Source: Erpobdella octoculata
Lineage: Eukaryota; Annelida; Clitellata; Hirudinida; Erpobdellidae
DNA length: 64,000 nt
NCBI GenBank assembly: GCA_963978895.1
Contig: OZ022240.1
Coordinates: 16,206,717 to 16,270,716, forward strand
Reading direction: 5' to 3'
A program made the position numbers and the translations under genes. Each line of letters begins with the position of its first letter. Position 1 is the stretch's first letter. The notes beneath the pieces are model-generated. The model saw only the letters and a list, made by a program, of their open reading frames with translations. It had not been told where the DNA came from and ran no database searches. Below are positions 1-64,000 of the stretch, piece after piece.

Positions 1-227
1 CAAGGAGTTCACTCGCATTGCTGAAGGGGTAGGCGCCTAAAGAGGCGCTGGTGGCAGAGCGTTAGAGCGTTCGCCTGTCGATCGTTAGGTCGGCAGTTCG
101 AACCTCACCGGCGTCACCAGCGTAACTCCCTTAAGCAAGGAGTTCACTCGCATTGCTAAAAAAGTTCTAACTCCGCCTTGCTTTTGCAAGCCAGTCCCAA
201 GCCTGGAGAAAGGAGGAGGGGAAAGTT
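1..227 (+). repeat. Partial tRNA-like/SINE-like block of the preceding unit
   Basis: This is the end of head B, a whole head C starting at 42, and the tail-like segment, cut by the window start. It shows that the array continues upstream. Module description is given at the block starting at 1692. Confidence 0.8.
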
Positions 228-463
228 AAAAAGATCAAATTAAGATCCACGACAGGAAGTACTTAGGTGTTTCCAACATACAGCCATTTTAGTCTTAAAA
301 CACCTGGTGTAAAGGACTATAAACTATTACAATAAAAATGACGCTTTCTCGCAAAACTTGTCTTGGAAAAGGCGTGTGCTAAATCTCAGTGAAAAAAAAC
401 AATAAAAATTCAAGACTTTCACCTGATTCGATGCTGCGATGTGACACGTTAACTACGTAATTA
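228..463. other. AT-rich spacer between SINE-like block and promoter
   Basis: This non-coding spacer recurs before every promoter at the same offset. It holds an inverted repeat (265-305), an A-run near 390-400 whose length varies by one base between units, and no ORF I would call. Its start (GACAGGAAG near 252-260) may continue the retroelement-like tail. A 727-bp insertion enters this spacer in three units. Confidence 0.6.
265..305. other. 8-bp inverted repeat (stem-loop) in spacer
   Basis: AGGTGTTT at 265-272 is perfectly complementary to AAACACCT at 298-305, with a 25-nt loop. It recurs in every unit, for example at 2192-2232. Role unknown; it may be a fold in a polymerase III transcript or a protein site. 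Confidence 0.5.
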
Positions 464-599
464 GGCTTAAGTGCGGTAGCGAGCTTCATTCCTATTGGCT
501 TAAGTGCGGTAGCGAGCTTCAATCTAATTGGCTGTTGGTCTCGACGACCCGCATTGTCTCGTCTATAAAAGGCCGAACGGACGTACATTGAGTTCATTT
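464..599 (+). promoter_or_regulatory. Pol II core promoter, unit 1
   Basis: Two 33-bp direct repeats (464-496 and 497-529) share GGCTTAAGTGCGGTAGCGAG. ATTGG, the inverted CCAAT box, occurs at 494-498 and 527-531. TATAAAAG lies at 564-571, and TCATTT at 594-599 matches the arthropod initiator TCAKTY with its A at 596, 32 bp from the TATA box. The predicted 5' leader is about 78 nt, ending in AAAACATGG. Unit 1 alone has CCGCATTG where all others have CCGCTTTG (553). In standard units the promoter spans ATG-200 to ATG-65. Confidence 0.75.
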
Positions 600-673
600 C
601 TCCTCAGCCTTCATACGGTTCGGATCATTCTTAGCTGCTCTCTGTATTGACTAGATTAAAAATAATCGAAAAC

Positions 674-1504
674 ATGGCCAGTCACTTAGACGTCGATAAG
701 TTGACAACGATGATGAGATTCATGAACATGGAACCTCGTGATCGTTTCGATGACGATTTTGTAAACAATTTGTGTGTCTTTCTCAAGGAATTTGATTTAG
801 GTAAAGATAATAAATGTTGTTATCCTGAAGACTTTAACGAGGCCTTGTTGGACCTCGAAAAAACTCTACAGGAAACGCCGAACTCAGTTTCGACTGATCC
901 ATTGGAAACGATGAGCATCCAAGCGAAACCTTCGGAAGAAGTCGCTGTTAACGGCGAATATTTCGAAGCTAGTAGCCGAGAAAAACCTAAAGAAAATGAA
1001 AAAACACAATTTGGATTTGTTTCGAGATATAAAATTGATCGAAGAAACAAACAAATGCGTCCGGCTAATTGCCTTGACGATATTGAAACAGTAGGTAGAC
1101 GCTCACTTGGAAAGTATAAAATTGATCGAAGAGTCGATCGGGTTAATCATGCCGTTAGAAATCAGTCACGTAACGTTTACGATTACTCTGGGCTTCGTAG
1201 AGAACGGTTTGGCAAATACGGAAACTCGTGTCAAACGTCTTATGGTCATTGCGGATACGTGGAAATGAATTTTAGACGATACTGTGACACAACTATTGTT
1301 TACCACAACGTTCGTCCAAGTCGCTACTTTGGAAACGTTAAAATCGACCGCAGGCGAACGTCAGTCAAACATGAAGAATCAGCCGCAGACCTTGCCGACA
1401 ACGAATACCGTCGTAGGCTGAACGTCTTACGATCAGACAGAAAAATAGAAATAAACGAGAAGCGTTATGCGATGTTCAATCGACAGCGCGACTTTTCCAA
1501 CTAA
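674..1504 (+). CDS. Unknown 276-aa acidic/Arg-rich protein, copy 1 (reference)
   Basis: I do not recognise this protein and assign no function. Start: ATG at 674 in AAAACATGG context, 103 bp after TATA. An in-frame TTG at 647 would add nine residues but exists only in units with a 10-bp leader insertion, so ATG is preferred. Residues 1-110 are acidic (about 25 D/E) and probably partly helical. Residues 118-276 hold about 29 Arg. KIDRR occurs at 120-124, 149-153 and 223-227, twice as YKIDRR, plus RRR at 226-228 and 246-248. Cysteines are at 34, 48, 49, 133, 186, 193 and 204; C186, C193 and C204 do not form a zinc finger I know. There is no signal peptide, membrane segment or intron. The bipartite charge suggests a nucleic-acid- or chromatin-associated protein (inference only). 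The reading frame stays open for 106 codons past the TAA. Confidence 0.8.
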   Translation: MASHLDVDKLTTMMRFMNMEPRDRFDDDFVNNLCVFLKEFDLGKDNKCCYPEDFNEALLDLEKTLQETPNSVSTDPLETMSIQAKPSEEVAVNGEYFEASSREKPKENEKTQFGFVSRYKIDRRNKQMRPANCLDDIETVGRRSLGKYKIDRRVDRVNHAVRNQSRNVYDYSGLRRERFGKYGNSCQTSYGHCGYVEMNFRRYCDTTIVYHNVRPSRYFGNVKIDRRRTSVKHEESAADLADNEYRRRLNVLRSDRKIEINEKRYAMFNRQRDFSN

Positions 1505-1524
1505 AATCCAATTAAAACTAGTAC

Positions 1525-1538
1525 GACAGAAATCTGTC
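1525..1538. other. 3' hairpin 1 (deleted in short units)
   Basis: GACAGA and TCTGTC form a perfect 6-bp palindrome around AA. A 15-bp segment (1523-1537) covering it is missing downstream of units 13, 16, 18, 20, 22, 24, 25, 30 and 31, which makes the 1,902-bp unit class. The deletion is a multiple of three in an open frame. Confidence 0.7.
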
Positions 1539-1564
1539 CTAATTTTGGAAAAAAAAACAAAACA

Positions 1565-1579
1565 AGAAACGGAGTTTCT
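1565..1579. other. 3' hairpin 2
   Basis: AGAAAC and GTTTCT flank GGA, giving a 6-bp stem with a 3-nt loop. Units 4 and 5 lack the 8 bp corresponding to 1571-1578, removing the loop and one arm. It is not the canonical histone 3' stem-loop. Confidence 0.6.
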
Positions 1580-1602
1580 GTGCTAAAAAACCGTACAAGT
1601 AC

Positions 1603-1608
1603 AATAAA
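1603..1608 (+). promoter_or_regulatory. Polyadenylation signal AATAAA
   Basis: AATAAA lies 99 bp after the stop codon and is followed by a GT- and T-containing stretch. It recurs in every unit with a complete 3' region, 99 bp after the stop (84 bp in the 15-bp-deletion units, 91 bp after units 4 and 5). It supports a polymerase II mRNA ending before the tRNA-like block. It is lost in unit 12. Confidence 0.65.
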
Positions 1609-1691
1609 ATGTGCATCAATTTTTCAAACAAACGGTTTTAAACAAAATGCAATAATTATTCAGCAACAAAGGAACATAATCCAACACAATA

Positions 1692-1830
1692 GAGGCGCTG
1701 GTGGCAGAGCGGTAGAGCGTTCGCCTGTCGATCGTCAGGTCGGCAGTTCGAGCCTCACCGGCGTCACCAGCGTAACTCCCTTAAGCAAGGTGTTCACTCG
1801 CATTGCTAAAGGGGTAAGCGCCTAAAAATT
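1692..1830 (+). ncRNA. tRNA-like head A with pol III boxes
   Basis: A box TGGCAGAGCGG at 1702-1712; B box around 1745-1755 (GTTCGAGCC). CGCTGGTG (1696-1703) pairs perfectly with CACCAGCG (1765-1772), as an acceptor stem would. GCCTG (1723-1727) pairs with CAGGT (1736-1740) around an 8-nt loop. The T-arm to acceptor distance is about 8 nt too long for a real tRNA, so this is tRNA-derived rather than a tRNA. The only in-frame reading of it is the run-on from the upstream ORF. Confidence 0.55.
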
Positions 1831-1833
1831 GTA

Positions 1834-1968
1834 GAGGCGCTGGTGGCAGAGCGGTAGAGCGTTCGTCTGTCGATCGTTAGGCCGGCAGTTCGAACCTCAC
1901 CGGCGTCACCAGCGTAACTCCCTTAAGCAAGGAGTTCACTCGCATTGCTGAAGGGGTAGGCGCCTAAA
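1834..1968 (+). ncRNA. tRNA-like head B with pol III boxes
   Basis: A box at 1844-1854 and B box GTTCGAACC at 1888-1896. The middle arm reads GTCTG/TAGGC; compared with head A it keeps pairing through G-U pairs. A variant with T for G in the arm loop (GATCTTTAGG) is shared by units 6-9. Confidence 0.55.
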
Positions 1969-2090
1969 GAGGCGCTGGTGGCAGAGCGTTAGAGCGTTCG
2001 CCTGTCGATCGTTAGGTCGGCAGTTCGAACCTCACCGGCGTCACCAGCGTAACTCCCTTAAGCAAGGAGTTCACTCGCATTGCTAAAAAA
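1969..2090 (+). ncRNA. tRNA-like head C, degenerate A box
   Basis: Same fold as A and B, with GCCTG/TAGGT in the middle arm and B box GTTCGAACC at 2023-2031. The A box has GCGTT instead of GCGGT, so it may be a weaker polymerase III promoter. Units 3-5 have a further G-to-A change in it. Confidence 0.5.
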
Positions 2091-2390
2091 GTTCTAACTC
2101 CGCCTTGCTTTTGCAAGCCAGTCCCAAGCCTGGAGAAAGGAGGAGGGGAAAGTTAAAAAGATCAAATTAAGATCCACGACAGGAAGTACTTAGGTGTTTC
2201 CAACATACAGCCATTTTAGTCTTAAAACACCTGGTGTAAAGGACTATAAACTATTACAATAAAAATGACGCTTTCTCGCAAAACTTGTCTTGGAAAAGGC
2301 GTGTGCTAAATCTCAGTGAAAAAAAACAATAAAAATTCAAGACTTTCACCTGATTCGATGCTGCGATGTGACACGTTAACTACGTAATTA

Positions 2391-2526
2391 GGCTTAAGTG
2401 CGGTAGCGAGCTTCATTCCTATTGGCTTAAGTGCGGTAGCGAGCTTCAATCTAATTGGCTGTTGGTCTCGACGACCCGCTTTGTCTCGTCTATAAAAGGC
2501 CGAACGGACGTACATTGAGTTCATTT
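2391..2526 (+). promoter_or_regulatory. Pol II promoter, unit 2
   Basis: Elements as in unit 1, with the common CCGCTTTG sequence. A 10-bp leader insertion (GTATTGACTA) lies between this promoter and the ATG in units 1-3 and 24 only. Confidence 0.7.
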
Positions 2527-2600
2527 CTCCTCAGCCTTCATACGGTTCGGATCATTCTTAGCTGCTCTCTGTATTGACTAGATTAAAAATAATCGAAAAC

Positions 2601-3431
2601 ATGGCCAGTCACTTAGACGTCGATAAGTTGACAACGATGATGAGATTCATGAACATGGAACCTCGTGATCGTTTCGATGACGATTTTGTAAACAATTTGT
2701 GTGTCTTTCTCAAGGAATTTGATTTAGGTAAAGATAATAAATGTTGTTATCCTGAAGACTTTAACGAGGCCTTGTTGGACCTCGAAAAAACTCTACAGGA
2801 AACGCCGAACTCAGTTTCGACTGATCCATTGGAAACGATGAGCATCCAAGCAAAACCTTCGGAAGAAGTCGCTGTTAACGGCGAATATTTCGAAGCTAGT
2901 AGCCGAGAAAAACCTAAAGAAAATGAAAAAACACAATTTGGATTTGTTTCGAGATATAAAATTGATCGAAGAAACAAACAAATGCGTCCGGCTAATTGCC
3001 TTGACGATATTGAAACAGTAGGTAGACGCTCACTTGGAATGTATAAAATTGATCGAAGATTCGATCGGGTTAATCATGCCGTTAGAAATCAGTCACGTAA
3101 CGTTTACGATTACTCTGGGCTTCGTAGAGAACGGTTTGGCAAATACGGAAACTCGTGTCAAACGTCTTATGGTCATTGCGGATACGTGGAAATGAATTTT
3201 AGACGATACTGTGACACAACTATTGTTTACCACAACGTTCGTCCAAGTCGCTACTTTGGAAACGTTAAAATCGACCGCAGGCGAACGTCAGTCAAACATG
3301 AAGAATCAGCCGCAGACCTTGCCGACAACGAATACCGTCGTAGGCTGAACGTCTTACGATCAGACAGAAAAATAGAAATAAACGAGAAGCGTTATGCGAT
3401 GTTCAATCGACAGCGCGACTTTTCCAACTAA
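2601..3431 (+). CDS. 276-aa array protein, copy 2
   Basis: Full length with two private substitutions flanking the second KIDRR: K147M and V154F. It also has a silent A in the codon for K85 (AAG CAA AAC context near 2850). Confidence 0.78.
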   Translation: MASHLDVDKLTTMMRFMNMEPRDRFDDDFVNNLCVFLKEFDLGKDNKCCYPEDFNEALLDLEKTLQETPNSVSTDPLETMSIQAKPSEEVAVNGEYFEASSREKPKENEKTQFGFVSRYKIDRRNKQMRPANCLDDIETVGRRSLGMYKIDRRFDRVNHAVRNQSRNVYDYSGLRRERFGKYGNSCQTSYGHCGYVEMNFRRYCDTTIVYHNVRPSRYFGNVKIDRRRTSVKHEESAADLADNEYRRRLNVLRSDRKIEINEKRYAMFNRQRDFSN

Positions 3432-3618
3432 AATCCAATTAAAACTAGTACGACAGAAATCTGTCCTAATTTTGGAAAAAAAAACAAAACAAGAAACGGA
3501 GTTTCTGTGCTAAAAAACCGTACAAGTACAATAAAATGTGCATCAATTTTTCAAACAAACGGTTTTAAACAAAATGCAATAATTATTCAGCAACAAAGGA
3601 ACATAATCCAACACAATA

Positions 3619-4081
3619 GAGGCGCTGGTGGCAGAGCGGTAGAGCGTTCGCCTGTCGATCGTCAGGTCGGCAGTTCGAGCCTCACCGGCGTCACCAGCGT
3701 AACTCCCTTAAGCAAGGTGTTCACTCGCATTGCTAAAGGGGTAAGCGCCTAAAAATTGTAGAGGCGCTGGTGGCAGAGCGGTAGAGCGTTCGTCTGTCGA
3801 TCGTTAGGCCGGCAGTTCGAACCTCACCGGCGTCACCAGCGTAACTCCCTTAAGCAAGGAGTTCACTCGCATTGCTGAAGGGGTAGGCGCCTAAAGAGGC
3901 GCTGGTGGCAGAGCGTTAGAGCGTTCGCCTGTCGATCGTTAGGTCGGCAGTTCGAACCTCACCGGCGTCACCAGCGTAACTCCCTTAAGCAAGGAGTTCA
4001 CTCGCATTGCTAAAAAAGTTCTAACTCCGCCTTGCTTTTGCAAGCCAGTCCCAAGCCTGGAGAAAGGAGGAGGGGAAAGTT
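3619..4081 (+). repeat. tRNA-like/SINE-like block, unit 2
   Basis: Three heads plus tail, with no variant noted against unit 1. Confidence 0.6.
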
Positions 4082-4317
4082 AAAAAGATCAAATTAAGAT
4101 CCACGACAGGAAGTACTTAGGTGTTTCCAACATACAGCCATTTTAGTCTTAAAACACCTGGTGTAAAGGACTATAAACTATTACAATAAAAATGACGCTT
4201 TCTCGCAAAACTTGTCTTGGAAAAGGCGTGTGCTAAATCTCAGTGAAAAAAAACAATAAAAATTCAAGACTTTCACCTGATTCGATGCTGCGATGTGACA
4301 CGTTAACTACGTAATTA

Positions 4318-4453
4318 GGCTTAAGTGCGGTAGCGAGCTTCATTCCTATTGGCTTAAGTGCGGTAGCGAGCTTCAATCTAATTGGCTGTTGGTCTCGACG
4401 ACCCGCTTTGTCTCGTCTATAAAAGGCCGAACGGACGTACATTGAGTTCATTT
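4318..4453 (+). promoter_or_regulatory. Pol II promoter, unit 3
   Basis: All elements are present; the 10-bp leader insertion follows. Confidence 0.7.
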
Positions 4454-4527
4454 CTCCTCAGCCTTCATACGGTTCGGATCATTCTTAGCTGCTCTCTGTA
4501 TTGACTAGATTAAAAATAATCGAAAAC

Positions 4528-5358
4528 ATGGCCAGTCACTTAGACGTCGATAAGTTGACAACGATGATGAGATTCATGAACATGGAACCTCGTGATCGTT
4601 TCGATGACGATTTTGTAAACAATTTGTGTGTCTTTCTCAAGGAATTTGATTTAGGTAAAGATAATAAATGTTGTTATCCTGAAGACTTTAACGAGGCCTT
4701 GTTGGACCTCGAAAAAACTCTACAGGAAACGCCGAACTCAGTTTCGACTGATCCATTGGAAACGATGAGCATCCAAGCGAAACCTTCGGAAGAAGTCGCT
4801 GTTAACGGCGAATATTTCGAAGCTAGTAGCCGAGAAAAACCTAAAGAAAATGAAAAAACACAATTTGGATTTGTTTCGAGATATAAAATTGATCGAAGAA
4901 ACAAACAAATGCGTCCGGATAATTGCCTTGACGATATTGAAACAGTAGGTAGACGCTCACTTGGAAAGTATAAAATTGATCGAAGAGTCGATCGGGTTAA
5001 TCATGCCGTTAGAAATCAGTCACGTAACGTTTACGATTACTCTGGGCTTCGTAGAGAACGGTTTGGCAAATACGGAAACTCGTGTCAAACGTCTTATGGT
5101 CATTGCGGATACGTGGAAATGAATTTTAGACGATACTGTGACACAACTATTGTTTACCACAACGTTCGTCCAAGTCGCTACTTTGGAAACGTTAAAATCG
5201 ACCGCAGGCGAACGTCAGTCAAACATGAAGAATCAGCCGCAGACCTTGCCGACAACGAATACCGTCGTAGGCTGAACGTCTTACGATCAGACAGAAAAAT
5301 AGAAATAAACGAGAAGCGTTATGCGATGTTCAATCGACAGCGCGACTTTTCCAACTAA
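4528..5358 (+). CDS. 276-aa array protein, copy 3
   Basis: Full length with A131D (GCT to GAT at 4919), a variant shared only with the next copy. Confidence 0.78.
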   Translation: MASHLDVDKLTTMMRFMNMEPRDRFDDDFVNNLCVFLKEFDLGKDNKCCYPEDFNEALLDLEKTLQETPNSVSTDPLETMSIQAKPSEEVAVNGEYFEASSREKPKENEKTQFGFVSRYKIDRRNKQMRPDNCLDDIETVGRRSLGKYKIDRRVDRVNHAVRNQSRNVYDYSGLRRERFGKYGNSCQTSYGHCGYVEMNFRRYCDTTIVYHNVRPSRYFGNVKIDRRRTSVKHEESAADLADNEYRRRLNVLRSDRKIEINEKRYAMFNRQRDFSN

Positions 5359-5545
5359 AATCCAATTAAAACTAGTACGACAGAAATCTGTCCTAATTTT
5401 GGAAAAAAAAACAAAACAAGAAACGGAGTTTCTGTGCTAAAAAACCGTACAAGTACAATAAAATGTGCATCAATTTTTCAAACAAACGGTTTTAAACAAA
5501 ATGCAATAATTATTCAGCAACAAAGGAACATAATCCAACACAATA

Positions 5546-6008
5546 GAGGCGCTGGTGGCAGAGCGGTAGAGCGTTCGCCTGTCGATCGTCAGGTCGGCAG
5601 TTCGAGCCTCACCGGCGTCACCAGCGTAACTCCCTTAAGCAAGGTGTTCACTCGCATTGCTAAAGGGGTAAGCGCCTAAAAATTGTAGAGGCGCTGGTGG
5701 CAGAGCGGTAGAGCGTTCGTCTGTCGATCGTTAGGCCGGCAGTTCGAACCTCACCGGCGTCACCAGCGTAACTCCCTTAAGCAAGGAGTTCACTCGCATT
5801 GCTGAAGGGGTAGGCGCCTAAAGAGGCGCTGGTGGCAAAGCGTTAGAGCGTTCGCCTGTCGATCGTTAGGTCGGCAGTTCGAACCTCACCGGCGTCACCA
5901 GCGTAACTCCCTTAAGCAAGGAGTTCACTCGCATTGCTAAAAAAGTTCTAACTCCGCCTTGCTTTTGCAAGCCAGTCCCAAGCCTGGAGAAAGGAGGAGG
6001 GGAAAGTT
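5546..6008 (+). repeat. tRNA-like/SINE-like block, unit 3
   Basis: Head C carries GGCAAAGCG (G to A at 5838), shared with the blocks after units 4 and 5. Confidence 0.6.
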
Positions 6009-6270
6009 AAAAAGATCAAATTAAGATCCACGACAGGAAGTACTTAGGTGTTTCCAACATACAGCCATTTTAGTCTTAAAACACCTGGTGTAAAGGACTA
6101 TAAACTATTACAATAACAAGTAAATTAAAAACGAATTTTTAAAACCAATGCTCTTATATGTAATTAAAACACAAATTTTGCAATCAATTTTTTCTTATAT
6201 TACTCTTTTATTTTATGTTAAAGTCGAAATATCTTAATTATATCGAAATATCAAAATTAATTAAAATTAT

Positions 6271-6462
6271 CTAAATTAATTGACTTATTGTAAAACTAAT
6301 AATTGAATATTGCATTGTCTTCTATTTTGAGCATGTATGCAAAATTTGAAAAAATCTAACATCAGGAAGTGACTAAAAAATTGATTGCAAGATTTGAAAC
6401 AGACAGAGAAACAAACAGACAGACAGAGAAACAGAGACGACGAGTTAATAAAAGCATTGGTA
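6271..6462. repeat. Internal direct repeat, left copy
   Basis: Matches 6670-6842 at an offset of about 399 bp. It carries a few substitutions and 20 extra bases rich in ACAGACAG. Confidence 0.7.
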
Positions 6463-6608
6463 ATAATAATAAAAATATCAAAAAGCATCGAATTTAAATA
6501 TCTCAACTATTTTCATGAAAATTTCGTACACGCTTGAGAATCGCGGTCAGTGAGTGTGGTTCGTGTTAACTTGGTAAAATAGTCTGCCAGTCGGTTAGCG
6601 TTTTGTGG

Positions 6609-6668
6609 TCAAGAAAACCCTCAAGAAAACCCTCAAGAAACCCCTCGATAAAATCCTCAAGAAAATTA
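6609..6668. repeat. 12-bp minisatellite
   Basis: Five tandem versions of TCAAGAAAACCC; the first two are exact and the fourth and fifth degenerate. It is present in all three insertion copies. Confidence 0.8.
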
Positions 6669-6669
6669 A

Positions 6670-6842
6670 CTAAATTAATTGACTTATTGTAAAACTAAAA
6701 ATTGAATATTGCATTGTCTTCTATCTTGAGCATGTATGCAAAATTTGAAAAAAATCTATCATCAGGAAGTGACTCAAAAATTGATTGCAAGATTTGAAAC
6801 AGACAGAGAAACAGAGCCGACGAGTTAATAAAAGCATTGGTA
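6670..6842. repeat. Internal direct repeat, right copy
   Basis: Right partner of 6271-6462. It ends exactly at the junction with the standard spacer. Confidence 0.7.
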
Positions 6843-6971
6843 AAAATGACGCTTTCTCGCAAAACTTGTCTTGGAAGAGGCGTGTGCTAAATCTCAGTGA
6901 AAAAAAACAATAAAAATTCAAGACTTTCACCTGATTCGATGCTGCGATGTGACACGTTAACTACGTAATTA

Positions 6972-7107
6972 GGCTTAAGTGCGGTAGCGAGCTTCATTCC
7001 TATTGGCTTAAGTGCGGTAGCGAGCTTCAATCTAATTGGCTGTTGGTCTCGACGACCCGCTTTGTCTCGTCTATAAAAGGCCGAACGGACGTACATTGAG
7101 TTCATTT
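6972..7107 (+). promoter_or_regulatory. Pol II promoter, unit 4
   Basis: Intact elements downstream of the 727-bp insertion. Units 4-6 share GGAAGAGGCG instead of GGAAAAGGCG just upstream. Confidence 0.7.
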
Positions 7108-7171
7108 CTCCTCAGCCTTCATACGGTTCGGATCATTCTTAGCTGCTCTCTGATTAAAAATAATCGAAAAC

Positions 7172-8002
7172 ATGGCCAGTCACTTAGACGTCGATAAGTT
7201 GACAACGATGATGAGATTCATGAACATGGAACCTCGTGATCGTTTCGATGACGATTTTGTAAACAATTTGTGTGTCTTTCTCAAGGAATTTGATTTAGGT
7301 AAAGATAATAAATGTTGTTATCCTGAAGACTTTAACGAGGCCTTGTTGGACCTCGAAAAAACTCTACAGGAAACGCCGAACTCAGTTTCGACTGATCCAT
7401 TGGAAACGATGAGCATCCAAGCGAAACCTTCGGAAGAAGTCGCTGTTAACGGCGAATATTTCGAAGCTAGTAGCCGAGAAAAACCTAAAGAAAATGAAAA
7501 AACACAATTTGGATTTGTTTCGAGATATAAAATTGATCGAAGAAACAAACAAATGCGTCCGGATAATTGCCTTGACGATATTGAAACAGTAGGTAGACGC
7601 TCACTTGGAAAGTATAAAATTGATCGAAGAGTCGATCGGGTTAATCATGCCGTTAGAAATCAGTCACGTAACGTTTACGATTACTCTGGGCTTCGTAGAG
7701 AACGGTTTGGCAAATACGGAAACTCGTGTCAAACGTCTTATGGTCATTGCGGATACGTGGAAATGAATTTTAGACGATACTGTGACACAACTATTGTTTA
7801 CCACAACGTTCGTCCAAGTCGCTACTTTGGAAACGTTAAAATCGACCGCAGGCGAACGTCAGTCAAACATGAAGAATCAGCCGCAGACCTTGCCGACAAC
7901 GAATACCGTCGTAGGCTGAACGTCTTACGATCAGACAGAAAAATAGAAATAAACGAGAAGCGTTATGCGATGTTCAATCGACAGCGCGACTTTTCCAACT
8001 AA
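7172..8002 (+). CDS. 276-aa array protein, copy 4
   Basis: Full length with A131D as in copy 3. The leader lacks the 10-bp insertion. An 8-bp deletion follows in the 3' region (near 8067), shifting the otherwise open run-on frame. Confidence 0.78.
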   Translation: MASHLDVDKLTTMMRFMNMEPRDRFDDDFVNNLCVFLKEFDLGKDNKCCYPEDFNEALLDLEKTLQETPNSVSTDPLETMSIQAKPSEEVAVNGEYFEASSREKPKENEKTQFGFVSRYKIDRRNKQMRPDNCLDDIETVGRRSLGKYKIDRRVDRVNHAVRNQSRNVYDYSGLRRERFGKYGNSCQTSYGHCGYVEMNFRRYCDTTIVYHNVRPSRYFGNVKIDRRRTSVKHEESAADLADNEYRRRLNVLRSDRKIEINEKRYAMFNRQRDFSN

Positions 8003-8181
8003 AATCCAATTAAAACTAGTACGACAGAAATCTGTCCTAATTTTGGAAAAAAAAACAAAACAAGAAACTGTGCTAAAAAACCGTACAAGTACAATAAAAT
8101 GTGCATCAATTTTTCAAACAAACGGTTTTAAACAAAATGCAATAATTATTCAGCAACAAAGGAACATAATCCAACACAATA

Positions 8182-8644
8182 GAGGCGCTGGTGGCAGAGC
8201 GGTAGAGCGTTCGCCTGTCGATCGTCAGGTCGGCAGTTCGAGCCTCACCGGCGTCACCAGCGTAACTCCCTTAAGCAAGGTGTTCACTCGCATTGCTAAA
8301 GGGGTAAGCGCCTAAAAATTGTAGAGGCGCTGGTGGCAGAGCGGTAGAGCGTTCGTCTGTCGATCGTTAGGCCGGCAGTTCGAACCTCACCGGCGTCACC
8401 AGCGTAACTCCCTTAAGCAAGGAGTTCACTCGCATTGCTGAAGGGGTAGGCGCCTAAAGAGGCGCTGGTGGCAAAGCGTTAGAGCGTTCGCCTGTCGATC
8501 GTTAGGTCGGCAGTTCGAACCTCACCGGCGTCACCAGCGTAACTCCCTTAAGCAAGGAGTTCACTCGCATTGCTAAAAAAGTTCTAACTCCGCCTTGCTT
8601 TTGCAAGCCAGTCCCAAGCCTGGAGAAAGGAGGAGGGGAAAGTT
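8182..8644 (+). repeat. tRNA-like/SINE-like block, unit 4
   Basis: Head C has the GGCAAAGCG variant. Confidence 0.6.
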
Positions 8645-8751
8645 AAAAAGATCAAATTAAGATCCACGACAGGAAGTACTTAGGTGTTTCCAACATACAG
8701 CCATTTTAGTCTTAAAACACCTGGTGTAAAGGACTATAAACTATTACAATA

Positions 8752-9478
8752 ACAAGTAAATTAAAAACGAATTTTTAAAACCAATGCTCTTATATGTAAT
8801 TAAAACACAAATTTTGCAATCAATTTTTTCTTATATTACTCTTTTATTTTATGTTAAAGTCGAAATATCTTAATTATATCGAAATATCAAAATTAATTAA
8901 AATTATCTAAATTAATTGACTTATTGTAAAACTAATAATTGAATATTGCATTGTCTTCTATTTTGAGCATGTATGCAAAATTTGAAAAAATCTATCATCA
9001 GGAAGTGACTAAAAAATTGATTGCAAGATTTGAAACAGACAGAGAAACAAACAGACAGACAGAGAAACAGAGACGACGAGTTAATAAAAGCATTGGTAAT
9101 AATAATAAAAATATCAAAAAGCATCGAATTTAAATATCTCAACTATTTTCATGAAAATTTCGTACACGCTTGAGAATCGCGGTCAGTGAGTGTGGTTCGT
9201 GTTAACTTGGTAAAATAGTCTGCCAGTCGGTTAGCGTTTTGTGGTCAAGAAAACCCTCAAGAAAACCCTCAAGAAACCCCTCGATAAAATCCTCAAGAAA
9301 ATTAACTAAATTAATTGACTTATTGTAAAACTAAAAATTGAATATTGCATTGTCTTCTATCTTGAGCATGTATGCAAAATTTGAAAAAAATCTATCATCA
9401 GGAAGTGACTCAAAAATTGATTGCAAGATTTGAAACAGACAGAGAAACAGAGCCGACGAGTTAATAAAAGCATTGGTA
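8752..9478. mobile_element. 727-bp insertion, copy 2 (upstream of unit 5)
   Basis: Same boundaries as copy 1, and nearly identical. It reads TCTATCATCAGG where copy 1 reads TCTAACATCAGG. The identical junctions show it spread by copying the whole unit, not by new insertion. Confidence 0.55.
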
Positions 9479-9607
9479 AAAATGACGCTTTCTCGCAAAA
9501 CTTGTCTTGGAAGAGGCGTGTGCTAAATCTCAGTGAAAAAAAACAATAAAAATTCAAGACTTTCACCTGATTCGATGCTGCGATGTGACACGTTAACTAC
9601 GTAATTA

Positions 9608-9743
9608 GGCTTAAGTGCGGTAGCGAGCTTCATTCCTATTGGCTTAAGTGCGGTAGCGAGCTTCAATCTAATTGGCTGTTGGTCTCGACGACCCGCTTTG
9701 TCTCGTCTATAAAAGGCCGAACGGACGTACATTGAGTTCATTT
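9608..9743 (+). promoter_or_regulatory. Pol II promoter, unit 5
   Basis: Standard elements and spacing. Confidence 0.7.
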
Positions 9744-9807
9744 CTCCTCAGCCTTCATACGGTTCGGATCATTCTTAGCTGCTCTCTGATTAAAAATAAT
9801 CGAAAAC

Positions 9808-10638
9808 ATGGCCAGTCACTTAGACGTCGATAAGTTGACAACGATGATGAGATTCATGAACATGGAACCTCGTGATCGTTTCGATGACGATTTTGTAAAC
9901 AATTTGTGTGTCTTTCTCAAGGAATTTGATTTAGGTAAAGATAATAAATGTTGTTATCCTGAAGACTTTAACGAGGCCTTGTTGGACCTCGAAAAAACTC
10001 TACAGGAAACGCCGAACTCAGTTTCGACTGATCCATTGGAAACGATGAGCATCCAAGCGAAACCTTCGGAAGAAGTCGCTGTTAACGGCGAATATTTCGA
10101 AGCTAGTAGCCGAGAAAAACCTAAAGAAAATGAAAAAACACAATTTGGATTTGTTTCGAGATATAAAATTGATCGAAGAAACAAACAAATGCGTCCGGCT
10201 AATTGCCTTGACGATATTGAAACAGTAGGTAGACGCTCACTTGGAAAGTATAAAATTGATCGAAGAGTCGATCGGGTTAATCATGCCGTTAGAAATCAGT
10301 CACGTAACGTTTACGATTACTCTGGGCTTCGTAGAGAACGGTTTGGCAAATACGGAAACTCGTGTCAAACGTCTTATGGTCATTGCGGATACGTGGAAAT
10401 GAATTTTAGACGATACTGTGACACAACTATTGTTTACCACAACGTTCGTCCAAGTCGCTACTTTGGAAACGTTAAAATCGACCGCAGGCGAACGTCAGTC
10501 AAACATGAAGAATCAGCCGCAGACCTTGCCGACAACGAATACCGTCGTAGGCTGAACGTCTTACGATCAGACAGAAAAATAGAAATAAACGAGAAGCGTT
10601 ATGCGATGTTCAATCGACAGCGCGACTTTTCCAACTAA
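9808..10638 (+). CDS. 276-aa array protein, copy 5
   Basis: Reference protein sequence. The 3' region has the 8-bp hairpin deletion shared with copy 4. Confidence 0.8.
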   Translation: MASHLDVDKLTTMMRFMNMEPRDRFDDDFVNNLCVFLKEFDLGKDNKCCYPEDFNEALLDLEKTLQETPNSVSTDPLETMSIQAKPSEEVAVNGEYFEASSREKPKENEKTQFGFVSRYKIDRRNKQMRPANCLDDIETVGRRSLGKYKIDRRVDRVNHAVRNQSRNVYDYSGLRRERFGKYGNSCQTSYGHCGYVEMNFRRYCDTTIVYHNVRPSRYFGNVKIDRRRTSVKHEESAADLADNEYRRRLNVLRSDRKIEINEKRYAMFNRQRDFSN

Positions 10639-10817
10639 AATCCAATTAAAACTAGTACGACAGAAATCTGTCCTAATTTTGGAAAAAAAAACAAAACAAG
10701 AAACTGTGCTAAAAAACCGTACAAGTACAATAAAATGTGCATCAATTTTTCAAACAAACGGTTTTAAACAAAATGCAATAATTATTCAGCAACAAAGGAA
10801 CATAATCCAACACAATA

Positions 10818-11280
10818 GAGGCGCTGGTGGCAGAGCGGTAGAGCGTTCGCCTGTCGATCGTCAGGTCGGCAGTTCGAGCCTCACCGGCGTCACCAGCGTA
10901 ACTCCCTTAAGCAAGGTGTTCACTCGCATTGCTAAAGGGGTAAGCGCCTAAAAATTGTAGAGGCGCTGGTGGCAGAGCGGTAGAGCGTTCGTCTGTCGAT
11001 CGTTAGGCCGGCAGTTCGAACCTCACCGGCGTCACCAGCGTAACTCCCTTAAGCAAGGAGTTCACTCGCATTGCTGAAGGGGTAGGCGCCTAAAGAGGCG
11101 CTGGTGGCAAAGCGTTAGAGCGTTCGCCTGTCGATCGTTAGGTCGGCAGTTCGAACCTCACCGGCGTCACCAGCGTAACTCCCTTAAGCAAGGAGTTCAC
11201 TCGCATTGCTAAAAAAGTTCTAACTCCGCCTTGCTTTTGCAAGCCAGTCCCAAGCCTGGAGAAAGGAGGAGGGGAAAGTT
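10818..11280 (+). repeat. tRNA-like/SINE-like block, unit 5
   Basis: Head C has the GGCAAAGCG variant. Confidence 0.6.
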
Positions 11281-11387
11281 AAAAAGATCAAATTAAGATC
11301 CACGACAGGAAGTACTTAGGTGTTTCCAACATACAGCCATTTTAGTCTTAAAACACCTGGTGTAAAGGACTATAAACTATTACAATA

Positions 11388-12114
11388 ACAAGTAAATTAA
11401 AAACGAATTTTTAAAACCAATGCTCTTATATGTAATTAAAACACAAATTTTGCAATCAATTTTTTCTTATATTACTCTTTTATTTTATGTTAAAGTCGAA
11501 ATATCTTAATTATATCGAAATATCAAAATTAATTAAAATTATCTAAATTAATTGACTTATTGTAAAACTAATAATTGAATATTGCATTGTCTTCTATTTT
11601 GAGCATGTATGCAAAATTTGAAAAAATCTATCATCAGGAAGTGACTAAAAAATTGATTGCAAGATTTGAAACAGACAGAGAAACAAACAGACAGACAGAG
11701 AAACAGAGACGACGAGTTAATAAAAGCATTGGTAATAATAATAAAAATATCAAAAAGCATCGAATTTAAATATCTCAACTATTTTCATGAAAATTTCGTA
11801 CACGCTTGAGAATCGCGGTCAGTGAGTGTGGTTCGTGTTAACTTGGTAAAATAGTCTGATAGTCGGTTAGCGTTTTGTGGTCAAGAAAACCCTCAAGAAA
11901 ACCCTCAAGAAACCCCTCGATAAAATCCTCAAGAAAATTAACTAAATTAATTGACTTATTGTAAAACTAAAAATTGAATATTGCATTGTCTTCTATCTTG
12001 AGCATGTATGCAAAATTTGAAAAAAATCTATCATCAGGAAGTGACTCAAAAATTGATTGCAAGATTTGAAACAGACAGAGAAACAGAGCCGACGAGTTAA
12101 TAAAAGCATTGGTA
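11388..12114. mobile_element. 727-bp insertion, copy 3 (upstream of unit 6)
   Basis: Same junctions as the other two copies, with a private GTCTGATAGTC in place of GTCTGCCAGTC near 11857. Confidence 0.55.
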
Positions 12115-12243
12115 AAAATGACGCTTTCTCGCAAAACTTGTCTTGGAAGAGGCGTGTGCTAAATCTCAGTGAAAAAAAACAATAAAAATTCAAGACTTTC
12201 ACCTGATTCGATGCTGCGATGTGACACGTTAACTACGTAATTA

Positions 12244-12379
12244 GGCTTAAGTGCGGTAGCGAGCTTCATTCCTATTGGCTTAAGTGCGGTAGCGAGCTTC
12301 AATCTAATTGGCTGTTGGTCTCGACGACCCGCTTTGTCTCGTCTATAAAAGGCCGAACGGACGTACATTGAGTTCATTT
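12244..12379 (+). promoter_or_regulatory. Pol II promoter, unit 6
   Basis: Standard elements and spacing. Confidence 0.7.
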
Positions 12380-12443
12380 CTCCTCAGCCTTCATACGGTT
12401 CGGATCATTCTTAGCTGCTCTCTGATTAAAAATAATCGAAAAC

Positions 12444-13274
12444 ATGGCCAGTCACTTAGACGTCGATAAGTTGACAACGATGATGAGATTCATGAACATG
12501 GAACCTCGTGATCGTTTCGATGACGATTTTGTAAACAATTTGTGTGTCTTTCTCAAGGAATTTGATTTAGGTAAAGATAATAAATGTTGTTATCCTGAAG
12601 ACTTTAACGAGGCCTTGTTGGACCTCGAAAAAACTCTACAGGAAACGCCGAACTCAGTTTCGACTGATCCATTGGAAACGATGAGCATCCAAGCGAAACC
12701 TTCGGAAGAAGTCGCTGTTAACGGCGAATATTTCGAAGCTAGTAGCCGAGAAAAACCTAAAGAAAATGAAAAAACACAATTTGGATTTGTTTCGAGATAT
12801 AAAATTGATCGAAGAAACAAACAAATGCGTCCGGCTAATTGCCTTGACGATATTGAAACAGTAGGTAGACGCTCACTTGGAAAGTATAAAATTGATCGAA
12901 GAGTCGATCGGGTTAATCATGCCGTTAGAAATCAGTCACGTAACGTTTACGATTACTCTGGGCTTCGTAGAGAACGGTTTGGCAAATACGGAAACTCGTG
13001 TCAAACGTCTTATGGTCATTGCGGATACGTGGAAATGAATTTTAGACGATACTGTGACACAACTATTGTTTACCACAACGTTCGTCCAAGTCGCTACTTT
13101 GGAAACGTTAAAATCGACCGCAGGCGAACGTCAGTCAAACATGAAGAATCAGCCGCAGACCTTGCCGACAACGAATACCGTCGTAGGCTGAACGTCTTAC
13201 GATCAGACAGAAAAATAGAAATAAACGAGAAGCGTTATGCGATGTTCAATCGACAGCGCGACTTTTCCAACTAA
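12444..13274 (+). CDS. 276-aa array protein, copy 6
   Basis: Reference protein. The 3' region has no 8-bp deletion, so this unit joins an insertion-class 5' side to a standard 3' side. Confidence 0.8.
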   Translation: MASHLDVDKLTTMMRFMNMEPRDRFDDDFVNNLCVFLKEFDLGKDNKCCYPEDFNEALLDLEKTLQETPNSVSTDPLETMSIQAKPSEEVAVNGEYFEASSREKPKENEKTQFGFVSRYKIDRRNKQMRPANCLDDIETVGRRSLGKYKIDRRVDRVNHAVRNQSRNVYDYSGLRRERFGKYGNSCQTSYGHCGYVEMNFRRYCDTTIVYHNVRPSRYFGNVKIDRRRTSVKHEESAADLADNEYRRRLNVLRSDRKIEINEKRYAMFNRQRDFSN

Positions 13275-13461
13275 AATCCAATTAAAACTAGTACGACAGA
13301 AATCTGTCCTAATTTTGGAAAAAAAAACAAAACAAGAAACGGAGTTTCTGTGCTAAAAAACCGTACAAGTACAATAAAATGTGCATCAATTTTTCAAACA
13401 AACGGTTTTAAACAAAATGCAATAATTATTCAGCAACAAAGGAACATAATCCAACACAATA

Positions 13462-13924
13462 GAGGCGCTGGTGGCAGAGCGGTAGAGCGTTCGCCTGTCG
13501 ATCGTCAGGTCGGCAGTTCGAGCCTCACCGGCGTCACCAGCGTAACTCCCTTAAGCAAGGTGTTCACTCGCATTGCTAAAGGGGTAAGCGCCTAAAAATT
13601 GTAGAGGCGCTGGTGGCAGAGCGGTAGAGCGTTCGTCTGTCGATCTTTAGGCCGGCAGTTCGAACCTCACCGGCGTCACCAGCGTAACTCCCTTAAGCAA
13701 GGAGTTCACTCGCATTGCTGAAGGGGTAGGCGCCTAAAGAGGCGCTGGTGGCAGAGCGTTAGAGCGTTCGCCTGTCGATCGTTAGGTCGGCAGTTCGAAC
13801 CTCACCGGCGTCACCAGCGTAACTCCCTTAAGCAAGGAGTTCACTCGCATTGCTAAAAAAGTTCTAACTCCGCCTTGCTTTTGCAAGCCAGTCCCAAGCC
13901 TGGAGAAAGGAGGAGGGGAAAGTT
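13462..13924 (+). repeat. tRNA-like/SINE-like block, unit 6
   Basis: Head B has the GATCTTTAGG variant (T at 13646), shared with units 7-9. Confidence 0.6.
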
Positions 13925-14160
13925 AAAAAGATCAAATTAAGATCCACGACAGGAAGTACTTAGGTGTTTCCAACATACAGCCATTTTAGTCTTAAAACAC
14001 CTGGTGTAAAGGACTATAAACTATTACAATAAAAATGACGCTTTCTCGCAAAACTTGTCTTGGAAAAGGCGTGTGCTAAATCTCAGTGAAAAAAAACAAT
14101 AAAAATTCAAGACTTTCACCTGATTCGATGCTGCGATGTGACACGTTAACTACGTAATTA

Positions 14161-14296
14161 GGCTTAAGTGCGGTAGCGAGCTTCATTCCTATTGGCTTAA
14201 GTGCGGTAGCGAGCTTCAATCTAATTGGCTGTTGGTCTCGACGACCCGCTTTGTCTCGTCTATAAAAGGCCGAACGGACGTACATTGAGTTCATTT
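14161..14296 (+). promoter_or_regulatory. Pol II promoter, unit 7
   Basis: Standard elements and spacing, although the downstream gene is broken. Confidence 0.7.
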
Positions 14297-14360
14297 CTCC
14301 TCAGCCTTCATACGGTTCGGATCATTCTTAGCTGCTCTCTGATTAAAAATAATCGAAAAC

Positions 14361-15624
14361 ATGGCCAGTCACTTAAACGTCGATAAGTTGACAACGATGA
14401 TGAGATTCATGAACATGGAACCTCGTGATCGTTTCGATGACGATTTTGTAAACAATTTGTGTGTCTTTCTCAAGGAATTTGATTTAGGTTAAGATAATAA
14501 ATGTTGTTATCCTGAAGACTTTAACGAGGCCTTGTTGGACCTCGAAAAAACTCTACAGGAAACGCCGAACTCAGTTTCGACTGATCCATTGGAAACGATG
14601 AGCATCCAAGCGAAACCTTCGGAAGAAGTCGCTGTTAACGGCGAATATTTCGAAGCTAGTAGCCGAGAAAAACCTAAAGAAAATGAAAAAACACAATTTG
14701 GATTTGTTTCGAGATATAAAATTGATCGAAGAAACAAACAAATGCGTCCGGCTAATTGCCTTGACGATATTGAAACAGTAGGTAGACGCTCACTTGGAAA
14801 GTATAAAATTGATCGAAGAGTCGATCGGGTTAATCATGCCGTTAGAAATCAGTCACGTAACGTTTACGATTACTCTGGGCTTCGTAGAGAACGGTTTGGC
14901 AAATACGGAAACTCGTGTCAAACGTCTTATGGTCATTGCGGATACGTGGAAATGAATTTTAGACGATACTGTGACACAACTATTGTTTACCACAACGTTC
15001 GTCCAAGTCGCTACTTTGGAAACGTTAAAATCGACCGCAGGCGAACGTCAGTCAAACATGAAGAATCAGCCGCAGACCTTGCCGACAACGAATACCGTCG
15101 TAGGCTGAACGTCTTACGATCAGACAGAATTTGGATTTGTTTCGAGATATAAAATTGATCGAAGAAACAAACAAATGCGTCCGGCTAATTGCCTTGACGA
15201 TATTGAAACAGTAGGTAGACGCTCACTTGGAAAGTATAAAATTGATCGAAGAGTCGATCGGGTTAATCATGCCGTTAGAAATCAGTCACGTAACGTTTAC
15301 GATTACTCTGGGCTTCGTAGAGAACGGTTTGGCAAATACGGAAACTCGTGTCAAACGTCTTATGGTCATTGCGGATACGTGGAAATGAATTTTAGACGAT
15401 ACTGTGACACAACTATTGTTTACCACAACGTTCGTCCAAGTCGCTACTTTGGAAACGTTAAAATCGACCGCAGGCGAACGTCAGTCAAACATGAAGAATC
15501 AGCCGCAGACCTTGCCGACAACGAATACCGTCGTAGGCTGAACGTCTTACGATCAGACAGAAAAATAGAAATAAACGAGAAGCGTTATGCGATGTTCAAT
15601 CGACAGCGCGACTTTTCCAACTAA
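14361..15624 (+). pseudogene. Array gene copy 7, broken by nonsense codon and duplication
   Basis: It has D6N, then codon 44 changes from AAA to TAA (14490-14492), leaving 43 residues. Independently, a 433-bp internal duplication (not a multiple of three) shifts the frame after residue 256. Downstream open stretches (about 14532-15152 and 15175-15624) have no good start of their own. Probably no functional product. Confidence 0.85.
14695..15560 (+). repeat. 433-bp tandem duplication within the ORF, unit 7
   Basis: Copies are 14695-15127 and 15128-15560. The junction joins CAGACAG to AATTTGG at shared single bases, which suggests end-joining or slippage. It covers residues of roughly 112-256, including all three KIDRR motifs. 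Confidence 0.9.
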
Positions 15625-15811
15625 AATCCAATTAAAACTAGTACGACAGAAATCTGTCCTAATTTTGGAAAAAAAAACAAAACAAGAAACGGAGTTTCTG
15701 TGCTAAAAAACCGTACAAGTACAATAAAATGTGCATCAATTTTTCAAACAAACGGTTTTAAACAAAATGCAATAATTATTCAGCAACAAAGGAACATAAT
15801 CCAACACAATA

Positions 15812-16274
15812 GAGGCGCTGGTGGCAGAGCGGTAGAGCGTTCGCCTGTCGATCGTCAGGTCGGCAGTTCGAGCCTCACCGGCGTCACCAGCGTAACTCCC
15901 TTAAGCAAGGTGTTCACTCGCATTGCTAAAGGGGTAAGCGCCTAAAAATTGTAGAGGCGCTGGTGGCAGAGCGGTAGAGCGTTCGTCTGTCGATCTTTAG
16001 GCCGGCAGTTCGAACCTCACCGGCGTCACCAGCGTAACTCCCTTAAGCAAGGAGTTCACTCGCATTGCTGAAGGGGTAGGCGCCTAAAGAGGCGCTGGTG
16101 GCAGAGCGTTAGAGCGTTCGCCTGTCGATCGTTAGGTCGGCAGTTCGAACCTCACCGGCGTCACCAGCGTAACTCCCTTAAGCAAGGAGTTCACTCGCAT
16201 TGCTAAAAAAGTTCTAACTCCGCCTTGCTTTTGCAAGCCAGTCCCAAGCCTGGAGAAAGGAGGAGGGGAAAGTT
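15812..16274 (+). repeat. tRNA-like/SINE-like block, unit 7
   Basis: Head B carries GATCTTTAGG (15996). Confidence 0.6.
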
Positions 16275-16510
16275 AAAAAGATCAAATTAAGATCCACGAC
16301 AGGAAGTACTTAGGTGTTTCCAACATACAGCCATTTTAGTCTTAAAACACCTGGTGTAAAGGACTATAAACTATTACAATAAAAATGACGCTTTCTCGCA
16401 AAACTTGTCTTGGAAAAGGCGTGTGCTAAATCTCAGTGAAAAAAAACAATAAAAATTCAAGACTTTCACCTGATTCGATGCTGCGATGTGACACGTTAAC
16501 TACGTAATTA

Positions 16511-16646
16511 GGCTTAAGTGCGGTAGCGAGCTTCATTCCTATTGGCTTAAGTGCGGTAGCGAGCTTCAATCTAATTGGCTGTTGGTCTCGACGACCCGCT
16601 TTGTCTCGTCTATAAAAGGCCGAACGGACGTACATTGAGTTCATTT
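16511..16646 (+). promoter_or_regulatory. Pol II promoter, unit 8
   Basis: Standard elements and spacing. Confidence 0.7.
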
Positions 16647-16710
16647 CTCCTCAGCCTTCATACGGTTCGGATCATTCTTAGCTGCTCTCTGATTAAAAAT
16701 AATCGAAAAC

Positions 16711-17502
16711 ATGGCCAGTCACTTAAACGTCGATAAGTTGACAACGATGATGAGATTCATGAACATGGAACCTCGTGATCGTTTCGATGACGATTTTGTA
16801 AACAATTTGTGTGTCTTTCTCAAGGAATTTGATTTAGGTAAAGATAATAAATGTTGTTATCCTGAAGACTTTAACGAGGCCTTGTTGGACCTCGAAAAAA
16901 CTCTACAGGAAACGCCGAACTCAGTTTCGACTGATCCATTGGAAACGATGAGCATCCAAGCGAAACCTTCGGAAGAAGTCGCTGTTAACGGCGAATATTT
17001 CGAAGCTAGTAGCCGAGAAAAACCTAAAGAAAATGAAAAAACACAATTTGGATTTGTTTCGAGATATAAAATTGATCGAAGAAACAAACAAATGCGTCCG
17101 GCTAATTGCCTTGACGATATTGAAACAGTAGGTAGACGCTCACTTGGAAAGTATAAAATTGATCGAAGAGTCGATCGGGTTAATCATGCCGTTAGAAATC
17201 AGTCACGTAACGTTTACGATTACTCTGGGCTTCGTAGAGAACGGTTTGGCAAATACGGAAACTCGTGTCAAACGTCTTATGGTCATTGCGGATACGTGGA
17301 AATGAATTTTAGACGATACTGTGACACAACTATTGTTTACCACAACGTTCGTCCAAGTCGCTACTTTGGAAACGTTAAAATCGACCGCAGGCGAACGTCA
17401 GTCAAACATGAAGAATCAGCCGCAGACCTTGCCGACAACGAATACCGTCGTAGGCTGAACGTCTTACGATCAGACAGAATTTGGATTTGTTTCGAGATAT
17501 AA
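16711..17502 (+). CDS. Truncated array protein, copy 8 (263 aa)
   Basis: It has D6N with codon 44 intact. The 433-bp duplication shifts the frame after residue 256, replacing the last 20 residues by IWICFEI and a stop. All three KIDRR motifs are kept, so partial function cannot be excluded. Confidence 0.65.
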   Translation: MASHLNVDKLTTMMRFMNMEPRDRFDDDFVNNLCVFLKEFDLGKDNKCCYPEDFNEALLDLEKTLQETPNSVSTDPLETMSIQAKPSEEVAVNGEYFEASSREKPKENEKTQFGFVSRYKIDRRNKQMRPANCLDDIETVGRRSLGKYKIDRRVDRVNHAVRNQSRNVYDYSGLRRERFGKYGNSCQTSYGHCGYVEMNFRRYCDTTIVYHNVRPSRYFGNVKIDRRRTSVKHEESAADLADNEYRRRLNVLRSDRIWICFEI

Positions 17503-17909
17503 AATTGATCGAAGAAACAAACAAATGCGTCCGGCTAATTGCCTTGACGATATTGAAACAGTAGGTAGACGCTCACTTGGAAAGTATAAAATTGATCGAA
17601 GAGTCGATCGGGTTAATCATGCCGTTAGAAATCAGTCACGTAACGTTTACGATTACTCTGGGCTTCGTAGAGAACGGTTTGGCAAATACGGAAACTCGTG
17701 TGTTTGTCTTATGGTCATTGCGGATACGTGGAAATGAATTTTAGACGATACTGTGACACAACTATTGTTTACCACAACGTTCGTCCAAGTCGCTACTTTG
17801 GAAACGTTAAAATCGACCGCAGGCGAACGTCAGTCAAACATGAAGAATCAGCCGCAGACCTTGCCGACAACGAATACCGTCGTAGGCTGAACGTCTTACG
17901 ATCAGACAG
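17045..17909 (+). repeat. 433-bp duplication, unit 8, with a local rearrangement
   Basis: The second copy is 432 bp. At 17702-17706 CAAAC is replaced by its reverse complement GTTTG, and one adjacent base is lost. The open stretches in the second copy (17525-17737 and 17698-17973) are remnants. Confidence 0.85.
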
Positions 17910-18160
17910 AAAAATAGAAATAAACGAGAAGCGTTATGCGATGTTCAATCGACAGCGCGACTTTTCCAACTAAAATCCAATTAAAACTAGTACGACAGAA
18001 ATCTGTCCTAATTTTGGAAAAAAAAACAAAACAAGAAACGGAGTTTCTGTGCTAAAAAACCGTACAAGTACAATAAAATGTGCATCAATTTTTCAAACAA
18101 ACGGTTTTAAACAAAATGCAATAATTATTCAGCAACAAAGGAACATAATCCAACACAATA

Positions 18161-18623
18161 GAGGCGCTGGTGGCAGAGCGGTAGAGCGTTCGCCTGTCGA
18201 TCGTCAGGTCGGCAGTTCGAGCCTCACCGGCGTCACCAGCGTAACTCCCTTAAGCAAGGTGTTCACTCGCATTGCTAAAGGGGTAAGCGCCTAAAAATTG
18301 TAGAGGCGCTGGTGGCAGAGCGGTAGAGCGTTCGTCTGTCGATCTTTAGGCCGGCAGTTCGAACCTCACCGGCGTCACCAGCGTAACTCCCTTAAGCAAG
18401 GAGTTCACTCGCATTGCTGAAGGGGTAGGCGCCTAAAGAGGCGCTGGTGGCAGAGCGTTAGAGCGTTCGCCTGTCGATCGTTAGGTCGGCAGTTCGAACC
18501 TCACCGGCGTCACCAGCGTAACTCCCTTAAGCAAGGAGTTCACTCGCATTGCTAAAAAAGTTCTAACTCCGCCTTGCTTTTGCAAGCCAGTCCCAAGCCT
18601 GGAGAAAGGAGGAGGGGAAAGTT
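18161..18623 (+). repeat. tRNA-like/SINE-like block, unit 8
   Basis: Head B carries GATCTTTAGG (18345). Confidence 0.6.
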
Positions 18624-18859
18624 AAAAAGATCAAATTAAGATCCACGACAGGAAGTACTTAGGTGTTTCCAACATACAGCCATTTTAGTCTTAAAACACC
18701 TGGTGTAAAGGACTATAAACTATTACAATAAAAATGACGCTTTCTCGCAAAACTTGTCTTGGAAAAGGCGTGTGCTAAATCTCAGTGAAAAAAAACAATA
18801 AAAATTCAAGACTTTCACCTGATTCGATGCTGCGATGTGACACGTTAACTACGTAATTA

Positions 18860-18995
18860 GGCTTAAGTGCGGTAGCGAGCTTCATTCCTATTGGCTTAAG
18901 TGCGGTAGCGAGCTTCAATCTAATTGGCTGTTGGTCTCGACGACCCGCTTTGTCTCGTCTATAAAAGGCCGAACGGACGTACATTGAGTTCATTT
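18860..18995 (+). promoter_or_regulatory. Pol II promoter, unit 9
   Basis: Standard elements and spacing. Confidence 0.7.
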
Positions 18996-19059
18996 CTCCT
19001 CAGCCTTCATACGGTTCGGATCATTCTTAGCTGCTCTCTGATTAAAAATAATCGAAAAC

Positions 19060-19851
19060 ATGGCCAGTCACTTAAACGTCGATAAGTTGACAACGATGAT
19101 GAGATTCATGAACATGGAACCTCGTGATCGTTTCGATGACGATTTTGTAAACAATTTGTGTGTCTTTCTCAAGGAATTTGATTTAGGTAAAGATAATAAA
19201 TGTTGTTATCCTGAAGACTTTAACGAGGCCTTGTTGGACCTCGAAAAAACTCTACAGGAAACGCCGAACTCAGTTTCGACTGATCCATTGGAAACGATGA
19301 GCATCCAAGCGAAACCTTCGGAAGAAGTCGCTGTTAACGGCGAATATTTCGAAGCTAGTAGCCGAGAAAAACCTAAAGAAAATGAAAAAACACAATTTGG
19401 ATTTGTTTCGAGATATAAAATTGATCGAAGAAACAAACAAATGCGTCCGGCTAATTGCCTTGACGATATTGAAACAGTAGGTAGACGCTCACTTGGAAAG
19501 TATAAAATTGATCGAAGAGTCGATCGGGTTAATCATGCCGTTAGAAATCAGTCACGTAACGTTTACGATTACTCTGGGCTTCGTAGAGAACGGTTTGGCA
19601 AATACGGAAACTCGTGTCAAACGTCTTATGGTCATTGCGGATACGTGGAAATGAATTTTAGACGATACTGTGACACAACTATTGTTTACCACAACGTTCG
19701 TCCAAGTCGCTACTTTGGAAACGTTAAAATCGACCGCAGGCGAACGTCAGTCAAACATGAAGAATCAGCCGCAGACCTTGCCGACAACGAATACCGTCGT
19801 AGGCTGAACGTCTTACGATCAGACAGAATTTGGATTTGTTTCGAGATATAA
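19060..19851 (+). CDS. Truncated array protein, copy 9 (263 aa)
   Basis: Same protein as copy 8, including D6N and the IWICFEI end. Confidence 0.65.
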   Translation: MASHLNVDKLTTMMRFMNMEPRDRFDDDFVNNLCVFLKEFDLGKDNKCCYPEDFNEALLDLEKTLQETPNSVSTDPLETMSIQAKPSEEVAVNGEYFEASSREKPKENEKTQFGFVSRYKIDRRNKQMRPANCLDDIETVGRRSLGKYKIDRRVDRVNHAVRNQSRNVYDYSGLRRERFGKYGNSCQTSYGHCGYVEMNFRRYCDTTIVYHNVRPSRYFGNVKIDRRRTSVKHEESAADLADNEYRRRLNVLRSDRIWICFEI

Positions 19852-20259
19852 AATTGATCGAAGAAACAAACAAATGCGTCCGGCTAATTGCCTTGACGAT
19901 ATTGAAACAGTAGGTAGACGCTCACTTGGAAAGTATAAAATTGATCGAAGAGTCGATCGGGTTAATCATGCCGTTAGAAATCAGTCACGTAACGTTTACG
20001 ATTACTCTGGGCTTCGTAGAGAACGGTTTGGCAAATACGGAAACTCGTGTCAAACGTCTTATGGTCATTGCGGATACGTGGAAATGAATTTTAGACGATA
20101 CTGTGACACAACTATTGTTTACCACAACGTTCGTCCAAGTCGCTACTTTGGAAACGTTAAAATCGACCGCAGGCGAACGTCAGTCAAACATGAAGAATCA
20201 GCCGCAGACCTTGCCGACAACGAATACCGTCGTAGGCTGAACGTCTTACGATCAGACAG
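19394..20259 (+). repeat. 433-bp duplication, unit 9
   Basis: Both copies are intact (19394-19826, 19827-20259). The remnant open frame 19874-20323 covers residues 128-276 without its own promoter. Confidence 0.88.
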
Positions 20260-20510
20260 AAAAATAGAAATAAACGAGAAGCGTTATGCGATGTTCAATC
20301 GACAGCGCGACTTTTCCAACTAAAATCCAATTAAAACTAGTACGACAGAAATCTGTCCTAATTTTGGAAAAAAAAACAAAACAAGAAACGGAGTTTCTGT
20401 GCTAAAAAACCGTACAAGTACAATAAAATGTGCATCAATTTTTCAAACAAACGGTTTTAAACAAAATGCAATAATTATTCAGCAACAAAGGAACATAATC
20501 CAACACAATA

Positions 20511-20973
20511 GAGGCGCTGGTGGCAGAGCGGTAGAGCGTTCGCCTGTCGATCGTCAGGTCGGCAGTTCGAGCCTCACCGGCGTCACCAGCGTAACTCCCT
20601 TAAGCAAGGTGTTCACTCGCATTGCTAAAGGGGTAAGCGCCTAAAAATTGTAGAGGCGCTGGTGGCAGAGCGGTAGAGCGTTCGTCTGTCGATCTTTAGG
20701 CCGGCAGTTCGAACCTCACCGGCGTCACCAGCGTAACTCCCTTAAGCAAGGAGTTCACTCGCATTGCTGAAGGGGTAGGCGCCTAAAGAGGCGCTGGTGG
20801 CAGAGCGTTAGAGCGTTCGCCTGTCGATCGTTAGGTCGGCAGTTCGAACCTCACCGGCGTCACCAGCGTAACTCCCTTAAGCAAGGAGTTCACTCGCATT
20901 GCTAAAAAAGTTCTAACTCCGCCTTGCTTTTGCAAGCCAGTCCCAAGCCTGGAGAAAGGAGGAGGGGAAAGTT
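20511..20973 (+). repeat. tRNA-like/SINE-like block, unit 9
   Basis: Head B carries GATCTTTAGG (20695). Confidence 0.6.
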
Positions 20974-21209
20974 AAAAAGATCAAATTAAGATCCACGACA
21001 GGAAGTACTTAGGTGTTTCCAACATACAGCCATTTTAGTCTTAAAACACCTGGTGTAAAGGACTATAAACTATTACAATAAAAATGACGCTTTCTCGCAA
21101 AACTTGTCTTGGAAAAGGCGTGTGCTAAATCTCAGTGAAAAAAAACAATAAAAATTCAAGACTTTCACCTGATTCGATGCTGCGATGTGACACGTTAACT
21201 ACGTAATTA

Positions 21210-21345
21210 GGCTTAAGTGCGGTAGCGAGCTTCATTCCTATTGGCTTAAGTGCGGTAGCGAGCTTCAATCTAATTGGCTGTTGGTCTCGACGACCCGCTT
21301 TGTCTCGTCTATAAAAGGCCGAACGGACGTACATTGAGTTCATTT
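21210..21345 (+). promoter_or_regulatory. Pol II promoter, unit 10
   Basis: Standard elements and spacing. Confidence 0.7.
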
Positions 21346-21409
21346 CTCCTCAGCCTTCATACGGTTCGGATCATTCTTAGCTGCTCTCTGATTAAAAATA
21401 ATCGAAAAC

Positions 21410-22201
21410 ATGGCCAGTCACTTAGACGTCGATAAGTTGACAACGATGATGAGATTCATGAACATGGAACCTCGTGATCGTTTCGATGACGATTTTGTAA
21501 ACAATTTGTGTGTCTTTCTCAAGGAATTTGATTTAGGTAAAGATAATAAATGTTGTTATCCTGAAGACTTTAACGAGGCCTTGTTGGACCTCGAAAAAAC
21601 TCTACAGGAAACGCCGAACTCAGTTTCGACTGATCCATTGGAAACGATGAGCATCCAAGCGAAACCTTCGGAAGAAGTCGCTGTTAACGGCGAATATTTC
21701 GAAGCTAGTAGCCGAGAAAAACCTAAAGAAAATGAAAAAACACAATTTGGATTTGTTTCGAGATATAAAATTGATCGAAGAAACAAACAAATGCGTCCGG
21801 CTAATTGCCTTGACGATATTGAAACAGTAGGTAGACGCTCACTTGGAAAGTATAAAATTGATCGAAGAGTCGATCGGGTTAATCATGCCGTTAGAAATCA
21901 GTCACGTAACGTTTACGATTACTCTGGGCTTCGTAGAGAACGGTTTGGCAAATACGGAAACTCGTGTCAAACGTCTTATGGTCATTGCGGATACGTGGAA
22001 ATGAATTTTAGACGATACTGTGACACAACTATTGTTTACCACAACGTTCGTCCAAGTCGCTACTTTGGAAACGTTAAAATCGACCGCAGGCGAACGTCAG
22101 TCAAACATGAAGAATCAGCCGCAGACCTTGCCGACAACGAATACCGTCGTAGGCTGAACGTCTTACGATCAGACAGAATTTGGATTTGTTTCGAGATATA
22201 A
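21410..22201 (+). CDS. Truncated array protein, copy 10 (263 aa)
   Basis: It has the duplication-caused IWICFEI end but the reference D6, so it is a recombinant between the duplication class and standard units. Confidence 0.65.
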   Translation: MASHLDVDKLTTMMRFMNMEPRDRFDDDFVNNLCVFLKEFDLGKDNKCCYPEDFNEALLDLEKTLQETPNSVSTDPLETMSIQAKPSEEVAVNGEYFEASSREKPKENEKTQFGFVSRYKIDRRNKQMRPANCLDDIETVGRRSLGKYKIDRRVDRVNHAVRNQSRNVYDYSGLRRERFGKYGNSCQTSYGHCGYVEMNFRRYCDTTIVYHNVRPSRYFGNVKIDRRRTSVKHEESAADLADNEYRRRLNVLRSDRIWICFEI

Positions 22202-22609
22202 AATTGATCGAAGAAACAAACAAATGCGTCCGGCTAATTGCCTTGACGATATTGAAACAGTAGGTAGACGCTCACTTGGAAAGTATAAAATTGATCGAAG
22301 AGTCGATCGGGTTAATCATGCCGTTAGAAATCAGTCACGTAACGTTTACGATTACTCTGGGCTTCGTAGAGAACGGTTTGGCAAATACGGAAACTCGTGT
22401 CAAACGTCTTATGGTCATTGCGGATACGTGGAAATGAATTTTAGACGATACTGTGACACAACTATTGTTTACCACAACGTTCGTCCAAGTCGCTACTTTG
22501 GAAACGTTAAAATCGACCGCAGGCGAACGTCAGTCAAACATGAAGAATCAGCCGCAGACCTTGCCGACAACGAATACCGTCGTAGGCTGAACGTCTTACG
22601 ATCAGACAG
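21744..22609 (+). repeat. 433-bp duplication, unit 10
   Basis: Copies 21744-22176 and 22177-22609; the same junction as in units 7-9 proves common origin. Confidence 0.88.
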
Positions 22610-22860
22610 AAAAATAGAAATAAACGAGAAGCGTTATGCGATGTTCAATCGACAGCGCGACTTTTCCAACTAAAATCCAATTAAAACTAGTACGACAGAA
22701 ATCTGTCCTAATTTTGGAAAAAAAAACAAAACAAGAAACGGAGTTTCTGTGCTAAAAAACCGTACAAGTACAATAAAATGTGCATCAATTTTTCAAACAA
22801 ACGGTTTTAAACAAAATGCAATAATTATTCAGCAACAAAGGAACATAATCCAACACAATA

Positions 22861-23323
22861 GAGGCGCTGGTGGCAGAGCGGTAGAGCGTTCGCCTGTCGA
22901 TCGTCAGGTCGGCAGTTCGAGCCTCACCGGCGTCACCAGCGTAACTCCCTTAAGCAAGGTGTTCACTCGCATTGCTAAAGGGGTAAGCGCCTAAAAATTG
23001 TAGAGGCGCTGGTGGCAGAGCGGTAGAGCGTTCGTCTGTCGATCGTTAGGCCGGCAGTTCGAACCTCACCGGCGTCACCAGCGTAACTCCCTTAAGCAAG
23101 GAGTTCACTCGCATTGCTGAAGGGGTAGGCGCCTAAAGAGGCGCTGGTGGCAGAGCGTTAGAGCGTTCGCCTGTCGATCGTTAGGTCGGCAGTTCGAACC
23201 TCACCGGCGTCACCAGCGTAACTCCCTTAAGCAAGGAGTTCACTCGCATTGCTAAAAAAGTTCTAACTCCGCCTTGCTTTTGCAAGCCAGTCCCAAGCCT
23301 GGAGAAAGGAGGAGGGGAAAGTT
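22861..23323 (+). repeat. tRNA-like/SINE-like block, unit 10
   Basis: Head B has returned to GATCGTTAGG. Confidence 0.6.
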
Positions 23324-23558
23324 AAAAAGATCAAATTAAGATCCACGACAGGAAGTACTTAGGTGTTTCCAACATACAGCCATTTTAGTCTTAAAACACC
23401 TGGTGTAAAGGACTATAAACTATTACAATAAAAATGACGCTTTCTCGCAAAACTTGTCTTGGAAAAGGCGTGTGCTAAATCTCAGTGAAAAAAACAATAA
23501 AAATTCAAGACTTTCACCTGATTCGATGCTGCGATGTGACACGTTAACTACGTAATTA

Positions 23559-23694
23559 GGCTTAAGTGCGGTAGCGAGCTTCATTCCTATTGGCTTAAGT
23601 GCGGTAGCGAGCTTCAATCTAATTGGCTGTTGGTCTCGACGACCCGCTTTGTCTCGTCTATAAAAGGCCGAACGGACGTACATTGAGTTCATTT
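23559..23694 (+). promoter_or_regulatory. Pol II promoter, unit 11
   Basis: Standard elements. The upstream A-run is one base shorter than usual. Confidence 0.7.
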
Positions 23695-23758
23695 CTCCTC
23701 AGCCTTCATACGGTTCGGATCATTCTTAGCTGCTCTCTGATTAAAAATAATCGAAAAC

Positions 23759-24589
23759 ATGGCCAGTCACTTAGACGTCGATAAGTTGACAACGATGATG
23801 AGATTCATGAACATGGAACCTCGTGATCGTTTCGATGACGATTTTGTAAACAATTTGTGTGTCTTTCTCAAGGAATTTGATTTAGGTAAAGATAATAAAT
23901 GTTGTTATCCTGAAGACTTTAACGAGGCCTTGTTGGACCTCGAAAAAACTCTACAGGAAACGCCGAACTCAGTTTCGACTGATCCATTGGAAACGATGAG
24001 CATCCAAGCGAAACCTTCGGAAGAAGTCGCTGTTAACGGCGAATATTTCGAAGCTAGTAGCCGAGAAAAACCTAAAGAAAATGAAAAAACACAATTTGGA
24101 TTTGTTTCGAGATATAAAATTGATCGAAGAAACAAACAAATGCGTCCGGCTAATTGCCTTGACGATATTGAAACAGTAGGTAGACGCTCACTTGGAAAGT
24201 ATAAAATTGATCGAAGAGTCGATCGGGTTAATCATGCCGTTAGAAATCAGTCACGTAACGTTTACGATTACTCTGGGCTTCGTAGAGAACGGTTTGGCAA
24301 ATACGGAAACTCGTGTCAAACGTCTTATGGTCATTGCGGATACGTGGAAATGAATTTTAGACGATACTGTGACACAACTATTGTTTACCACAACGTTCGT
24401 CCAAGTCGCTACTTTGGAAACGTTAAAATCGACCGCAGGCGAACGTCAGTCAAACATGAAGAATCAGCCGCAGACCTTGCCGACAACGAATACCGTCGTA
24501 GGCTGAACGTCTTACGATCAGACAGAAAAATAGAAATAAACGAGAAGCGTTATGCGATGTTCAATCGACAGCGCGACTTTTCCAACTAA
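23759..24589 (+). CDS. 276-aa array protein, copy 11
   Basis: Reference protein; first intact copy after the duplication cluster. Confidence 0.8.
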   Translation: MASHLDVDKLTTMMRFMNMEPRDRFDDDFVNNLCVFLKEFDLGKDNKCCYPEDFNEALLDLEKTLQETPNSVSTDPLETMSIQAKPSEEVAVNGEYFEASSREKPKENEKTQFGFVSRYKIDRRNKQMRPANCLDDIETVGRRSLGKYKIDRRVDRVNHAVRNQSRNVYDYSGLRRERFGKYGNSCQTSYGHCGYVEMNFRRYCDTTIVYHNVRPSRYFGNVKIDRRRTSVKHEESAADLADNEYRRRLNVLRSDRKIEINEKRYAMFNRQRDFSN

Positions 24590-24776
24590 AATCCAATTAA
24601 AACTAGTACGACAGAAATCTGTCCTAATTTTGGAAAAAAAAACAAAACAAGAAACGGAGTTTCTGTGCTAAAAAACCGTACAAGTACAATAAAATGTGCA
24701 TCAATTTTTCAAACAAACGGTTTTAAACAAAATGCAATAATTATTCAGCAACAAAGGAACATAATCCAACACAATA

Positions 24777-25239
24777 GAGGCGCTGGTGGCAGAGCGGTAG
24801 AGCGTTCGCCTGTCGATCGTCAGGTCGGCAGTTCGAGCCTCACCGGCGTCACCAGCGTAACTCCCTTAAGCAAGGTGTTCACTCGCATTGCTAAAGGGGT
24901 AAGCGCCTAAAAATTGTAGAGGCGCTGGTGGCAGAGCGGTAGAGCGTTCGTCTGTCGATCGTTAGGCCGGCAGTTCGAACCTCACCGGCGTCACCAGCGT
25001 AACTCCCTTAAGCAAGGAGTTCACTCGCATTGCTGAAGGGGTAGGCGCCTAAAGAGGCGCTGGTGGCAGAGCGTTAGAGCGTTCGCCTGTCGATCGTTAG
25101 GTCGGCAGTTCGAACCTCACCGGCGTCACCAGCGTAACTCCCTTAAGCAAGGAGTTCACTCGCATTGCTAAAAAAGTTCTAACTCCGCCTTGCTTTTGCA
25201 AGCCAGTCCCAAGCCTGGAGAAAGGAGGAGGGGAAAGTT
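24777..25239 (+). repeat. tRNA-like/SINE-like block, unit 11
   Basis: No variant noted. Confidence 0.6.
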
Positions 25240-25475
25240 AAAAAGATCAAATTAAGATCCACGACAGGAAGTACTTAGGTGTTTCCAACATACAGCCATT
25301 TTAGTCTTAAAACACCTGGTGTAAAGGACTATAAACTATTACAATAAAAATGACGCTTTCTCGCAAAACTTGTCTTGGAAAAGGCGTGTGCTAAATCTCA
25401 GTGAAAAAAAACAATAAAAATTCAAGACTTTCACCTGATTCGATGCTGCGATGTGACACGTTAACTACGTAATTA

Positions 25476-25611
25476 GGCTTAAGTGCGGTAGCGAGCTTCA
25501 TTCCTATTGGCTTAAGTGCGGTAGCGAGCTTCAATCTAATTGGCTGTTGGTCTCGACGACCCGCTTTGTCTCGTCTATAAAAGGCCGAACGGACGTACAT
25601 TGAGTTCATTT
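25476..25611 (+). promoter_or_regulatory. Pol II promoter, unit 12
   Basis: Standard elements and spacing. Confidence 0.7.
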
Positions 25612-25675
25612 CTCCTCAGCCTTCATACGGTTCGGATCATTCTTAGCTGCTCTCTGATTAAAAATAATCGAAAAC

Positions 25676-26209
25676 ATGGCCAGTCACTTAGACGTCGATA
25701 AGTTGACAACGATGATGAGATTCATGAACATGGAACCTCGTGATCGTTTCGATGACGATTTTGTAAACAATTTGTGTGTCTTTCTCAAGGAATTTGATTT
25801 AGGTAAAGATAATAAATGTTGTTATCCTGAAGACTTTAACGAGGCCTTGTTGGACCTCGAAAAAACTCTACAGGAAACGCCGAACTCAGTTTCGACTGAT
25901 CCATTGGAAACGATGAGCATCCAAGCGAAACCTTCGGAAGAAGTCGCTGTTAACGGCGAATATTTCGAAGCTAGTAGCCGAGAAAAACCTAAAGAAAATG
26001 AAAAAACACAATTTGGATTTGTTTCGAGATATAAAATTGATCGAAGAAACAAACAAATGCGTCCGGCTAATTGCCTTGACGATATTGAAACAGTAGGTAG
26101 ACGCTCACTTGGAAAGTATAAAATTGATCGAAGAGTCGATCGGGTTAATCATGCCGTTAGAAATCAGTCACGTAACGTTTGCATCAATTTTTCAAACAAA
26201 CGGTTTTAA
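25676..26209 (+). CDS. Truncated array protein, copy 12 (177 aa)
   Basis: A 434-bp deletion joins GTAACGTTT (codon 168 region) directly to GCATCAATTTTT of the 3' region. Residues 1-168 are followed by CINFSNKRF and a stop. The third KIDRR, both 3' hairpins and the AATAAA signal are lost, so both protein and mRNA end should be affected. Confidence 0.7.
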   Translation: MASHLDVDKLTTMMRFMNMEPRDRFDDDFVNNLCVFLKEFDLGKDNKCCYPEDFNEALLDLEKTLQETPNSVSTDPLETMSIQAKPSEEVAVNGEYFEASSREKPKENEKTQFGFVSRYKIDRRNKQMRPANCLDDIETVGRRSLGKYKIDRRVDRVNHAVRNQSRNVCINFSNKRF

Positions 26210-26259
26210 ACAAAATGCAATAATTATTCAGCAACAAAGGAACATAATCCAACACAATA

Positions 26260-26722
26260 GAGGCGCTGGTGGCAGAGCGGTAGAGCGTTCGCCTGTCGAT
26301 CGTCAGGTCGGCAGTTCGAGCCTCACCGGCGTCACCAGCGTAACTCCCTTAAGCAAGGTGTTCACTCGCATTGCTAAAGGGGTAAGCGCCTAAAAATTGT
26401 AGAGGCGCTGGTGGCAGAGCGGTAGAGCGTTCGTCTGTCGATCGTTAGGCCGGCAGTTCGAACCTCACCGGCGTCACCAGCGTAACTCCCTTAAGCAAGG
26501 AGTTCACTCGCATTGCTGAAGGGGTAGGCGCCTAAAGAGGCGCTGGTGGCAGAGCGTTAGAGCGTTCGCCTGTCGATCGTTAGGTCGGCAGTTCGAACCT
26601 CACCGGCGTCACCAGCGTAACTCCCTTAAGCAAGGAGTTCACTCGCATTGCTAAAAAAGTTCTAACTCCGCCTTGCTTTTGCAAGCCAGTCCCAAGCCTG
26701 GAGAAAGGAGGAGGGGAAAGTT
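26260..26722 (+). repeat. tRNA-like/SINE-like block, unit 12
   Basis: Intact despite the upstream deletion. Confidence 0.6.
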
Positions 26723-26958
26723 AAAAAGATCAAATTAAGATCCACGACAGGAAGTACTTAGGTGTTTCCAACATACAGCCATTTTAGTCTTAAAACACCT
26801 GGTGTAAAGGACTATAAACTATTACAATAAAAATGACGCTTTCTCGCAAAACTTGTCTTGGAAAAGGCGTGTGCTAAATCTCAGTGAAAAAAAACAATAA
26901 AAATTCAAGACTTTCACCTGATTCGATGCTGCGATGTGACACGTTAACTACGTAATTA

Positions 26959-27094
26959 GGCTTAAGTGCGGTAGCGAGCTTCATTCCTATTGGCTTAAGT
27001 GCGGTAGCGAGCTTCAATCTAATTGGCTGTTGGTCTCGACGACCCGCTTTGTCTCGTCTATAAAAGGCCGAACGGACGTACATTGAGTTCATTT
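26959..27094 (+). promoter_or_regulatory. Pol II promoter, unit 13
   Basis: Standard; TATAAAAG at 27059-27066. Confidence 0.7.
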
Positions 27095-27158
27095 CTCCTC
27101 AGCCTTCATACGGTTCGGATCATTCTTAGCTGCTCTCTGATTAAAAATAATCGAAAAC

Positions 27159-27989
27159 ATGGCCAGTCACTTAGACGTCGATAAGTTGACAACGATGATG
27201 AGATTCATGAACATGGAACCTCGTGATCGTTTCGATGACGATTTTGTAAACAATTTGTGTGTCTTTCTCAAGGAATTTGATTTAGGTAAAGATAATAAAT
27301 GTTGTTATCCTGAAGACTTTAACGAGGCCTTGTTGGACCTCGAAAAAACTCTACAGGAAACGCCGAACTCAGTTTCGACTGATCCATTGGAAACGATGAG
27401 CATCCAAGCGAAACCTTCGGAAGAAGTCGCTGTTAACGGCGAATATTTCGAAGCTAGTAGCCGAGAAAAACCTAAAGAAAATGAAAAAACACAATTTGGA
27501 TTTGTTTCGAGATATAAAATTGATCGAAGAAACAAACAAATGCGTCCGGCTAATTGCCTTGACGATATTGAAACAGTAGGTAGACGCTCACTTGGAAAGT
27601 ATAAAATTGATCGAAGAGTCGATCGGGTTAATCATGCCGTTAGAAATCAGTCACGTAACGTTTACGATTACTCTGGGCTTCGTAGAGAACGGTTTGGCAA
27701 ATACGGAAACTCGTGTCAAACGTCTTATGGTCATTGCGGATACGTGGAAATGAATTTTAGACGATACTGTGACACAACTATTGTTTACCACAACGTTCGT
27801 CCAAGTCGCTACTTTGGAAACGTTAAAATCGACCGCAGGCGAACGTCAGTCAAACATGAAGAATCAGCCGCAGACCTTGCCGACAACGAATACCGTCGTA
27901 GGCTGAACGTCTTACGATCAGACAGAAAAATAGAAATAAACGAGAAGCGTTATGCGATGTTCAATCGACAGCGCGACTTTTCCAACTAA
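27159..27989 (+). CDS. 276-aa array protein, copy 13
   Basis: Reference protein; first unit with the 15-bp 3' hairpin deletion (junction near 28007). Confidence 0.8.
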   Translation: MASHLDVDKLTTMMRFMNMEPRDRFDDDFVNNLCVFLKEFDLGKDNKCCYPEDFNEALLDLEKTLQETPNSVSTDPLETMSIQAKPSEEVAVNGEYFEASSREKPKENEKTQFGFVSRYKIDRRNKQMRPANCLDDIETVGRRSLGKYKIDRRVDRVNHAVRNQSRNVYDYSGLRRERFGKYGNSCQTSYGHCGYVEMNFRRYCDTTIVYHNVRPSRYFGNVKIDRRRTSVKHEESAADLADNEYRRRLNVLRSDRKIEINEKRYAMFNRQRDFSN

Positions 27990-28161
27990 AATCCAATTAA
28001 AACTAGTCCTAATTTTGGAAAAAAAAACAAAACAAGAAACGGAGTTTCTGTGCTAAAAAACCGTACAAGTACAATAAAATGTGCATCAATTTTTCAAACA
28101 AACGGTTTTAAACAAAATGCAATAATTATTCAGCAACAAAGGAACATAATCCAACACAATA

Positions 28162-28624
28162 GAGGCGCTGGTGGCAGAGCGGTAGAGCGTTCGCCTGTCG
28201 ATCGTCAGGTCGGCAGTTCGAGCCTCACCGGCGTCACCAGCGTAACTCCCTTAAGCAAGGTGTTCACTCGCATTGCTAAAGGGGTAAGCGCCTAAAAATT
28301 GTAGAGGCGCTGGTGGCAGAGCGGTAGAGCGTTCGTCTGTCGATCGTTAGGCCGGCAGTTCGAACCTCACCGGCGTCACCAGCGTAACTCCCTTAAGCAA
28401 GGAGTTCACTCGCATTGCTGAAGGGGTAGGCGCCTAAAGAGGCGCTGGTGGCAGAGCGTTAGAGCGTTCGCCTGTCGATCGTTAGGTCGGCAGTTCGAAC
28501 CTCACCGGCGTCACCAGCGTAACTCCCTTAAGCAAGGAGTTCACTCGCATTGCTAAAAAAGTTCTAACTCCGCCTTGCTTTTGCAAGCCAGTCCCAAGCC
28601 TGGAGAAAGGAGGAGGGGAAAGTT
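28162..28624 (+). repeat. tRNA-like/SINE-like block, unit 13
   Basis: No variant noted. Confidence 0.6.
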
Positions 28625-28860
28625 AAAAAGATCAAATTAAGATCCACGACAGGAAGTACTTAGGTGTTTCCAACATACAGCCATTTTAGTCTTAAAACAC
28701 CTGGTGTAAAGGACTATAAACTATTACAATAAAAATGACGCTTTCTCGCAAAACTTGTCTTGGAAAAGGCGTGTGCTAAATCTCAGTGAAAAAAAACAAT
28801 AAAAATTCAAGACTTTCACCTGATTCGATGCTGCGATGTGACACGTTAACTACGTAATTA

Positions 28861-28996
28861 GGCTTAAGTGCGGTAGCGAGCTTCATTCCTATTGGCTTAA
28901 GTGCGGTAGCGAGCTTCAATCTAATTGGCTGTTGGTCTCGACGACCCGCTTTGTCTCGTCTATAAAAGGCCGAACGGACGTACATTGAGTTCATTT
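28861..28996 (+). promoter_or_regulatory. Pol II promoter, unit 14
   Basis: Standard elements and spacing. Confidence 0.7.
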
Positions 28997-29060
28997 CTCC
29001 TCAGCCTTCATACGGTTCGGATCATTCTTAGCTGCTCTCTGATTAAAAATAATCGAAAAC

Positions 29061-29891
29061 ATGGCCAGTCACTTAGACGTCGATAAGTTGACAACGATGA
29101 TGAGATTCATGAACATGGAACCTCGTGATCGTTTCGATGACGATTTTGTAAACAATTTGTGTGTCTTTCTCAAGGAATTTGATTTAGGTAAAGATAATAA
29201 ATGTTGTTATCCTGAAGACTTTAACGAGGCCTTGTTGGACCTCGAAAAAACTCTACAGGAAACGCCGAACTCAGTTTCGACTGATCCATTGGAAACGATG
29301 AGCATCCAAGCGAAACCTTCGGAAGAAGTCGCTGTTAACGGCGAATATTTCGAAGCTAGTAGCCGAGAAAAACCTAAAGAAAATGAAAAAACACAATTTG
29401 GATTTGTTTCGAGATATAAAATTGATCGAAGAAACAAACAAATGCGTCCGGCTAATTGCCTTGACGATATTGAAACAGTAGGTAGACGCTCACTTGGAAA
29501 GTATAAAATTGATCGAAGAGTCGATCGGGTTAATCATGCCGTTAGAAATCAGTCACGTAACGTTTACGATTACTCTGGGCTTCGTAGAGAACGGTTTGGC
29601 AAATACGGAAACTCGTGTCAAACGTCTTATGGTCATTGCGGATACGTGGAAATGAATTTTAGACGATACTGTGACACAACTATTGTTTACCACAACGTTC
29701 GTCCAAGTCGCTACTTTGGAAACGTTAAAATCGACCGCAGGCGTACGTCAGTCAAACATGAAGAATCAGCCGCAGACCTTGCCGACAACGAATACCGTCG
29801 TAGGCTGAACGTCTTACGATCAGACAGAAAAATAGAAATAAACGAGAAGCGTTATGCGATGTTCAATCGACAGCGCGACTTTTCCAACTAA
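29061..29891 (+). CDS. 276-aa array protein, copy 14
   Basis: Reference protein with a silent CGA to CGT change in the RRR after the third KIDRR. The 3' region has AAAATAAAAC and AATAAACTG variants, shared with copy 15. Confidence 0.8.
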   Translation: MASHLDVDKLTTMMRFMNMEPRDRFDDDFVNNLCVFLKEFDLGKDNKCCYPEDFNEALLDLEKTLQETPNSVSTDPLETMSIQAKPSEEVAVNGEYFEASSREKPKENEKTQFGFVSRYKIDRRNKQMRPANCLDDIETVGRRSLGKYKIDRRVDRVNHAVRNQSRNVYDYSGLRRERFGKYGNSCQTSYGHCGYVEMNFRRYCDTTIVYHNVRPSRYFGNVKIDRRRTSVKHEESAADLADNEYRRRLNVLRSDRKIEINEKRYAMFNRQRDFSN

Positions 29892-30078
29892 AATCCAATT
29901 AAAACTAGTACGACAGAAATCTGTCCTAATTTTGGAAAAAAAAATAAAACAAGAAACGGAGTTTCTGTGCTAAAAAACCGTACAAGTACAATAAACTGTG
30001 CATCAATTTTTCAAACAAACGGTTTTAAACAAAATGCAATAATTATTCAGCAACAAAGGAACATAATCCAACACAATA

Positions 30079-30541
30079 GAGGCGCTGGTGGCAGAGCGGT
30101 AGAGCGTTCGCCTGTCGATCGTCAGGTCGGCAGTTCGAGCCTCACCGGCGTCACCAGCGTAACTCCCTTAAGCAAGGTGTTCACTCGCATTGCTAAAGGG
30201 GTAAGCGCCTAAAAATTGTAGAGGCGCTGGTGGCAGAGCGGTAGAGCGTTCGTCTGTCGATCGTTAGGCCGGCAGTTCGAACCTCACCGGCGTCACCAGC
30301 GTAACTCCCTTAAGCAAGGAGTTCACTCGCATTGCTGAAGGGGTAGGCGCCTAAAGAGGCGCTGGTGGCAGAGCGTTAGAGCGTTCGCCTGTCGATCGTT
30401 AGGTCGGCAGTTCGAACCTCACCGGCGTCACCAGCGTAACTCCCTTAAGCAAGGAGTTCACTCGCATTGCTAAAAAAGTTCTAACTCCGCCTTGCTTTTG
30501 CAAGCCAGTCCCAAGCCTGGAGAAAGGAGGAGGGGAAAGTT
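30079..30541 (+). repeat. tRNA-like/SINE-like block, unit 14
   Basis: No variant noted. Confidence 0.6.
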
Positions 30542-30777
30542 AAAAAGATCAAATTAAGATCCACGACAGGAAGTACTTAGGTGTTTCCAACATACAGCCA
30601 TTTTAGTCTTAAAACACCTGGTGTAAAGGACTATAAACTATTACAATAAAAATGACGCTTTCTCGCAAAACTTGTCTTGGAAAAGGCGTGTGCTAAATCT
30701 CAGTGAAAAAAAACAATAAAAATTCAAGACTTTCACCTGATTCGATGCTGCGATGTGACACGTTAACTACGTAATTA

Positions 30778-30913
30778 GGCTTAAGTGCGGTAGCGAGCTT
30801 CATTCCTATTGGCTTAAGTGCGGTAGCGAGCTTCAATCTAATTGGCTGTTGGTCTCGACGACCCGCTTTGTCTCGTCTATAAAAGGCCGAACGGACGTAC
30901 ATTGAGTTCATTT
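30778..30913 (+). promoter_or_regulatory. Pol II promoter, unit 15
   Basis: Standard elements and spacing. Confidence 0.7.
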
Positions 30914-30977
30914 CTCCTCAGCCTTCATACGGTTCGGATCATTCTTAGCTGCTCTCTGATTAAAAATAATCGAAAAC

Positions 30978-31808
30978 ATGGCCAGTCACTTAGACGTCGA
31001 TAAGTTGACAACGATGATGAGATTCATGAACATGGAACCTCGTGATCGTTTCGATGACGATTTTGTAAACAATTTGTGTGTCTTTCTCAAGGAATTTGAT
31101 TTAGGTAAAGATAATAAATGTTGTTATCCTGAAGACTTTAACGAGGCCTTGTTGGACCTCGAAAAAACTCTACAGGAAACGCCGAACTCAGTTTCGACTG
31201 ATCCATTGGAAACGATGAGCATCCAAGCGAAACCTTCGGAAGAAGTCGCTGTTAACGGCGAATATTTCGAAGCTAGTAGCCGAGAAAAACCTAAAGAAAA
31301 TGAAAAAACACAATTTGGATTTGTTTCGAGATATAAAATTGATCGAAGAAACAAACAAATGCGTCCGGCTAATTGCCTTGACGATATTGAAACAGTAGGT
31401 AGACGCTCACTTGGAAAGTATAAAATTGATCGAAGAGTCGATCGGGTTAATCATGCCGTTAGAAATCAGTCACGTAACGTTTACGATTACTCTGGGCTTC
31501 GTAGAGAACGGTTTGGCAAATACGGAAACTCGTGTCAAACGTCTTATGGTCATTGCGGATACGTGGAAATGAATTTTAGACGATACTGTGACACAACTAT
31601 TGTTTACCACAACGTTCGTCCAAGTCGCTACTTTGGAAACGTTAAAATCGACCGCAGGCGTACGTCAGTCAAACATGAAGAATCAGCCGCAGACCTTGCC
31701 GACAACGAATACCGTCGTAGGCTGAACGTCTTACGATCAGACAGAAAAATAGAAATAAACGAGAAGCGTTATGCGATGTTCAATCGACAGCGCGACTTTT
31801 CCAACTAA
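30978..31808 (+). CDS. 276-aa array protein, copy 15
   Basis: Reference protein. It shares the silent CGT and both 3' variants with copy 14, so the two are a recent unit duplication. Confidence 0.8.
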   Translation: MASHLDVDKLTTMMRFMNMEPRDRFDDDFVNNLCVFLKEFDLGKDNKCCYPEDFNEALLDLEKTLQETPNSVSTDPLETMSIQAKPSEEVAVNGEYFEASSREKPKENEKTQFGFVSRYKIDRRNKQMRPANCLDDIETVGRRSLGKYKIDRRVDRVNHAVRNQSRNVYDYSGLRRERFGKYGNSCQTSYGHCGYVEMNFRRYCDTTIVYHNVRPSRYFGNVKIDRRRTSVKHEESAADLADNEYRRRLNVLRSDRKIEINEKRYAMFNRQRDFSN

Positions 31809-31995
31809 AATCCAATTAAAACTAGTACGACAGAAATCTGTCCTAATTTTGGAAAAAAAAATAAAACAAGAAACGGAGTTTCTGTGCTAAAAAACCGTAC
31901 AAGTACAATAAACTGTGCATCAATTTTTCAAACAAACGGTTTTAAACAAAATGCAATAATTATTCAGCAACAAAGGAACATAATCCAACACAATA

Positions 31996-32458
31996 GAGGC
32001 GCTGGTGGCAGAGCGGTAGAGCGTTCGCCTGTCGATCGTCAGGTCGGCAGTTCGAGCCTCACCGGCGTCACCAGCGTAACTCCCTTAAGCAAGGTGTTCA
32101 CTCGCATTGCTAAAGGGGTAAGCGCCTAAAAATTGTAGAGGCGCTGGTGGCAGAGCGGTAGAGCGTTCGTCTGTCGATCGTTAGGCCGGCAGTTCGAACC
32201 TCACCGGCGTCACCAGCGTAACTCCCTTAAGCAAGGAGTTCACTCGCATTGCTGAAGGGGTAGGCGCCTAAAGAGGCGCTGGTGGCAGAGCGTTAGAGCG
32301 TTCGCCTGTCGATCGTTAGGTCGGCAGTTCGAACCTCACCGGCGTCACCAGCGTAACTCCCTTAAGCAAGGAGTTCACTCGCATTGCTAAAAAAGTTCTA
32401 ACTCCGCCTTGCTTTTGCAAGCCAGTCCCAAGCCTGGAGAAAGGAGGAGGGGAAAGTT
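31996..32458 (+). repeat. tRNA-like/SINE-like block, unit 15
   Basis: No variant noted. Confidence 0.6.
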
Positions 32459-32694
32459 AAAAAGATCAAATTAAGATCCACGACAGGAAGTACTTAGGTG
32501 TTTCCAACATACAGCCATTTTAGTCTTAAAACACCTGGTGTAAAGGACTATAAACTATTACAATAAAAATGACGCTTTCTCGCAAAACTTGTCTTGGAAA
32601 AGGCGTGTGCTAAATCTCAGTGAAAAAAAACAATAAAAATTCAAGACTTTCACCTGATTCGATGCTGCGATGTGACACGTTAACTACGTAATTA

Positions 32695-32830
32695 GGCTTA
32701 AGTGCGGTAGCGAGCTTCATTCCTATTGGCTTAAGTGCGGTAGCGAGCTTCAATCTAATTGGCTGTTGGTCTCGACGACCCGCTTTGTCTCGTCTATAAA
32801 AGGCCGAACGGACGTACATTGAGTTCATTT
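32695..32830 (+). promoter_or_regulatory. Pol II promoter, unit 16
   Basis: Standard elements and spacing. Confidence 0.7.
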
Positions 32831-32894
32831 CTCCTCAGCCTTCATACGGTTCGGATCATTCTTAGCTGCTCTCTGATTAAAAATAATCGAAAAC

Positions 32895-33725
32895 ATGGCC
32901 AGTCACTTAGACGTCGATAAGTTGACAACGATGATGAGATTCATGAACATGGAACCTCGTGATCGTTTCGATGACGATTTTGTAAACAATTTGTGTGTCT
33001 TTCTCAAGGAATTTGATTTAGGTAAAGATAATAAATGTTGTTATCCTGAAGACTTTAACGAGGCCTTGTTGGACCTCGAAAAAACTCTACAGGAAACGCC
33101 GAACTCAGTTTCGACTGATCCATTGGAAACGATGAGCATCCAAGCGAAACCTTCGGAAGAAGTCGCTGTTAACGGCGAATATTTCGAAGCTAGTAGCCGA
33201 GAAAAACCTAAAGAAAATGAAAAAACACAATTTGGATTTGTTTCGAGATATAAAATTGATCGAAGAAACAAACAAATGCGTCCGGCTAATTGCCTTGACG
33301 ATATTGAAACAGTAGGTAGACGCTCACTTGGAAAGTATAAAATTGATCGAAGAGTCGATCGGGTTAATCATGCCGTTAGAAATCAGTCACGTAACGTTTA
33401 CGATTACTCTGGGCTTCGTAGAGAACGGTTTGGCAAATACGGAAACTCGTGTCAAACGTCTTATGGTCATTGCGGATACGTGGAAATGAATTTTAGACGA
33501 TACTGTGACACAACTATTGTTTACCACAACGTTCGTCCAAGTCGCTACTTTGGAAACGTTAAAATCGACCGCAGGCGAACGTCAGTCAAACATGAAGAAT
33601 CAGCCGCAGACCTTGCCGACAACGAATACCGTCGTAGGCTGAACGTCTTACGATCAGACAGAAAAATAGAAATAAACGAGAAGCGTTATGCGATGTTCAA
33701 TCGACAGCGCGACTTTTCCAACTAA
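32895..33725 (+). CDS. 276-aa array protein, copy 16
   Basis: Reference protein; 15-bp 3' deletion present. Confidence 0.8.
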   Translation: MASHLDVDKLTTMMRFMNMEPRDRFDDDFVNNLCVFLKEFDLGKDNKCCYPEDFNEALLDLEKTLQETPNSVSTDPLETMSIQAKPSEEVAVNGEYFEASSREKPKENEKTQFGFVSRYKIDRRNKQMRPANCLDDIETVGRRSLGKYKIDRRVDRVNHAVRNQSRNVYDYSGLRRERFGKYGNSCQTSYGHCGYVEMNFRRYCDTTIVYHNVRPSRYFGNVKIDRRRTSVKHEESAADLADNEYRRRLNVLRSDRKIEINEKRYAMFNRQRDFSN

Positions 33726-33897
33726 AATCCAATTAAAACTAGTCCTAATTTTGGAAAAAAAAACAAAACAAGAAACGGAGTTTCTGTGCTAAAAAACCGT
33801 ACAAGTACAATAAAATGTGCATCAATTTTTCAAACAAACGGTTTTAAACAAAATGCAATAATTATTCAGCAACAAAGGAACATAATCCAACACAATA

Positions 33898-34360
33898 GAG
33901 GCGCTGGTGGCAGAGCGGTAGAGCGTTCGCCTGTCGATCGTCAGGTCGGCAGTTCGAGCCTCACCGGCGTCACCAGCGTAACTCCCTTAAGCAAGGTGTT
34001 CACTCGCATTGCTAAAGGGGTAAGCGCCTAAAAATTGTATAGGCGCTGGTGGCAGAGCGGTAGAGCGTTCGTCTGTCGATCGTTAGGCCGGCAGTTCGAA
34101 CCTCACCGGCGTCACCAGCGTAACTCCCTTAAGCAAGGAGTTCACTCGCATTGCTGAAGGGGTAGGCGCCTAAAGAGGCGCTGGTGGCAGAGCGTTAGAG
34201 CGTTCGCCTGTCGATCGTTAGGTCGGCAGTTCGAACCTCACCGGCGTCACCAGCGTAACTCCCTTAAGCAAGGAGTTCACTCGCATTGCTAAAAAAGTTC
34301 TAACTCCGCCTTGCTTTTGCAAGCCAGTCCCAAGCCTGGAGAAAGGAGGAGGGGAAAGTT
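33898..34360 (+). repeat. tRNA-like/SINE-like block, unit 16
   Basis: GTATAG instead of GTAGAG before head B (34040), shared only with unit 20. Confidence 0.6.
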
Positions 34361-34596
34361 AAAAAGATCAAATTAAGATCCACGACAGGAAGTACTTAGG
34401 TGTTTCCAACATACAGCCATTTTAGTCTTAAAACACCTGGTGTAAAGGACTATAAACTATTACAATAAAAATGACGCTTTCTCGCAAAACTTGTCTTGGA
34501 AAAGGCGTGTGCTAAATCTCAGTGAAAAAAAACAATAAAAATTCAAGACTTTCACCTGATTCGATGCTGCGATGTGACACGTTAACTACGTAATTA

Positions 34597-34732
34597 GGCT
34601 TAAGTGCGGTAGCGAGCTTCATTCCTATTGGCTTAAGTGCGGTAGCGAGCTTCAATCTAATTGGCTGTTGGTCTCGACGACCCGCTTTGTCTCGTCTATA
34701 AAAGGCCGAACGGACGTACATTGAGTTCATTT
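34597..34732 (+). promoter_or_regulatory. Pol II promoter, unit 17
   Basis: Standard elements and spacing. Confidence 0.7.
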
Positions 34733-34796
34733 CTCCTCAGCCTTCATACGGTTCGGATCATTCTTAGCTGCTCTCTGATTAAAAATAATCGAAAAC

Positions 34797-35627
34797 ATGG
34801 CCAGTCACTTAGACGTCGATAAGTTGACAACGATGATGAGATTCATGAACATGGAACCTCGTGATCGTTTCGATGACGATTTTGTAAACAATTTGTGTGT
34901 CTTTCTCAAGGAATTTGATTTAGGTAAAGATAATAAATGTTGTTATCCTGAAGACTTTAACGAGGCCTTGTTGGACCTCGAAAAAACTCTACAGGAAACG
35001 CCGAACTCAGTTTCGACTAATCCATTGGAAACGATGAGCATCCAAGCGAAACCTTCGGAAGAAGTCGCTGTTAACGGCGAATATTTCGAAGCTAGTAGCC
35101 GAGAAAAACCTAAAGAAAATGAAAAAACACAATTTGGATTTGTTTCGAGATATAAAATTGATCGAAGAAACAAACAAATGCGTCCGGCTAATTGCCTTGA
35201 CGATATTGAAACAGTAGGTAGACGCTCACTTGGAAAGTATAAAATTGATCGAAGAGTCGATCGGGTTAATCATGCCGTTAGAAATCAGTCACGTAACGTT
35301 TACGATTACTCTGGGCTTCGTAGAGAACGGTTTGGCAAATACGGAAACTCGTGTCAAACGTCTTATGGTCATTGCGGATACGTGGAAATGAATTTTAGAC
35401 GATACTGTGACACAACTATTGTTTACCACAACGTTCGTCCAAGTCGCTACTTTGGAAACGTTAAAATCGACCGCAGGCGAACGTCAGTCAAACATGAAGA
35501 ATCAGCCGCAGACCTTGCCGACAACGAATACCGTCGTAGGCTGAACGTCTTACGATCAGACAGAAAAATAGAAATAAACGAGAAGCGTTATGCGATGTTC
35601 AATCGACAGCGCGACTTTTCCAACTAA
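34797..35627 (+). CDS. 276-aa array protein, copy 17
   Basis: Full length with D75N, shared only with copy 21. Confidence 0.79.
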   Translation: MASHLDVDKLTTMMRFMNMEPRDRFDDDFVNNLCVFLKEFDLGKDNKCCYPEDFNEALLDLEKTLQETPNSVSTNPLETMSIQAKPSEEVAVNGEYFEASSREKPKENEKTQFGFVSRYKIDRRNKQMRPANCLDDIETVGRRSLGKYKIDRRVDRVNHAVRNQSRNVYDYSGLRRERFGKYGNSCQTSYGHCGYVEMNFRRYCDTTIVYHNVRPSRYFGNVKIDRRRTSVKHEESAADLADNEYRRRLNVLRSDRKIEINEKRYAMFNRQRDFSN

Positions 35628-35814
35628 AATCCAATTAAAACTAGTACGACAGAAATCTGTCCTAATTTTGGAAAAAAAAACAAAACAAGAAACGGAGTTT
35701 CTGTGCTAAAAAACCGTACAAGTACAATAAAATGTGCATCAATTTTTCAAACAAACGGTTTTAAACAAAATGCAATAATTATTCAGCAACAAAGGAACAT
35801 AATCCAACACAATA

Positions 35815-36277
35815 GAGGCGCTGGTGGCAGAGCGGTAGAGCGTTCGCCTGTCGATCGTCAGGTCGGCAGTTCGAGCCTCACCGGCGTCACCAGCGTAACT
35901 CCCTTAAGCAAGGTGTTCACTCGCATTGCTAAAGGGGTAAGCGCCTAAAAATTGTAGAGGCGCTGGTGGCAGAGCGGTAGAGCGTTCGTCTGTCGATCGT
36001 TAGGCCGGCAGTTCGAACCTCACCGGCGTCACCAGCGTAACTCCCTTAAGCAAGGAGTTCACTCGCATTTCTGAAGGGGTAGGCGCCTAAAGAGGCGCTG
36101 GTGGCAGAGCGTTAGAGCGTTCGCCTGTCGATCGTTAGGTCGGCAGTTCGAACCTCACCGGCGTCACCAGCGTAACTCCCTTAAGCAAGGAGTTCACTCG
36201 CATTGCTAAAAAAGTTCTAACTCCGCCTTGCTTTTGCAAGCCAGTCCCAAGCCTGGAGAAAGGAGGAGGGGAAAGTT
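35815..36277 (+). repeat. tRNA-like/SINE-like block, unit 17
   Basis: CGCATTTCTG instead of CGCATTGCTG (36070), shared only with unit 21. Confidence 0.6.
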
Positions 36278-36513
36278 AAAAAGATCAAATTAAGATCCAC
36301 GACAGGAAGTACTTAGGTGTTTCCAACATACAGCCATTTTAGTCTTAAAACACCTGGTGTAAAGGACTATAAACTATTACAATAAAAATGACGCTTTCTC
36401 GCAAAACTTGTCTTGGAAAAGGCGTGTGCTAAATCTCAGTGAAAAAAAACAATAAAAATTCAAGACTTTCACCTGATTCGATGCTGCGATGTGACACGTT
36501 AACTACGTAATTA

Positions 36514-36649
36514 GGCTTAAGTGCGGTAGCGAGCTTCATTCCTATTGGCTTAAGTGCGGTAGCGAGCTTCAATCTAATTGGCTGTTGGTCTCGACGACCC
36601 GCTTTGTCTCGTCTATAAAAGGCCGAACGGACGTACATTGAGTTCATTT
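36514..36649 (+). promoter_or_regulatory. Pol II promoter, unit 18
   Basis: Standard elements and spacing. Confidence 0.7.
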
Positions 36650-36713
36650 CTCCTCAGCCTTCATACGGTTCGGATCATTCTTAGCTGCTCTCTGATTAAA
36701 AATAATCGAAAAC

Positions 36714-37544
36714 ATGGCCAGTCACTTAGACGTCGATAAGTTGACAACGATGATGAGATTCATGAACATGGAACCTCGTGATCGTTTCGATGACGATTTT
36801 GTAAACAATTTGTGTGTCTTTCTCAAGGAATTTGATTTAGGTAAAGATAATAAATGTTGTTATCCTGAAGACTTTAACGAGGCCTTGTTGGACCTCGAAA
36901 AAACTCTACAGGAAACGCCGAACTCAGTTTCGACTGATCCATTGGAAACGATGAGCATCCAAGCGAAACCTTCGGAAGAAGTCGCTGTTAACGGCGAATA
37001 TTTCGAAGCTAGTAGCCGAGAAAAACCTAAAGAAAATGAAAAAACACAATTTGGATTTGTTTCGAGATATAAAATTGATCGAAGAAACAAACAAATGCGT
37101 CCGGCTAATTGCCTTGACGATATTGAAACAGTAGGTAGACGCTCACTTGGAAAGTATAAAATTGATCGAAGAGTCGATCGGGTTAATCATGCCGTTAGAA
37201 ATCAGTCACGTAACGTTTACGATTACTCTGGGCTTCGTAGAGAACGGTTTGGCAAATACGGAAACTCGTGTCAAACGTCTTATGGTCATTGCGGATACGT
37301 GGAAATGAATTTTAGACGATACTGTGACACAACTATTGTTTACCACAACGTTCGTCCAAGTCGCTACTTTGGAAACGTTAAAATCGACCGCAGGCGAACG
37401 TCAGTCAAACATGAAGAATCAGCCGCAGACCTTGCCGACAACGAATACCGTCGTAGGCTGAACGTCTTACGATCAGACAGAAAAATAGAAATAAACGAGA
37501 AGCGTTATGCGATGTTCAATCGACAGCGCGACTTTTCCAACTAA
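36714..37544 (+). CDS. 276-aa array protein, copy 18
   Basis: Reference protein; 15-bp 3' deletion present. Confidence 0.8.
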   Translation: MASHLDVDKLTTMMRFMNMEPRDRFDDDFVNNLCVFLKEFDLGKDNKCCYPEDFNEALLDLEKTLQETPNSVSTDPLETMSIQAKPSEEVAVNGEYFEASSREKPKENEKTQFGFVSRYKIDRRNKQMRPANCLDDIETVGRRSLGKYKIDRRVDRVNHAVRNQSRNVYDYSGLRRERFGKYGNSCQTSYGHCGYVEMNFRRYCDTTIVYHNVRPSRYFGNVKIDRRRTSVKHEESAADLADNEYRRRLNVLRSDRKIEINEKRYAMFNRQRDFSN

Positions 37545-37716
37545 AATCCAATTAAAACTAGTCCTAATTTTGGAAAAAAAAACAAAACAAGAAACGGAGT
37601 TTCTGTGCTAAAAAACCGTACAAGTACAATAAAATGTGCATCAATTTTTCAAACAAACGGTTTTAAACAAAATGCAATAATTATTCAGCAACAAAGGAAC
37701 ATAATCCAACACAATA

Positions 37717-38179
37717 GAGGCGCTGGTGGCAGAGCGGTAGAGCGTTCGCCTGTCGATCGTCAGGTCGGCAGTTCGAGCCTCACCGGCGTCACCAGCGTAA
37801 CTCCCTTAAGCAAGGTGTTCACTCGCATTGCTAAAGGGGTAAGCGCCTAAAAATTGTAGAGGCGCTGGTGGCAGAGCGGTAGAGCGTTCGTCTGTCGATC
37901 GTTAGGCCGGCAGTTCGAACCTCACCGGCGTCACCAGCGTAACTCCCTTAAGCAAGGAGTTCACTCGCATTGCTGAAGGGGTAGGCGCCTAAAGAGGCGC
38001 TGGTGGCAGAGCGTTAGAGCGTTCGCCTGTCGATCGTTAGGTCGGCAGTTCGAACCTCACCGGCGTCACCAGCGTAACTCCCTTAAGCAAGGAGTTCACT
38101 CGCATTGCTAAAAAAGTTCTAACTCCGCCTTGCTTTTGCAAGCCAGTCCCAAGCCTGGAGAAAGGAGGAGGGGAAAGTT
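37717..38179 (+). repeat. tRNA-like/SINE-like block, unit 18
   Basis: No variant noted. Confidence 0.6.
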
Positions 38180-38415
38180 AAAAAGATCAAATTAAGATCC
38201 ACGACAGGAAGTACTTAGGTGTTTCCAACATACAGCCATTTTAGTCTTAAAACACCTGGTGTAAAGGACTATAAACTATTACAATAAAAATGACGCTTTC
38301 TCGCAAAACTTGTCTTGGAAAAGGCGTGTGCTAAATCTCAGTGAAAAAAAACAATAAAAATTCAAGACTTTCACCTGATTCGATGCTGCGATGTGACACG
38401 TTAACTACGTAATTA

Positions 38416-38551
38416 GGCTTAAGTGCGGTAGCGAGCTTCATTCCTATTGGCTTAAGTGCGGTAGCGAGCTTCAATCTAATTGGCTGTTGGTCTCGACGAC
38501 CCGCTTTGTCTCGTCTATAAAAGGCCGAACGGACGTACATTGAGTTCATTT
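38416..38551 (+). promoter_or_regulatory. Pol II promoter, unit 19
   Basis: Standard elements and spacing. Confidence 0.7.
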
Positions 38552-38615
38552 CTCCTCAGCCTTCATACGGTTCGGATCATTCTTAGCTGCTCTCTGATTA
38601 AAAATAATCGAAAAC

Positions 38616-39446
38616 ATGGCCAGTCACTTAGACGTCGATAAGTTGACAACGATGATGAGATTCATGAACATGGAACCTCGTGATCGTTTCGATGACGATT
38701 TTGTAAACAATTTGTGTGTCTTTCTCAAGGAATTTGATTTAGGTAAAGATAATAAATGTTGTTATCCTGAAGACTTTAACGAGGCCTTGTTGGACCTCGA
38801 AAAAACTCTACAGGAAACGCCGAACTCAGTTTCGACTGATCCATTGGAAACGATGAGCATCCAAGCGAAACCTTCGGAAGAAGTCGCTGTTAACGGCGAA
38901 TATTTCGAAGCTAGTAGCCGAGAAAAACCTAAAGAAAATGAAAAAACACAATTTGGATTTGTTTCGAGATATAAAATTGATCGAAGAAACAAACAAATGC
39001 GTCCGGCTAATTGCCTTGACGATATTGAAACAGTAGGTAGACGCTCACTTGGAAAGTATAAAATTGATCGAAGAGTCGATCGGGTTAATCATGCCGTTAG
39101 AAATCAGTCACGTAACGTTTACGATTACTCTGGGCTTCGTAGAGAACGGTTTGGCAAATACGGAAACTCGTGTCAAACGTCTTATGGTCATTGCGGATAC
39201 GTGGAAATGAATTTTAGACGATACTGTGACACAACTATTGTTTACCACAACGTTCGTCCAAGTCGCTACTTTGGAAACGTTAAAATCGACCGCAGGCGAA
39301 CGTCAGTCAAACATGAAGAATCAGCCGCAGACCTTGCCGACAACGAATACCGTCGTAGGCTGAACGTCTTACGATCAGACAGAAAAATAGAAATAAACGA
39401 GAAGCGTTATGCGATGTTCAATCGACAGCGCGACTTTTCCAACTAA
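38616..39446 (+). CDS. 276-aa array protein, copy 19
   Basis: Reference protein; full 3' region. Confidence 0.8.
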   Translation: MASHLDVDKLTTMMRFMNMEPRDRFDDDFVNNLCVFLKEFDLGKDNKCCYPEDFNEALLDLEKTLQETPNSVSTDPLETMSIQAKPSEEVAVNGEYFEASSREKPKENEKTQFGFVSRYKIDRRNKQMRPANCLDDIETVGRRSLGKYKIDRRVDRVNHAVRNQSRNVYDYSGLRRERFGKYGNSCQTSYGHCGYVEMNFRRYCDTTIVYHNVRPSRYFGNVKIDRRRTSVKHEESAADLADNEYRRRLNVLRSDRKIEINEKRYAMFNRQRDFSN

Positions 39447-39633
39447 AATCCAATTAAAACTAGTACGACAGAAATCTGTCCTAATTTTGGAAAAAAAAAC
39501 AAAACAAGAAACGGAGTTTCTGTGCTAAAAAACCGTACAAGTACAATAAAATGTGCATCAATTTTTCAAACAAACGGTTTTAAACAAAATGCAATAATTA
39601 TTCAGCAACAAAGGAACATAATCCAACACAATA

Positions 39634-40096
39634 GAGGCGCTGGTGGCAGAGCGGTAGAGCGTTCGCCTGTCGATCGTCAGGTCGGCAGTTCGAGCCTCAC
39701 CGGCGTCACCAGCGTAACTCCCTTAAGCAAGGTGTTCACTCGCATTGCTAAAGGGGTAAGCGCCTAAAAATTGTAGAGGCGCTGGTGGCAGAGCGGTAGA
39801 GCGTTCGTCTGTCGATCGTTAGGCCGGCAGTTCGAACCTCACCGGCGTCACCAGCGTAACTCCCTTAAGCAAGGAGTTCACTCGCATTGCTGAAGGGGTA
39901 GGCGCCTAAAGAGGCGCTGGTGGCAGAGCGTTAGAGCGTTCGCCTGTCGATCGTTAGGTCGGCAGTTCGAACCTCACCGGCGTCACCAGCGTAACTCCCT
40001 TAAGCAAGGAGTTCACTCGCATTGCTAAAAAAGTTCTAACTCCGCCTTGCTTTTGCAAGCCAGTCCCAAGCCTGGAGAAAGGAGGAGGGGAAAGTT
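39634..40096 (+). repeat. tRNA-like/SINE-like block, unit 19
   Basis: No variant noted. Confidence 0.6.
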
Positions 40097-40332
40097 AAAA
40101 AGATCAAATTAAGATCCACGACAGGAAGTACTTAGGTGTTTCCAACATACAGCCATTTTAGTCTTAAAACACCTGGTGTAAAGGACTATAAACTATTACA
40201 ATAAAAATGACGCTTTCTCGCAAAACTTGTCTTGGAAAAGGCGTGTGCTAAATCTCAGTGAAAAAAAACAATAAAAATTCAAGACTTTCACCTGATTCGA
40301 TGCTGCGATGTGACACGTTAACTACGTAATTA

Positions 40333-40468
40333 GGCTTAAGTGCGGTAGCGAGCTTCATTCCTATTGGCTTAAGTGCGGTAGCGAGCTTCAATCTAATTGG
40401 CTGTTGGTCTCGACGACCCGCTTTGTCTCGTCTATAAAAGGCCGAACGGACGTACATTGAGTTCATTT
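40333..40468 (+). promoter_or_regulatory. Pol II promoter, unit 20
   Basis: Standard elements and spacing. Confidence 0.7.
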
Positions 40469-40532
40469 CTCCTCAGCCTTCATACGGTTCGGATCATTCT
40501 TAGCTGCTCTCTGATTAAAAATAATCGAAAAC

Positions 40533-41363
40533 ATGGCCAGTCACTTAGACGTCGATAAGTTGACAACGATGATGAGATTCATGAACATGGAACCTCGTGA
40601 TCGTTTCGATGACGATTTTGTAAACAATTTGTGTGTCTTTCTCAAGGAATTTGATTTAGGTAAAGATAATAAATGTTGTTATCCTGAAGACTTTAACGAG
40701 GCCTTGTTGGACCTCGAAAAAACTCTACAGGAAACGCCGAACTCAGTTTCGACTGATCCATTGGAAACGATGAGCATCCAAGCGAAACCTTCGGAAGAAG
40801 TCGCTGTTAACGGCGAATATTTCGAAGCTAGTAGCCGAGAAAAACCTAAAGAAAATGAAAAAACACAATTTGGATTTGTTTCGAGATATAAAATTGATCG
40901 AAGAAACAAACAAATGCGTCCGGCTAATTGCCTTGACGATATTGAAACAGTAGGTAGACGCTCACTTGGAAAGTATAAAATTGATCGAAGAGTCGATCGG
41001 GTTAATCATGCCGTTAGAAATCAGTCACGTAACGTTTACGATTACTCTGGGCTTCGTAGAGAACGGTTTGGCAAATACGGAAACTCGTGTCAAACGTCTT
41101 ATGGTCATTGCGGATACGTGGAAATGAATTTTAGACGATACTGTGACACAACTATTGTTTACCACAACGTTCGTCCAAGTCGCTACTTTGGAAACGTTAA
41201 AATCGACCGCAGGCGAACGTCAGTCAAACATGAAGAATCAGCCGCAGACCTTGCCGACAACGAATACCGTCGTAGGCTGAACGTCTTACGATCAGACAGA
41301 AAAATAGAAATAAACGAGAAGCGTTATGCGATGTTCAATCGACAGCGCGACTTTTCCAACTAA
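40533..41363 (+). CDS. 276-aa array protein, copy 20
   Basis: Reference protein; 15-bp 3' deletion. Counterpart of copy 16. Confidence 0.8.
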   Translation: MASHLDVDKLTTMMRFMNMEPRDRFDDDFVNNLCVFLKEFDLGKDNKCCYPEDFNEALLDLEKTLQETPNSVSTDPLETMSIQAKPSEEVAVNGEYFEASSREKPKENEKTQFGFVSRYKIDRRNKQMRPANCLDDIETVGRRSLGKYKIDRRVDRVNHAVRNQSRNVYDYSGLRRERFGKYGNSCQTSYGHCGYVEMNFRRYCDTTIVYHNVRPSRYFGNVKIDRRRTSVKHEESAADLADNEYRRRLNVLRSDRKIEINEKRYAMFNRQRDFSN

Positions 41364-41535
41364 AATCCAATTAAAACTAGTCCTAATTTTGGAAAAAAAA
41401 ACAAAACAAGAAACGGAGTTTCTGTGCTAAAAAACCGTACAAGTACAATAAAATGTGCATCAATTTTTCAAACAAACGGTTTTAAACAAAATGCAATAAT
41501 TATTCAGCAACAAAGGAACATAATCCAACACAATA

Positions 41536-41998
41536 GAGGCGCTGGTGGCAGAGCGGTAGAGCGTTCGCCTGTCGATCGTCAGGTCGGCAGTTCGAGCCTC
41601 ACCGGCGTCACCAGCGTAACTCCCTTAAGCAAGGTGTTCACTCGCATTGCTAAAGGGGTAAGCGCCTAAAAATTGTATAGGCGCTGGTGGCAGAGCGGTA
41701 GAGCGTTCGTCTGTCGATCGTTAGGCCGGCAGTTCGAACCTCACCGGCGTCACCAGCGTAACTCCCTTAAGCAAGGAGTTCACTCGCATTGCTGAAGGGG
41801 TAGGCGCCTAAAGAGGCGCTGGTGGCAGAGCGTTAGAGCGTTCGCCTGTCGATCGTTAGGTCGGCAGTTCGAACCTCACCGGCGTCACCAGCGTAACTCC
41901 CTTAAGCAAGGAGTTCACTCGCATTGCTAAAAAAGTTCTAACTCCGCCTTGCTTTTGCAAGCCAGTCCCAAGCCTGGAGAAAGGAGGAGGGGAAAGTT
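41536..41998 (+). repeat. tRNA-like/SINE-like block, unit 20
   Basis: GTATAG before head B (41678). Confidence 0.6.
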
Positions 41999-42234
41999 AA
42001 AAAGATCAAATTAAGATCCACGACAGGAAGTACTTAGGTGTTTCCAACATACAGCCATTTTAGTCTTAAAACACCTGGTGTAAAGGACTATAAACTATTA
42101 CAATAAAAATGACGCTTTCTCGCAAAACTTGTCTTGGAAAAGGCGTGTGCTAAATCTCAGTGAAAAAAAACAATAAAAATTCAAGACTTTCACCTGATTC
42201 GATGCTGCGATGTGACACGTTAACTACGTAATTA

Positions 42235-42370
42235 GGCTTAAGTGCGGTAGCGAGCTTCATTCCTATTGGCTTAAGTGCGGTAGCGAGCTTCAATCTAATT
42301 GGCTGTTGGTCTCGACGACCCGCTTTGTCTCGTCTATAAAAGGCCGAACGGACGTACATTGAGTTCATTT
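42235..42370 (+). promoter_or_regulatory. Pol II promoter, unit 21
   Basis: Standard elements and spacing. Confidence 0.7.
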
Positions 42371-42434
42371 CTCCTCAGCCTTCATACGGTTCGGATCATT
42401 CTTAGCTGCTCTCTGATTAAAAATAATCGAAAAC

Positions 42435-43265
42435 ATGGCCAGTCACTTAGACGTCGATAAGTTGACAACGATGATGAGATTCATGAACATGGAACCTCGT
42501 GATCGTTTCGATGACGATTTTGTAAACAATTTGTGTGTCTTTCTCAAGGAATTTGATTTAGGTAAAGATAATAAATGTTGTTATCCTGAAGACTTTAACG
42601 AGGCCTTGTTGGACCTCGAAAAAACTCTACAGGAAACGCCGAACTCAGTTTCGACTAATCCATTGGAAACGATGAGCATCCAAGCGAAACCTTCGGAAGA
42701 AGTCGCTGTTAACGGCGAATATTTCGAAGCTAGTAGCCGAGAAAAACCTAAAGAAAATGAAAAAACACAATTTGGATTTGTTTCGAGATATAAAATTGAT
42801 CGAAGAAACAAACAAATGCGTCCGGCTAATTGCCTTGACGATATTGAAACAGTAGGTAGACGCTCACTTGGAAAGTATAAAATTGATCGAAGAGTCGATC
42901 GGGTTAATCATGCCGTTAGAAATCAGTCACGTAACGTTTACGATTACTCTGGGCTTCGTAGAGAACGGTTTGGCAAATACGGAAACTCGTGTCAAACGTC
43001 TTATGGTCATTGCGGATACGTGGAAATGAATTTTAGACGATACTGTGACACAACTATTGTTTACCACAACGTTCGTCCAAGTCGCTACTTTGGAAACGTT
43101 AAAATCGACCGCAGGCGAACGTCAGTCAAACATGAAGAATCAGCCGCAGACCTTGCCGACAACGAATACCGTCGTAGGCTGAACGTCTTACGATCAGACA
43201 GAAAAATAGAAATAAACGAGAAGCGTTATGCGATGTTCAATCGACAGCGCGACTTTTCCAACTAA
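42435..43265 (+). CDS. 276-aa array protein, copy 21
   Basis: Full length with D75N. Counterpart of copy 17. Confidence 0.79.
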   Translation: MASHLDVDKLTTMMRFMNMEPRDRFDDDFVNNLCVFLKEFDLGKDNKCCYPEDFNEALLDLEKTLQETPNSVSTNPLETMSIQAKPSEEVAVNGEYFEASSREKPKENEKTQFGFVSRYKIDRRNKQMRPANCLDDIETVGRRSLGKYKIDRRVDRVNHAVRNQSRNVYDYSGLRRERFGKYGNSCQTSYGHCGYVEMNFRRYCDTTIVYHNVRPSRYFGNVKIDRRRTSVKHEESAADLADNEYRRRLNVLRSDRKIEINEKRYAMFNRQRDFSN

Positions 43266-43452
43266 AATCCAATTAAAACTAGTACGACAGAAATCTGTCC
43301 TAATTTTGGAAAAAAAAACAAAACAAGAAACGGAGTTTCTGTGCTAAAAAACCGTACAAGTACAATAAAATGTGCATCAATTTTTCAAACAAACGGTTTT
43401 AAACAAAATGCAATAATTATTCAGCAACAAAGGAACATAATCCAACACAATA

Positions 43453-43915
43453 GAGGCGCTGGTGGCAGAGCGGTAGAGCGTTCGCCTGTCGATCGTCAGG
43501 TCGGCAGTTCGAGCCTCACCGGCGTCACCAGCGTAACTCCCTTAAGCAAGGTGTTCACTCGCATTGCTAAAGGGGTAAGCGCCTAAAAATTGTAGAGGCG
43601 CTGGTGGCAGAGCGGTAGAGCGTTCGTCTGTCGATCGTTAGGCCGGCAGTTCGAACCTCACCGGCGTCACCAGCGTAACTCCCTTAAGCAAGGAGTTCAC
43701 TCGCATTTCTGAAGGGGTAGGCGCCTAAAGAGGCGCTGGTGGCAGAGCGTTAGAGCGTTCGCCTGTCGATCGTTAGGTCGGCAGTTCGAACCTCACCGGC
43801 GTCACCAGCGTAACTCCCTTAAGCAAGGAGTTCACTCGCATTGCTAAAAAAGTTCTAACTCCGCCTTGCTTTTGCAAGCCAGTCCCAAGCCTGGAGAAAG
43901 GAGGAGGGGAAAGTT
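43453..43915 (+). repeat. tRNA-like/SINE-like block, unit 21
   Basis: CGCATTTCTG (43708). Confidence 0.6.
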
Positions 43916-44151
43916 AAAAAGATCAAATTAAGATCCACGACAGGAAGTACTTAGGTGTTTCCAACATACAGCCATTTTAGTCTTAAAACACCTGGTGTAA
44001 AGGACTATAAACTATTACAATAAAAATGACGCTTTCTCGCAAAACTTGTCTTGGAAAAGGCGTGTGCTAAATCTCAGTGAAAAAAAACAATAAAAATTCA
44101 AGACTTTCACCTGATTCGATGCTGCGATGTGACACGTTAACTACGTAATTA

Positions 44152-44287
44152 GGCTTAAGTGCGGTAGCGAGCTTCATTCCTATTGGCTTAAGTGCGGTAG
44201 CGAGCTTCAATCTAATTGGCTGTTGGTCTCGACGACCCGCTTTGTCTCGTCTATAAAAGGCCGAACGGACGTACATTGAGTTCATTT
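44152..44287 (+). promoter_or_regulatory. Pol II promoter, unit 22
   Basis: Standard elements and spacing. Confidence 0.7.
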
Positions 44288-44351
44288 CTCCTCAGCCTTC
44301 ATACGGTTCGGATCATTCTTAGCTGCTCTCTGATTAAAAATAATCGAAAAC

Positions 44352-45182
44352 ATGGCCAGTCACTTAGACGTCGATAAGTTGACAACGATGATGAGATTCA
44401 TGAACATGGAACCTCGTGATCGTTTCGATGACGATTTTGTAAACAATTTGTGTGTCTTTCTCAAGGAATTTGATTTAGGTAAAGATAATAAATGTTGTTA
44501 TCCTGAAGACTTTAACGAGGCCTTGTTGGACCTCGAAAAAACTCTACAGGAAACGCCGAACTCAGTTTCGACTGATCCATTGGAAACGATGAGCATCCAA
44601 GCGAAACCTTCGGAAGAAGTCGCTGTTAACGGCGAATATTTCGAAGCTAGTAGCCGAGAAAAACCTAAAGAAAATGAAAAAACACAATTTGGATTTGTTT
44701 CGAGATATAAAATTGATCGAAGAAACAAACAAATGCGTCCGGCTAATTGCCTTGACGATATTGAAACAGTAGGTAGACGCTCACTTGGAAAGTATAAAAT
44801 TGATCGAAGAGTCGATCGGGTTAATCATGCCGTTAGAAATCAGTCACGTAACGTTTACGATTACTCTGGGCTTCGTAGAGAACGGTTTGGCAAATACGGA
44901 AACTCGTGTCAAACGTCTTATGGTCATTGCGGATACGTGGAAATGAATTTTAGACGATACTGTGACACAACTATTGTTTACCACAACGTTCGTCCAAGTC
45001 GCTACTTTGGAAACGTTAAAATCGACCGCAGGCGAACGTCAGTCAAACATGAAGAATCAGCCGCAGACCTTGCCGACAACGAATACCGTCGTAGGCTGAA
45101 CGTCTTACGATCAGACAGAAAAATAGAAATAAACGAGAAGCGTTATGCGATGTTCAATCGACAGCGCGACTTTTCCAACTAA
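44352..45182 (+). CDS. 276-aa array protein, copy 22
   Basis: Reference protein; 15-bp 3' deletion. Counterpart of copy 18. Confidence 0.8.
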   Translation: MASHLDVDKLTTMMRFMNMEPRDRFDDDFVNNLCVFLKEFDLGKDNKCCYPEDFNEALLDLEKTLQETPNSVSTDPLETMSIQAKPSEEVAVNGEYFEASSREKPKENEKTQFGFVSRYKIDRRNKQMRPANCLDDIETVGRRSLGKYKIDRRVDRVNHAVRNQSRNVYDYSGLRRERFGKYGNSCQTSYGHCGYVEMNFRRYCDTTIVYHNVRPSRYFGNVKIDRRRTSVKHEESAADLADNEYRRRLNVLRSDRKIEINEKRYAMFNRQRDFSN

Positions 45183-45354
45183 AATCCAATTAAAACTAGT
45201 CCTAATTTTGGAAAAAAAAACAAAACAAGAAACGGAGTTTCTGTGCTAAAAAACCGTACAAGTACAATAAAATGTGCATCAATTTTTCAAACAAACGGTT
45301 TTAAACAAAATGCAATAATTATTCAGCAACAAAGGAACATAATCCAACACAATA

Positions 45355-45817
45355 GAGGCGCTGGTGGCAGAGCGGTAGAGCGTTCGCCTGTCGATCGTCA
45401 GGTCGGCAGTTCGAGCCTCACCGGCGTCACCAGCGTAACTCCCTTAAGCAAGGTGTTCACTCGCATTGCTAAAGGGGTAAGCGCCTAAAAATTGTAGAGG
45501 CGCTGGTGGCAGAGCGGTAGAGCGTTCGTCTGTCGATCGTTAGGCCGGCAGTTCGAACCTCACCGGCGTCACCAGCGTAACTCCCTTAAGCAAGGAGTTC
45601 ACTCGCATTGCTGAAGGGGTAGGCGCCTAAAGAGGCGCTGGTGGCAGAGCGTTAGAGCGTTCGCCTGTCGATCGTTAGGTCGGCAGTTCGAACCTCACCG
45701 GCGTCACCAGCGTAACTCCCTTAAGCAAGGAGTTCACTCGCATTGCTAAAAAAGTTCTAACTCCGCCTTGCTTTTGCAAGCCAGTCCCAAGCCTGGAGAA
45801 AGGAGGAGGGGAAAGTT
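45355..45817 (+). repeat. tRNA-like/SINE-like block, unit 22
   Basis: No variant noted. Confidence 0.6.
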
Positions 45818-46053
45818 AAAAAGATCAAATTAAGATCCACGACAGGAAGTACTTAGGTGTTTCCAACATACAGCCATTTTAGTCTTAAAACACCTGGTGT
45901 AAAGGACTATAAACTATTACAATAAAAATGACGCTTTCTCGCAAAACTTGTCTTGGAAAAGGCGTGTGCTAAATCTCAGTGAAAAAAAACAATAAAAATT
46001 CAAGACTTTCACCTGATTCGATGCTGCGATGTGACACGTTAACTACGTAATTA

Positions 46054-46189
46054 GGCTTAAGTGCGGTAGCGAGCTTCATTCCTATTGGCTTAAGTGCGGT
46101 AGCGAGCTTCAATCTAATTGGCTGTTGGTCTCGACGACCCGCTTTGTCTCGTCTATAAAAGGCCGAACGGACGTACATTGAGTTCATTT
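46054..46189 (+). promoter_or_regulatory. Pol II promoter, unit 23
   Basis: Standard elements and spacing. Confidence 0.7.
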
Positions 46190-46253
46190 CTCCTCAGCCT
46201 TCATACGGTTCGGATCATTCTTAGCTGCTCTCTGATTAAAAATAATCGAAAAC

Positions 46254-47084
46254 ATGGCCAGTCACTTAGACGTCGATAAGTTGACAACGATGATGAGATT
46301 CATGAACATGGAACCTCGTGATCGTTTCGATGACGATTTTGTAAACAATTTGTGTGTCTTTCTCAAGGAATTTGATTTAGGTAAAGATAATAAATGTTGT
46401 TATCCTGAAGACTTTAACGAGGCCTTGTTGGACCTCGAAAAAACTCTACAGGAAACGCCGAACTCAGTTTCGACTGATCCATTGGAAACGATGAGCATCC
46501 AAGCGAAACCTTCGGAAGAAGTCGCTGTTAACGGCGAATATTTCGAAGCTAGTAGCCGAGAAAAACCTAAAGAAAATGAAAAAACACAATTTGGATTTGT
46601 TTCGAGATATAAAATTGATCGAAGAAACAAACAAATGCGTCCGGCTAATTGCCTTGACGATATTGAAACAGTAGGTAGACGCTCACTTGGAAAGTATAAA
46701 ATTGATCGAAGAGTCGATCGGGTTAATCATGCCGTTAGAAATCAGTCACGTAACGTTTACGATTACTCTGGGCTTCGTAGAGAACGGTTTGGCAAATACG
46801 GAAACTCGTGTCAAACGTCTTATGGTCATTGCGGATACGTGGAAATGAATTTTAGACGATACTGTGACACAACTATTGTTTACCACAACGTTCGTCCAAG
46901 TCGCTACTTTGGAAACGTTAAAATCGACCGCAGGCGAACGTCAGTCAAACATGAAGAATCAGCCGCAGACCTTGCCGACAACGAATACCGTCGTAGGCTG
47001 AACGTCTTACGATCAGACAGAAAAATAGAAATAAACGAGAAGCGTTATGCGATGTTCAATCGACAGCGCGACTTTTCCAACTAA
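46254..47084 (+). CDS. 276-aa array protein, copy 23
   Basis: Reference protein; full 3' region. Counterpart of copy 19. Confidence 0.8.
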   Translation: MASHLDVDKLTTMMRFMNMEPRDRFDDDFVNNLCVFLKEFDLGKDNKCCYPEDFNEALLDLEKTLQETPNSVSTDPLETMSIQAKPSEEVAVNGEYFEASSREKPKENEKTQFGFVSRYKIDRRNKQMRPANCLDDIETVGRRSLGKYKIDRRVDRVNHAVRNQSRNVYDYSGLRRERFGKYGNSCQTSYGHCGYVEMNFRRYCDTTIVYHNVRPSRYFGNVKIDRRRTSVKHEESAADLADNEYRRRLNVLRSDRKIEINEKRYAMFNRQRDFSN

Positions 47085-47271
47085 AATCCAATTAAAACTA
47101 GTACGACAGAAATCTGTCCTAATTTTGGAAAAAAAAACAAAACAAGAAACGGAGTTTCTGTGCTAAAAAACCGTACAAGTACAATAAAATGTGCATCAAT
47201 TTTTCAAACAAACGGTTTTAAACAAAATGCAATAATTATTCAGCAACAAAGGAACATAATCCAACACAATA

Positions 47272-47734
47272 GAGGCGCTGGTGGCAGAGCGGTAGAGCGT
47301 TCGCCTGTCGATCGTCAGGTCGGCAGTTCGAGCCTCACCGGCGTCACCAGCGTAACTCCCTTAAGCAAGGTGTTCACTCGCATTGCTAAAGGGGTAAGCG
47401 CCTAAAAATTGTAGAGGCGCTGGTGGCAGAGCGGTAGAGCGTTCGTCTGTCGATCGTTAGGCCGGCAGTTCGAACCTCACCGGCGTCACCAGCGTAACTC
47501 CCTTAAGCAAGGAGTTCACTCGCATTGCTGAAGGGGTAGGCGCCTAAAGAGGCGCTGGTGGCAGAGCGTTAGAGCGTTCGCCTGTCGATCGTTAGGTCGG
47601 CAGTTCGAACCTCACCGGCGTCACCAGCGTAACTCCCTTAAGCAAGGAGTTCACTCGCATTGCTAAAAAAGTTCTAACTCCGCCTTGCTTTTGCAAGCCA
47701 GTCCCAAGCCTGGAGAAAGGAGGAGGGGAAAGTT
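47272..47734 (+). repeat. tRNA-like/SINE-like block, unit 23
   Basis: No variant noted. Confidence 0.6.
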
Positions 47735-47970
47735 AAAAAGATCAAATTAAGATCCACGACAGGAAGTACTTAGGTGTTTCCAACATACAGCCATTTTAGT
47801 CTTAAAACACCTGGTGTAAAGGACTATAAACTATTACAATAAAAATGACGCTTTCTCGCAAAACTTGTCTTGGAAAAGGCGTGTGCTAAATCTCAGTGAA
47901 AAAAAACAATAAAAATTCAAGACTTTCACCTGATTCGATGCTGCGATGTGACACGTTAACTACGTAATTA

Positions 47971-48106
47971 GGCTTAAGTGCGGTAGCGAGCTTCATTCCT
48001 ATTGGCTTAAGTGCGGTAGCGAGCTTCAATCTAATTGGCTGTTGGTCTCGACGACCCGCTTTGTCTCGTCTATAAAAGGCCGAACGGACGTACATTGAGT
48101 TCATTT
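47971..48106 (+). promoter_or_regulatory. Pol II promoter, unit 24
   Basis: Standard elements, but followed by the 10-bp leader insertion otherwise seen only in units 1-3. Confidence 0.7.
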
Positions 48107-48180
48107 CTCCTCAGCCTTCATACGGTTCGGATCATTCTTAGCTGCTCTCTGTATTGACTAGATTAAAAATAATCGAAAAC

Positions 48181-49011
48181 ATGGCCAGTCACTTAGACGT
48201 CGATAAGTTGACAACGATGATGAGATTCATGAACATGGAACCTCGTGATCGTTTCGATGACGATTTTGTAAACAATTTGTGTGTCTTTCTCAAGGAATTT
48301 GATTTAGGTAAAGATAATAAATGTTGTTATCCTGAAGACTTTAACGAGGCCTTGTTGGACCTCGAAAAAACTCTACAGGAAACGCCGAACTCAGTTTCGA
48401 CTGATCCATTGGAAACGATGAGCATCCAAGCGAAACCTTCGGAAGAAGTCGCTGTTAACGGCGAATATTTCGAAGCTAGTAGCCGAGAAAAACCTAAAGA
48501 AAATGAAAAAACACAATTTGGATTTGTTTCGAGATATAAAATTGATCGAAGAAACAAACAAATGCGTCCGGCTAATTGCCTTGACGATATTGAAACAGTA
48601 GGTAGACGCTCACTTGGAAAGTATAAAATTGATCGAAGAGTCGATCGGGTTAATCATGCCGTTAGAAATCAGTCACGTAACGTTTACGATTACTCTGGGC
48701 TTCGTAGAGAACGGTTTGGCAAATACGGAAACTCGTGTCAAACGTCTTATGGTCATTGCGGATACGTGGAAATGAATTTTAGACGATACTGTGACACAAC
48801 TATTGTTTACCACAACGTTCGTCCAAGTCGCTACTTTGGAAACGTTAAAATCGACCGCAGGCGAACGTCAGTCAAACATGAAGAATCAGCCGCAGACCTT
48901 GCCGACAACGAATACCGTCGTAGGCTGAACGTCTTACGATCAGACAGAAAAATAGAAATAAACGAGAAGCGTTATGCGATGTTCAATCGACAGCGCGACT
49001 TTTCCAACTAA
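48181..49011 (+). CDS. 276-aa array protein, copy 24
   Basis: Reference protein. The leader insertion creates an upstream in-frame TTG at 48154, which I do not use as the start. 15-bp 3' deletion present. Confidence 0.8.
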   Translation: MASHLDVDKLTTMMRFMNMEPRDRFDDDFVNNLCVFLKEFDLGKDNKCCYPEDFNEALLDLEKTLQETPNSVSTDPLETMSIQAKPSEEVAVNGEYFEASSREKPKENEKTQFGFVSRYKIDRRNKQMRPANCLDDIETVGRRSLGKYKIDRRVDRVNHAVRNQSRNVYDYSGLRRERFGKYGNSCQTSYGHCGYVEMNFRRYCDTTIVYHNVRPSRYFGNVKIDRRRTSVKHEESAADLADNEYRRRLNVLRSDRKIEINEKRYAMFNRQRDFSN

Positions 49012-49183
49012 AATCCAATTAAAACTAGTCCTAATTTTGGAAAAAAAAACAAAACAAGAAACGGAGTTTCTGTGCTAAAAAACCGTACAAGTACAATAAA
49101 ATGTGCATCAATTTTTCAAACAAACGGTTTTAAACAAAATGCAATAATTATTCAGCAACAAAGGAACATAATCCAACACAATA

Positions 49184-49646
49184 GAGGCGCTGGTGGCAGA
49201 GCGGTAGAGCGTTCGCCTGTCGATCGTCAGGTCGGCAGTTCGAGCCTCACCGGCGTCACCAGCGTAACTCCCTTAAGCAAGGTGTTCACTCGCATTGCTA
49301 AAGGGGTAAGCGCCTAAAAATTGTAGAGGCGCTGGTGGCAGAGCGGTAGAGCGTTCGTCTGTCGATCGTTAGGCCGGCAGTTCGAACCTCACCGGCGTCA
49401 CCAGCGTAACTCCCTTAAGCAAGGAGTTCACTCGCATTGCTGAAGGGGTAGGCGCCTAAAGAGGCGCTGGTGGCAGAGCGTTAGAGCGTTCGCCTGTCGA
49501 TCGTTAGGTCGGCAGTTCGAACCTCACCGGCGTCACCAGCGTAACTCCCTTAAGCAAGGAGTTCACTCGCATTGCTAAAAAAGTTCTAACTCCGCCTTGC
49601 TTTTGCAAGCCAGTCCCAAGCCTGGAGAAAGGAGGAGGGGAAAGTT
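49184..49646 (+). repeat. tRNA-like/SINE-like block, unit 24
   Basis: No variant noted. Confidence 0.6.
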
Positions 49647-49882
49647 AAAAAGATCAAATTAAGATCCACGACAGGAAGTACTTAGGTGTTTCCAACATAC
49701 AGCCATTTTAGTCTTAAAACACCTGGTGTAAAGGACTATAAACTATTACAATAAAAATGACGCTTTCTCGCAAAACTTGTCTTGGAAAAGGCGTGTGCTA
49801 AATCTCAGTGAAAAAAAACAATAAAAATTCAAGACTTTCACCTGATTCGATGCTGCGATGTGACACGTTAACTACGTAATTA

Positions 49883-50018
49883 GGCTTAAGTGCGGTAGCG
49901 AGCTTCATTCCTATTGGCTTAAGTGCGGTAGCGAGCTTCAATCTAATTGGCTGTGGGTCTCGACGACCCGCTTTGTCTCGTCTATAAAAGGCCGAACGGA
50001 CGTACATTGAGTTCATTT
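49883..50018 (+). promoter_or_regulatory. Pol II promoter, unit 25
   Basis: Private T to G gives GGGTCTCGACGACCC between the ATTGG repeats and TATA, lengthening a small inverted repeat from 4 to 5 bp per arm. Confidence 0.7.
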
Positions 50019-50082
50019 CTCCTCAGCCTTCATACGGTTCGGATCATTCTTAGCTGCTCTCTGATTAAAAATAATCGAAAAC

Positions 50083-50913
50083 ATGGCCAGTCACTTAGAC
50101 GTCGATAAGTTGACAACGATGATGAGATTCATGAACATGGAACCTCGTGATCGTTTCGATGACGATTTTGTAAACAATTTGTGTGTCTTTCTCAAGGAAT
50201 TTGATTTAGGTAAAGATAATAAATGTTGTTATCCTGAAGACTTTAACGAGGCCTTGTTGGACCTCGAAAAAACTCTACAGGAAACGCCGAACTCAGTTTC
50301 GACTGATCCATTGGAAACGATGAGCATCCAAGCGAAACCTTCGGAAGAAGTCGCTGTTAACGGCGAATATTTCGAAGCTAGTAGCCGAGAAAAACCTAAA
50401 GAAAATGAAAAAACACAATTTGGATTTGTTTCGAGATATAAAATTGATCGAAGAAACAAACAAATGCGTCCGGCTAATTGCCTTGACGATATTGAAACAG
50501 TAGGTAGACGCTCACTTGGAAAGTATAAAATTGATCGAAGAGTCGATCGGGTTAATCATGCCGTTAGAAATCAGTCACGTAACGTTTACGATTACTCTGG
50601 GCTTCGTAGAGAACGGTTTGGCAAATACGGAAACTCGTGTCAAACGTCTTATGGTCATTGCGGATACGTGGAAATGAATTTTAGACGATACTGTGACACA
50701 ACTATTGTTTACCACAACGTTCGTCCAAGTCGCTACTTTGGAAACGTTAAAATCGACCGCAGGCGAACGTCAGTCAAACATGAAGAATCAGCCGCAGACC
50801 TTGCCGACAACGAATACCGTCGTAGGCTGAACGTCTTACGATCAGACAGAAAAATAGAAATAAACGAGAAGCGTTATGCGATGTTCAATCGACAGCGCGA
50901 CTTTTCCAACTAA
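50083..50913 (+). CDS. 276-aa array protein, copy 25
   Basis: Reference protein; 15-bp 3' deletion present. Confidence 0.8.
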   Translation: MASHLDVDKLTTMMRFMNMEPRDRFDDDFVNNLCVFLKEFDLGKDNKCCYPEDFNEALLDLEKTLQETPNSVSTDPLETMSIQAKPSEEVAVNGEYFEASSREKPKENEKTQFGFVSRYKIDRRNKQMRPANCLDDIETVGRRSLGKYKIDRRVDRVNHAVRNQSRNVYDYSGLRRERFGKYGNSCQTSYGHCGYVEMNFRRYCDTTIVYHNVRPSRYFGNVKIDRRRTSVKHEESAADLADNEYRRRLNVLRSDRKIEINEKRYAMFNRQRDFSN

Positions 50914-51085
50914 AATCCAATTAAAACTAGTCCTAATTTTGGAAAAAAAAACAAAACAAGAAACGGAGTTTCTGTGCTAAAAAACCGTACAAGTACAATA
51001 AAATGTGCATCAATTTTTCAAACAAACGGTTTTAAACAAAATGCAATAATTATTCAGCAACAAAGGAACATAATCCAACACAATA

Positions 51086-51548
51086 GAGGCGCTGGTGGCA
51101 GAGCGGTAGAGCGTTCGCCTGTCGATCGTCAGGTCGGCAGTTCGAGCCTCACCGGCGTCACCAGCGTAACTCCCTTAAGCAAGGTGTTCACTCGCATTGC
51201 TAAAGGGGTAAGCGCCTAAAAATTGTAGAGGCGCTGGTGGCAGAGCGGTAGAGCGTTCGTCTGTCGATCGTTAGGCCGGCAGTTCGAACCTCACCGGCGT
51301 CACCAGCGTAACTCCCTTAAGCAAGGAGTTCACTCGCATTGCTGAAGGGGTAGGCGCCTAAAGAGGCGCTGGTGGCAGAGCGTTAGAGCGTTCGCCTGTC
51401 GATCGTTAGGTCGGCAGTTCGAACCTCACCGGCGTCACCAGCGTAACTCCCTTAAGCAAGGAGTTCACTCGCATTGCTAAAAAAGTTCTAACTCCGCCTT
51501 GCTTTTGCAAGCCAGTCCCAAGCCTGGAGAAAGGAGGAGGGGAAAGTT
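51086..51548 (+). repeat. tRNA-like/SINE-like block, unit 25
   Basis: No variant noted. Confidence 0.6.
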
Positions 51549-51784
51549 AAAAAGATCAAATTAAGATCCACGACAGGAAGTACTTAGGTGTTTCCAACAT
51601 ACAGCCATTTTAGTCTTAAAACACCTGGTGTAAAGGACTATAAACTATTACAATAAAAATGACGCTTTCTCGCAAAACTTGTCTTGGAAAAGGCGTGTGC
51701 TAAATCTCAGTGAAAAAAAACAATAAAAATTCAAGACTTTCACCTGATTCGATGCTGCGATGTGACACGTTAACTACGTAATTA

Positions 51785-51920
51785 GGCTTAAGTGCGGTAG
51801 CGAGCTTCATTCCTATTGGCTTAAGTGCGGTAGCGAGCTTCAATCTAATTGGCTGTTGGTCTCGACGACCCGCTTTGTCTCGTCTATAAAAGGCCGAACG
51901 GACGTACATTGAGTTCATTT
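51785..51920 (+). promoter_or_regulatory. Pol II promoter, unit 26
   Basis: Standard elements and spacing. Confidence 0.7.
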
Positions 51921-51984
51921 CTCCTCAGCCTTCATACGGTTCGGATCATTCTTAGCTGCTCTCTGATTAAAAATAATCGAAAAC

Positions 51985-52815
51985 ATGGCCAGTCACTTAG
52001 ACGTCGATAAGTTGACAACGATGATGAGATTCATGAACATGGAACCTCGTGATCGTTTCGATGACGATTTTGTAAACAATTTGTGTGTCTTTCTCAAGGA
52101 ATTTGATTTAGGTAAAGATAATAAATGTTGTTATCCTGAAGACTTTAACGAGGCCTTGTTGGACCTCGAAAAAACTCTACAGGAAACGCCGAACTCAGTT
52201 TCGACTGATCCATTGGAAACGATGAGCATCCAAGCGAAACCTTCGGAAGAAGTCGCTGTTAACGGCGAATATTTCGAAGCTAGTAGCCGAGAAAAACCTA
52301 AAGAAAATGAAAAAACACAATTTGGATTTGTTTCGAGATATAAAATTGATCGAAGAAACAAACAAATGCGTCCGGCTAATTGCCTTGACGATATTGAAAC
52401 AGTAGGTAGACGCTCACTTGGAAAGTATAAAATTGATCGAAGAGTCGATCGGGTTAATCATGCCGTTAGAAATCAGTCACGTAACGTTTACGATTACTCT
52501 GGGCTTCGTAGAGAACGGTTTGGCAAATACGGAAACTCGTGTCAAACGTCTTATGGTCATTGCGGATACGTGGAAATGAATTTTAGACGATACTGTGACA
52601 CAACTATTGTTTACCACAACGTTCGTCCAAGTCGCTACTTTGGAAACGTTAAAATCGACCGCAGGCGAACGTCAGTCAAACATGAAGAATCAGCCGCAGA
52701 CCTTGCCGACAACGAATACCGTCGTAGGCTGAACGTCTTACGATCAGACAGAAAAATAGAAATAAACGAGAAGCGTTATGCGATGTTCAATCGACAGCGC
52801 GACTTTTCCAACTAA
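51985..52815 (+). CDS. 276-aa array protein, copy 26
   Basis: Reference protein; full 3' region. Confidence 0.8.
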   Translation: MASHLDVDKLTTMMRFMNMEPRDRFDDDFVNNLCVFLKEFDLGKDNKCCYPEDFNEALLDLEKTLQETPNSVSTDPLETMSIQAKPSEEVAVNGEYFEASSREKPKENEKTQFGFVSRYKIDRRNKQMRPANCLDDIETVGRRSLGKYKIDRRVDRVNHAVRNQSRNVYDYSGLRRERFGKYGNSCQTSYGHCGYVEMNFRRYCDTTIVYHNVRPSRYFGNVKIDRRRTSVKHEESAADLADNEYRRRLNVLRSDRKIEINEKRYAMFNRQRDFSN

Positions 52816-53002
52816 AATCCAATTAAAACTAGTACGACAGAAATCTGTCCTAATTTTGGAAAAAAAAACAAAACAAGAAACGGAGTTTCTGTGCTAAAAA
52901 ACCGTACAAGTACAATAAAATGTGCATCAATTTTTCAAACAAACGGTTTTAAACAAAATGCAATAATTATTCAGCAACAAAGGAACATAATCCAACACAA
53001 TA

Positions 53003-53465
53003 GAGGCGCTGGTGGCAGAGCGGTAGAGCGTTCGCCTGTCGATCGTCAGGTCGGCAGTTCGAGCCTCACCGGCGTCACCAGCGTAACTCCCTTAAGCAAG
53101 GTGTTCACTCGCATTGCTAAAGGGGTAAGCGCCTAAAAATTGTAGAGGCGCTGGTGGCAGAGCGGTAGAGCGTTCGTCTGTCGATCGTTAGGCCGGCAGT
53201 TCGAACCTCACCGGCGTCACCAGCGTAACTCCCTTAAGCAAGGAGTTCACTCGCATTGCTGAAGGGGTAGGCGCCTAAAGAGGCGCTGGTGGCAGAGCGT
53301 TAGAGCGTTCGCCTGTCGATCGTTAGGTCGGCAGTTCGAACCTCACCGGCGTCACCAGCGTAACTCCCTTAAGCAAGGAGTTCACTCGCATTGCTAAAAA
53401 AGTTCTAACTCCGCCTTGCTTTTGCAAGCCAGTCCCAAGCCTGGAGAAAGGAGGAGGGGAAAGTT
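53003..53465 (+). repeat. tRNA-like/SINE-like block, unit 26
   Basis: No variant noted. Confidence 0.6.
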
Positions 53466-53702
53466 AAAAAGATCAAATTAAGATCCACGACAGGAAGTAC
53501 TTAGGTGTTTCCAACATACAGCCATTTTAGTCTTAAAACACCTGGTGTAAAGGACTATAAACTATTACAATAAAAATGACGCTTTCTCGCAAAACTTGTC
53601 TTGGAAAAGGCGTGTGCTAAATCTCAGTGAAAAAAAAACAATAAAAATTCAAGACTTTCACCTGATTCGATGCTGCGATGTGACACGTTAACTACGTAAT
53701 TA

Positions 53703-53838
53703 GGCTTAAGTGCGGTAGCGAGCTTCATTCCTATTGGCTTAAGTGCGGTAGCGAGCTTCAATCTAATTGGCTGTTGGTCTCGACGACCCGCTTTGTCTCG
53801 TCTATAAAAGGCCGAACGGACGTACATTGAGTTCATTT
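53703..53838 (+). promoter_or_regulatory. Pol II promoter, unit 27
   Basis: Standard elements. The upstream A-run is one base longer than usual. Confidence 0.7.
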
Positions 53839-53902
53839 CTCCTCAGCCTTCATACGGTTCGGATCATTCTTAGCTGCTCTCTGATTAAAAATAATCGAAA
53901 AC

Positions 53903-55054
53903 ATGGCCAGTCACTTAGACGTCGATAAGTTGACAACGATGATGAGATTCATGAACATGGAACCTCGTGATCGTTTCGATGACGATTTTGTAAACAATTT
54001 GTGTGTCTTTCTCAAGGAATTTGATTTAGGTAAAGATAATAAATGTTGTTATCCTGAAGACTTTAACGAGGCCTTGTTGGACCTCGAAAAAACTCTACAG
54101 GAAACGCCGTACTCAGTTTCGACTGATCCATTGGAAATGATGAGCATCCAAGCGAAACCTTCGGAAGAAGTCGCTGTTAACGGCGAATATTTTGAAGCTA
54201 GTAGCCGAGAAAAACCTAAAGAAAATAAAAAAACACAATTTGGATTTGTTTCGAGATATAAAATTGATCGAAGAAACAAACAAATGCGTCCGGCTAATTG
54301 CCTTGACGATATTGAAACAGTAGGTAGACGCTCACTTGGAAAGTATAAAATTGATCGAAGAGTCGATCGGGTTAATCATGCCGTTAGAAATCAGTCACGT
54401 AACGTTTACGATTACTCTGGGCTTCGTAGAGAACGGTTTGGCAAATACGGAAACTCGTGTCAAACGTCTTATGGTCATTGCGGATACGTGGAAATGAATT
54501 TTAGACGATACTGTGACACAACTATTGTTTACCACAACGTTCGTCCAAGTCGCTACTTTGGAAACGTTAAAATCGACCGCAGGCGAACGTCAGTCAAACA
54601 TGAAGAATCAGCCGCAGACCTTGCCGACAACGAATACCGTCGTAGGCTGAACGTCTTACGATCAGACAGAAAAATAGAAATAAACGAGAAGCGTTATGCG
54701 ATGTTCAATCGACAGCGCGACTTTTCCAACTACAATCCAATTAAAACTAGTACGACAGAAATCTGTCCTAATTTTGGAAAAAAAAACAAAACAAGAAACG
54801 GAGTTTCTGTGCTAAAAAACCGTACAAGTACAATAAAATGTGCATCAATTTTTCAAACAAACGGTTTTAAACAAAATGCAATAATTATTCAGCAACAAAG
54901 GAACATAATCCAACACAATAGAGGCGCTGGTGGCAGAGCGGTAGAGCGTTCGCCTGTCGATCGTCAGGTCGGCAGTTCGAGCCTCACCGGCGTCACCAGC
55001 GTAACTCCCTTAAGCAAGGTGTTCACTCGCATTGCTAAAGGGGTAAGCGCCTAA
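53903..55054 (+). CDS. Extended array protein, copy 27 (383 aa)
   Basis: The usual TAA after residue 276 is TAC here, so the frame runs 107 residues on, through both 3' hairpins, the AATAAA region and head A of the tRNA-like block. It ends at the TAA after GTAAGCGCC. Other changes: N70Y, T79M, E109K and a silent TTT at F97. The same downstream frame is open behind the stop in nearly all other copies. Either this copy lost its stop or it keeps an older, longer form. If AATAAA at about 54833 is used, the mRNA would end before a stop codon and the transcript could be unstable. Confidence 0.6.
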   Translation: MASHLDVDKLTTMMRFMNMEPRDRFDDDFVNNLCVFLKEFDLGKDNKCCYPEDFNEALLDLEKTLQETPYSVSTDPLEMMSIQAKPSEEVAVNGEYFEASSREKPKENKKTQFGFVSRYKIDRRNKQMRPANCLDDIETVGRRSLGKYKIDRRVDRVNHAVRNQSRNVYDYSGLRRERFGKYGNSCQTSYGHCGYVEMNFRRYCDTTIVYHNVRPSRYFGNVKIDRRRTSVKHEESAADLADNEYRRRLNVLRSDRKIEINEKRYAMFNRQRDFSNYNPIKTSTTEICPNFGKKNKTRNGVSVLKNRTSTIKCASIFQTNGFKQNAIIIQQQRNIIQHNRGAGGRAVERSPVDRQVGSSSLTGVTSVTPLSKVFTRIAKGVSA

Positions 55055-55383
55055 AAATTGTAGAGGCGCTGGTGGCAGAGCGGTAGAGCGTTCGTCTGTC
55101 GATCGTTAGGCCGGCAGTTCGAACCTCACCGGCGTCACCAGCGTAACTCCCTTAAGCAAGGAGTTCACTCGCATTGCTGAAGGGGTAGGCGCCTAAAGAG
55201 GCGCTGGTGGCAGAGCGTTAGAGCGTTCGCCTGTCGATCGTTAGGTCGGCAGTTCGAACCTCACCGGCGTCACCAGCGTAACTCCCTTAAGCAAGGAGTT
55301 CACTCGCATTGCTAAAAAAGTTCTAACTCCGCCTTGCTTTTGCAAGCCAGTCCCAAGCCTGGAGAAAGGAGGAGGGGAAAGTT
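54921..55383 (+). repeat. tRNA-like/SINE-like block, unit 27
   Basis: Head A overlaps the extended ORF of copy 27. Confidence 0.6.
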
Positions 55384-55619
55384 AAAAAGATCAAATTAAG
55401 ATCCACGACAGGAAGTACTTAGGTGTTTCCAACATACAGCCATTTTAGTCTTAAAACACCTGGTGTAAAGGACTATAAACTATTACAATAAAAATGACGC
55501 TTTCTCGCAAAACTTGTCTTGGAAAAGGCGTGTGCTAAATCTCAGTGAAAAAAAACAATAAAAATTCAAGACTTTCACCTGATTCGATGCTGCGATGTGA
55601 CACGTTAACTACGTAATTA

Positions 55620-55755
55620 GGCTTAAGTGCGGTAGCGAGCTTCATTCCTATTGGCTTAAGTGCGGTAGCGAGCTTCAATCTAATTGGCTGTTGGTCTCGA
55701 CGACCCGCTTTGTCTCGTCTATAAAAGGCCGAACGGACGTACATTGAGTTCATTT
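55620..55755 (+). promoter_or_regulatory. Pol II promoter, unit 28
   Basis: Standard elements. The leader has a private AATCAAAAAC in place of AATCGAAAAC just before the ATG. Confidence 0.7.
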
Positions 55756-55819
55756 CTCCTCAGCCTTCATACGGTTCGGATCATTCTTAGCTGCTCTCTG
55801 ATTAAAAATAATCAAAAAC

Positions 55820-56650
55820 ATGGCCAGTCACTTAGACGTCGATAAGTTGACAACGATGATGAGATTCATGAACATGGAACCTCGTGATCGTTTCGATGAC
55901 GATTTTGTAAACAATTTGTGTGTCTTTCTCAAGGAATTTGATTTAGGTAAAGATAATAAATGTTGTTATCCTGAAGACTTTAACGAGGCCTTGTTGGACC
56001 TCGAAAAAACTCTACAGGAAACGCCGAACTCAGTTTCGACTGATCCATTGGAAACGATGAGCATCCAAGCGAAACCTTCGGAAGAAGTCGCTGTTAACGG
56101 CAAATATTTCGAAGCTAGTAGCCGAGAAAAACCTAAAGTTAATGAAAAAACACAATTTGGATTTGTTTCGAGATATAAAATTGATCGAAGAAACAAACAA
56201 ATGCGTCCGGCTAATTGCCTTGACGATATTGAAACAGTAGGTAGACGCTCACTTGGAAAGTATAAAATTGATCGAAGAGTCGATCGGGTTAATCATGCCG
56301 TTAGAAATCAGTCACGTAACGTTAACGATTACTCTGGGCTTCGTAGAGAACGGTTTGGCAAATACGGAAACTCGTTTCAAACGTCTTATGGTCATTGCGG
56401 ATACGTGGAAATGAATTTTAGACGATACTGTGACACAACTATTGTTTACCACAACGTTCGTCCAAGTCGCTACTTTGGAAACGTTAAAATCGACCGCAGG
56501 CGAACGTCAGTCAAACATGAAGAATCAGCCGCAGACCTTGCCGACAACGAATACCGTCGTAGGCTGAACGTCTTACGATCAGACAGAAAAATAGAAATAA
56601 ACGAGAAGCGTTATGCGATGTTCAATCGACAGCGCGACTTTTCCAACTAA
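55820..56650 (+). CDS. 276-aa array protein, copy 28 (diverged)
   Basis: Full length with E95K, E107V, Y169N and C186F. C186F removes the first cysteine of the C186/C193/C204 set, arguing against an essential metal site there. Confidence 0.76.
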   Translation: MASHLDVDKLTTMMRFMNMEPRDRFDDDFVNNLCVFLKEFDLGKDNKCCYPEDFNEALLDLEKTLQETPNSVSTDPLETMSIQAKPSEEVAVNGKYFEASSREKPKVNEKTQFGFVSRYKIDRRNKQMRPANCLDDIETVGRRSLGKYKIDRRVDRVNHAVRNQSRNVNDYSGLRRERFGKYGNSFQTSYGHCGYVEMNFRRYCDTTIVYHNVRPSRYFGNVKIDRRRTSVKHEESAADLADNEYRRRLNVLRSDRKIEINEKRYAMFNRQRDFSN

Positions 56651-56837
56651 AATCCAATTAAAACTAGTACGACAGAAATCTGTCCTAATTTTGGAAAAAA
56701 AAACAAAACAAGAAACGGAGTTTCTGTGCTAAAAAACCGTACAAGTACAATAAAATGTGCATCAATTTTTCAAACAAACGGTTTTAAACAAAATGCAATA
56801 ATTATTCAGCAACAAAGGAACATAATCCAACACAATA

Positions 56838-57300
56838 GAGGCGCTGGTGGCAGAGCGGTAGAGCGTTCGCCTGTCGATCGTCAGGTCGGCAGTTCGAGCC
56901 TCACCGGCGTCACCAGCGTAACTCCCTTAAGCAAGGTGTTCACTCGCATTGCTAAAGGGGTAAGCGCCTAAAAATTGTAGAGGCGCTGGTGGCAGAGCGG
57001 TAGAGCGTTCGTCTGTCGATCGTTAGGCCGGCAGTTCGAACCTCACCGGCGTCACCAGCGTAACTCCCTTAAGCAAGGAGTTCACTCGCATTGCTGAAGG
57101 GGTAGGCGCCTAAAGAGGCGCTGGTGGCAGAGCGTTAGAGCGTTCGCCTGTCGATCGTTAGGTCGGCAGTTCGAACCTCACCGGCGTCACCAGCGTAACT
57201 CCCTTAAGCAAGGAGTTCACTCGCATTGCTAAAAAAGTTCTAACTCCGCCTTGCTTTTGCAAGCCAGTCCCAAGCCTGGAGAAAGGAGGAGGGGAAAGTT
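56838..57300 (+). repeat. tRNA-like/SINE-like block, unit 28
   Basis: No variant noted. Confidence 0.6.
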
Positions 57301-57536
57301 AAAAAGATCAAATTAAGATCCACGACAGGAAGTACTTAGGTGTTTCCAACATACAGCCATTTTAGTCTTAAAACACCTGGTGTAAAGGACTATAAACTAT
57401 TACAATAAAAATGACGCTTTCTCGCAAAACTTGTCTTGGAAAAGGCGTGTGCTAAATCTCAGTGAAAAAAAACAATAAAAATTCAAGACTTTCACCTGAT
57501 TCGATGCTGCGATGTGACACGTTAACTACGTAATTA

Positions 57537-57672
57537 GGCTTAAGTGCGGTAGCGAGCTTCATTCCTATTGGCTTAAGTGCGGTAGCGAGCTTCAATCTAA
57601 TTGGCTGTTGGTCTCGACGACCCGCTTTGTCTCGTCTATAAAAGGCCGAACGGACGTACATTGAGTTCATTT
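57537..57672 (+). promoter_or_regulatory. Pol II promoter, unit 29
   Basis: Standard elements and spacing. Confidence 0.7.
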
Positions 57673-57736
57673 CTCCTCAGCCTTCATACGGTTCGGATCA
57701 TTCTTAGCTGCTCTCTGATTAAAAATAATCGAAAAC

Positions 57737-58567
57737 ATGGCCAGTCACTTAGACGTCGATAAGTTGACAACGATGATGAGATTCATGAACATGGAACCTC
57801 GTGATCGTTTCGATGACGATTTTGTAAACAATTTGTGTGTCTTTCTCAAGGAATTTGATTTAGGTAAAGATAATAAATGTTGTTATCCTGAAGACTTTAA
57901 CGAGGCCTTGTTGGACCTCGAAAAAACTCTACAGGAAACGCCGAACTCAGTTTCGACTGATCCATTGGAAACGATGAGCATCCAAGCGAAACCTTCGGAA
58001 GAAGTCGCTGTTAACGGCAAATATTTCGAAGCTAGTAGCCGAGAAAAACCTAAAGAAAATGAAAAAACACAATTTGGATTTGTTTCGAGATATAAAATTG
58101 ATCGAAGAAACAAACAAATGCGTCCGGCTAATTGCCTTGACGATATTGAAACAGTAGGTAGACGCTCACTTGGAAAGTATAAAATTGATCGAAGAGTCGA
58201 TCGGGTTAATCATGCCGTTAGAAATCAGTCACGTAACGTTAACGATTACTCTGGGCTTCGTAGAGAACGGTTTGGCAAATACGGAAACTCGTTTCAAACG
58301 TCTTATGGTCATTGCGGATACGTGGAAATGAATTTTAGACGATACTGTGACACAACTATTGTTTACCACAACGTTCGTCCAAGTCGCTACTTTGGAAACG
58401 TTAAAATCGACCGCAGGCGAACGTCAGTCAAACATGAAGAATCAGCCGCAGACCTTGCCGACAACGAATACCGTCGTAGGCTGAACGTCTTACGATCAGA
58501 CAGAAAAATAGAAATAAACGAGAAGCGTTATGCGATGTTCAATCGACAGCGCGACTTTTCCAACTAA
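57737..58567 (+). CDS. 276-aa array protein, copy 29 (diverged)
   Basis: Full length with E95K, Y169N and C186F, shared with copy 28 but without its E107V. Confidence 0.77.
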   Translation: MASHLDVDKLTTMMRFMNMEPRDRFDDDFVNNLCVFLKEFDLGKDNKCCYPEDFNEALLDLEKTLQETPNSVSTDPLETMSIQAKPSEEVAVNGKYFEASSREKPKENEKTQFGFVSRYKIDRRNKQMRPANCLDDIETVGRRSLGKYKIDRRVDRVNHAVRNQSRNVNDYSGLRRERFGKYGNSFQTSYGHCGYVEMNFRRYCDTTIVYHNVRPSRYFGNVKIDRRRTSVKHEESAADLADNEYRRRLNVLRSDRKIEINEKRYAMFNRQRDFSN

Positions 58568-58754
58568 AATCCAATTAAAACTAGTACGACAGAAATCTGT
58601 CCTAATTTTGGAAAAAAAAACAAAACAAGAAACGGAGTTTCTGTGCTAAAAAACCGTACAAGTACAATAAAATGTGCATCAATTTTTCAAACAAACGGTT
58701 TTAAACAAAATGCAATAATTATTCAGCAACAAAGGAACATAATCCAACACAATA

Positions 58755-59217
58755 GAGGCGCTGGTGGCAGAGCGGTAGAGCGTTCGCCTGTCGATCGTCA
58801 GGTCGGCAGTTCGAGCCTCACCGGCGTCACCAGCGTAACTCCCTTAAGCAAGGTGTTCACTCGCATTGCTAAAGGGGTAAGCGCCTAAAAATTGTAGAGG
58901 CGCTGGTGGCAGAGCGGTAGAGCGTTCGTCTGTCGATCGTTAGGCCGGCAGTTCGAACCTCACCGGCGTCACCAGCGTAACTCCCTTAAGCAAGGAGTTC
59001 ACTCGCATTGCTGAAGGGGTAGGCGCCTAAAGAGGCGCTGGTGGCAGAGCGTTAGAACGTTCGCCTGTCGATCGTTAGGTCGGCAGTTCGAACCTCACCG
59101 GCGTCACCAGCGTAACTCCCTTAAGCAAGGAGTTCACTCGCATTGCTAAAAAAGTTCTAACTCCGCCTTGCTTTTGCAAGCCAGTCCCAAGCCTGGAGAA
59201 AGGAGGAGGGGAAAGTT
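58755..59217 (+). repeat. tRNA-like/SINE-like block, unit 29
   Basis: Head C has GTTAGAACG (G to A at 59057), a private change. Confidence 0.6.
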
Positions 59218-59453
59218 AAAAAGATCAAATTAAGATCCACGACAGGAAGTACTTAGGTGTTTCCAACATACAGCCATTTTAGTCTTAAAACACCTGGTGT
59301 AAAGGACTATAAACTATTACAATAAAAATGACGCTTTCTCGCAAAACTTGTCTTGGAAAAGGCGTGTGCTAAATCTCAGTGAAAAAAAACAATAAAAATT
59401 CAAGACTTTCACCTGATTCGATGCTGCGATGTGACACGTTAACTACGTAATTA

Positions 59454-59589
59454 GGCTTAAGTGCGGTAGCGAGCTTCATTCCTATTGGCTTAAGTGCGGT
59501 AGCGAGCTTCAATCTAATTGGCTGTTGGTCTCGACGACCCGCTTTGTCTCGTCTATAAAAGGCCGAACGGACGTACATTGAGTTCATTT
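59454..59589 (+). promoter_or_regulatory. Pol II promoter, unit 30
   Basis: Standard elements and spacing. Confidence 0.7.
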
Positions 59590-59653
59590 CTCCTCAGCCT
59601 TCATACGGTTCGGATCATTCTTAGCTGCTCTCTGATTAAAAATAATCGAAAAC

Positions 59654-60484
59654 ATGGCCAGTCACTTAGACGTCGATAAGTTGACAACGATGATGAGATT
59701 CATGAACATGGAACCTCGTGATCGTTTCGATGACGATTTTGTAAACAATTTGTGTGTCTTTCTCAAGGAATTTGATTTAGGTAAAGATAATAAATGTTGT
59801 TATCCTGAAGACTTTAACGAGGCCTTGTTGGACCTCGAAAAAACTCTACAGGAAACGCCGAACTCAGTTTCGACTGATCCATTGGAAACGATGAGCATCC
59901 AAGCGAAACCTTCGGAAGAAGTCGCTGTTAACGGCGAATATTTCGAAGCTAGTAGCCGAGAAAAACCTAAAGAAAATGAAAAAACACAATTTGGATTTGT
60001 TTCGAGATATAAAATTGATCGAAGAAACAAACAAATGCGTCCGGCTAATTGCCTTGACGATATTGAAACAGTAGGTAGACGCTCACTTGGAAAGTATAAA
60101 ATTGATCGAAGAGTCGATCGGGTTAATCATGCCGTTAGAAATCAGTCACGTAACGTTTACGATTACTCTGGGCTTCGTAGAGAACGGTTTGGCAAATACG
60201 GAAACTCGTGTCAAACGTCTTATGGTCATTGCGGATACGTGGAAATGAATTTTAGACGATACTGTGACACAACTATTGTTTACCACAACGTTCGTCCAAG
60301 TCGCTACTTTGGAAACGTTAAAATCGACCGCAGGCGAACGTCAGTCAAACATGAAGAATCAGCCGCAGACCTTGCCGACAACGAATACCGTCGTAGGCTG
60401 AACGTCTTACGATCAGACAGAAAAATAGAAATAAACGAGAAGCGTTATGCGATGTTCAATCGACAGCGCGACTTTTCCAACTAA
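59654..60484 (+). CDS. 276-aa array protein, copy 30
   Basis: Reference protein; 15-bp 3' deletion present. Confidence 0.8.
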   Translation: MASHLDVDKLTTMMRFMNMEPRDRFDDDFVNNLCVFLKEFDLGKDNKCCYPEDFNEALLDLEKTLQETPNSVSTDPLETMSIQAKPSEEVAVNGEYFEASSREKPKENEKTQFGFVSRYKIDRRNKQMRPANCLDDIETVGRRSLGKYKIDRRVDRVNHAVRNQSRNVYDYSGLRRERFGKYGNSCQTSYGHCGYVEMNFRRYCDTTIVYHNVRPSRYFGNVKIDRRRTSVKHEESAADLADNEYRRRLNVLRSDRKIEINEKRYAMFNRQRDFSN

Positions 60485-60656
60485 AATCCAATTAAAACTA
60501 GTCCTAATTTTGGAAAAAAAAACAAAACAAGAAACGGAGTTTCTGTGCTAAAAAACCGTACAAGTACAATAAAATGTGCATCAATTTTTCAAACAAACGG
60601 TTTTAAACAAAATGCAATAATTATTCAGCAACAAAGGAACATAATCCAACACAATA

Positions 60657-61119
60657 GAGGCGCTGGTGGCAGAGCGGTAGAGCGTTCGCCTGTCGATCGT
60701 CAGGTCGGCAGTTCGAGCCTCACCGGCGTCACCAGCGTAACTCCCTTAAGCAAGGTGTTCACTCGCATTGCTAAAGGGGTAAGCGCCTAAAAATTGTAGA
60801 GGCGCTGGTGGCAGAGCGGTAGAGCGTTCGTCTGTCGATCGTTAGGCCGGCAGTTCGAACCTCACCGGCGTCACCAGCGTAACTCCCTTAAGCAAGGAGT
60901 TCACTCGCATTGCTGAAGGGGTAGGCGCCTAAAGAGGCGCTGGTGGCAGAGCGTTAGAGCGTTCGCCTGTCGATCGTTAGGTCGGCAGTTCGAACCTCAC
61001 CGGCGTCACCAGCGTAACTCCCTTAAGCAAGGAGTTCACTCGCATTGCTAAAAAAGTTCTAACTCCGCCTTGCTTTTGCAAGCCAGTCCCAAGCCTGGAG
61101 AAAGGAGGAGGGGAAAGTT
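60657..61119 (+). repeat. tRNA-like/SINE-like block, unit 30
   Basis: No variant noted. Confidence 0.6.
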
Positions 61120-61355
61120 AAAAAGATCAAATTAAGATCCACGACAGGAAGTACTTAGGTGTTTCCAACATACAGCCATTTTAGTCTTAAAACACCTGGT
61201 GTAAAGGACTATAAACTATTACAATAAAAATGACGCTTTCTCGCAAAACTTGTCTTGGAAAAGGCGTGTGCTAAATCTCAGTGAAAAAAAACAATAAAAA
61301 TTCAAGACTTTCACCTGATTCGATGCTGCGATGTGACACGTTAACTACGTAATTA

Positions 61356-61491
61356 GGCTTAAGTGCGGTAGCGAGCTTCATTCCTATTGGCTTAAGTGCG
61401 GTAGCGAGCTTCAATCTAATTGGCTGTTGGTCTCGACGACCCGCTTTGTCTCGTCTATAAAAGGCCGAACGGACGTACATTGAGTTCATTT
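61356..61491 (+). promoter_or_regulatory. Pol II promoter, unit 31
   Basis: Standard elements and spacing. Confidence 0.7.
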
Positions 61492-61555
61492 CTCCTCAGC
61501 CTTCATACGGTTCGGATCATTCTTAGCTGCTCTCTGATTAAAAATAATCGAAAAC

Positions 61556-62386
61556 ATGGCCAGTCACTTAGACGTCGATAAGTTGACAACGATGATGAGA
61601 TTCATGAACATGGAACCTCGTGATCGTTTCGATGACGATTTTGTAAACAATTTGTGTGTCTTTCTCAAGGAATTTGATTTAGGTAAAGATAATAAATGTT
61701 GTTATCCTGAAGACTTTAACGAGGCCTTGTTGGACCTCGAAAAAACTCTACAGGAAACGCCGAACTCAGTTTCGACTGATCCATTGGAAACGATGAGCAT
61801 CCAAGCGAAACCTTCGGAAGAAGTCGCTGTTAACGGCGAATATTTCGAAGCTAGTAGCCGAGAAAAACCTAAAGAAAATGAAAAAACACAATTTGGATTT
61901 GTTTCGAGATATAAAATTGATCGAAGAAACAAACAAATGCGTCCGGCTAATTGCCTTGACGATATTGAAACAGTAGGTAGACGCTCACTTGGAAAGTATA
62001 AAATTGATCGAAGAGTCGATCGGGTTAATCATGCCGTTAGAAATCAGTCACGTAACGTTTACGATTACTCTGGGCTTCGTAGAGAACGGTTTGGCAAATA
62101 CGGAAACTCGTGTCAAACGTCTTATGGTCATTGCGGATACGTGGAAATGAATTTTAGACGATACTGTGACACAACTATTGTTTACCACAACGTTCGTCCA
62201 AGTCGCTACTTTGGAAACGTTAAAATCGACCGCAGGCGAACGTCAGTCAAACATGAAGAATCAGCCGCAGACCTTGCCGACAACGAATACCGTCGTAGGC
62301 TGAACGTCTTACGATCAGACAGAAAAATAGAAATAAACGAGAAGCGTTATGCGATGTTCAATCGACAGCGCGACTTTTCCAACTAA
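61556..62386 (+). CDS. 276-aa array protein, copy 31
   Basis: Reference protein; 15-bp 3' deletion and a private CAATTCTTC in the 3' region. Confidence 0.8.
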   Translation: MASHLDVDKLTTMMRFMNMEPRDRFDDDFVNNLCVFLKEFDLGKDNKCCYPEDFNEALLDLEKTLQETPNSVSTDPLETMSIQAKPSEEVAVNGEYFEASSREKPKENEKTQFGFVSRYKIDRRNKQMRPANCLDDIETVGRRSLGKYKIDRRVDRVNHAVRNQSRNVYDYSGLRRERFGKYGNSCQTSYGHCGYVEMNFRRYCDTTIVYHNVRPSRYFGNVKIDRRRTSVKHEESAADLADNEYRRRLNVLRSDRKIEINEKRYAMFNRQRDFSN

Positions 62387-62558
62387 AATCCAATTAAAAC
62401 TAGTCCTAATTTTGGAAAAAAAAACAAAACAAGAAACGGAGTTTCTGTGCTAAAAAACCGTACAAGTACAATAAAATGTGCATCAATTCTTCAAACAAAC
62501 GGTTTTAAACAAAATGCAATAATTATTCAGCAACAAAGGAACATAATCCAACACAATA

Positions 62559-63022
62559 GAGGCGCTGGTGGCAGAGCGGTAGAGCGTTCGCCTGTCGATC
62601 GTCAGGTCGGCAGTTCGAGCCTCACCGGCGTCACCAGCGTAACTCCCTTAAGCAAGGTGTTCACTCGCATTGCTAAAGGGGTAAGCGCCTAAAAATTGTA
62701 GAGGCGCTGGTGGCAGAGCGGTAGAGCGTTCGTCTGTCGATCGTTAGGCCGGCAGTTCGAACCTCACCGGCGTCACCAGCGTAACTCCCTTAAGCAAGGA
62801 GTTCACTCGCATTGCTGAAGGGGTAGGCGCCTAAAGAGGCGCTGGTGGCAGAGCGTTAGAGCGTTCGCCTGTCGATCGTTAGGTCGGCAGTTCGAACCTC
62901 ACCGGCGTCACCAGCGTAACACCCTTAAGCAAGGAGTTCACTCGCATTGCTAAAAAAAGTTCTAACTCCGCCTTGCTTTTGCAAGCCAGTCCCAAGCCTG
63001 GAGAAAGGAGGAGGGGAAAGTT
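62559..63022 (+). repeat. tRNA-like/SINE-like block, unit 31
   Basis: Private GTAACACCC after head C (62921) and one extra A in the following A-run. Confidence 0.6.
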
Positions 63023-63258
63023 AAAAAGATCAAATTAAGATCCACGACAGGAAGTACTTAGGTGTTTCCAACATACAGCCATTTTAGTCTTAAAACACCT
63101 GGTGTAAAGGACTATAAACTATTACAATAAAAATGACGCTTTCTCGCAAAACTTGTCTTGGAAAAGGCGTGTGCTAAATCTCAGTGAAAAAAAACAATAA
63201 AAATTCAAGACTTTCACCTGATTCGATGCTGCGATGTGACACGTTAACTACGTAATTA

Positions 63259-63394
63259 GGCTTAAGTGCGGTAGCGAGCTTCATTCCTATTGGCTTAAGT
63301 GCGGTAGCGAGCTTCAATCTAATTGGCTGTTGGTCTCGACGACCCGCTTTGTCTCGTCTATAAAAGGCCGAACGGACGTACATTGAGTTCATTT
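63259..63394 (+). promoter_or_regulatory. Pol II promoter, unit 32
   Basis: Standard elements and spacing. Confidence 0.7.
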
Positions 63395-63458
63395 CTCCTC
63401 AGCCTTCATACGGTTCGGATCATTCTTAGCTGCTCTCTGATTAAAAATAATCGAAAAC

Positions 63459-64000
63459 ATGGCCAGTCACTTAGACGTCGATAAGTTGACAACGATGATG
63501 AGATTCATGAACATGGAACCTCGTGATCGTTTCGATGACGATTTTGTAAACAATTTGTGTGTCTTTCTCAAGGAATTTGATTTAGGTAAAGATAATAAAT
63601 GTTGTTATCCTGAAGACTTTAACGAGGCCTTGTTGGACCTCGAAAAAACTCTACAGGAAACGCCGAACTCAGTTTCGACTGATCCATTGGAAACGATGAG
63701 CATCCAAGCGAAACCTTCGGAAGAAGTCGCTGTTAACGGCGAATATTTCGAAGCTAGTAGCCGAGAAAAACCTAAAGAAAATGAAAAAACACAATTTGGA
63801 TTTGTTTCGAGATATAAAATTGATCGAAGAAACAAACAAATGCGTCCGGCTAATTGCCTTGACGATATTGAAACAGTAGGTAGACGCTCACTTGGAAAGT
63901 ATAAAATTGATCGAAGAGTCGATCGGGTTAATCATGCCGTTAGAAATCAGTCACGTAACGTTTACGATTACTCTGGGCTTCGTAGAGAACGGTTTGGCAA
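63459..64000 (+). CDS. 276-aa array protein, copy 32 (cut by window end)
   Basis: Codons 1-180 are visible, matching the reference protein; the rest lies beyond the window. Confidence 0.78.
   Translation, partial: MASHLDVDKLTTMMRFMNMEPRDRFDDDFVNNLCVFLKEFDLGKDNKCCYPEDFNEALLDLEKTLQETPNSVSTDPLETMSIQAKPSEEVAVNGEYFEASSREKPKENEKTQFGFVSRYKIDRRNKQMRPANCLDDIETVGRRSLGKYKIDRRVDRVNHAVRNQSRNVYDYSGLRRERFG

Follow-up and report, generated by a model that had tools for sequence, protein, structure and literature searches.

A stretch of 64,000 nucleotides from Erpobdella octoculata, analysed here at its full length and referred to as the window, is occupied by copies of one protein gene, which raises the question of whether this gene was amplified for its product or is carried along by a satellite. 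A sequence-only reading had offered both options, dosage amplification or a satellite with a live gene; on balance our results favour the satellite, with the gene's activity being putative, over the dosage option, since substitutions within the array fit neutrality and disabled units have been multiplied. We consider it probable that the locus is a young coding macrosatellite which carries an orphan gene and has been kept uniform by unequal exchange.

The roughly 32 intronless copies which the earlier reading had seen filling the window were recovered as 32 promoters and 32 gene starts, all on the plus strand and covering the whole 64 kb. In a search of the species' own 386-Mb genome, the array extends past both window limits and comprises 119 gene starts on a single strand within 236.6 kb of one 43.5-Mb contig.

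C3:16,183,082-16,420,510, one strand: array genes as a whole (own-genome search)
1..64000, plus strand: head-to-tail part of the array, 31 complete units and one partial unit at each end
562..2488, plus strand: representative unit from TATA to next TATA, corresponding to the consensus unit plus 10 bp

Outside the array, this search returned two gene copies at C3:15.458 and 15.460 Mb, 0.7 Mb off, a 102-bp diverged gene relic on C7, and no further copies. Spacing of the 31 complete window units is mostly 1902–1927 bp (about 1.9 kb per unit), and their mean divergence is 0.0016 substitutions per site. The array shows what marks a macrosatellite: units of kilobase size are repeated head to tail at no more than two loci, most of them contain an ORF and, on the evidence of pattern, exchange has homogenised them.

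Each unit combines the gene with putative signals for its expression, located in unit 1 as follows.

564..570, plus strand: TATA box, enclosed by a 31-bp anchor found 32 times in the window
674..1504, plus strand: intronless 276-codon gene
1603..1608, plus strand: AATAAA polyadenylation-type signal (consensus position 1032)
2421..2458, plus strand: pair of CCAAT boxes in inverted form (ATTGG) within a 33-bp direct repeat that precedes the next TATA

The consensus unit has TATA at position 3, ATTGG at 70 and 37 bp before the following TATA, and AATAAA 99 bp past the stop codon. The earlier claim of a promoter and an AATAAA for every copy holds for TATA/CCAAT and for the consensus AATAAA, but not for the copy with a 434-bp deletion (consensus 607–1040), from which AATAAA is absent. 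The count of 26 full, one extended and five broken frames was reproduced: 25 frames are complete with 276 codons and one is open until cut by the window end, one reaches 383 codons after loss of its stop, and the broken ones have 263 (three), 177 (one) and 43 codons (one). A frame of 276 codons exceeds the longest among 1000 first-order Markov sequences of unit length (maximum 189). Behind 116 promoter matches in the array, 104 frames have 276 codons, two 277 and one 383; 77 of the 104 full frames encode an identical protein, and an adjacent promoter is present at 113 of the 119 gene starts.

The predicted protein (32.8 kDa) has an acidic N-terminal part, a basic C-terminal part and three KIDRR motifs. 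Judged by its sequence, it is an orphan and the kind of gene unrecognised, as the first reading had it: queries with the whole protein and residues 1–110 and 111–276 (E up to 1) gave as only relative P0002, a 99% identical protein of 276 amino acids from a 1089-bp contig, differing at three residues. No match to the protein was present in NCBIfam or PDB, Pfam gave solely a sub-threshold match to Surp (E 0.042) and PHROGs a single one (E 0.15), and neither phage records (protein), plasmid records (unit DNA) nor IMG/VR (protein and DNA patterns) contained a match. The AlphaFold2 model, with two near-identical sequences as input, was uninformative (mean pLDDT 33.5). A histone cluster was rejected, as Pfam, NCBIfam and PDB gave no histone match and Rfam no histone element or stem-loop; rDNA was not matched either, in agreement with the view that the gene is neither.

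Histone genes and rDNA had been named as the familiar arrays of this kind; since coding arrays are a known kind as well, they are not the sole comparisons, and Stellate, RS447, D4Z4 and TAF11-Like are also comparable. According to the excerpted text of the source, Stellate of Drosophila melanogaster is a tandem protein-gene array with copy numbers highly variable between strains (PMC12400953), and our array resembles it in being built from one protein gene and in its homogeneity (mean distance 0.0016 here, median pairwise distance 0.0031 there; PMC12400953). In contrast to Stellate, no suppressor system is known for this array, the protein is unrelated so far as compared, and variants are common to neighbouring units, which the same excerpt reports for the histone cluster and not for euchromatic Stellate (PMC12400953). 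The human macrosatellites RS447, D4Z4 (DUX4) and TAF11-Like, in the part of the review considered, occupy one or two loci with kilobase-sized units that each hold an ORF, the TAF11-Like unit contains pieces of transposable elements, and RS447 has a functional promoter, per the title of a reference cited therein (PMC3018141). Unit size, ORF and the element pieces of TAF11-Like are shared with our array, and its putative promoter parallels that of RS447, whereas the human examples, as described there, belong to named protein families with shown expression and the orphan protein is a predicted one (PMC3018141). The locus adds a fully assembled gene-bearing macrosatellite, in which neutral change, the spread of mutant units and element capture are readable in one contig.

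Variant units of the window give hints of how the array was homogenised.

6114..6840, no strand assigned: 727-bp insert of units 3-5, further copies at about 8750-9476 and 11386-12112; boundaries uncertain to within a few bases
14695..15560, plus strand: 433-bp intragenic duplication of unit 7, giving a C-terminal frameshift
from about 17045, 19394 and 21744, plus strand: 433-bp duplication of units 8-10, with C-terminal frameshift
26179..26180, plus strand: junction of the 434-bp deletion of unit 12, gene end and AATAAA gone
31914..48151, plus strand: 8600-bp sequence present twice without a mismatch (from 31914 and from 39552), units 16-19 equalling units 20-23
53903..55054, plus strand: extended gene copy of 383 codons (TAA to TAC)

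Three units of 2636–2654 bp each carry the insert, four of 2349–2350 bp the duplication (432 bp in one), and one of 1483 bp the deletion. We infer unequal exchange because mutant units adjoin one another in blocks and several units have been exactly duplicated together: the 19 variants shared among the 31 window units, 15-bp deletion included, are clustered (summed span 75; permutations averaged 261, and none of 20,000 gave so low a value), and the 8600-bp repeat holds twice a block of four units that are not all alike. Two variants, the 15-bp deletion in 9 of 31 units and a 10-bp insertion in units 1–3 and 24, are scattered across the window, and some exchange is therefore long-range. A segment of about 1.9 kb, consisting of the intronless gene, its promoter, the poly(A)-type signal and a spacer with captured repeats, is present 119 times head-to-tail at one place, and we propose that sister-chromatid or long-tract exchange drives both its multiplication and its homogenisation. 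The 113 promoter-adjacent copies could yield polyadenylated mRNA for the 32.8-kDa protein; in that case the total amount made would rise with the size of the array, and selection, if there is any, would target how many copies work.

Among individual copies, no selection was detectable and change looks neutral. Nonsynonymous and synonymous substitutions in 106 gapless frames amount to 35:7, with a spectrum-based expectation of 34.1:7.8 (p 0.85); the count covers 106 of the 116 promoter matches, excluding seven with >12 mismatches read ungapped and three without a start within 200 bp. Moreover, frameshifted, promoter-deleted (three) and promoter-interrupted units (three) were themselves multiplied, the latter two types each occurring at three separate places. 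Against strict neutrality, a hint of constraint at the protein level comes from the third KIDRR, in which all four substitutions relative to the first are synonymous (motif kept in 0.0013 of simulations, a single comparison picked after the fact). The density of distinct substitutions is lower, though not significantly so, in the promoter and first 102 bp (8/325 bp) than in the frame (33/831; p 0.29), variant-density tables being restricted to 85 units of 1895–1930 bp.

These observations also bear on a Stellate-like alternative, which we regard as unlikely, namely a dosage-amplified or conflict-driven gene with selected copy number, whose protein would be required in large amounts by a particular tissue or stage, or would act in drive or in suppressing it. 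Here, frames of at least 276 codons are retained by 107 of the 113 promoter-adjacent starts, the promoters have TATA/CCAAT anatomy, and the KIDRR repeats are maintained through synonymous change; the neutral substitution ratio and the multiplied disabled units argue against it, although both are compatible with selection that acts on how many intact copies there are. To the same low degree, we would credit a lineage-specific KIDRR protein at about 120 copies via selection on total output, in which the copies only look neutral; bulk supply of the germline or early embryo, or Stellate-type intragenomic conflict, could be the context of such selection. Should the protein prove to be produced, this would be one more of the few arrays whose copy number determines protein dose or fuels conflict.

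The spacer has captured repeats, namely a tRNA-like trimer and an old twister-headed retroposon. Both the trimer and the type-P1 twister match of all 32 window spacers had been missed by the first reading.

1688..2090, plus strand: tandem trimer of a tRNA-like repeat of about 140 bp, box A/B-like, with weak tRNA and mascRNA matches
2091..2151, plus strand: unit 1 match to the type-P1 twister, cleavage predicted between 2095 and 2096, one conserved loop-2 U changed to G
2096..2265, plus strand: old member of a dispersed family of twister-headed retroposons; identity to 9 of 10 fetched dispersed copies, 84-89%

The window contains 94 tRNA-like modules, with relatives dispersed in the same genome. 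True tRNA genes were rejected (ARAGORN 0; Rfam tRNA 19.4 bits versus a cut-off of 29), and although folding of the modules is strong (z −6.55 for the full 141-nt module), their minimum-energy structures are other than cloverleaves. Modules 1–3 showed no significant similarity to the tRNA-like beginning of a LINE-like sequence (L001), as 56, 384 and 51 of 1000 shuffles, respectively, did equally well.

The twister family is likewise dispersed in the genome (62 scored of 21,630 first-look candidates). The dispersed element is a poly(A)-tailed retroposon with its 5' end at the predicted twister cleavage site, and target duplications of 11–14 bp end 0–3 nt from this site at 6 of 10 fetched loci (shuffle p 0.01 or less; none convincing at the remaining four). 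A younger twister-headed copy in three array promoters is flanked by a perfect 12-bp duplication in comparison with other units. The fixed array twister is probably a passenger, because it is an old copy without one conserved base, the loop-2 U kept in 10/10 fetched dispersed copies. Ribozyme-headed retroposons are known from the HDV-like ribozymes of R2 and other LINEs, and twisters at RTE 5' ends are stated as in preparation in the excerpted review (PMC7761336). The spacer element resembles them in that its 5' end is defined by, or falls at, a self-cleaving ribozyme, predicted in our case (PMC7761336), and differs in being short and poly(A)-tailed and, in the array-fixed copy, in the missing base. 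The young insertion and its matched empty site make the role of self-cleavage in 5'-end definition testable.

Processing of the array by the ribozyme is disfavoured in view of the dispersed copies. A retrozyme-like coding element, in which the twister cuts readthrough RNA and the unit is circularised and reverse-transcribed into tandem copies, is very improbable. All 32 window spacers carry a twister match on the gene strand (63.4 bits each; gathering 67.2), the predicted cut would give unit-length RNA, and the joined 256-kb stretch contains 119 twisters within 4 substitutions (103 identical), in which the base before the cut is always the same; by homology, the cleavage base and most conserved bases are kept. 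However, the loop-2 position is G, 16 of the 119 copies have one further substitution, which in two copies falls within the invariant-looking loop 4, and variant density is not lower than in the frame (5/61 versus 33/831; p 0.17), so that no constraint is seen on the array twister. Exact duplication of the mixed four-unit block points to DNA-level exchange, the ribozyme comes only about 490 bp after AATAAA, and dispersed gene copies are absent save for the two linked ones and the fragment. Retrozymes, as far as the excerpt covers them, occur in plants and animals with a hammerhead in each tandem unit, no protein gene and about 150–300 bp in animals; the counterpart in the array is a putative twister per unit, in a 1.9-kb unit with a 276-codon frame (PMC7761336). 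No twister in a protein-gene array was described in the literature titles and abstract openings searched, which leaves its absence unproven.

Least probable of all is an assembler-expanded array of few real units; exact repeats of up to 8600 bp may in part be assembly errors, but ordered distinct variants (inserts, deletions and substitutions) run along the whole array in a 43.5-Mb contig and the separate database protein P0002 differs at three residues.

Sequence at the 3' edge of the array looks Helitron-like, but a Helitron origin is not claimed, as Pfam returned nothing in three pieces near this edge; a fourth piece, farther from the edge, contains a reverse transcriptase (Pfam). A sequence resembling the 727-bp insert was seen by reading in inverted orientation beyond the array 3' end (L021, about 6220–7070).

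The array is quite likely a young coding macrosatellite built on an orphan gene, of which this assembly contains 119 copies; coding macrosatellites as such are an already known kind of sequence. The sequence-only reading had described a uniform array, and this was borne out by 32 gene starts and 32 promoters in the window, arranged head to tail and all on the + strand. The window occupies C3:16,206,717–16,270,716. Its frame counts also held, with 25 complete frames and one cut at the window's end, one extended and five broken. Most units in the window are 1902–1927 bp long, and the 31 complete units show a mean pairwise difference of 0.0016 substitutions per site. By tblastn on the window and adjoining stretches, the whole array comprises 119 gene starts (C3:16,183,082 to 16,419,683), none of them on the opposite strand, and the alignment spans at least residues 3–274 in 114. 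Behind 116 promoter matches we observed frames of 276 codons (104 cases), 277 codons (two) and 383 codons (one), broken frames of 263 codons (three) and of 177, 119 and 43 codons (one each), and three cases without a start within 200 bp. Six genes have no adjacent promoter, three through deletion and three through a retroposon between TATA and gene. In the rest of the own genome (386 Mb, 94 contigs), the search at E 0.001 gave two extra gene copies (C3:15,458,087 and 15,460,371; one frame change each, D255N), a 102-bp fragment on contig C7, 90% identical to the frame part from about codon 219, and no further matches. At its 5' edge (stretch L020, 9358) the array starts abruptly within the promoter region, adjoining a GTAT microsatellite; at its 3' edge (stretch L021, 1595) it ends within the old retroposon copy, and Pfam recognises nothing in the adjoining sequence.

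The promoter features TATAAAA and two inverted CCAAT boxes within a 33-bp direct repeat. The gene is intronless, with the ATG context AAAACATGG and AATAAA 99 bp 3' of the stop, and its 276-codon frame exceeds the maximum of 189 found in 1000 Markov sequences of unit length. Residues 1–110 of the predicted protein are acidic (pI 4.4) and residues 111–276 basic (pI 10.2). KIDRR occurs at residues 120, 149 and 223; its third copy differs from the first at four positions, all synonymous, and the motif survives in 0.0013 of random four-change sets, a single comparison picked post hoc. Such a synonymous respelling speaks for selection having acted on the protein in the past. Its sole relative in the databases, P0002, is 99% identical with few residue differences and sits on a 1089-bp contig, which might be a transcript, since this is near the expected mRNA length.

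Among the copies, 106 gapless frames contain 42 distinct substitutions, 35 nonsynonymous (two involving a stop codon) and seven synonymous. As 34.1 and 7.8 are expected under the observed mutation spectrum (p 0.85), individual copies are without visible constraint. Densities were taken from the 85 units of regular length:

Distinct substitutions per bp along the unit
Promoter: 0.022
First 102 bp: 0.029
Frame: 0.040
3'UTR: 0.044
tRNA-like trimer: 0.079
Twister: 0.082
Rest of retroposon: 0.035

In these 85 units, neither promoter plus 5' part (p 0.29) nor twister (p 0.17) differed significantly from the frame. Conversion between trimer modules may lie behind the high trimer density.

Shared variants lie mostly in adjacent units, e.g., a 433-bp duplication in units 7–10 and a 727-bp insert in units 3–5, and the summed span of all 19 is 75 against 261 expected (0 of 20,000 permutations as low). 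Moreover, units 16–19 equal units 20–23 exactly, inside a perfect 8600-bp repeat. Such neighbour clustering and exact block repetition are the pattern yielded by unequal exchange or long-tract conversion; a 15-bp deletion and a 10-bp insertion are more dispersed, which argues for exchange over longer range too. According to PMC12400953, nearer Drosophila histone units are more alike, as in this array, whereas proximity is not linked to likeness among euchromatic Stellate units, unlike here. By reading, ACCAATGCT and its complement form inverted stretches within the 727-bp insert (window about 6114–6840), which is probably a mobile element; past the array's 3' edge, a similar sequence occurs in inverted orientation (L021 about 6220–7070).

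Each spacer also carries a ribozyme-like match at the head of an old retroposon copy, in unit 1 as follows:

2091..2151 (+), twister match
2096..2265 (+), old retroposon copy

The type-P1 twister was matched in all 32 window spacers at 63.4 bits (E 5e-12, Rfam), below the curated cut-off of 67.2 bits. The alignment retains loop 1, the 10-nt loop 4 and paired P2, with altered positions of preserved pairing in P2 and P4; it departs in the outer P1 pair and in loop 2, where the conserved U is G. Since twisters cleave at U-A, as stated in PMC6154101, the predicted cut in unit 1 is 2095|2096. Across the array, 103 of 119 copies are identical and 16 have one substitution, two of these in loop 4.

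We initially read the twister as trimming array transcripts; this was displaced by the dispersed copies. The array's fixed twister is probably a passenger, judging from the loop-2 G, the absence of a sign of constraint and its position about 490 bp downstream of AATAAA. However, the base before the predicted cut is unchanged in 119 of 119 copies.

The family is dispersed in the own genome, with at least 62 scored matches among 21,630 first-look candidates; these are a part of the family, separate from the array's own copies, and none exceeds the curated cut-off. No match was found in 14 control genomes. The retroposon is about 170–190 bp long and poly(A)-tailed, with the twister at its head (e.g., L012, L015, L016, L019). 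About 170 bp are common to the unit and nine of ten fetched dispersed copies (84–89% identity), whereas the match of L010 is split into three shorter segments (83.5–86.2%). All ten start with AACTCCGCC, exactly at the predicted cleavage site, and keep the loop-2 U; nine end in an A-rich tail. Six have an 11–14 bp target-site duplication ending 0–3 nt from the cleavage site (shuffle p <=0.01). None was convincing at L010, L013, L017 and L018, the last two being one insertion, since they share flanks. Younger copies between TATA and gene in three units (C3:16,311,277, 16,319,165 and 16,413,521) also start with AACTCCGCC and end in an A run, flanked on both sides by TACATTGAGTTC, which is present once in the consensus unit and is thus a 12-bp target duplication. 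These starts and duplications place the mobile element's 5' end at the twister's predicted cleavage site. This fits what PMC7761336 reports for HDV-like ribozymes in R2 and LINEs, and also its statement, given there as in preparation, on twisters at the 5' ends of RTE.

The tRNA-like trimer consists of three modules of ~140 bp (mean column identity 91%) containing stretches that resemble box A and box B; the modules do not reach the thresholds of Rfam or ARAGORN. Three modules occur in 106 of 115 promoter-to-promoter intervals. All 40 scored matches of the genome search (1528 first-look candidates) lie in the array, and one copy was seen outside it (L013, 93.6%). The trimer is a repeat without assigned class, tripled here.

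Positions 1–6113 of L001, a separate contig that binning had placed in a bacterial MAG (Breoghania), read as eukaryotic; this contig carries a tRNA match, LINE-like coding stretches (by reading) and a twister match adjoining sequence that reads as RTE-like. Three equal-scoring twister matches 925 bp apart near the contig end (C3:24,356, 25,281 and 26,206) are perhaps another twister-carrying tandem repeat.
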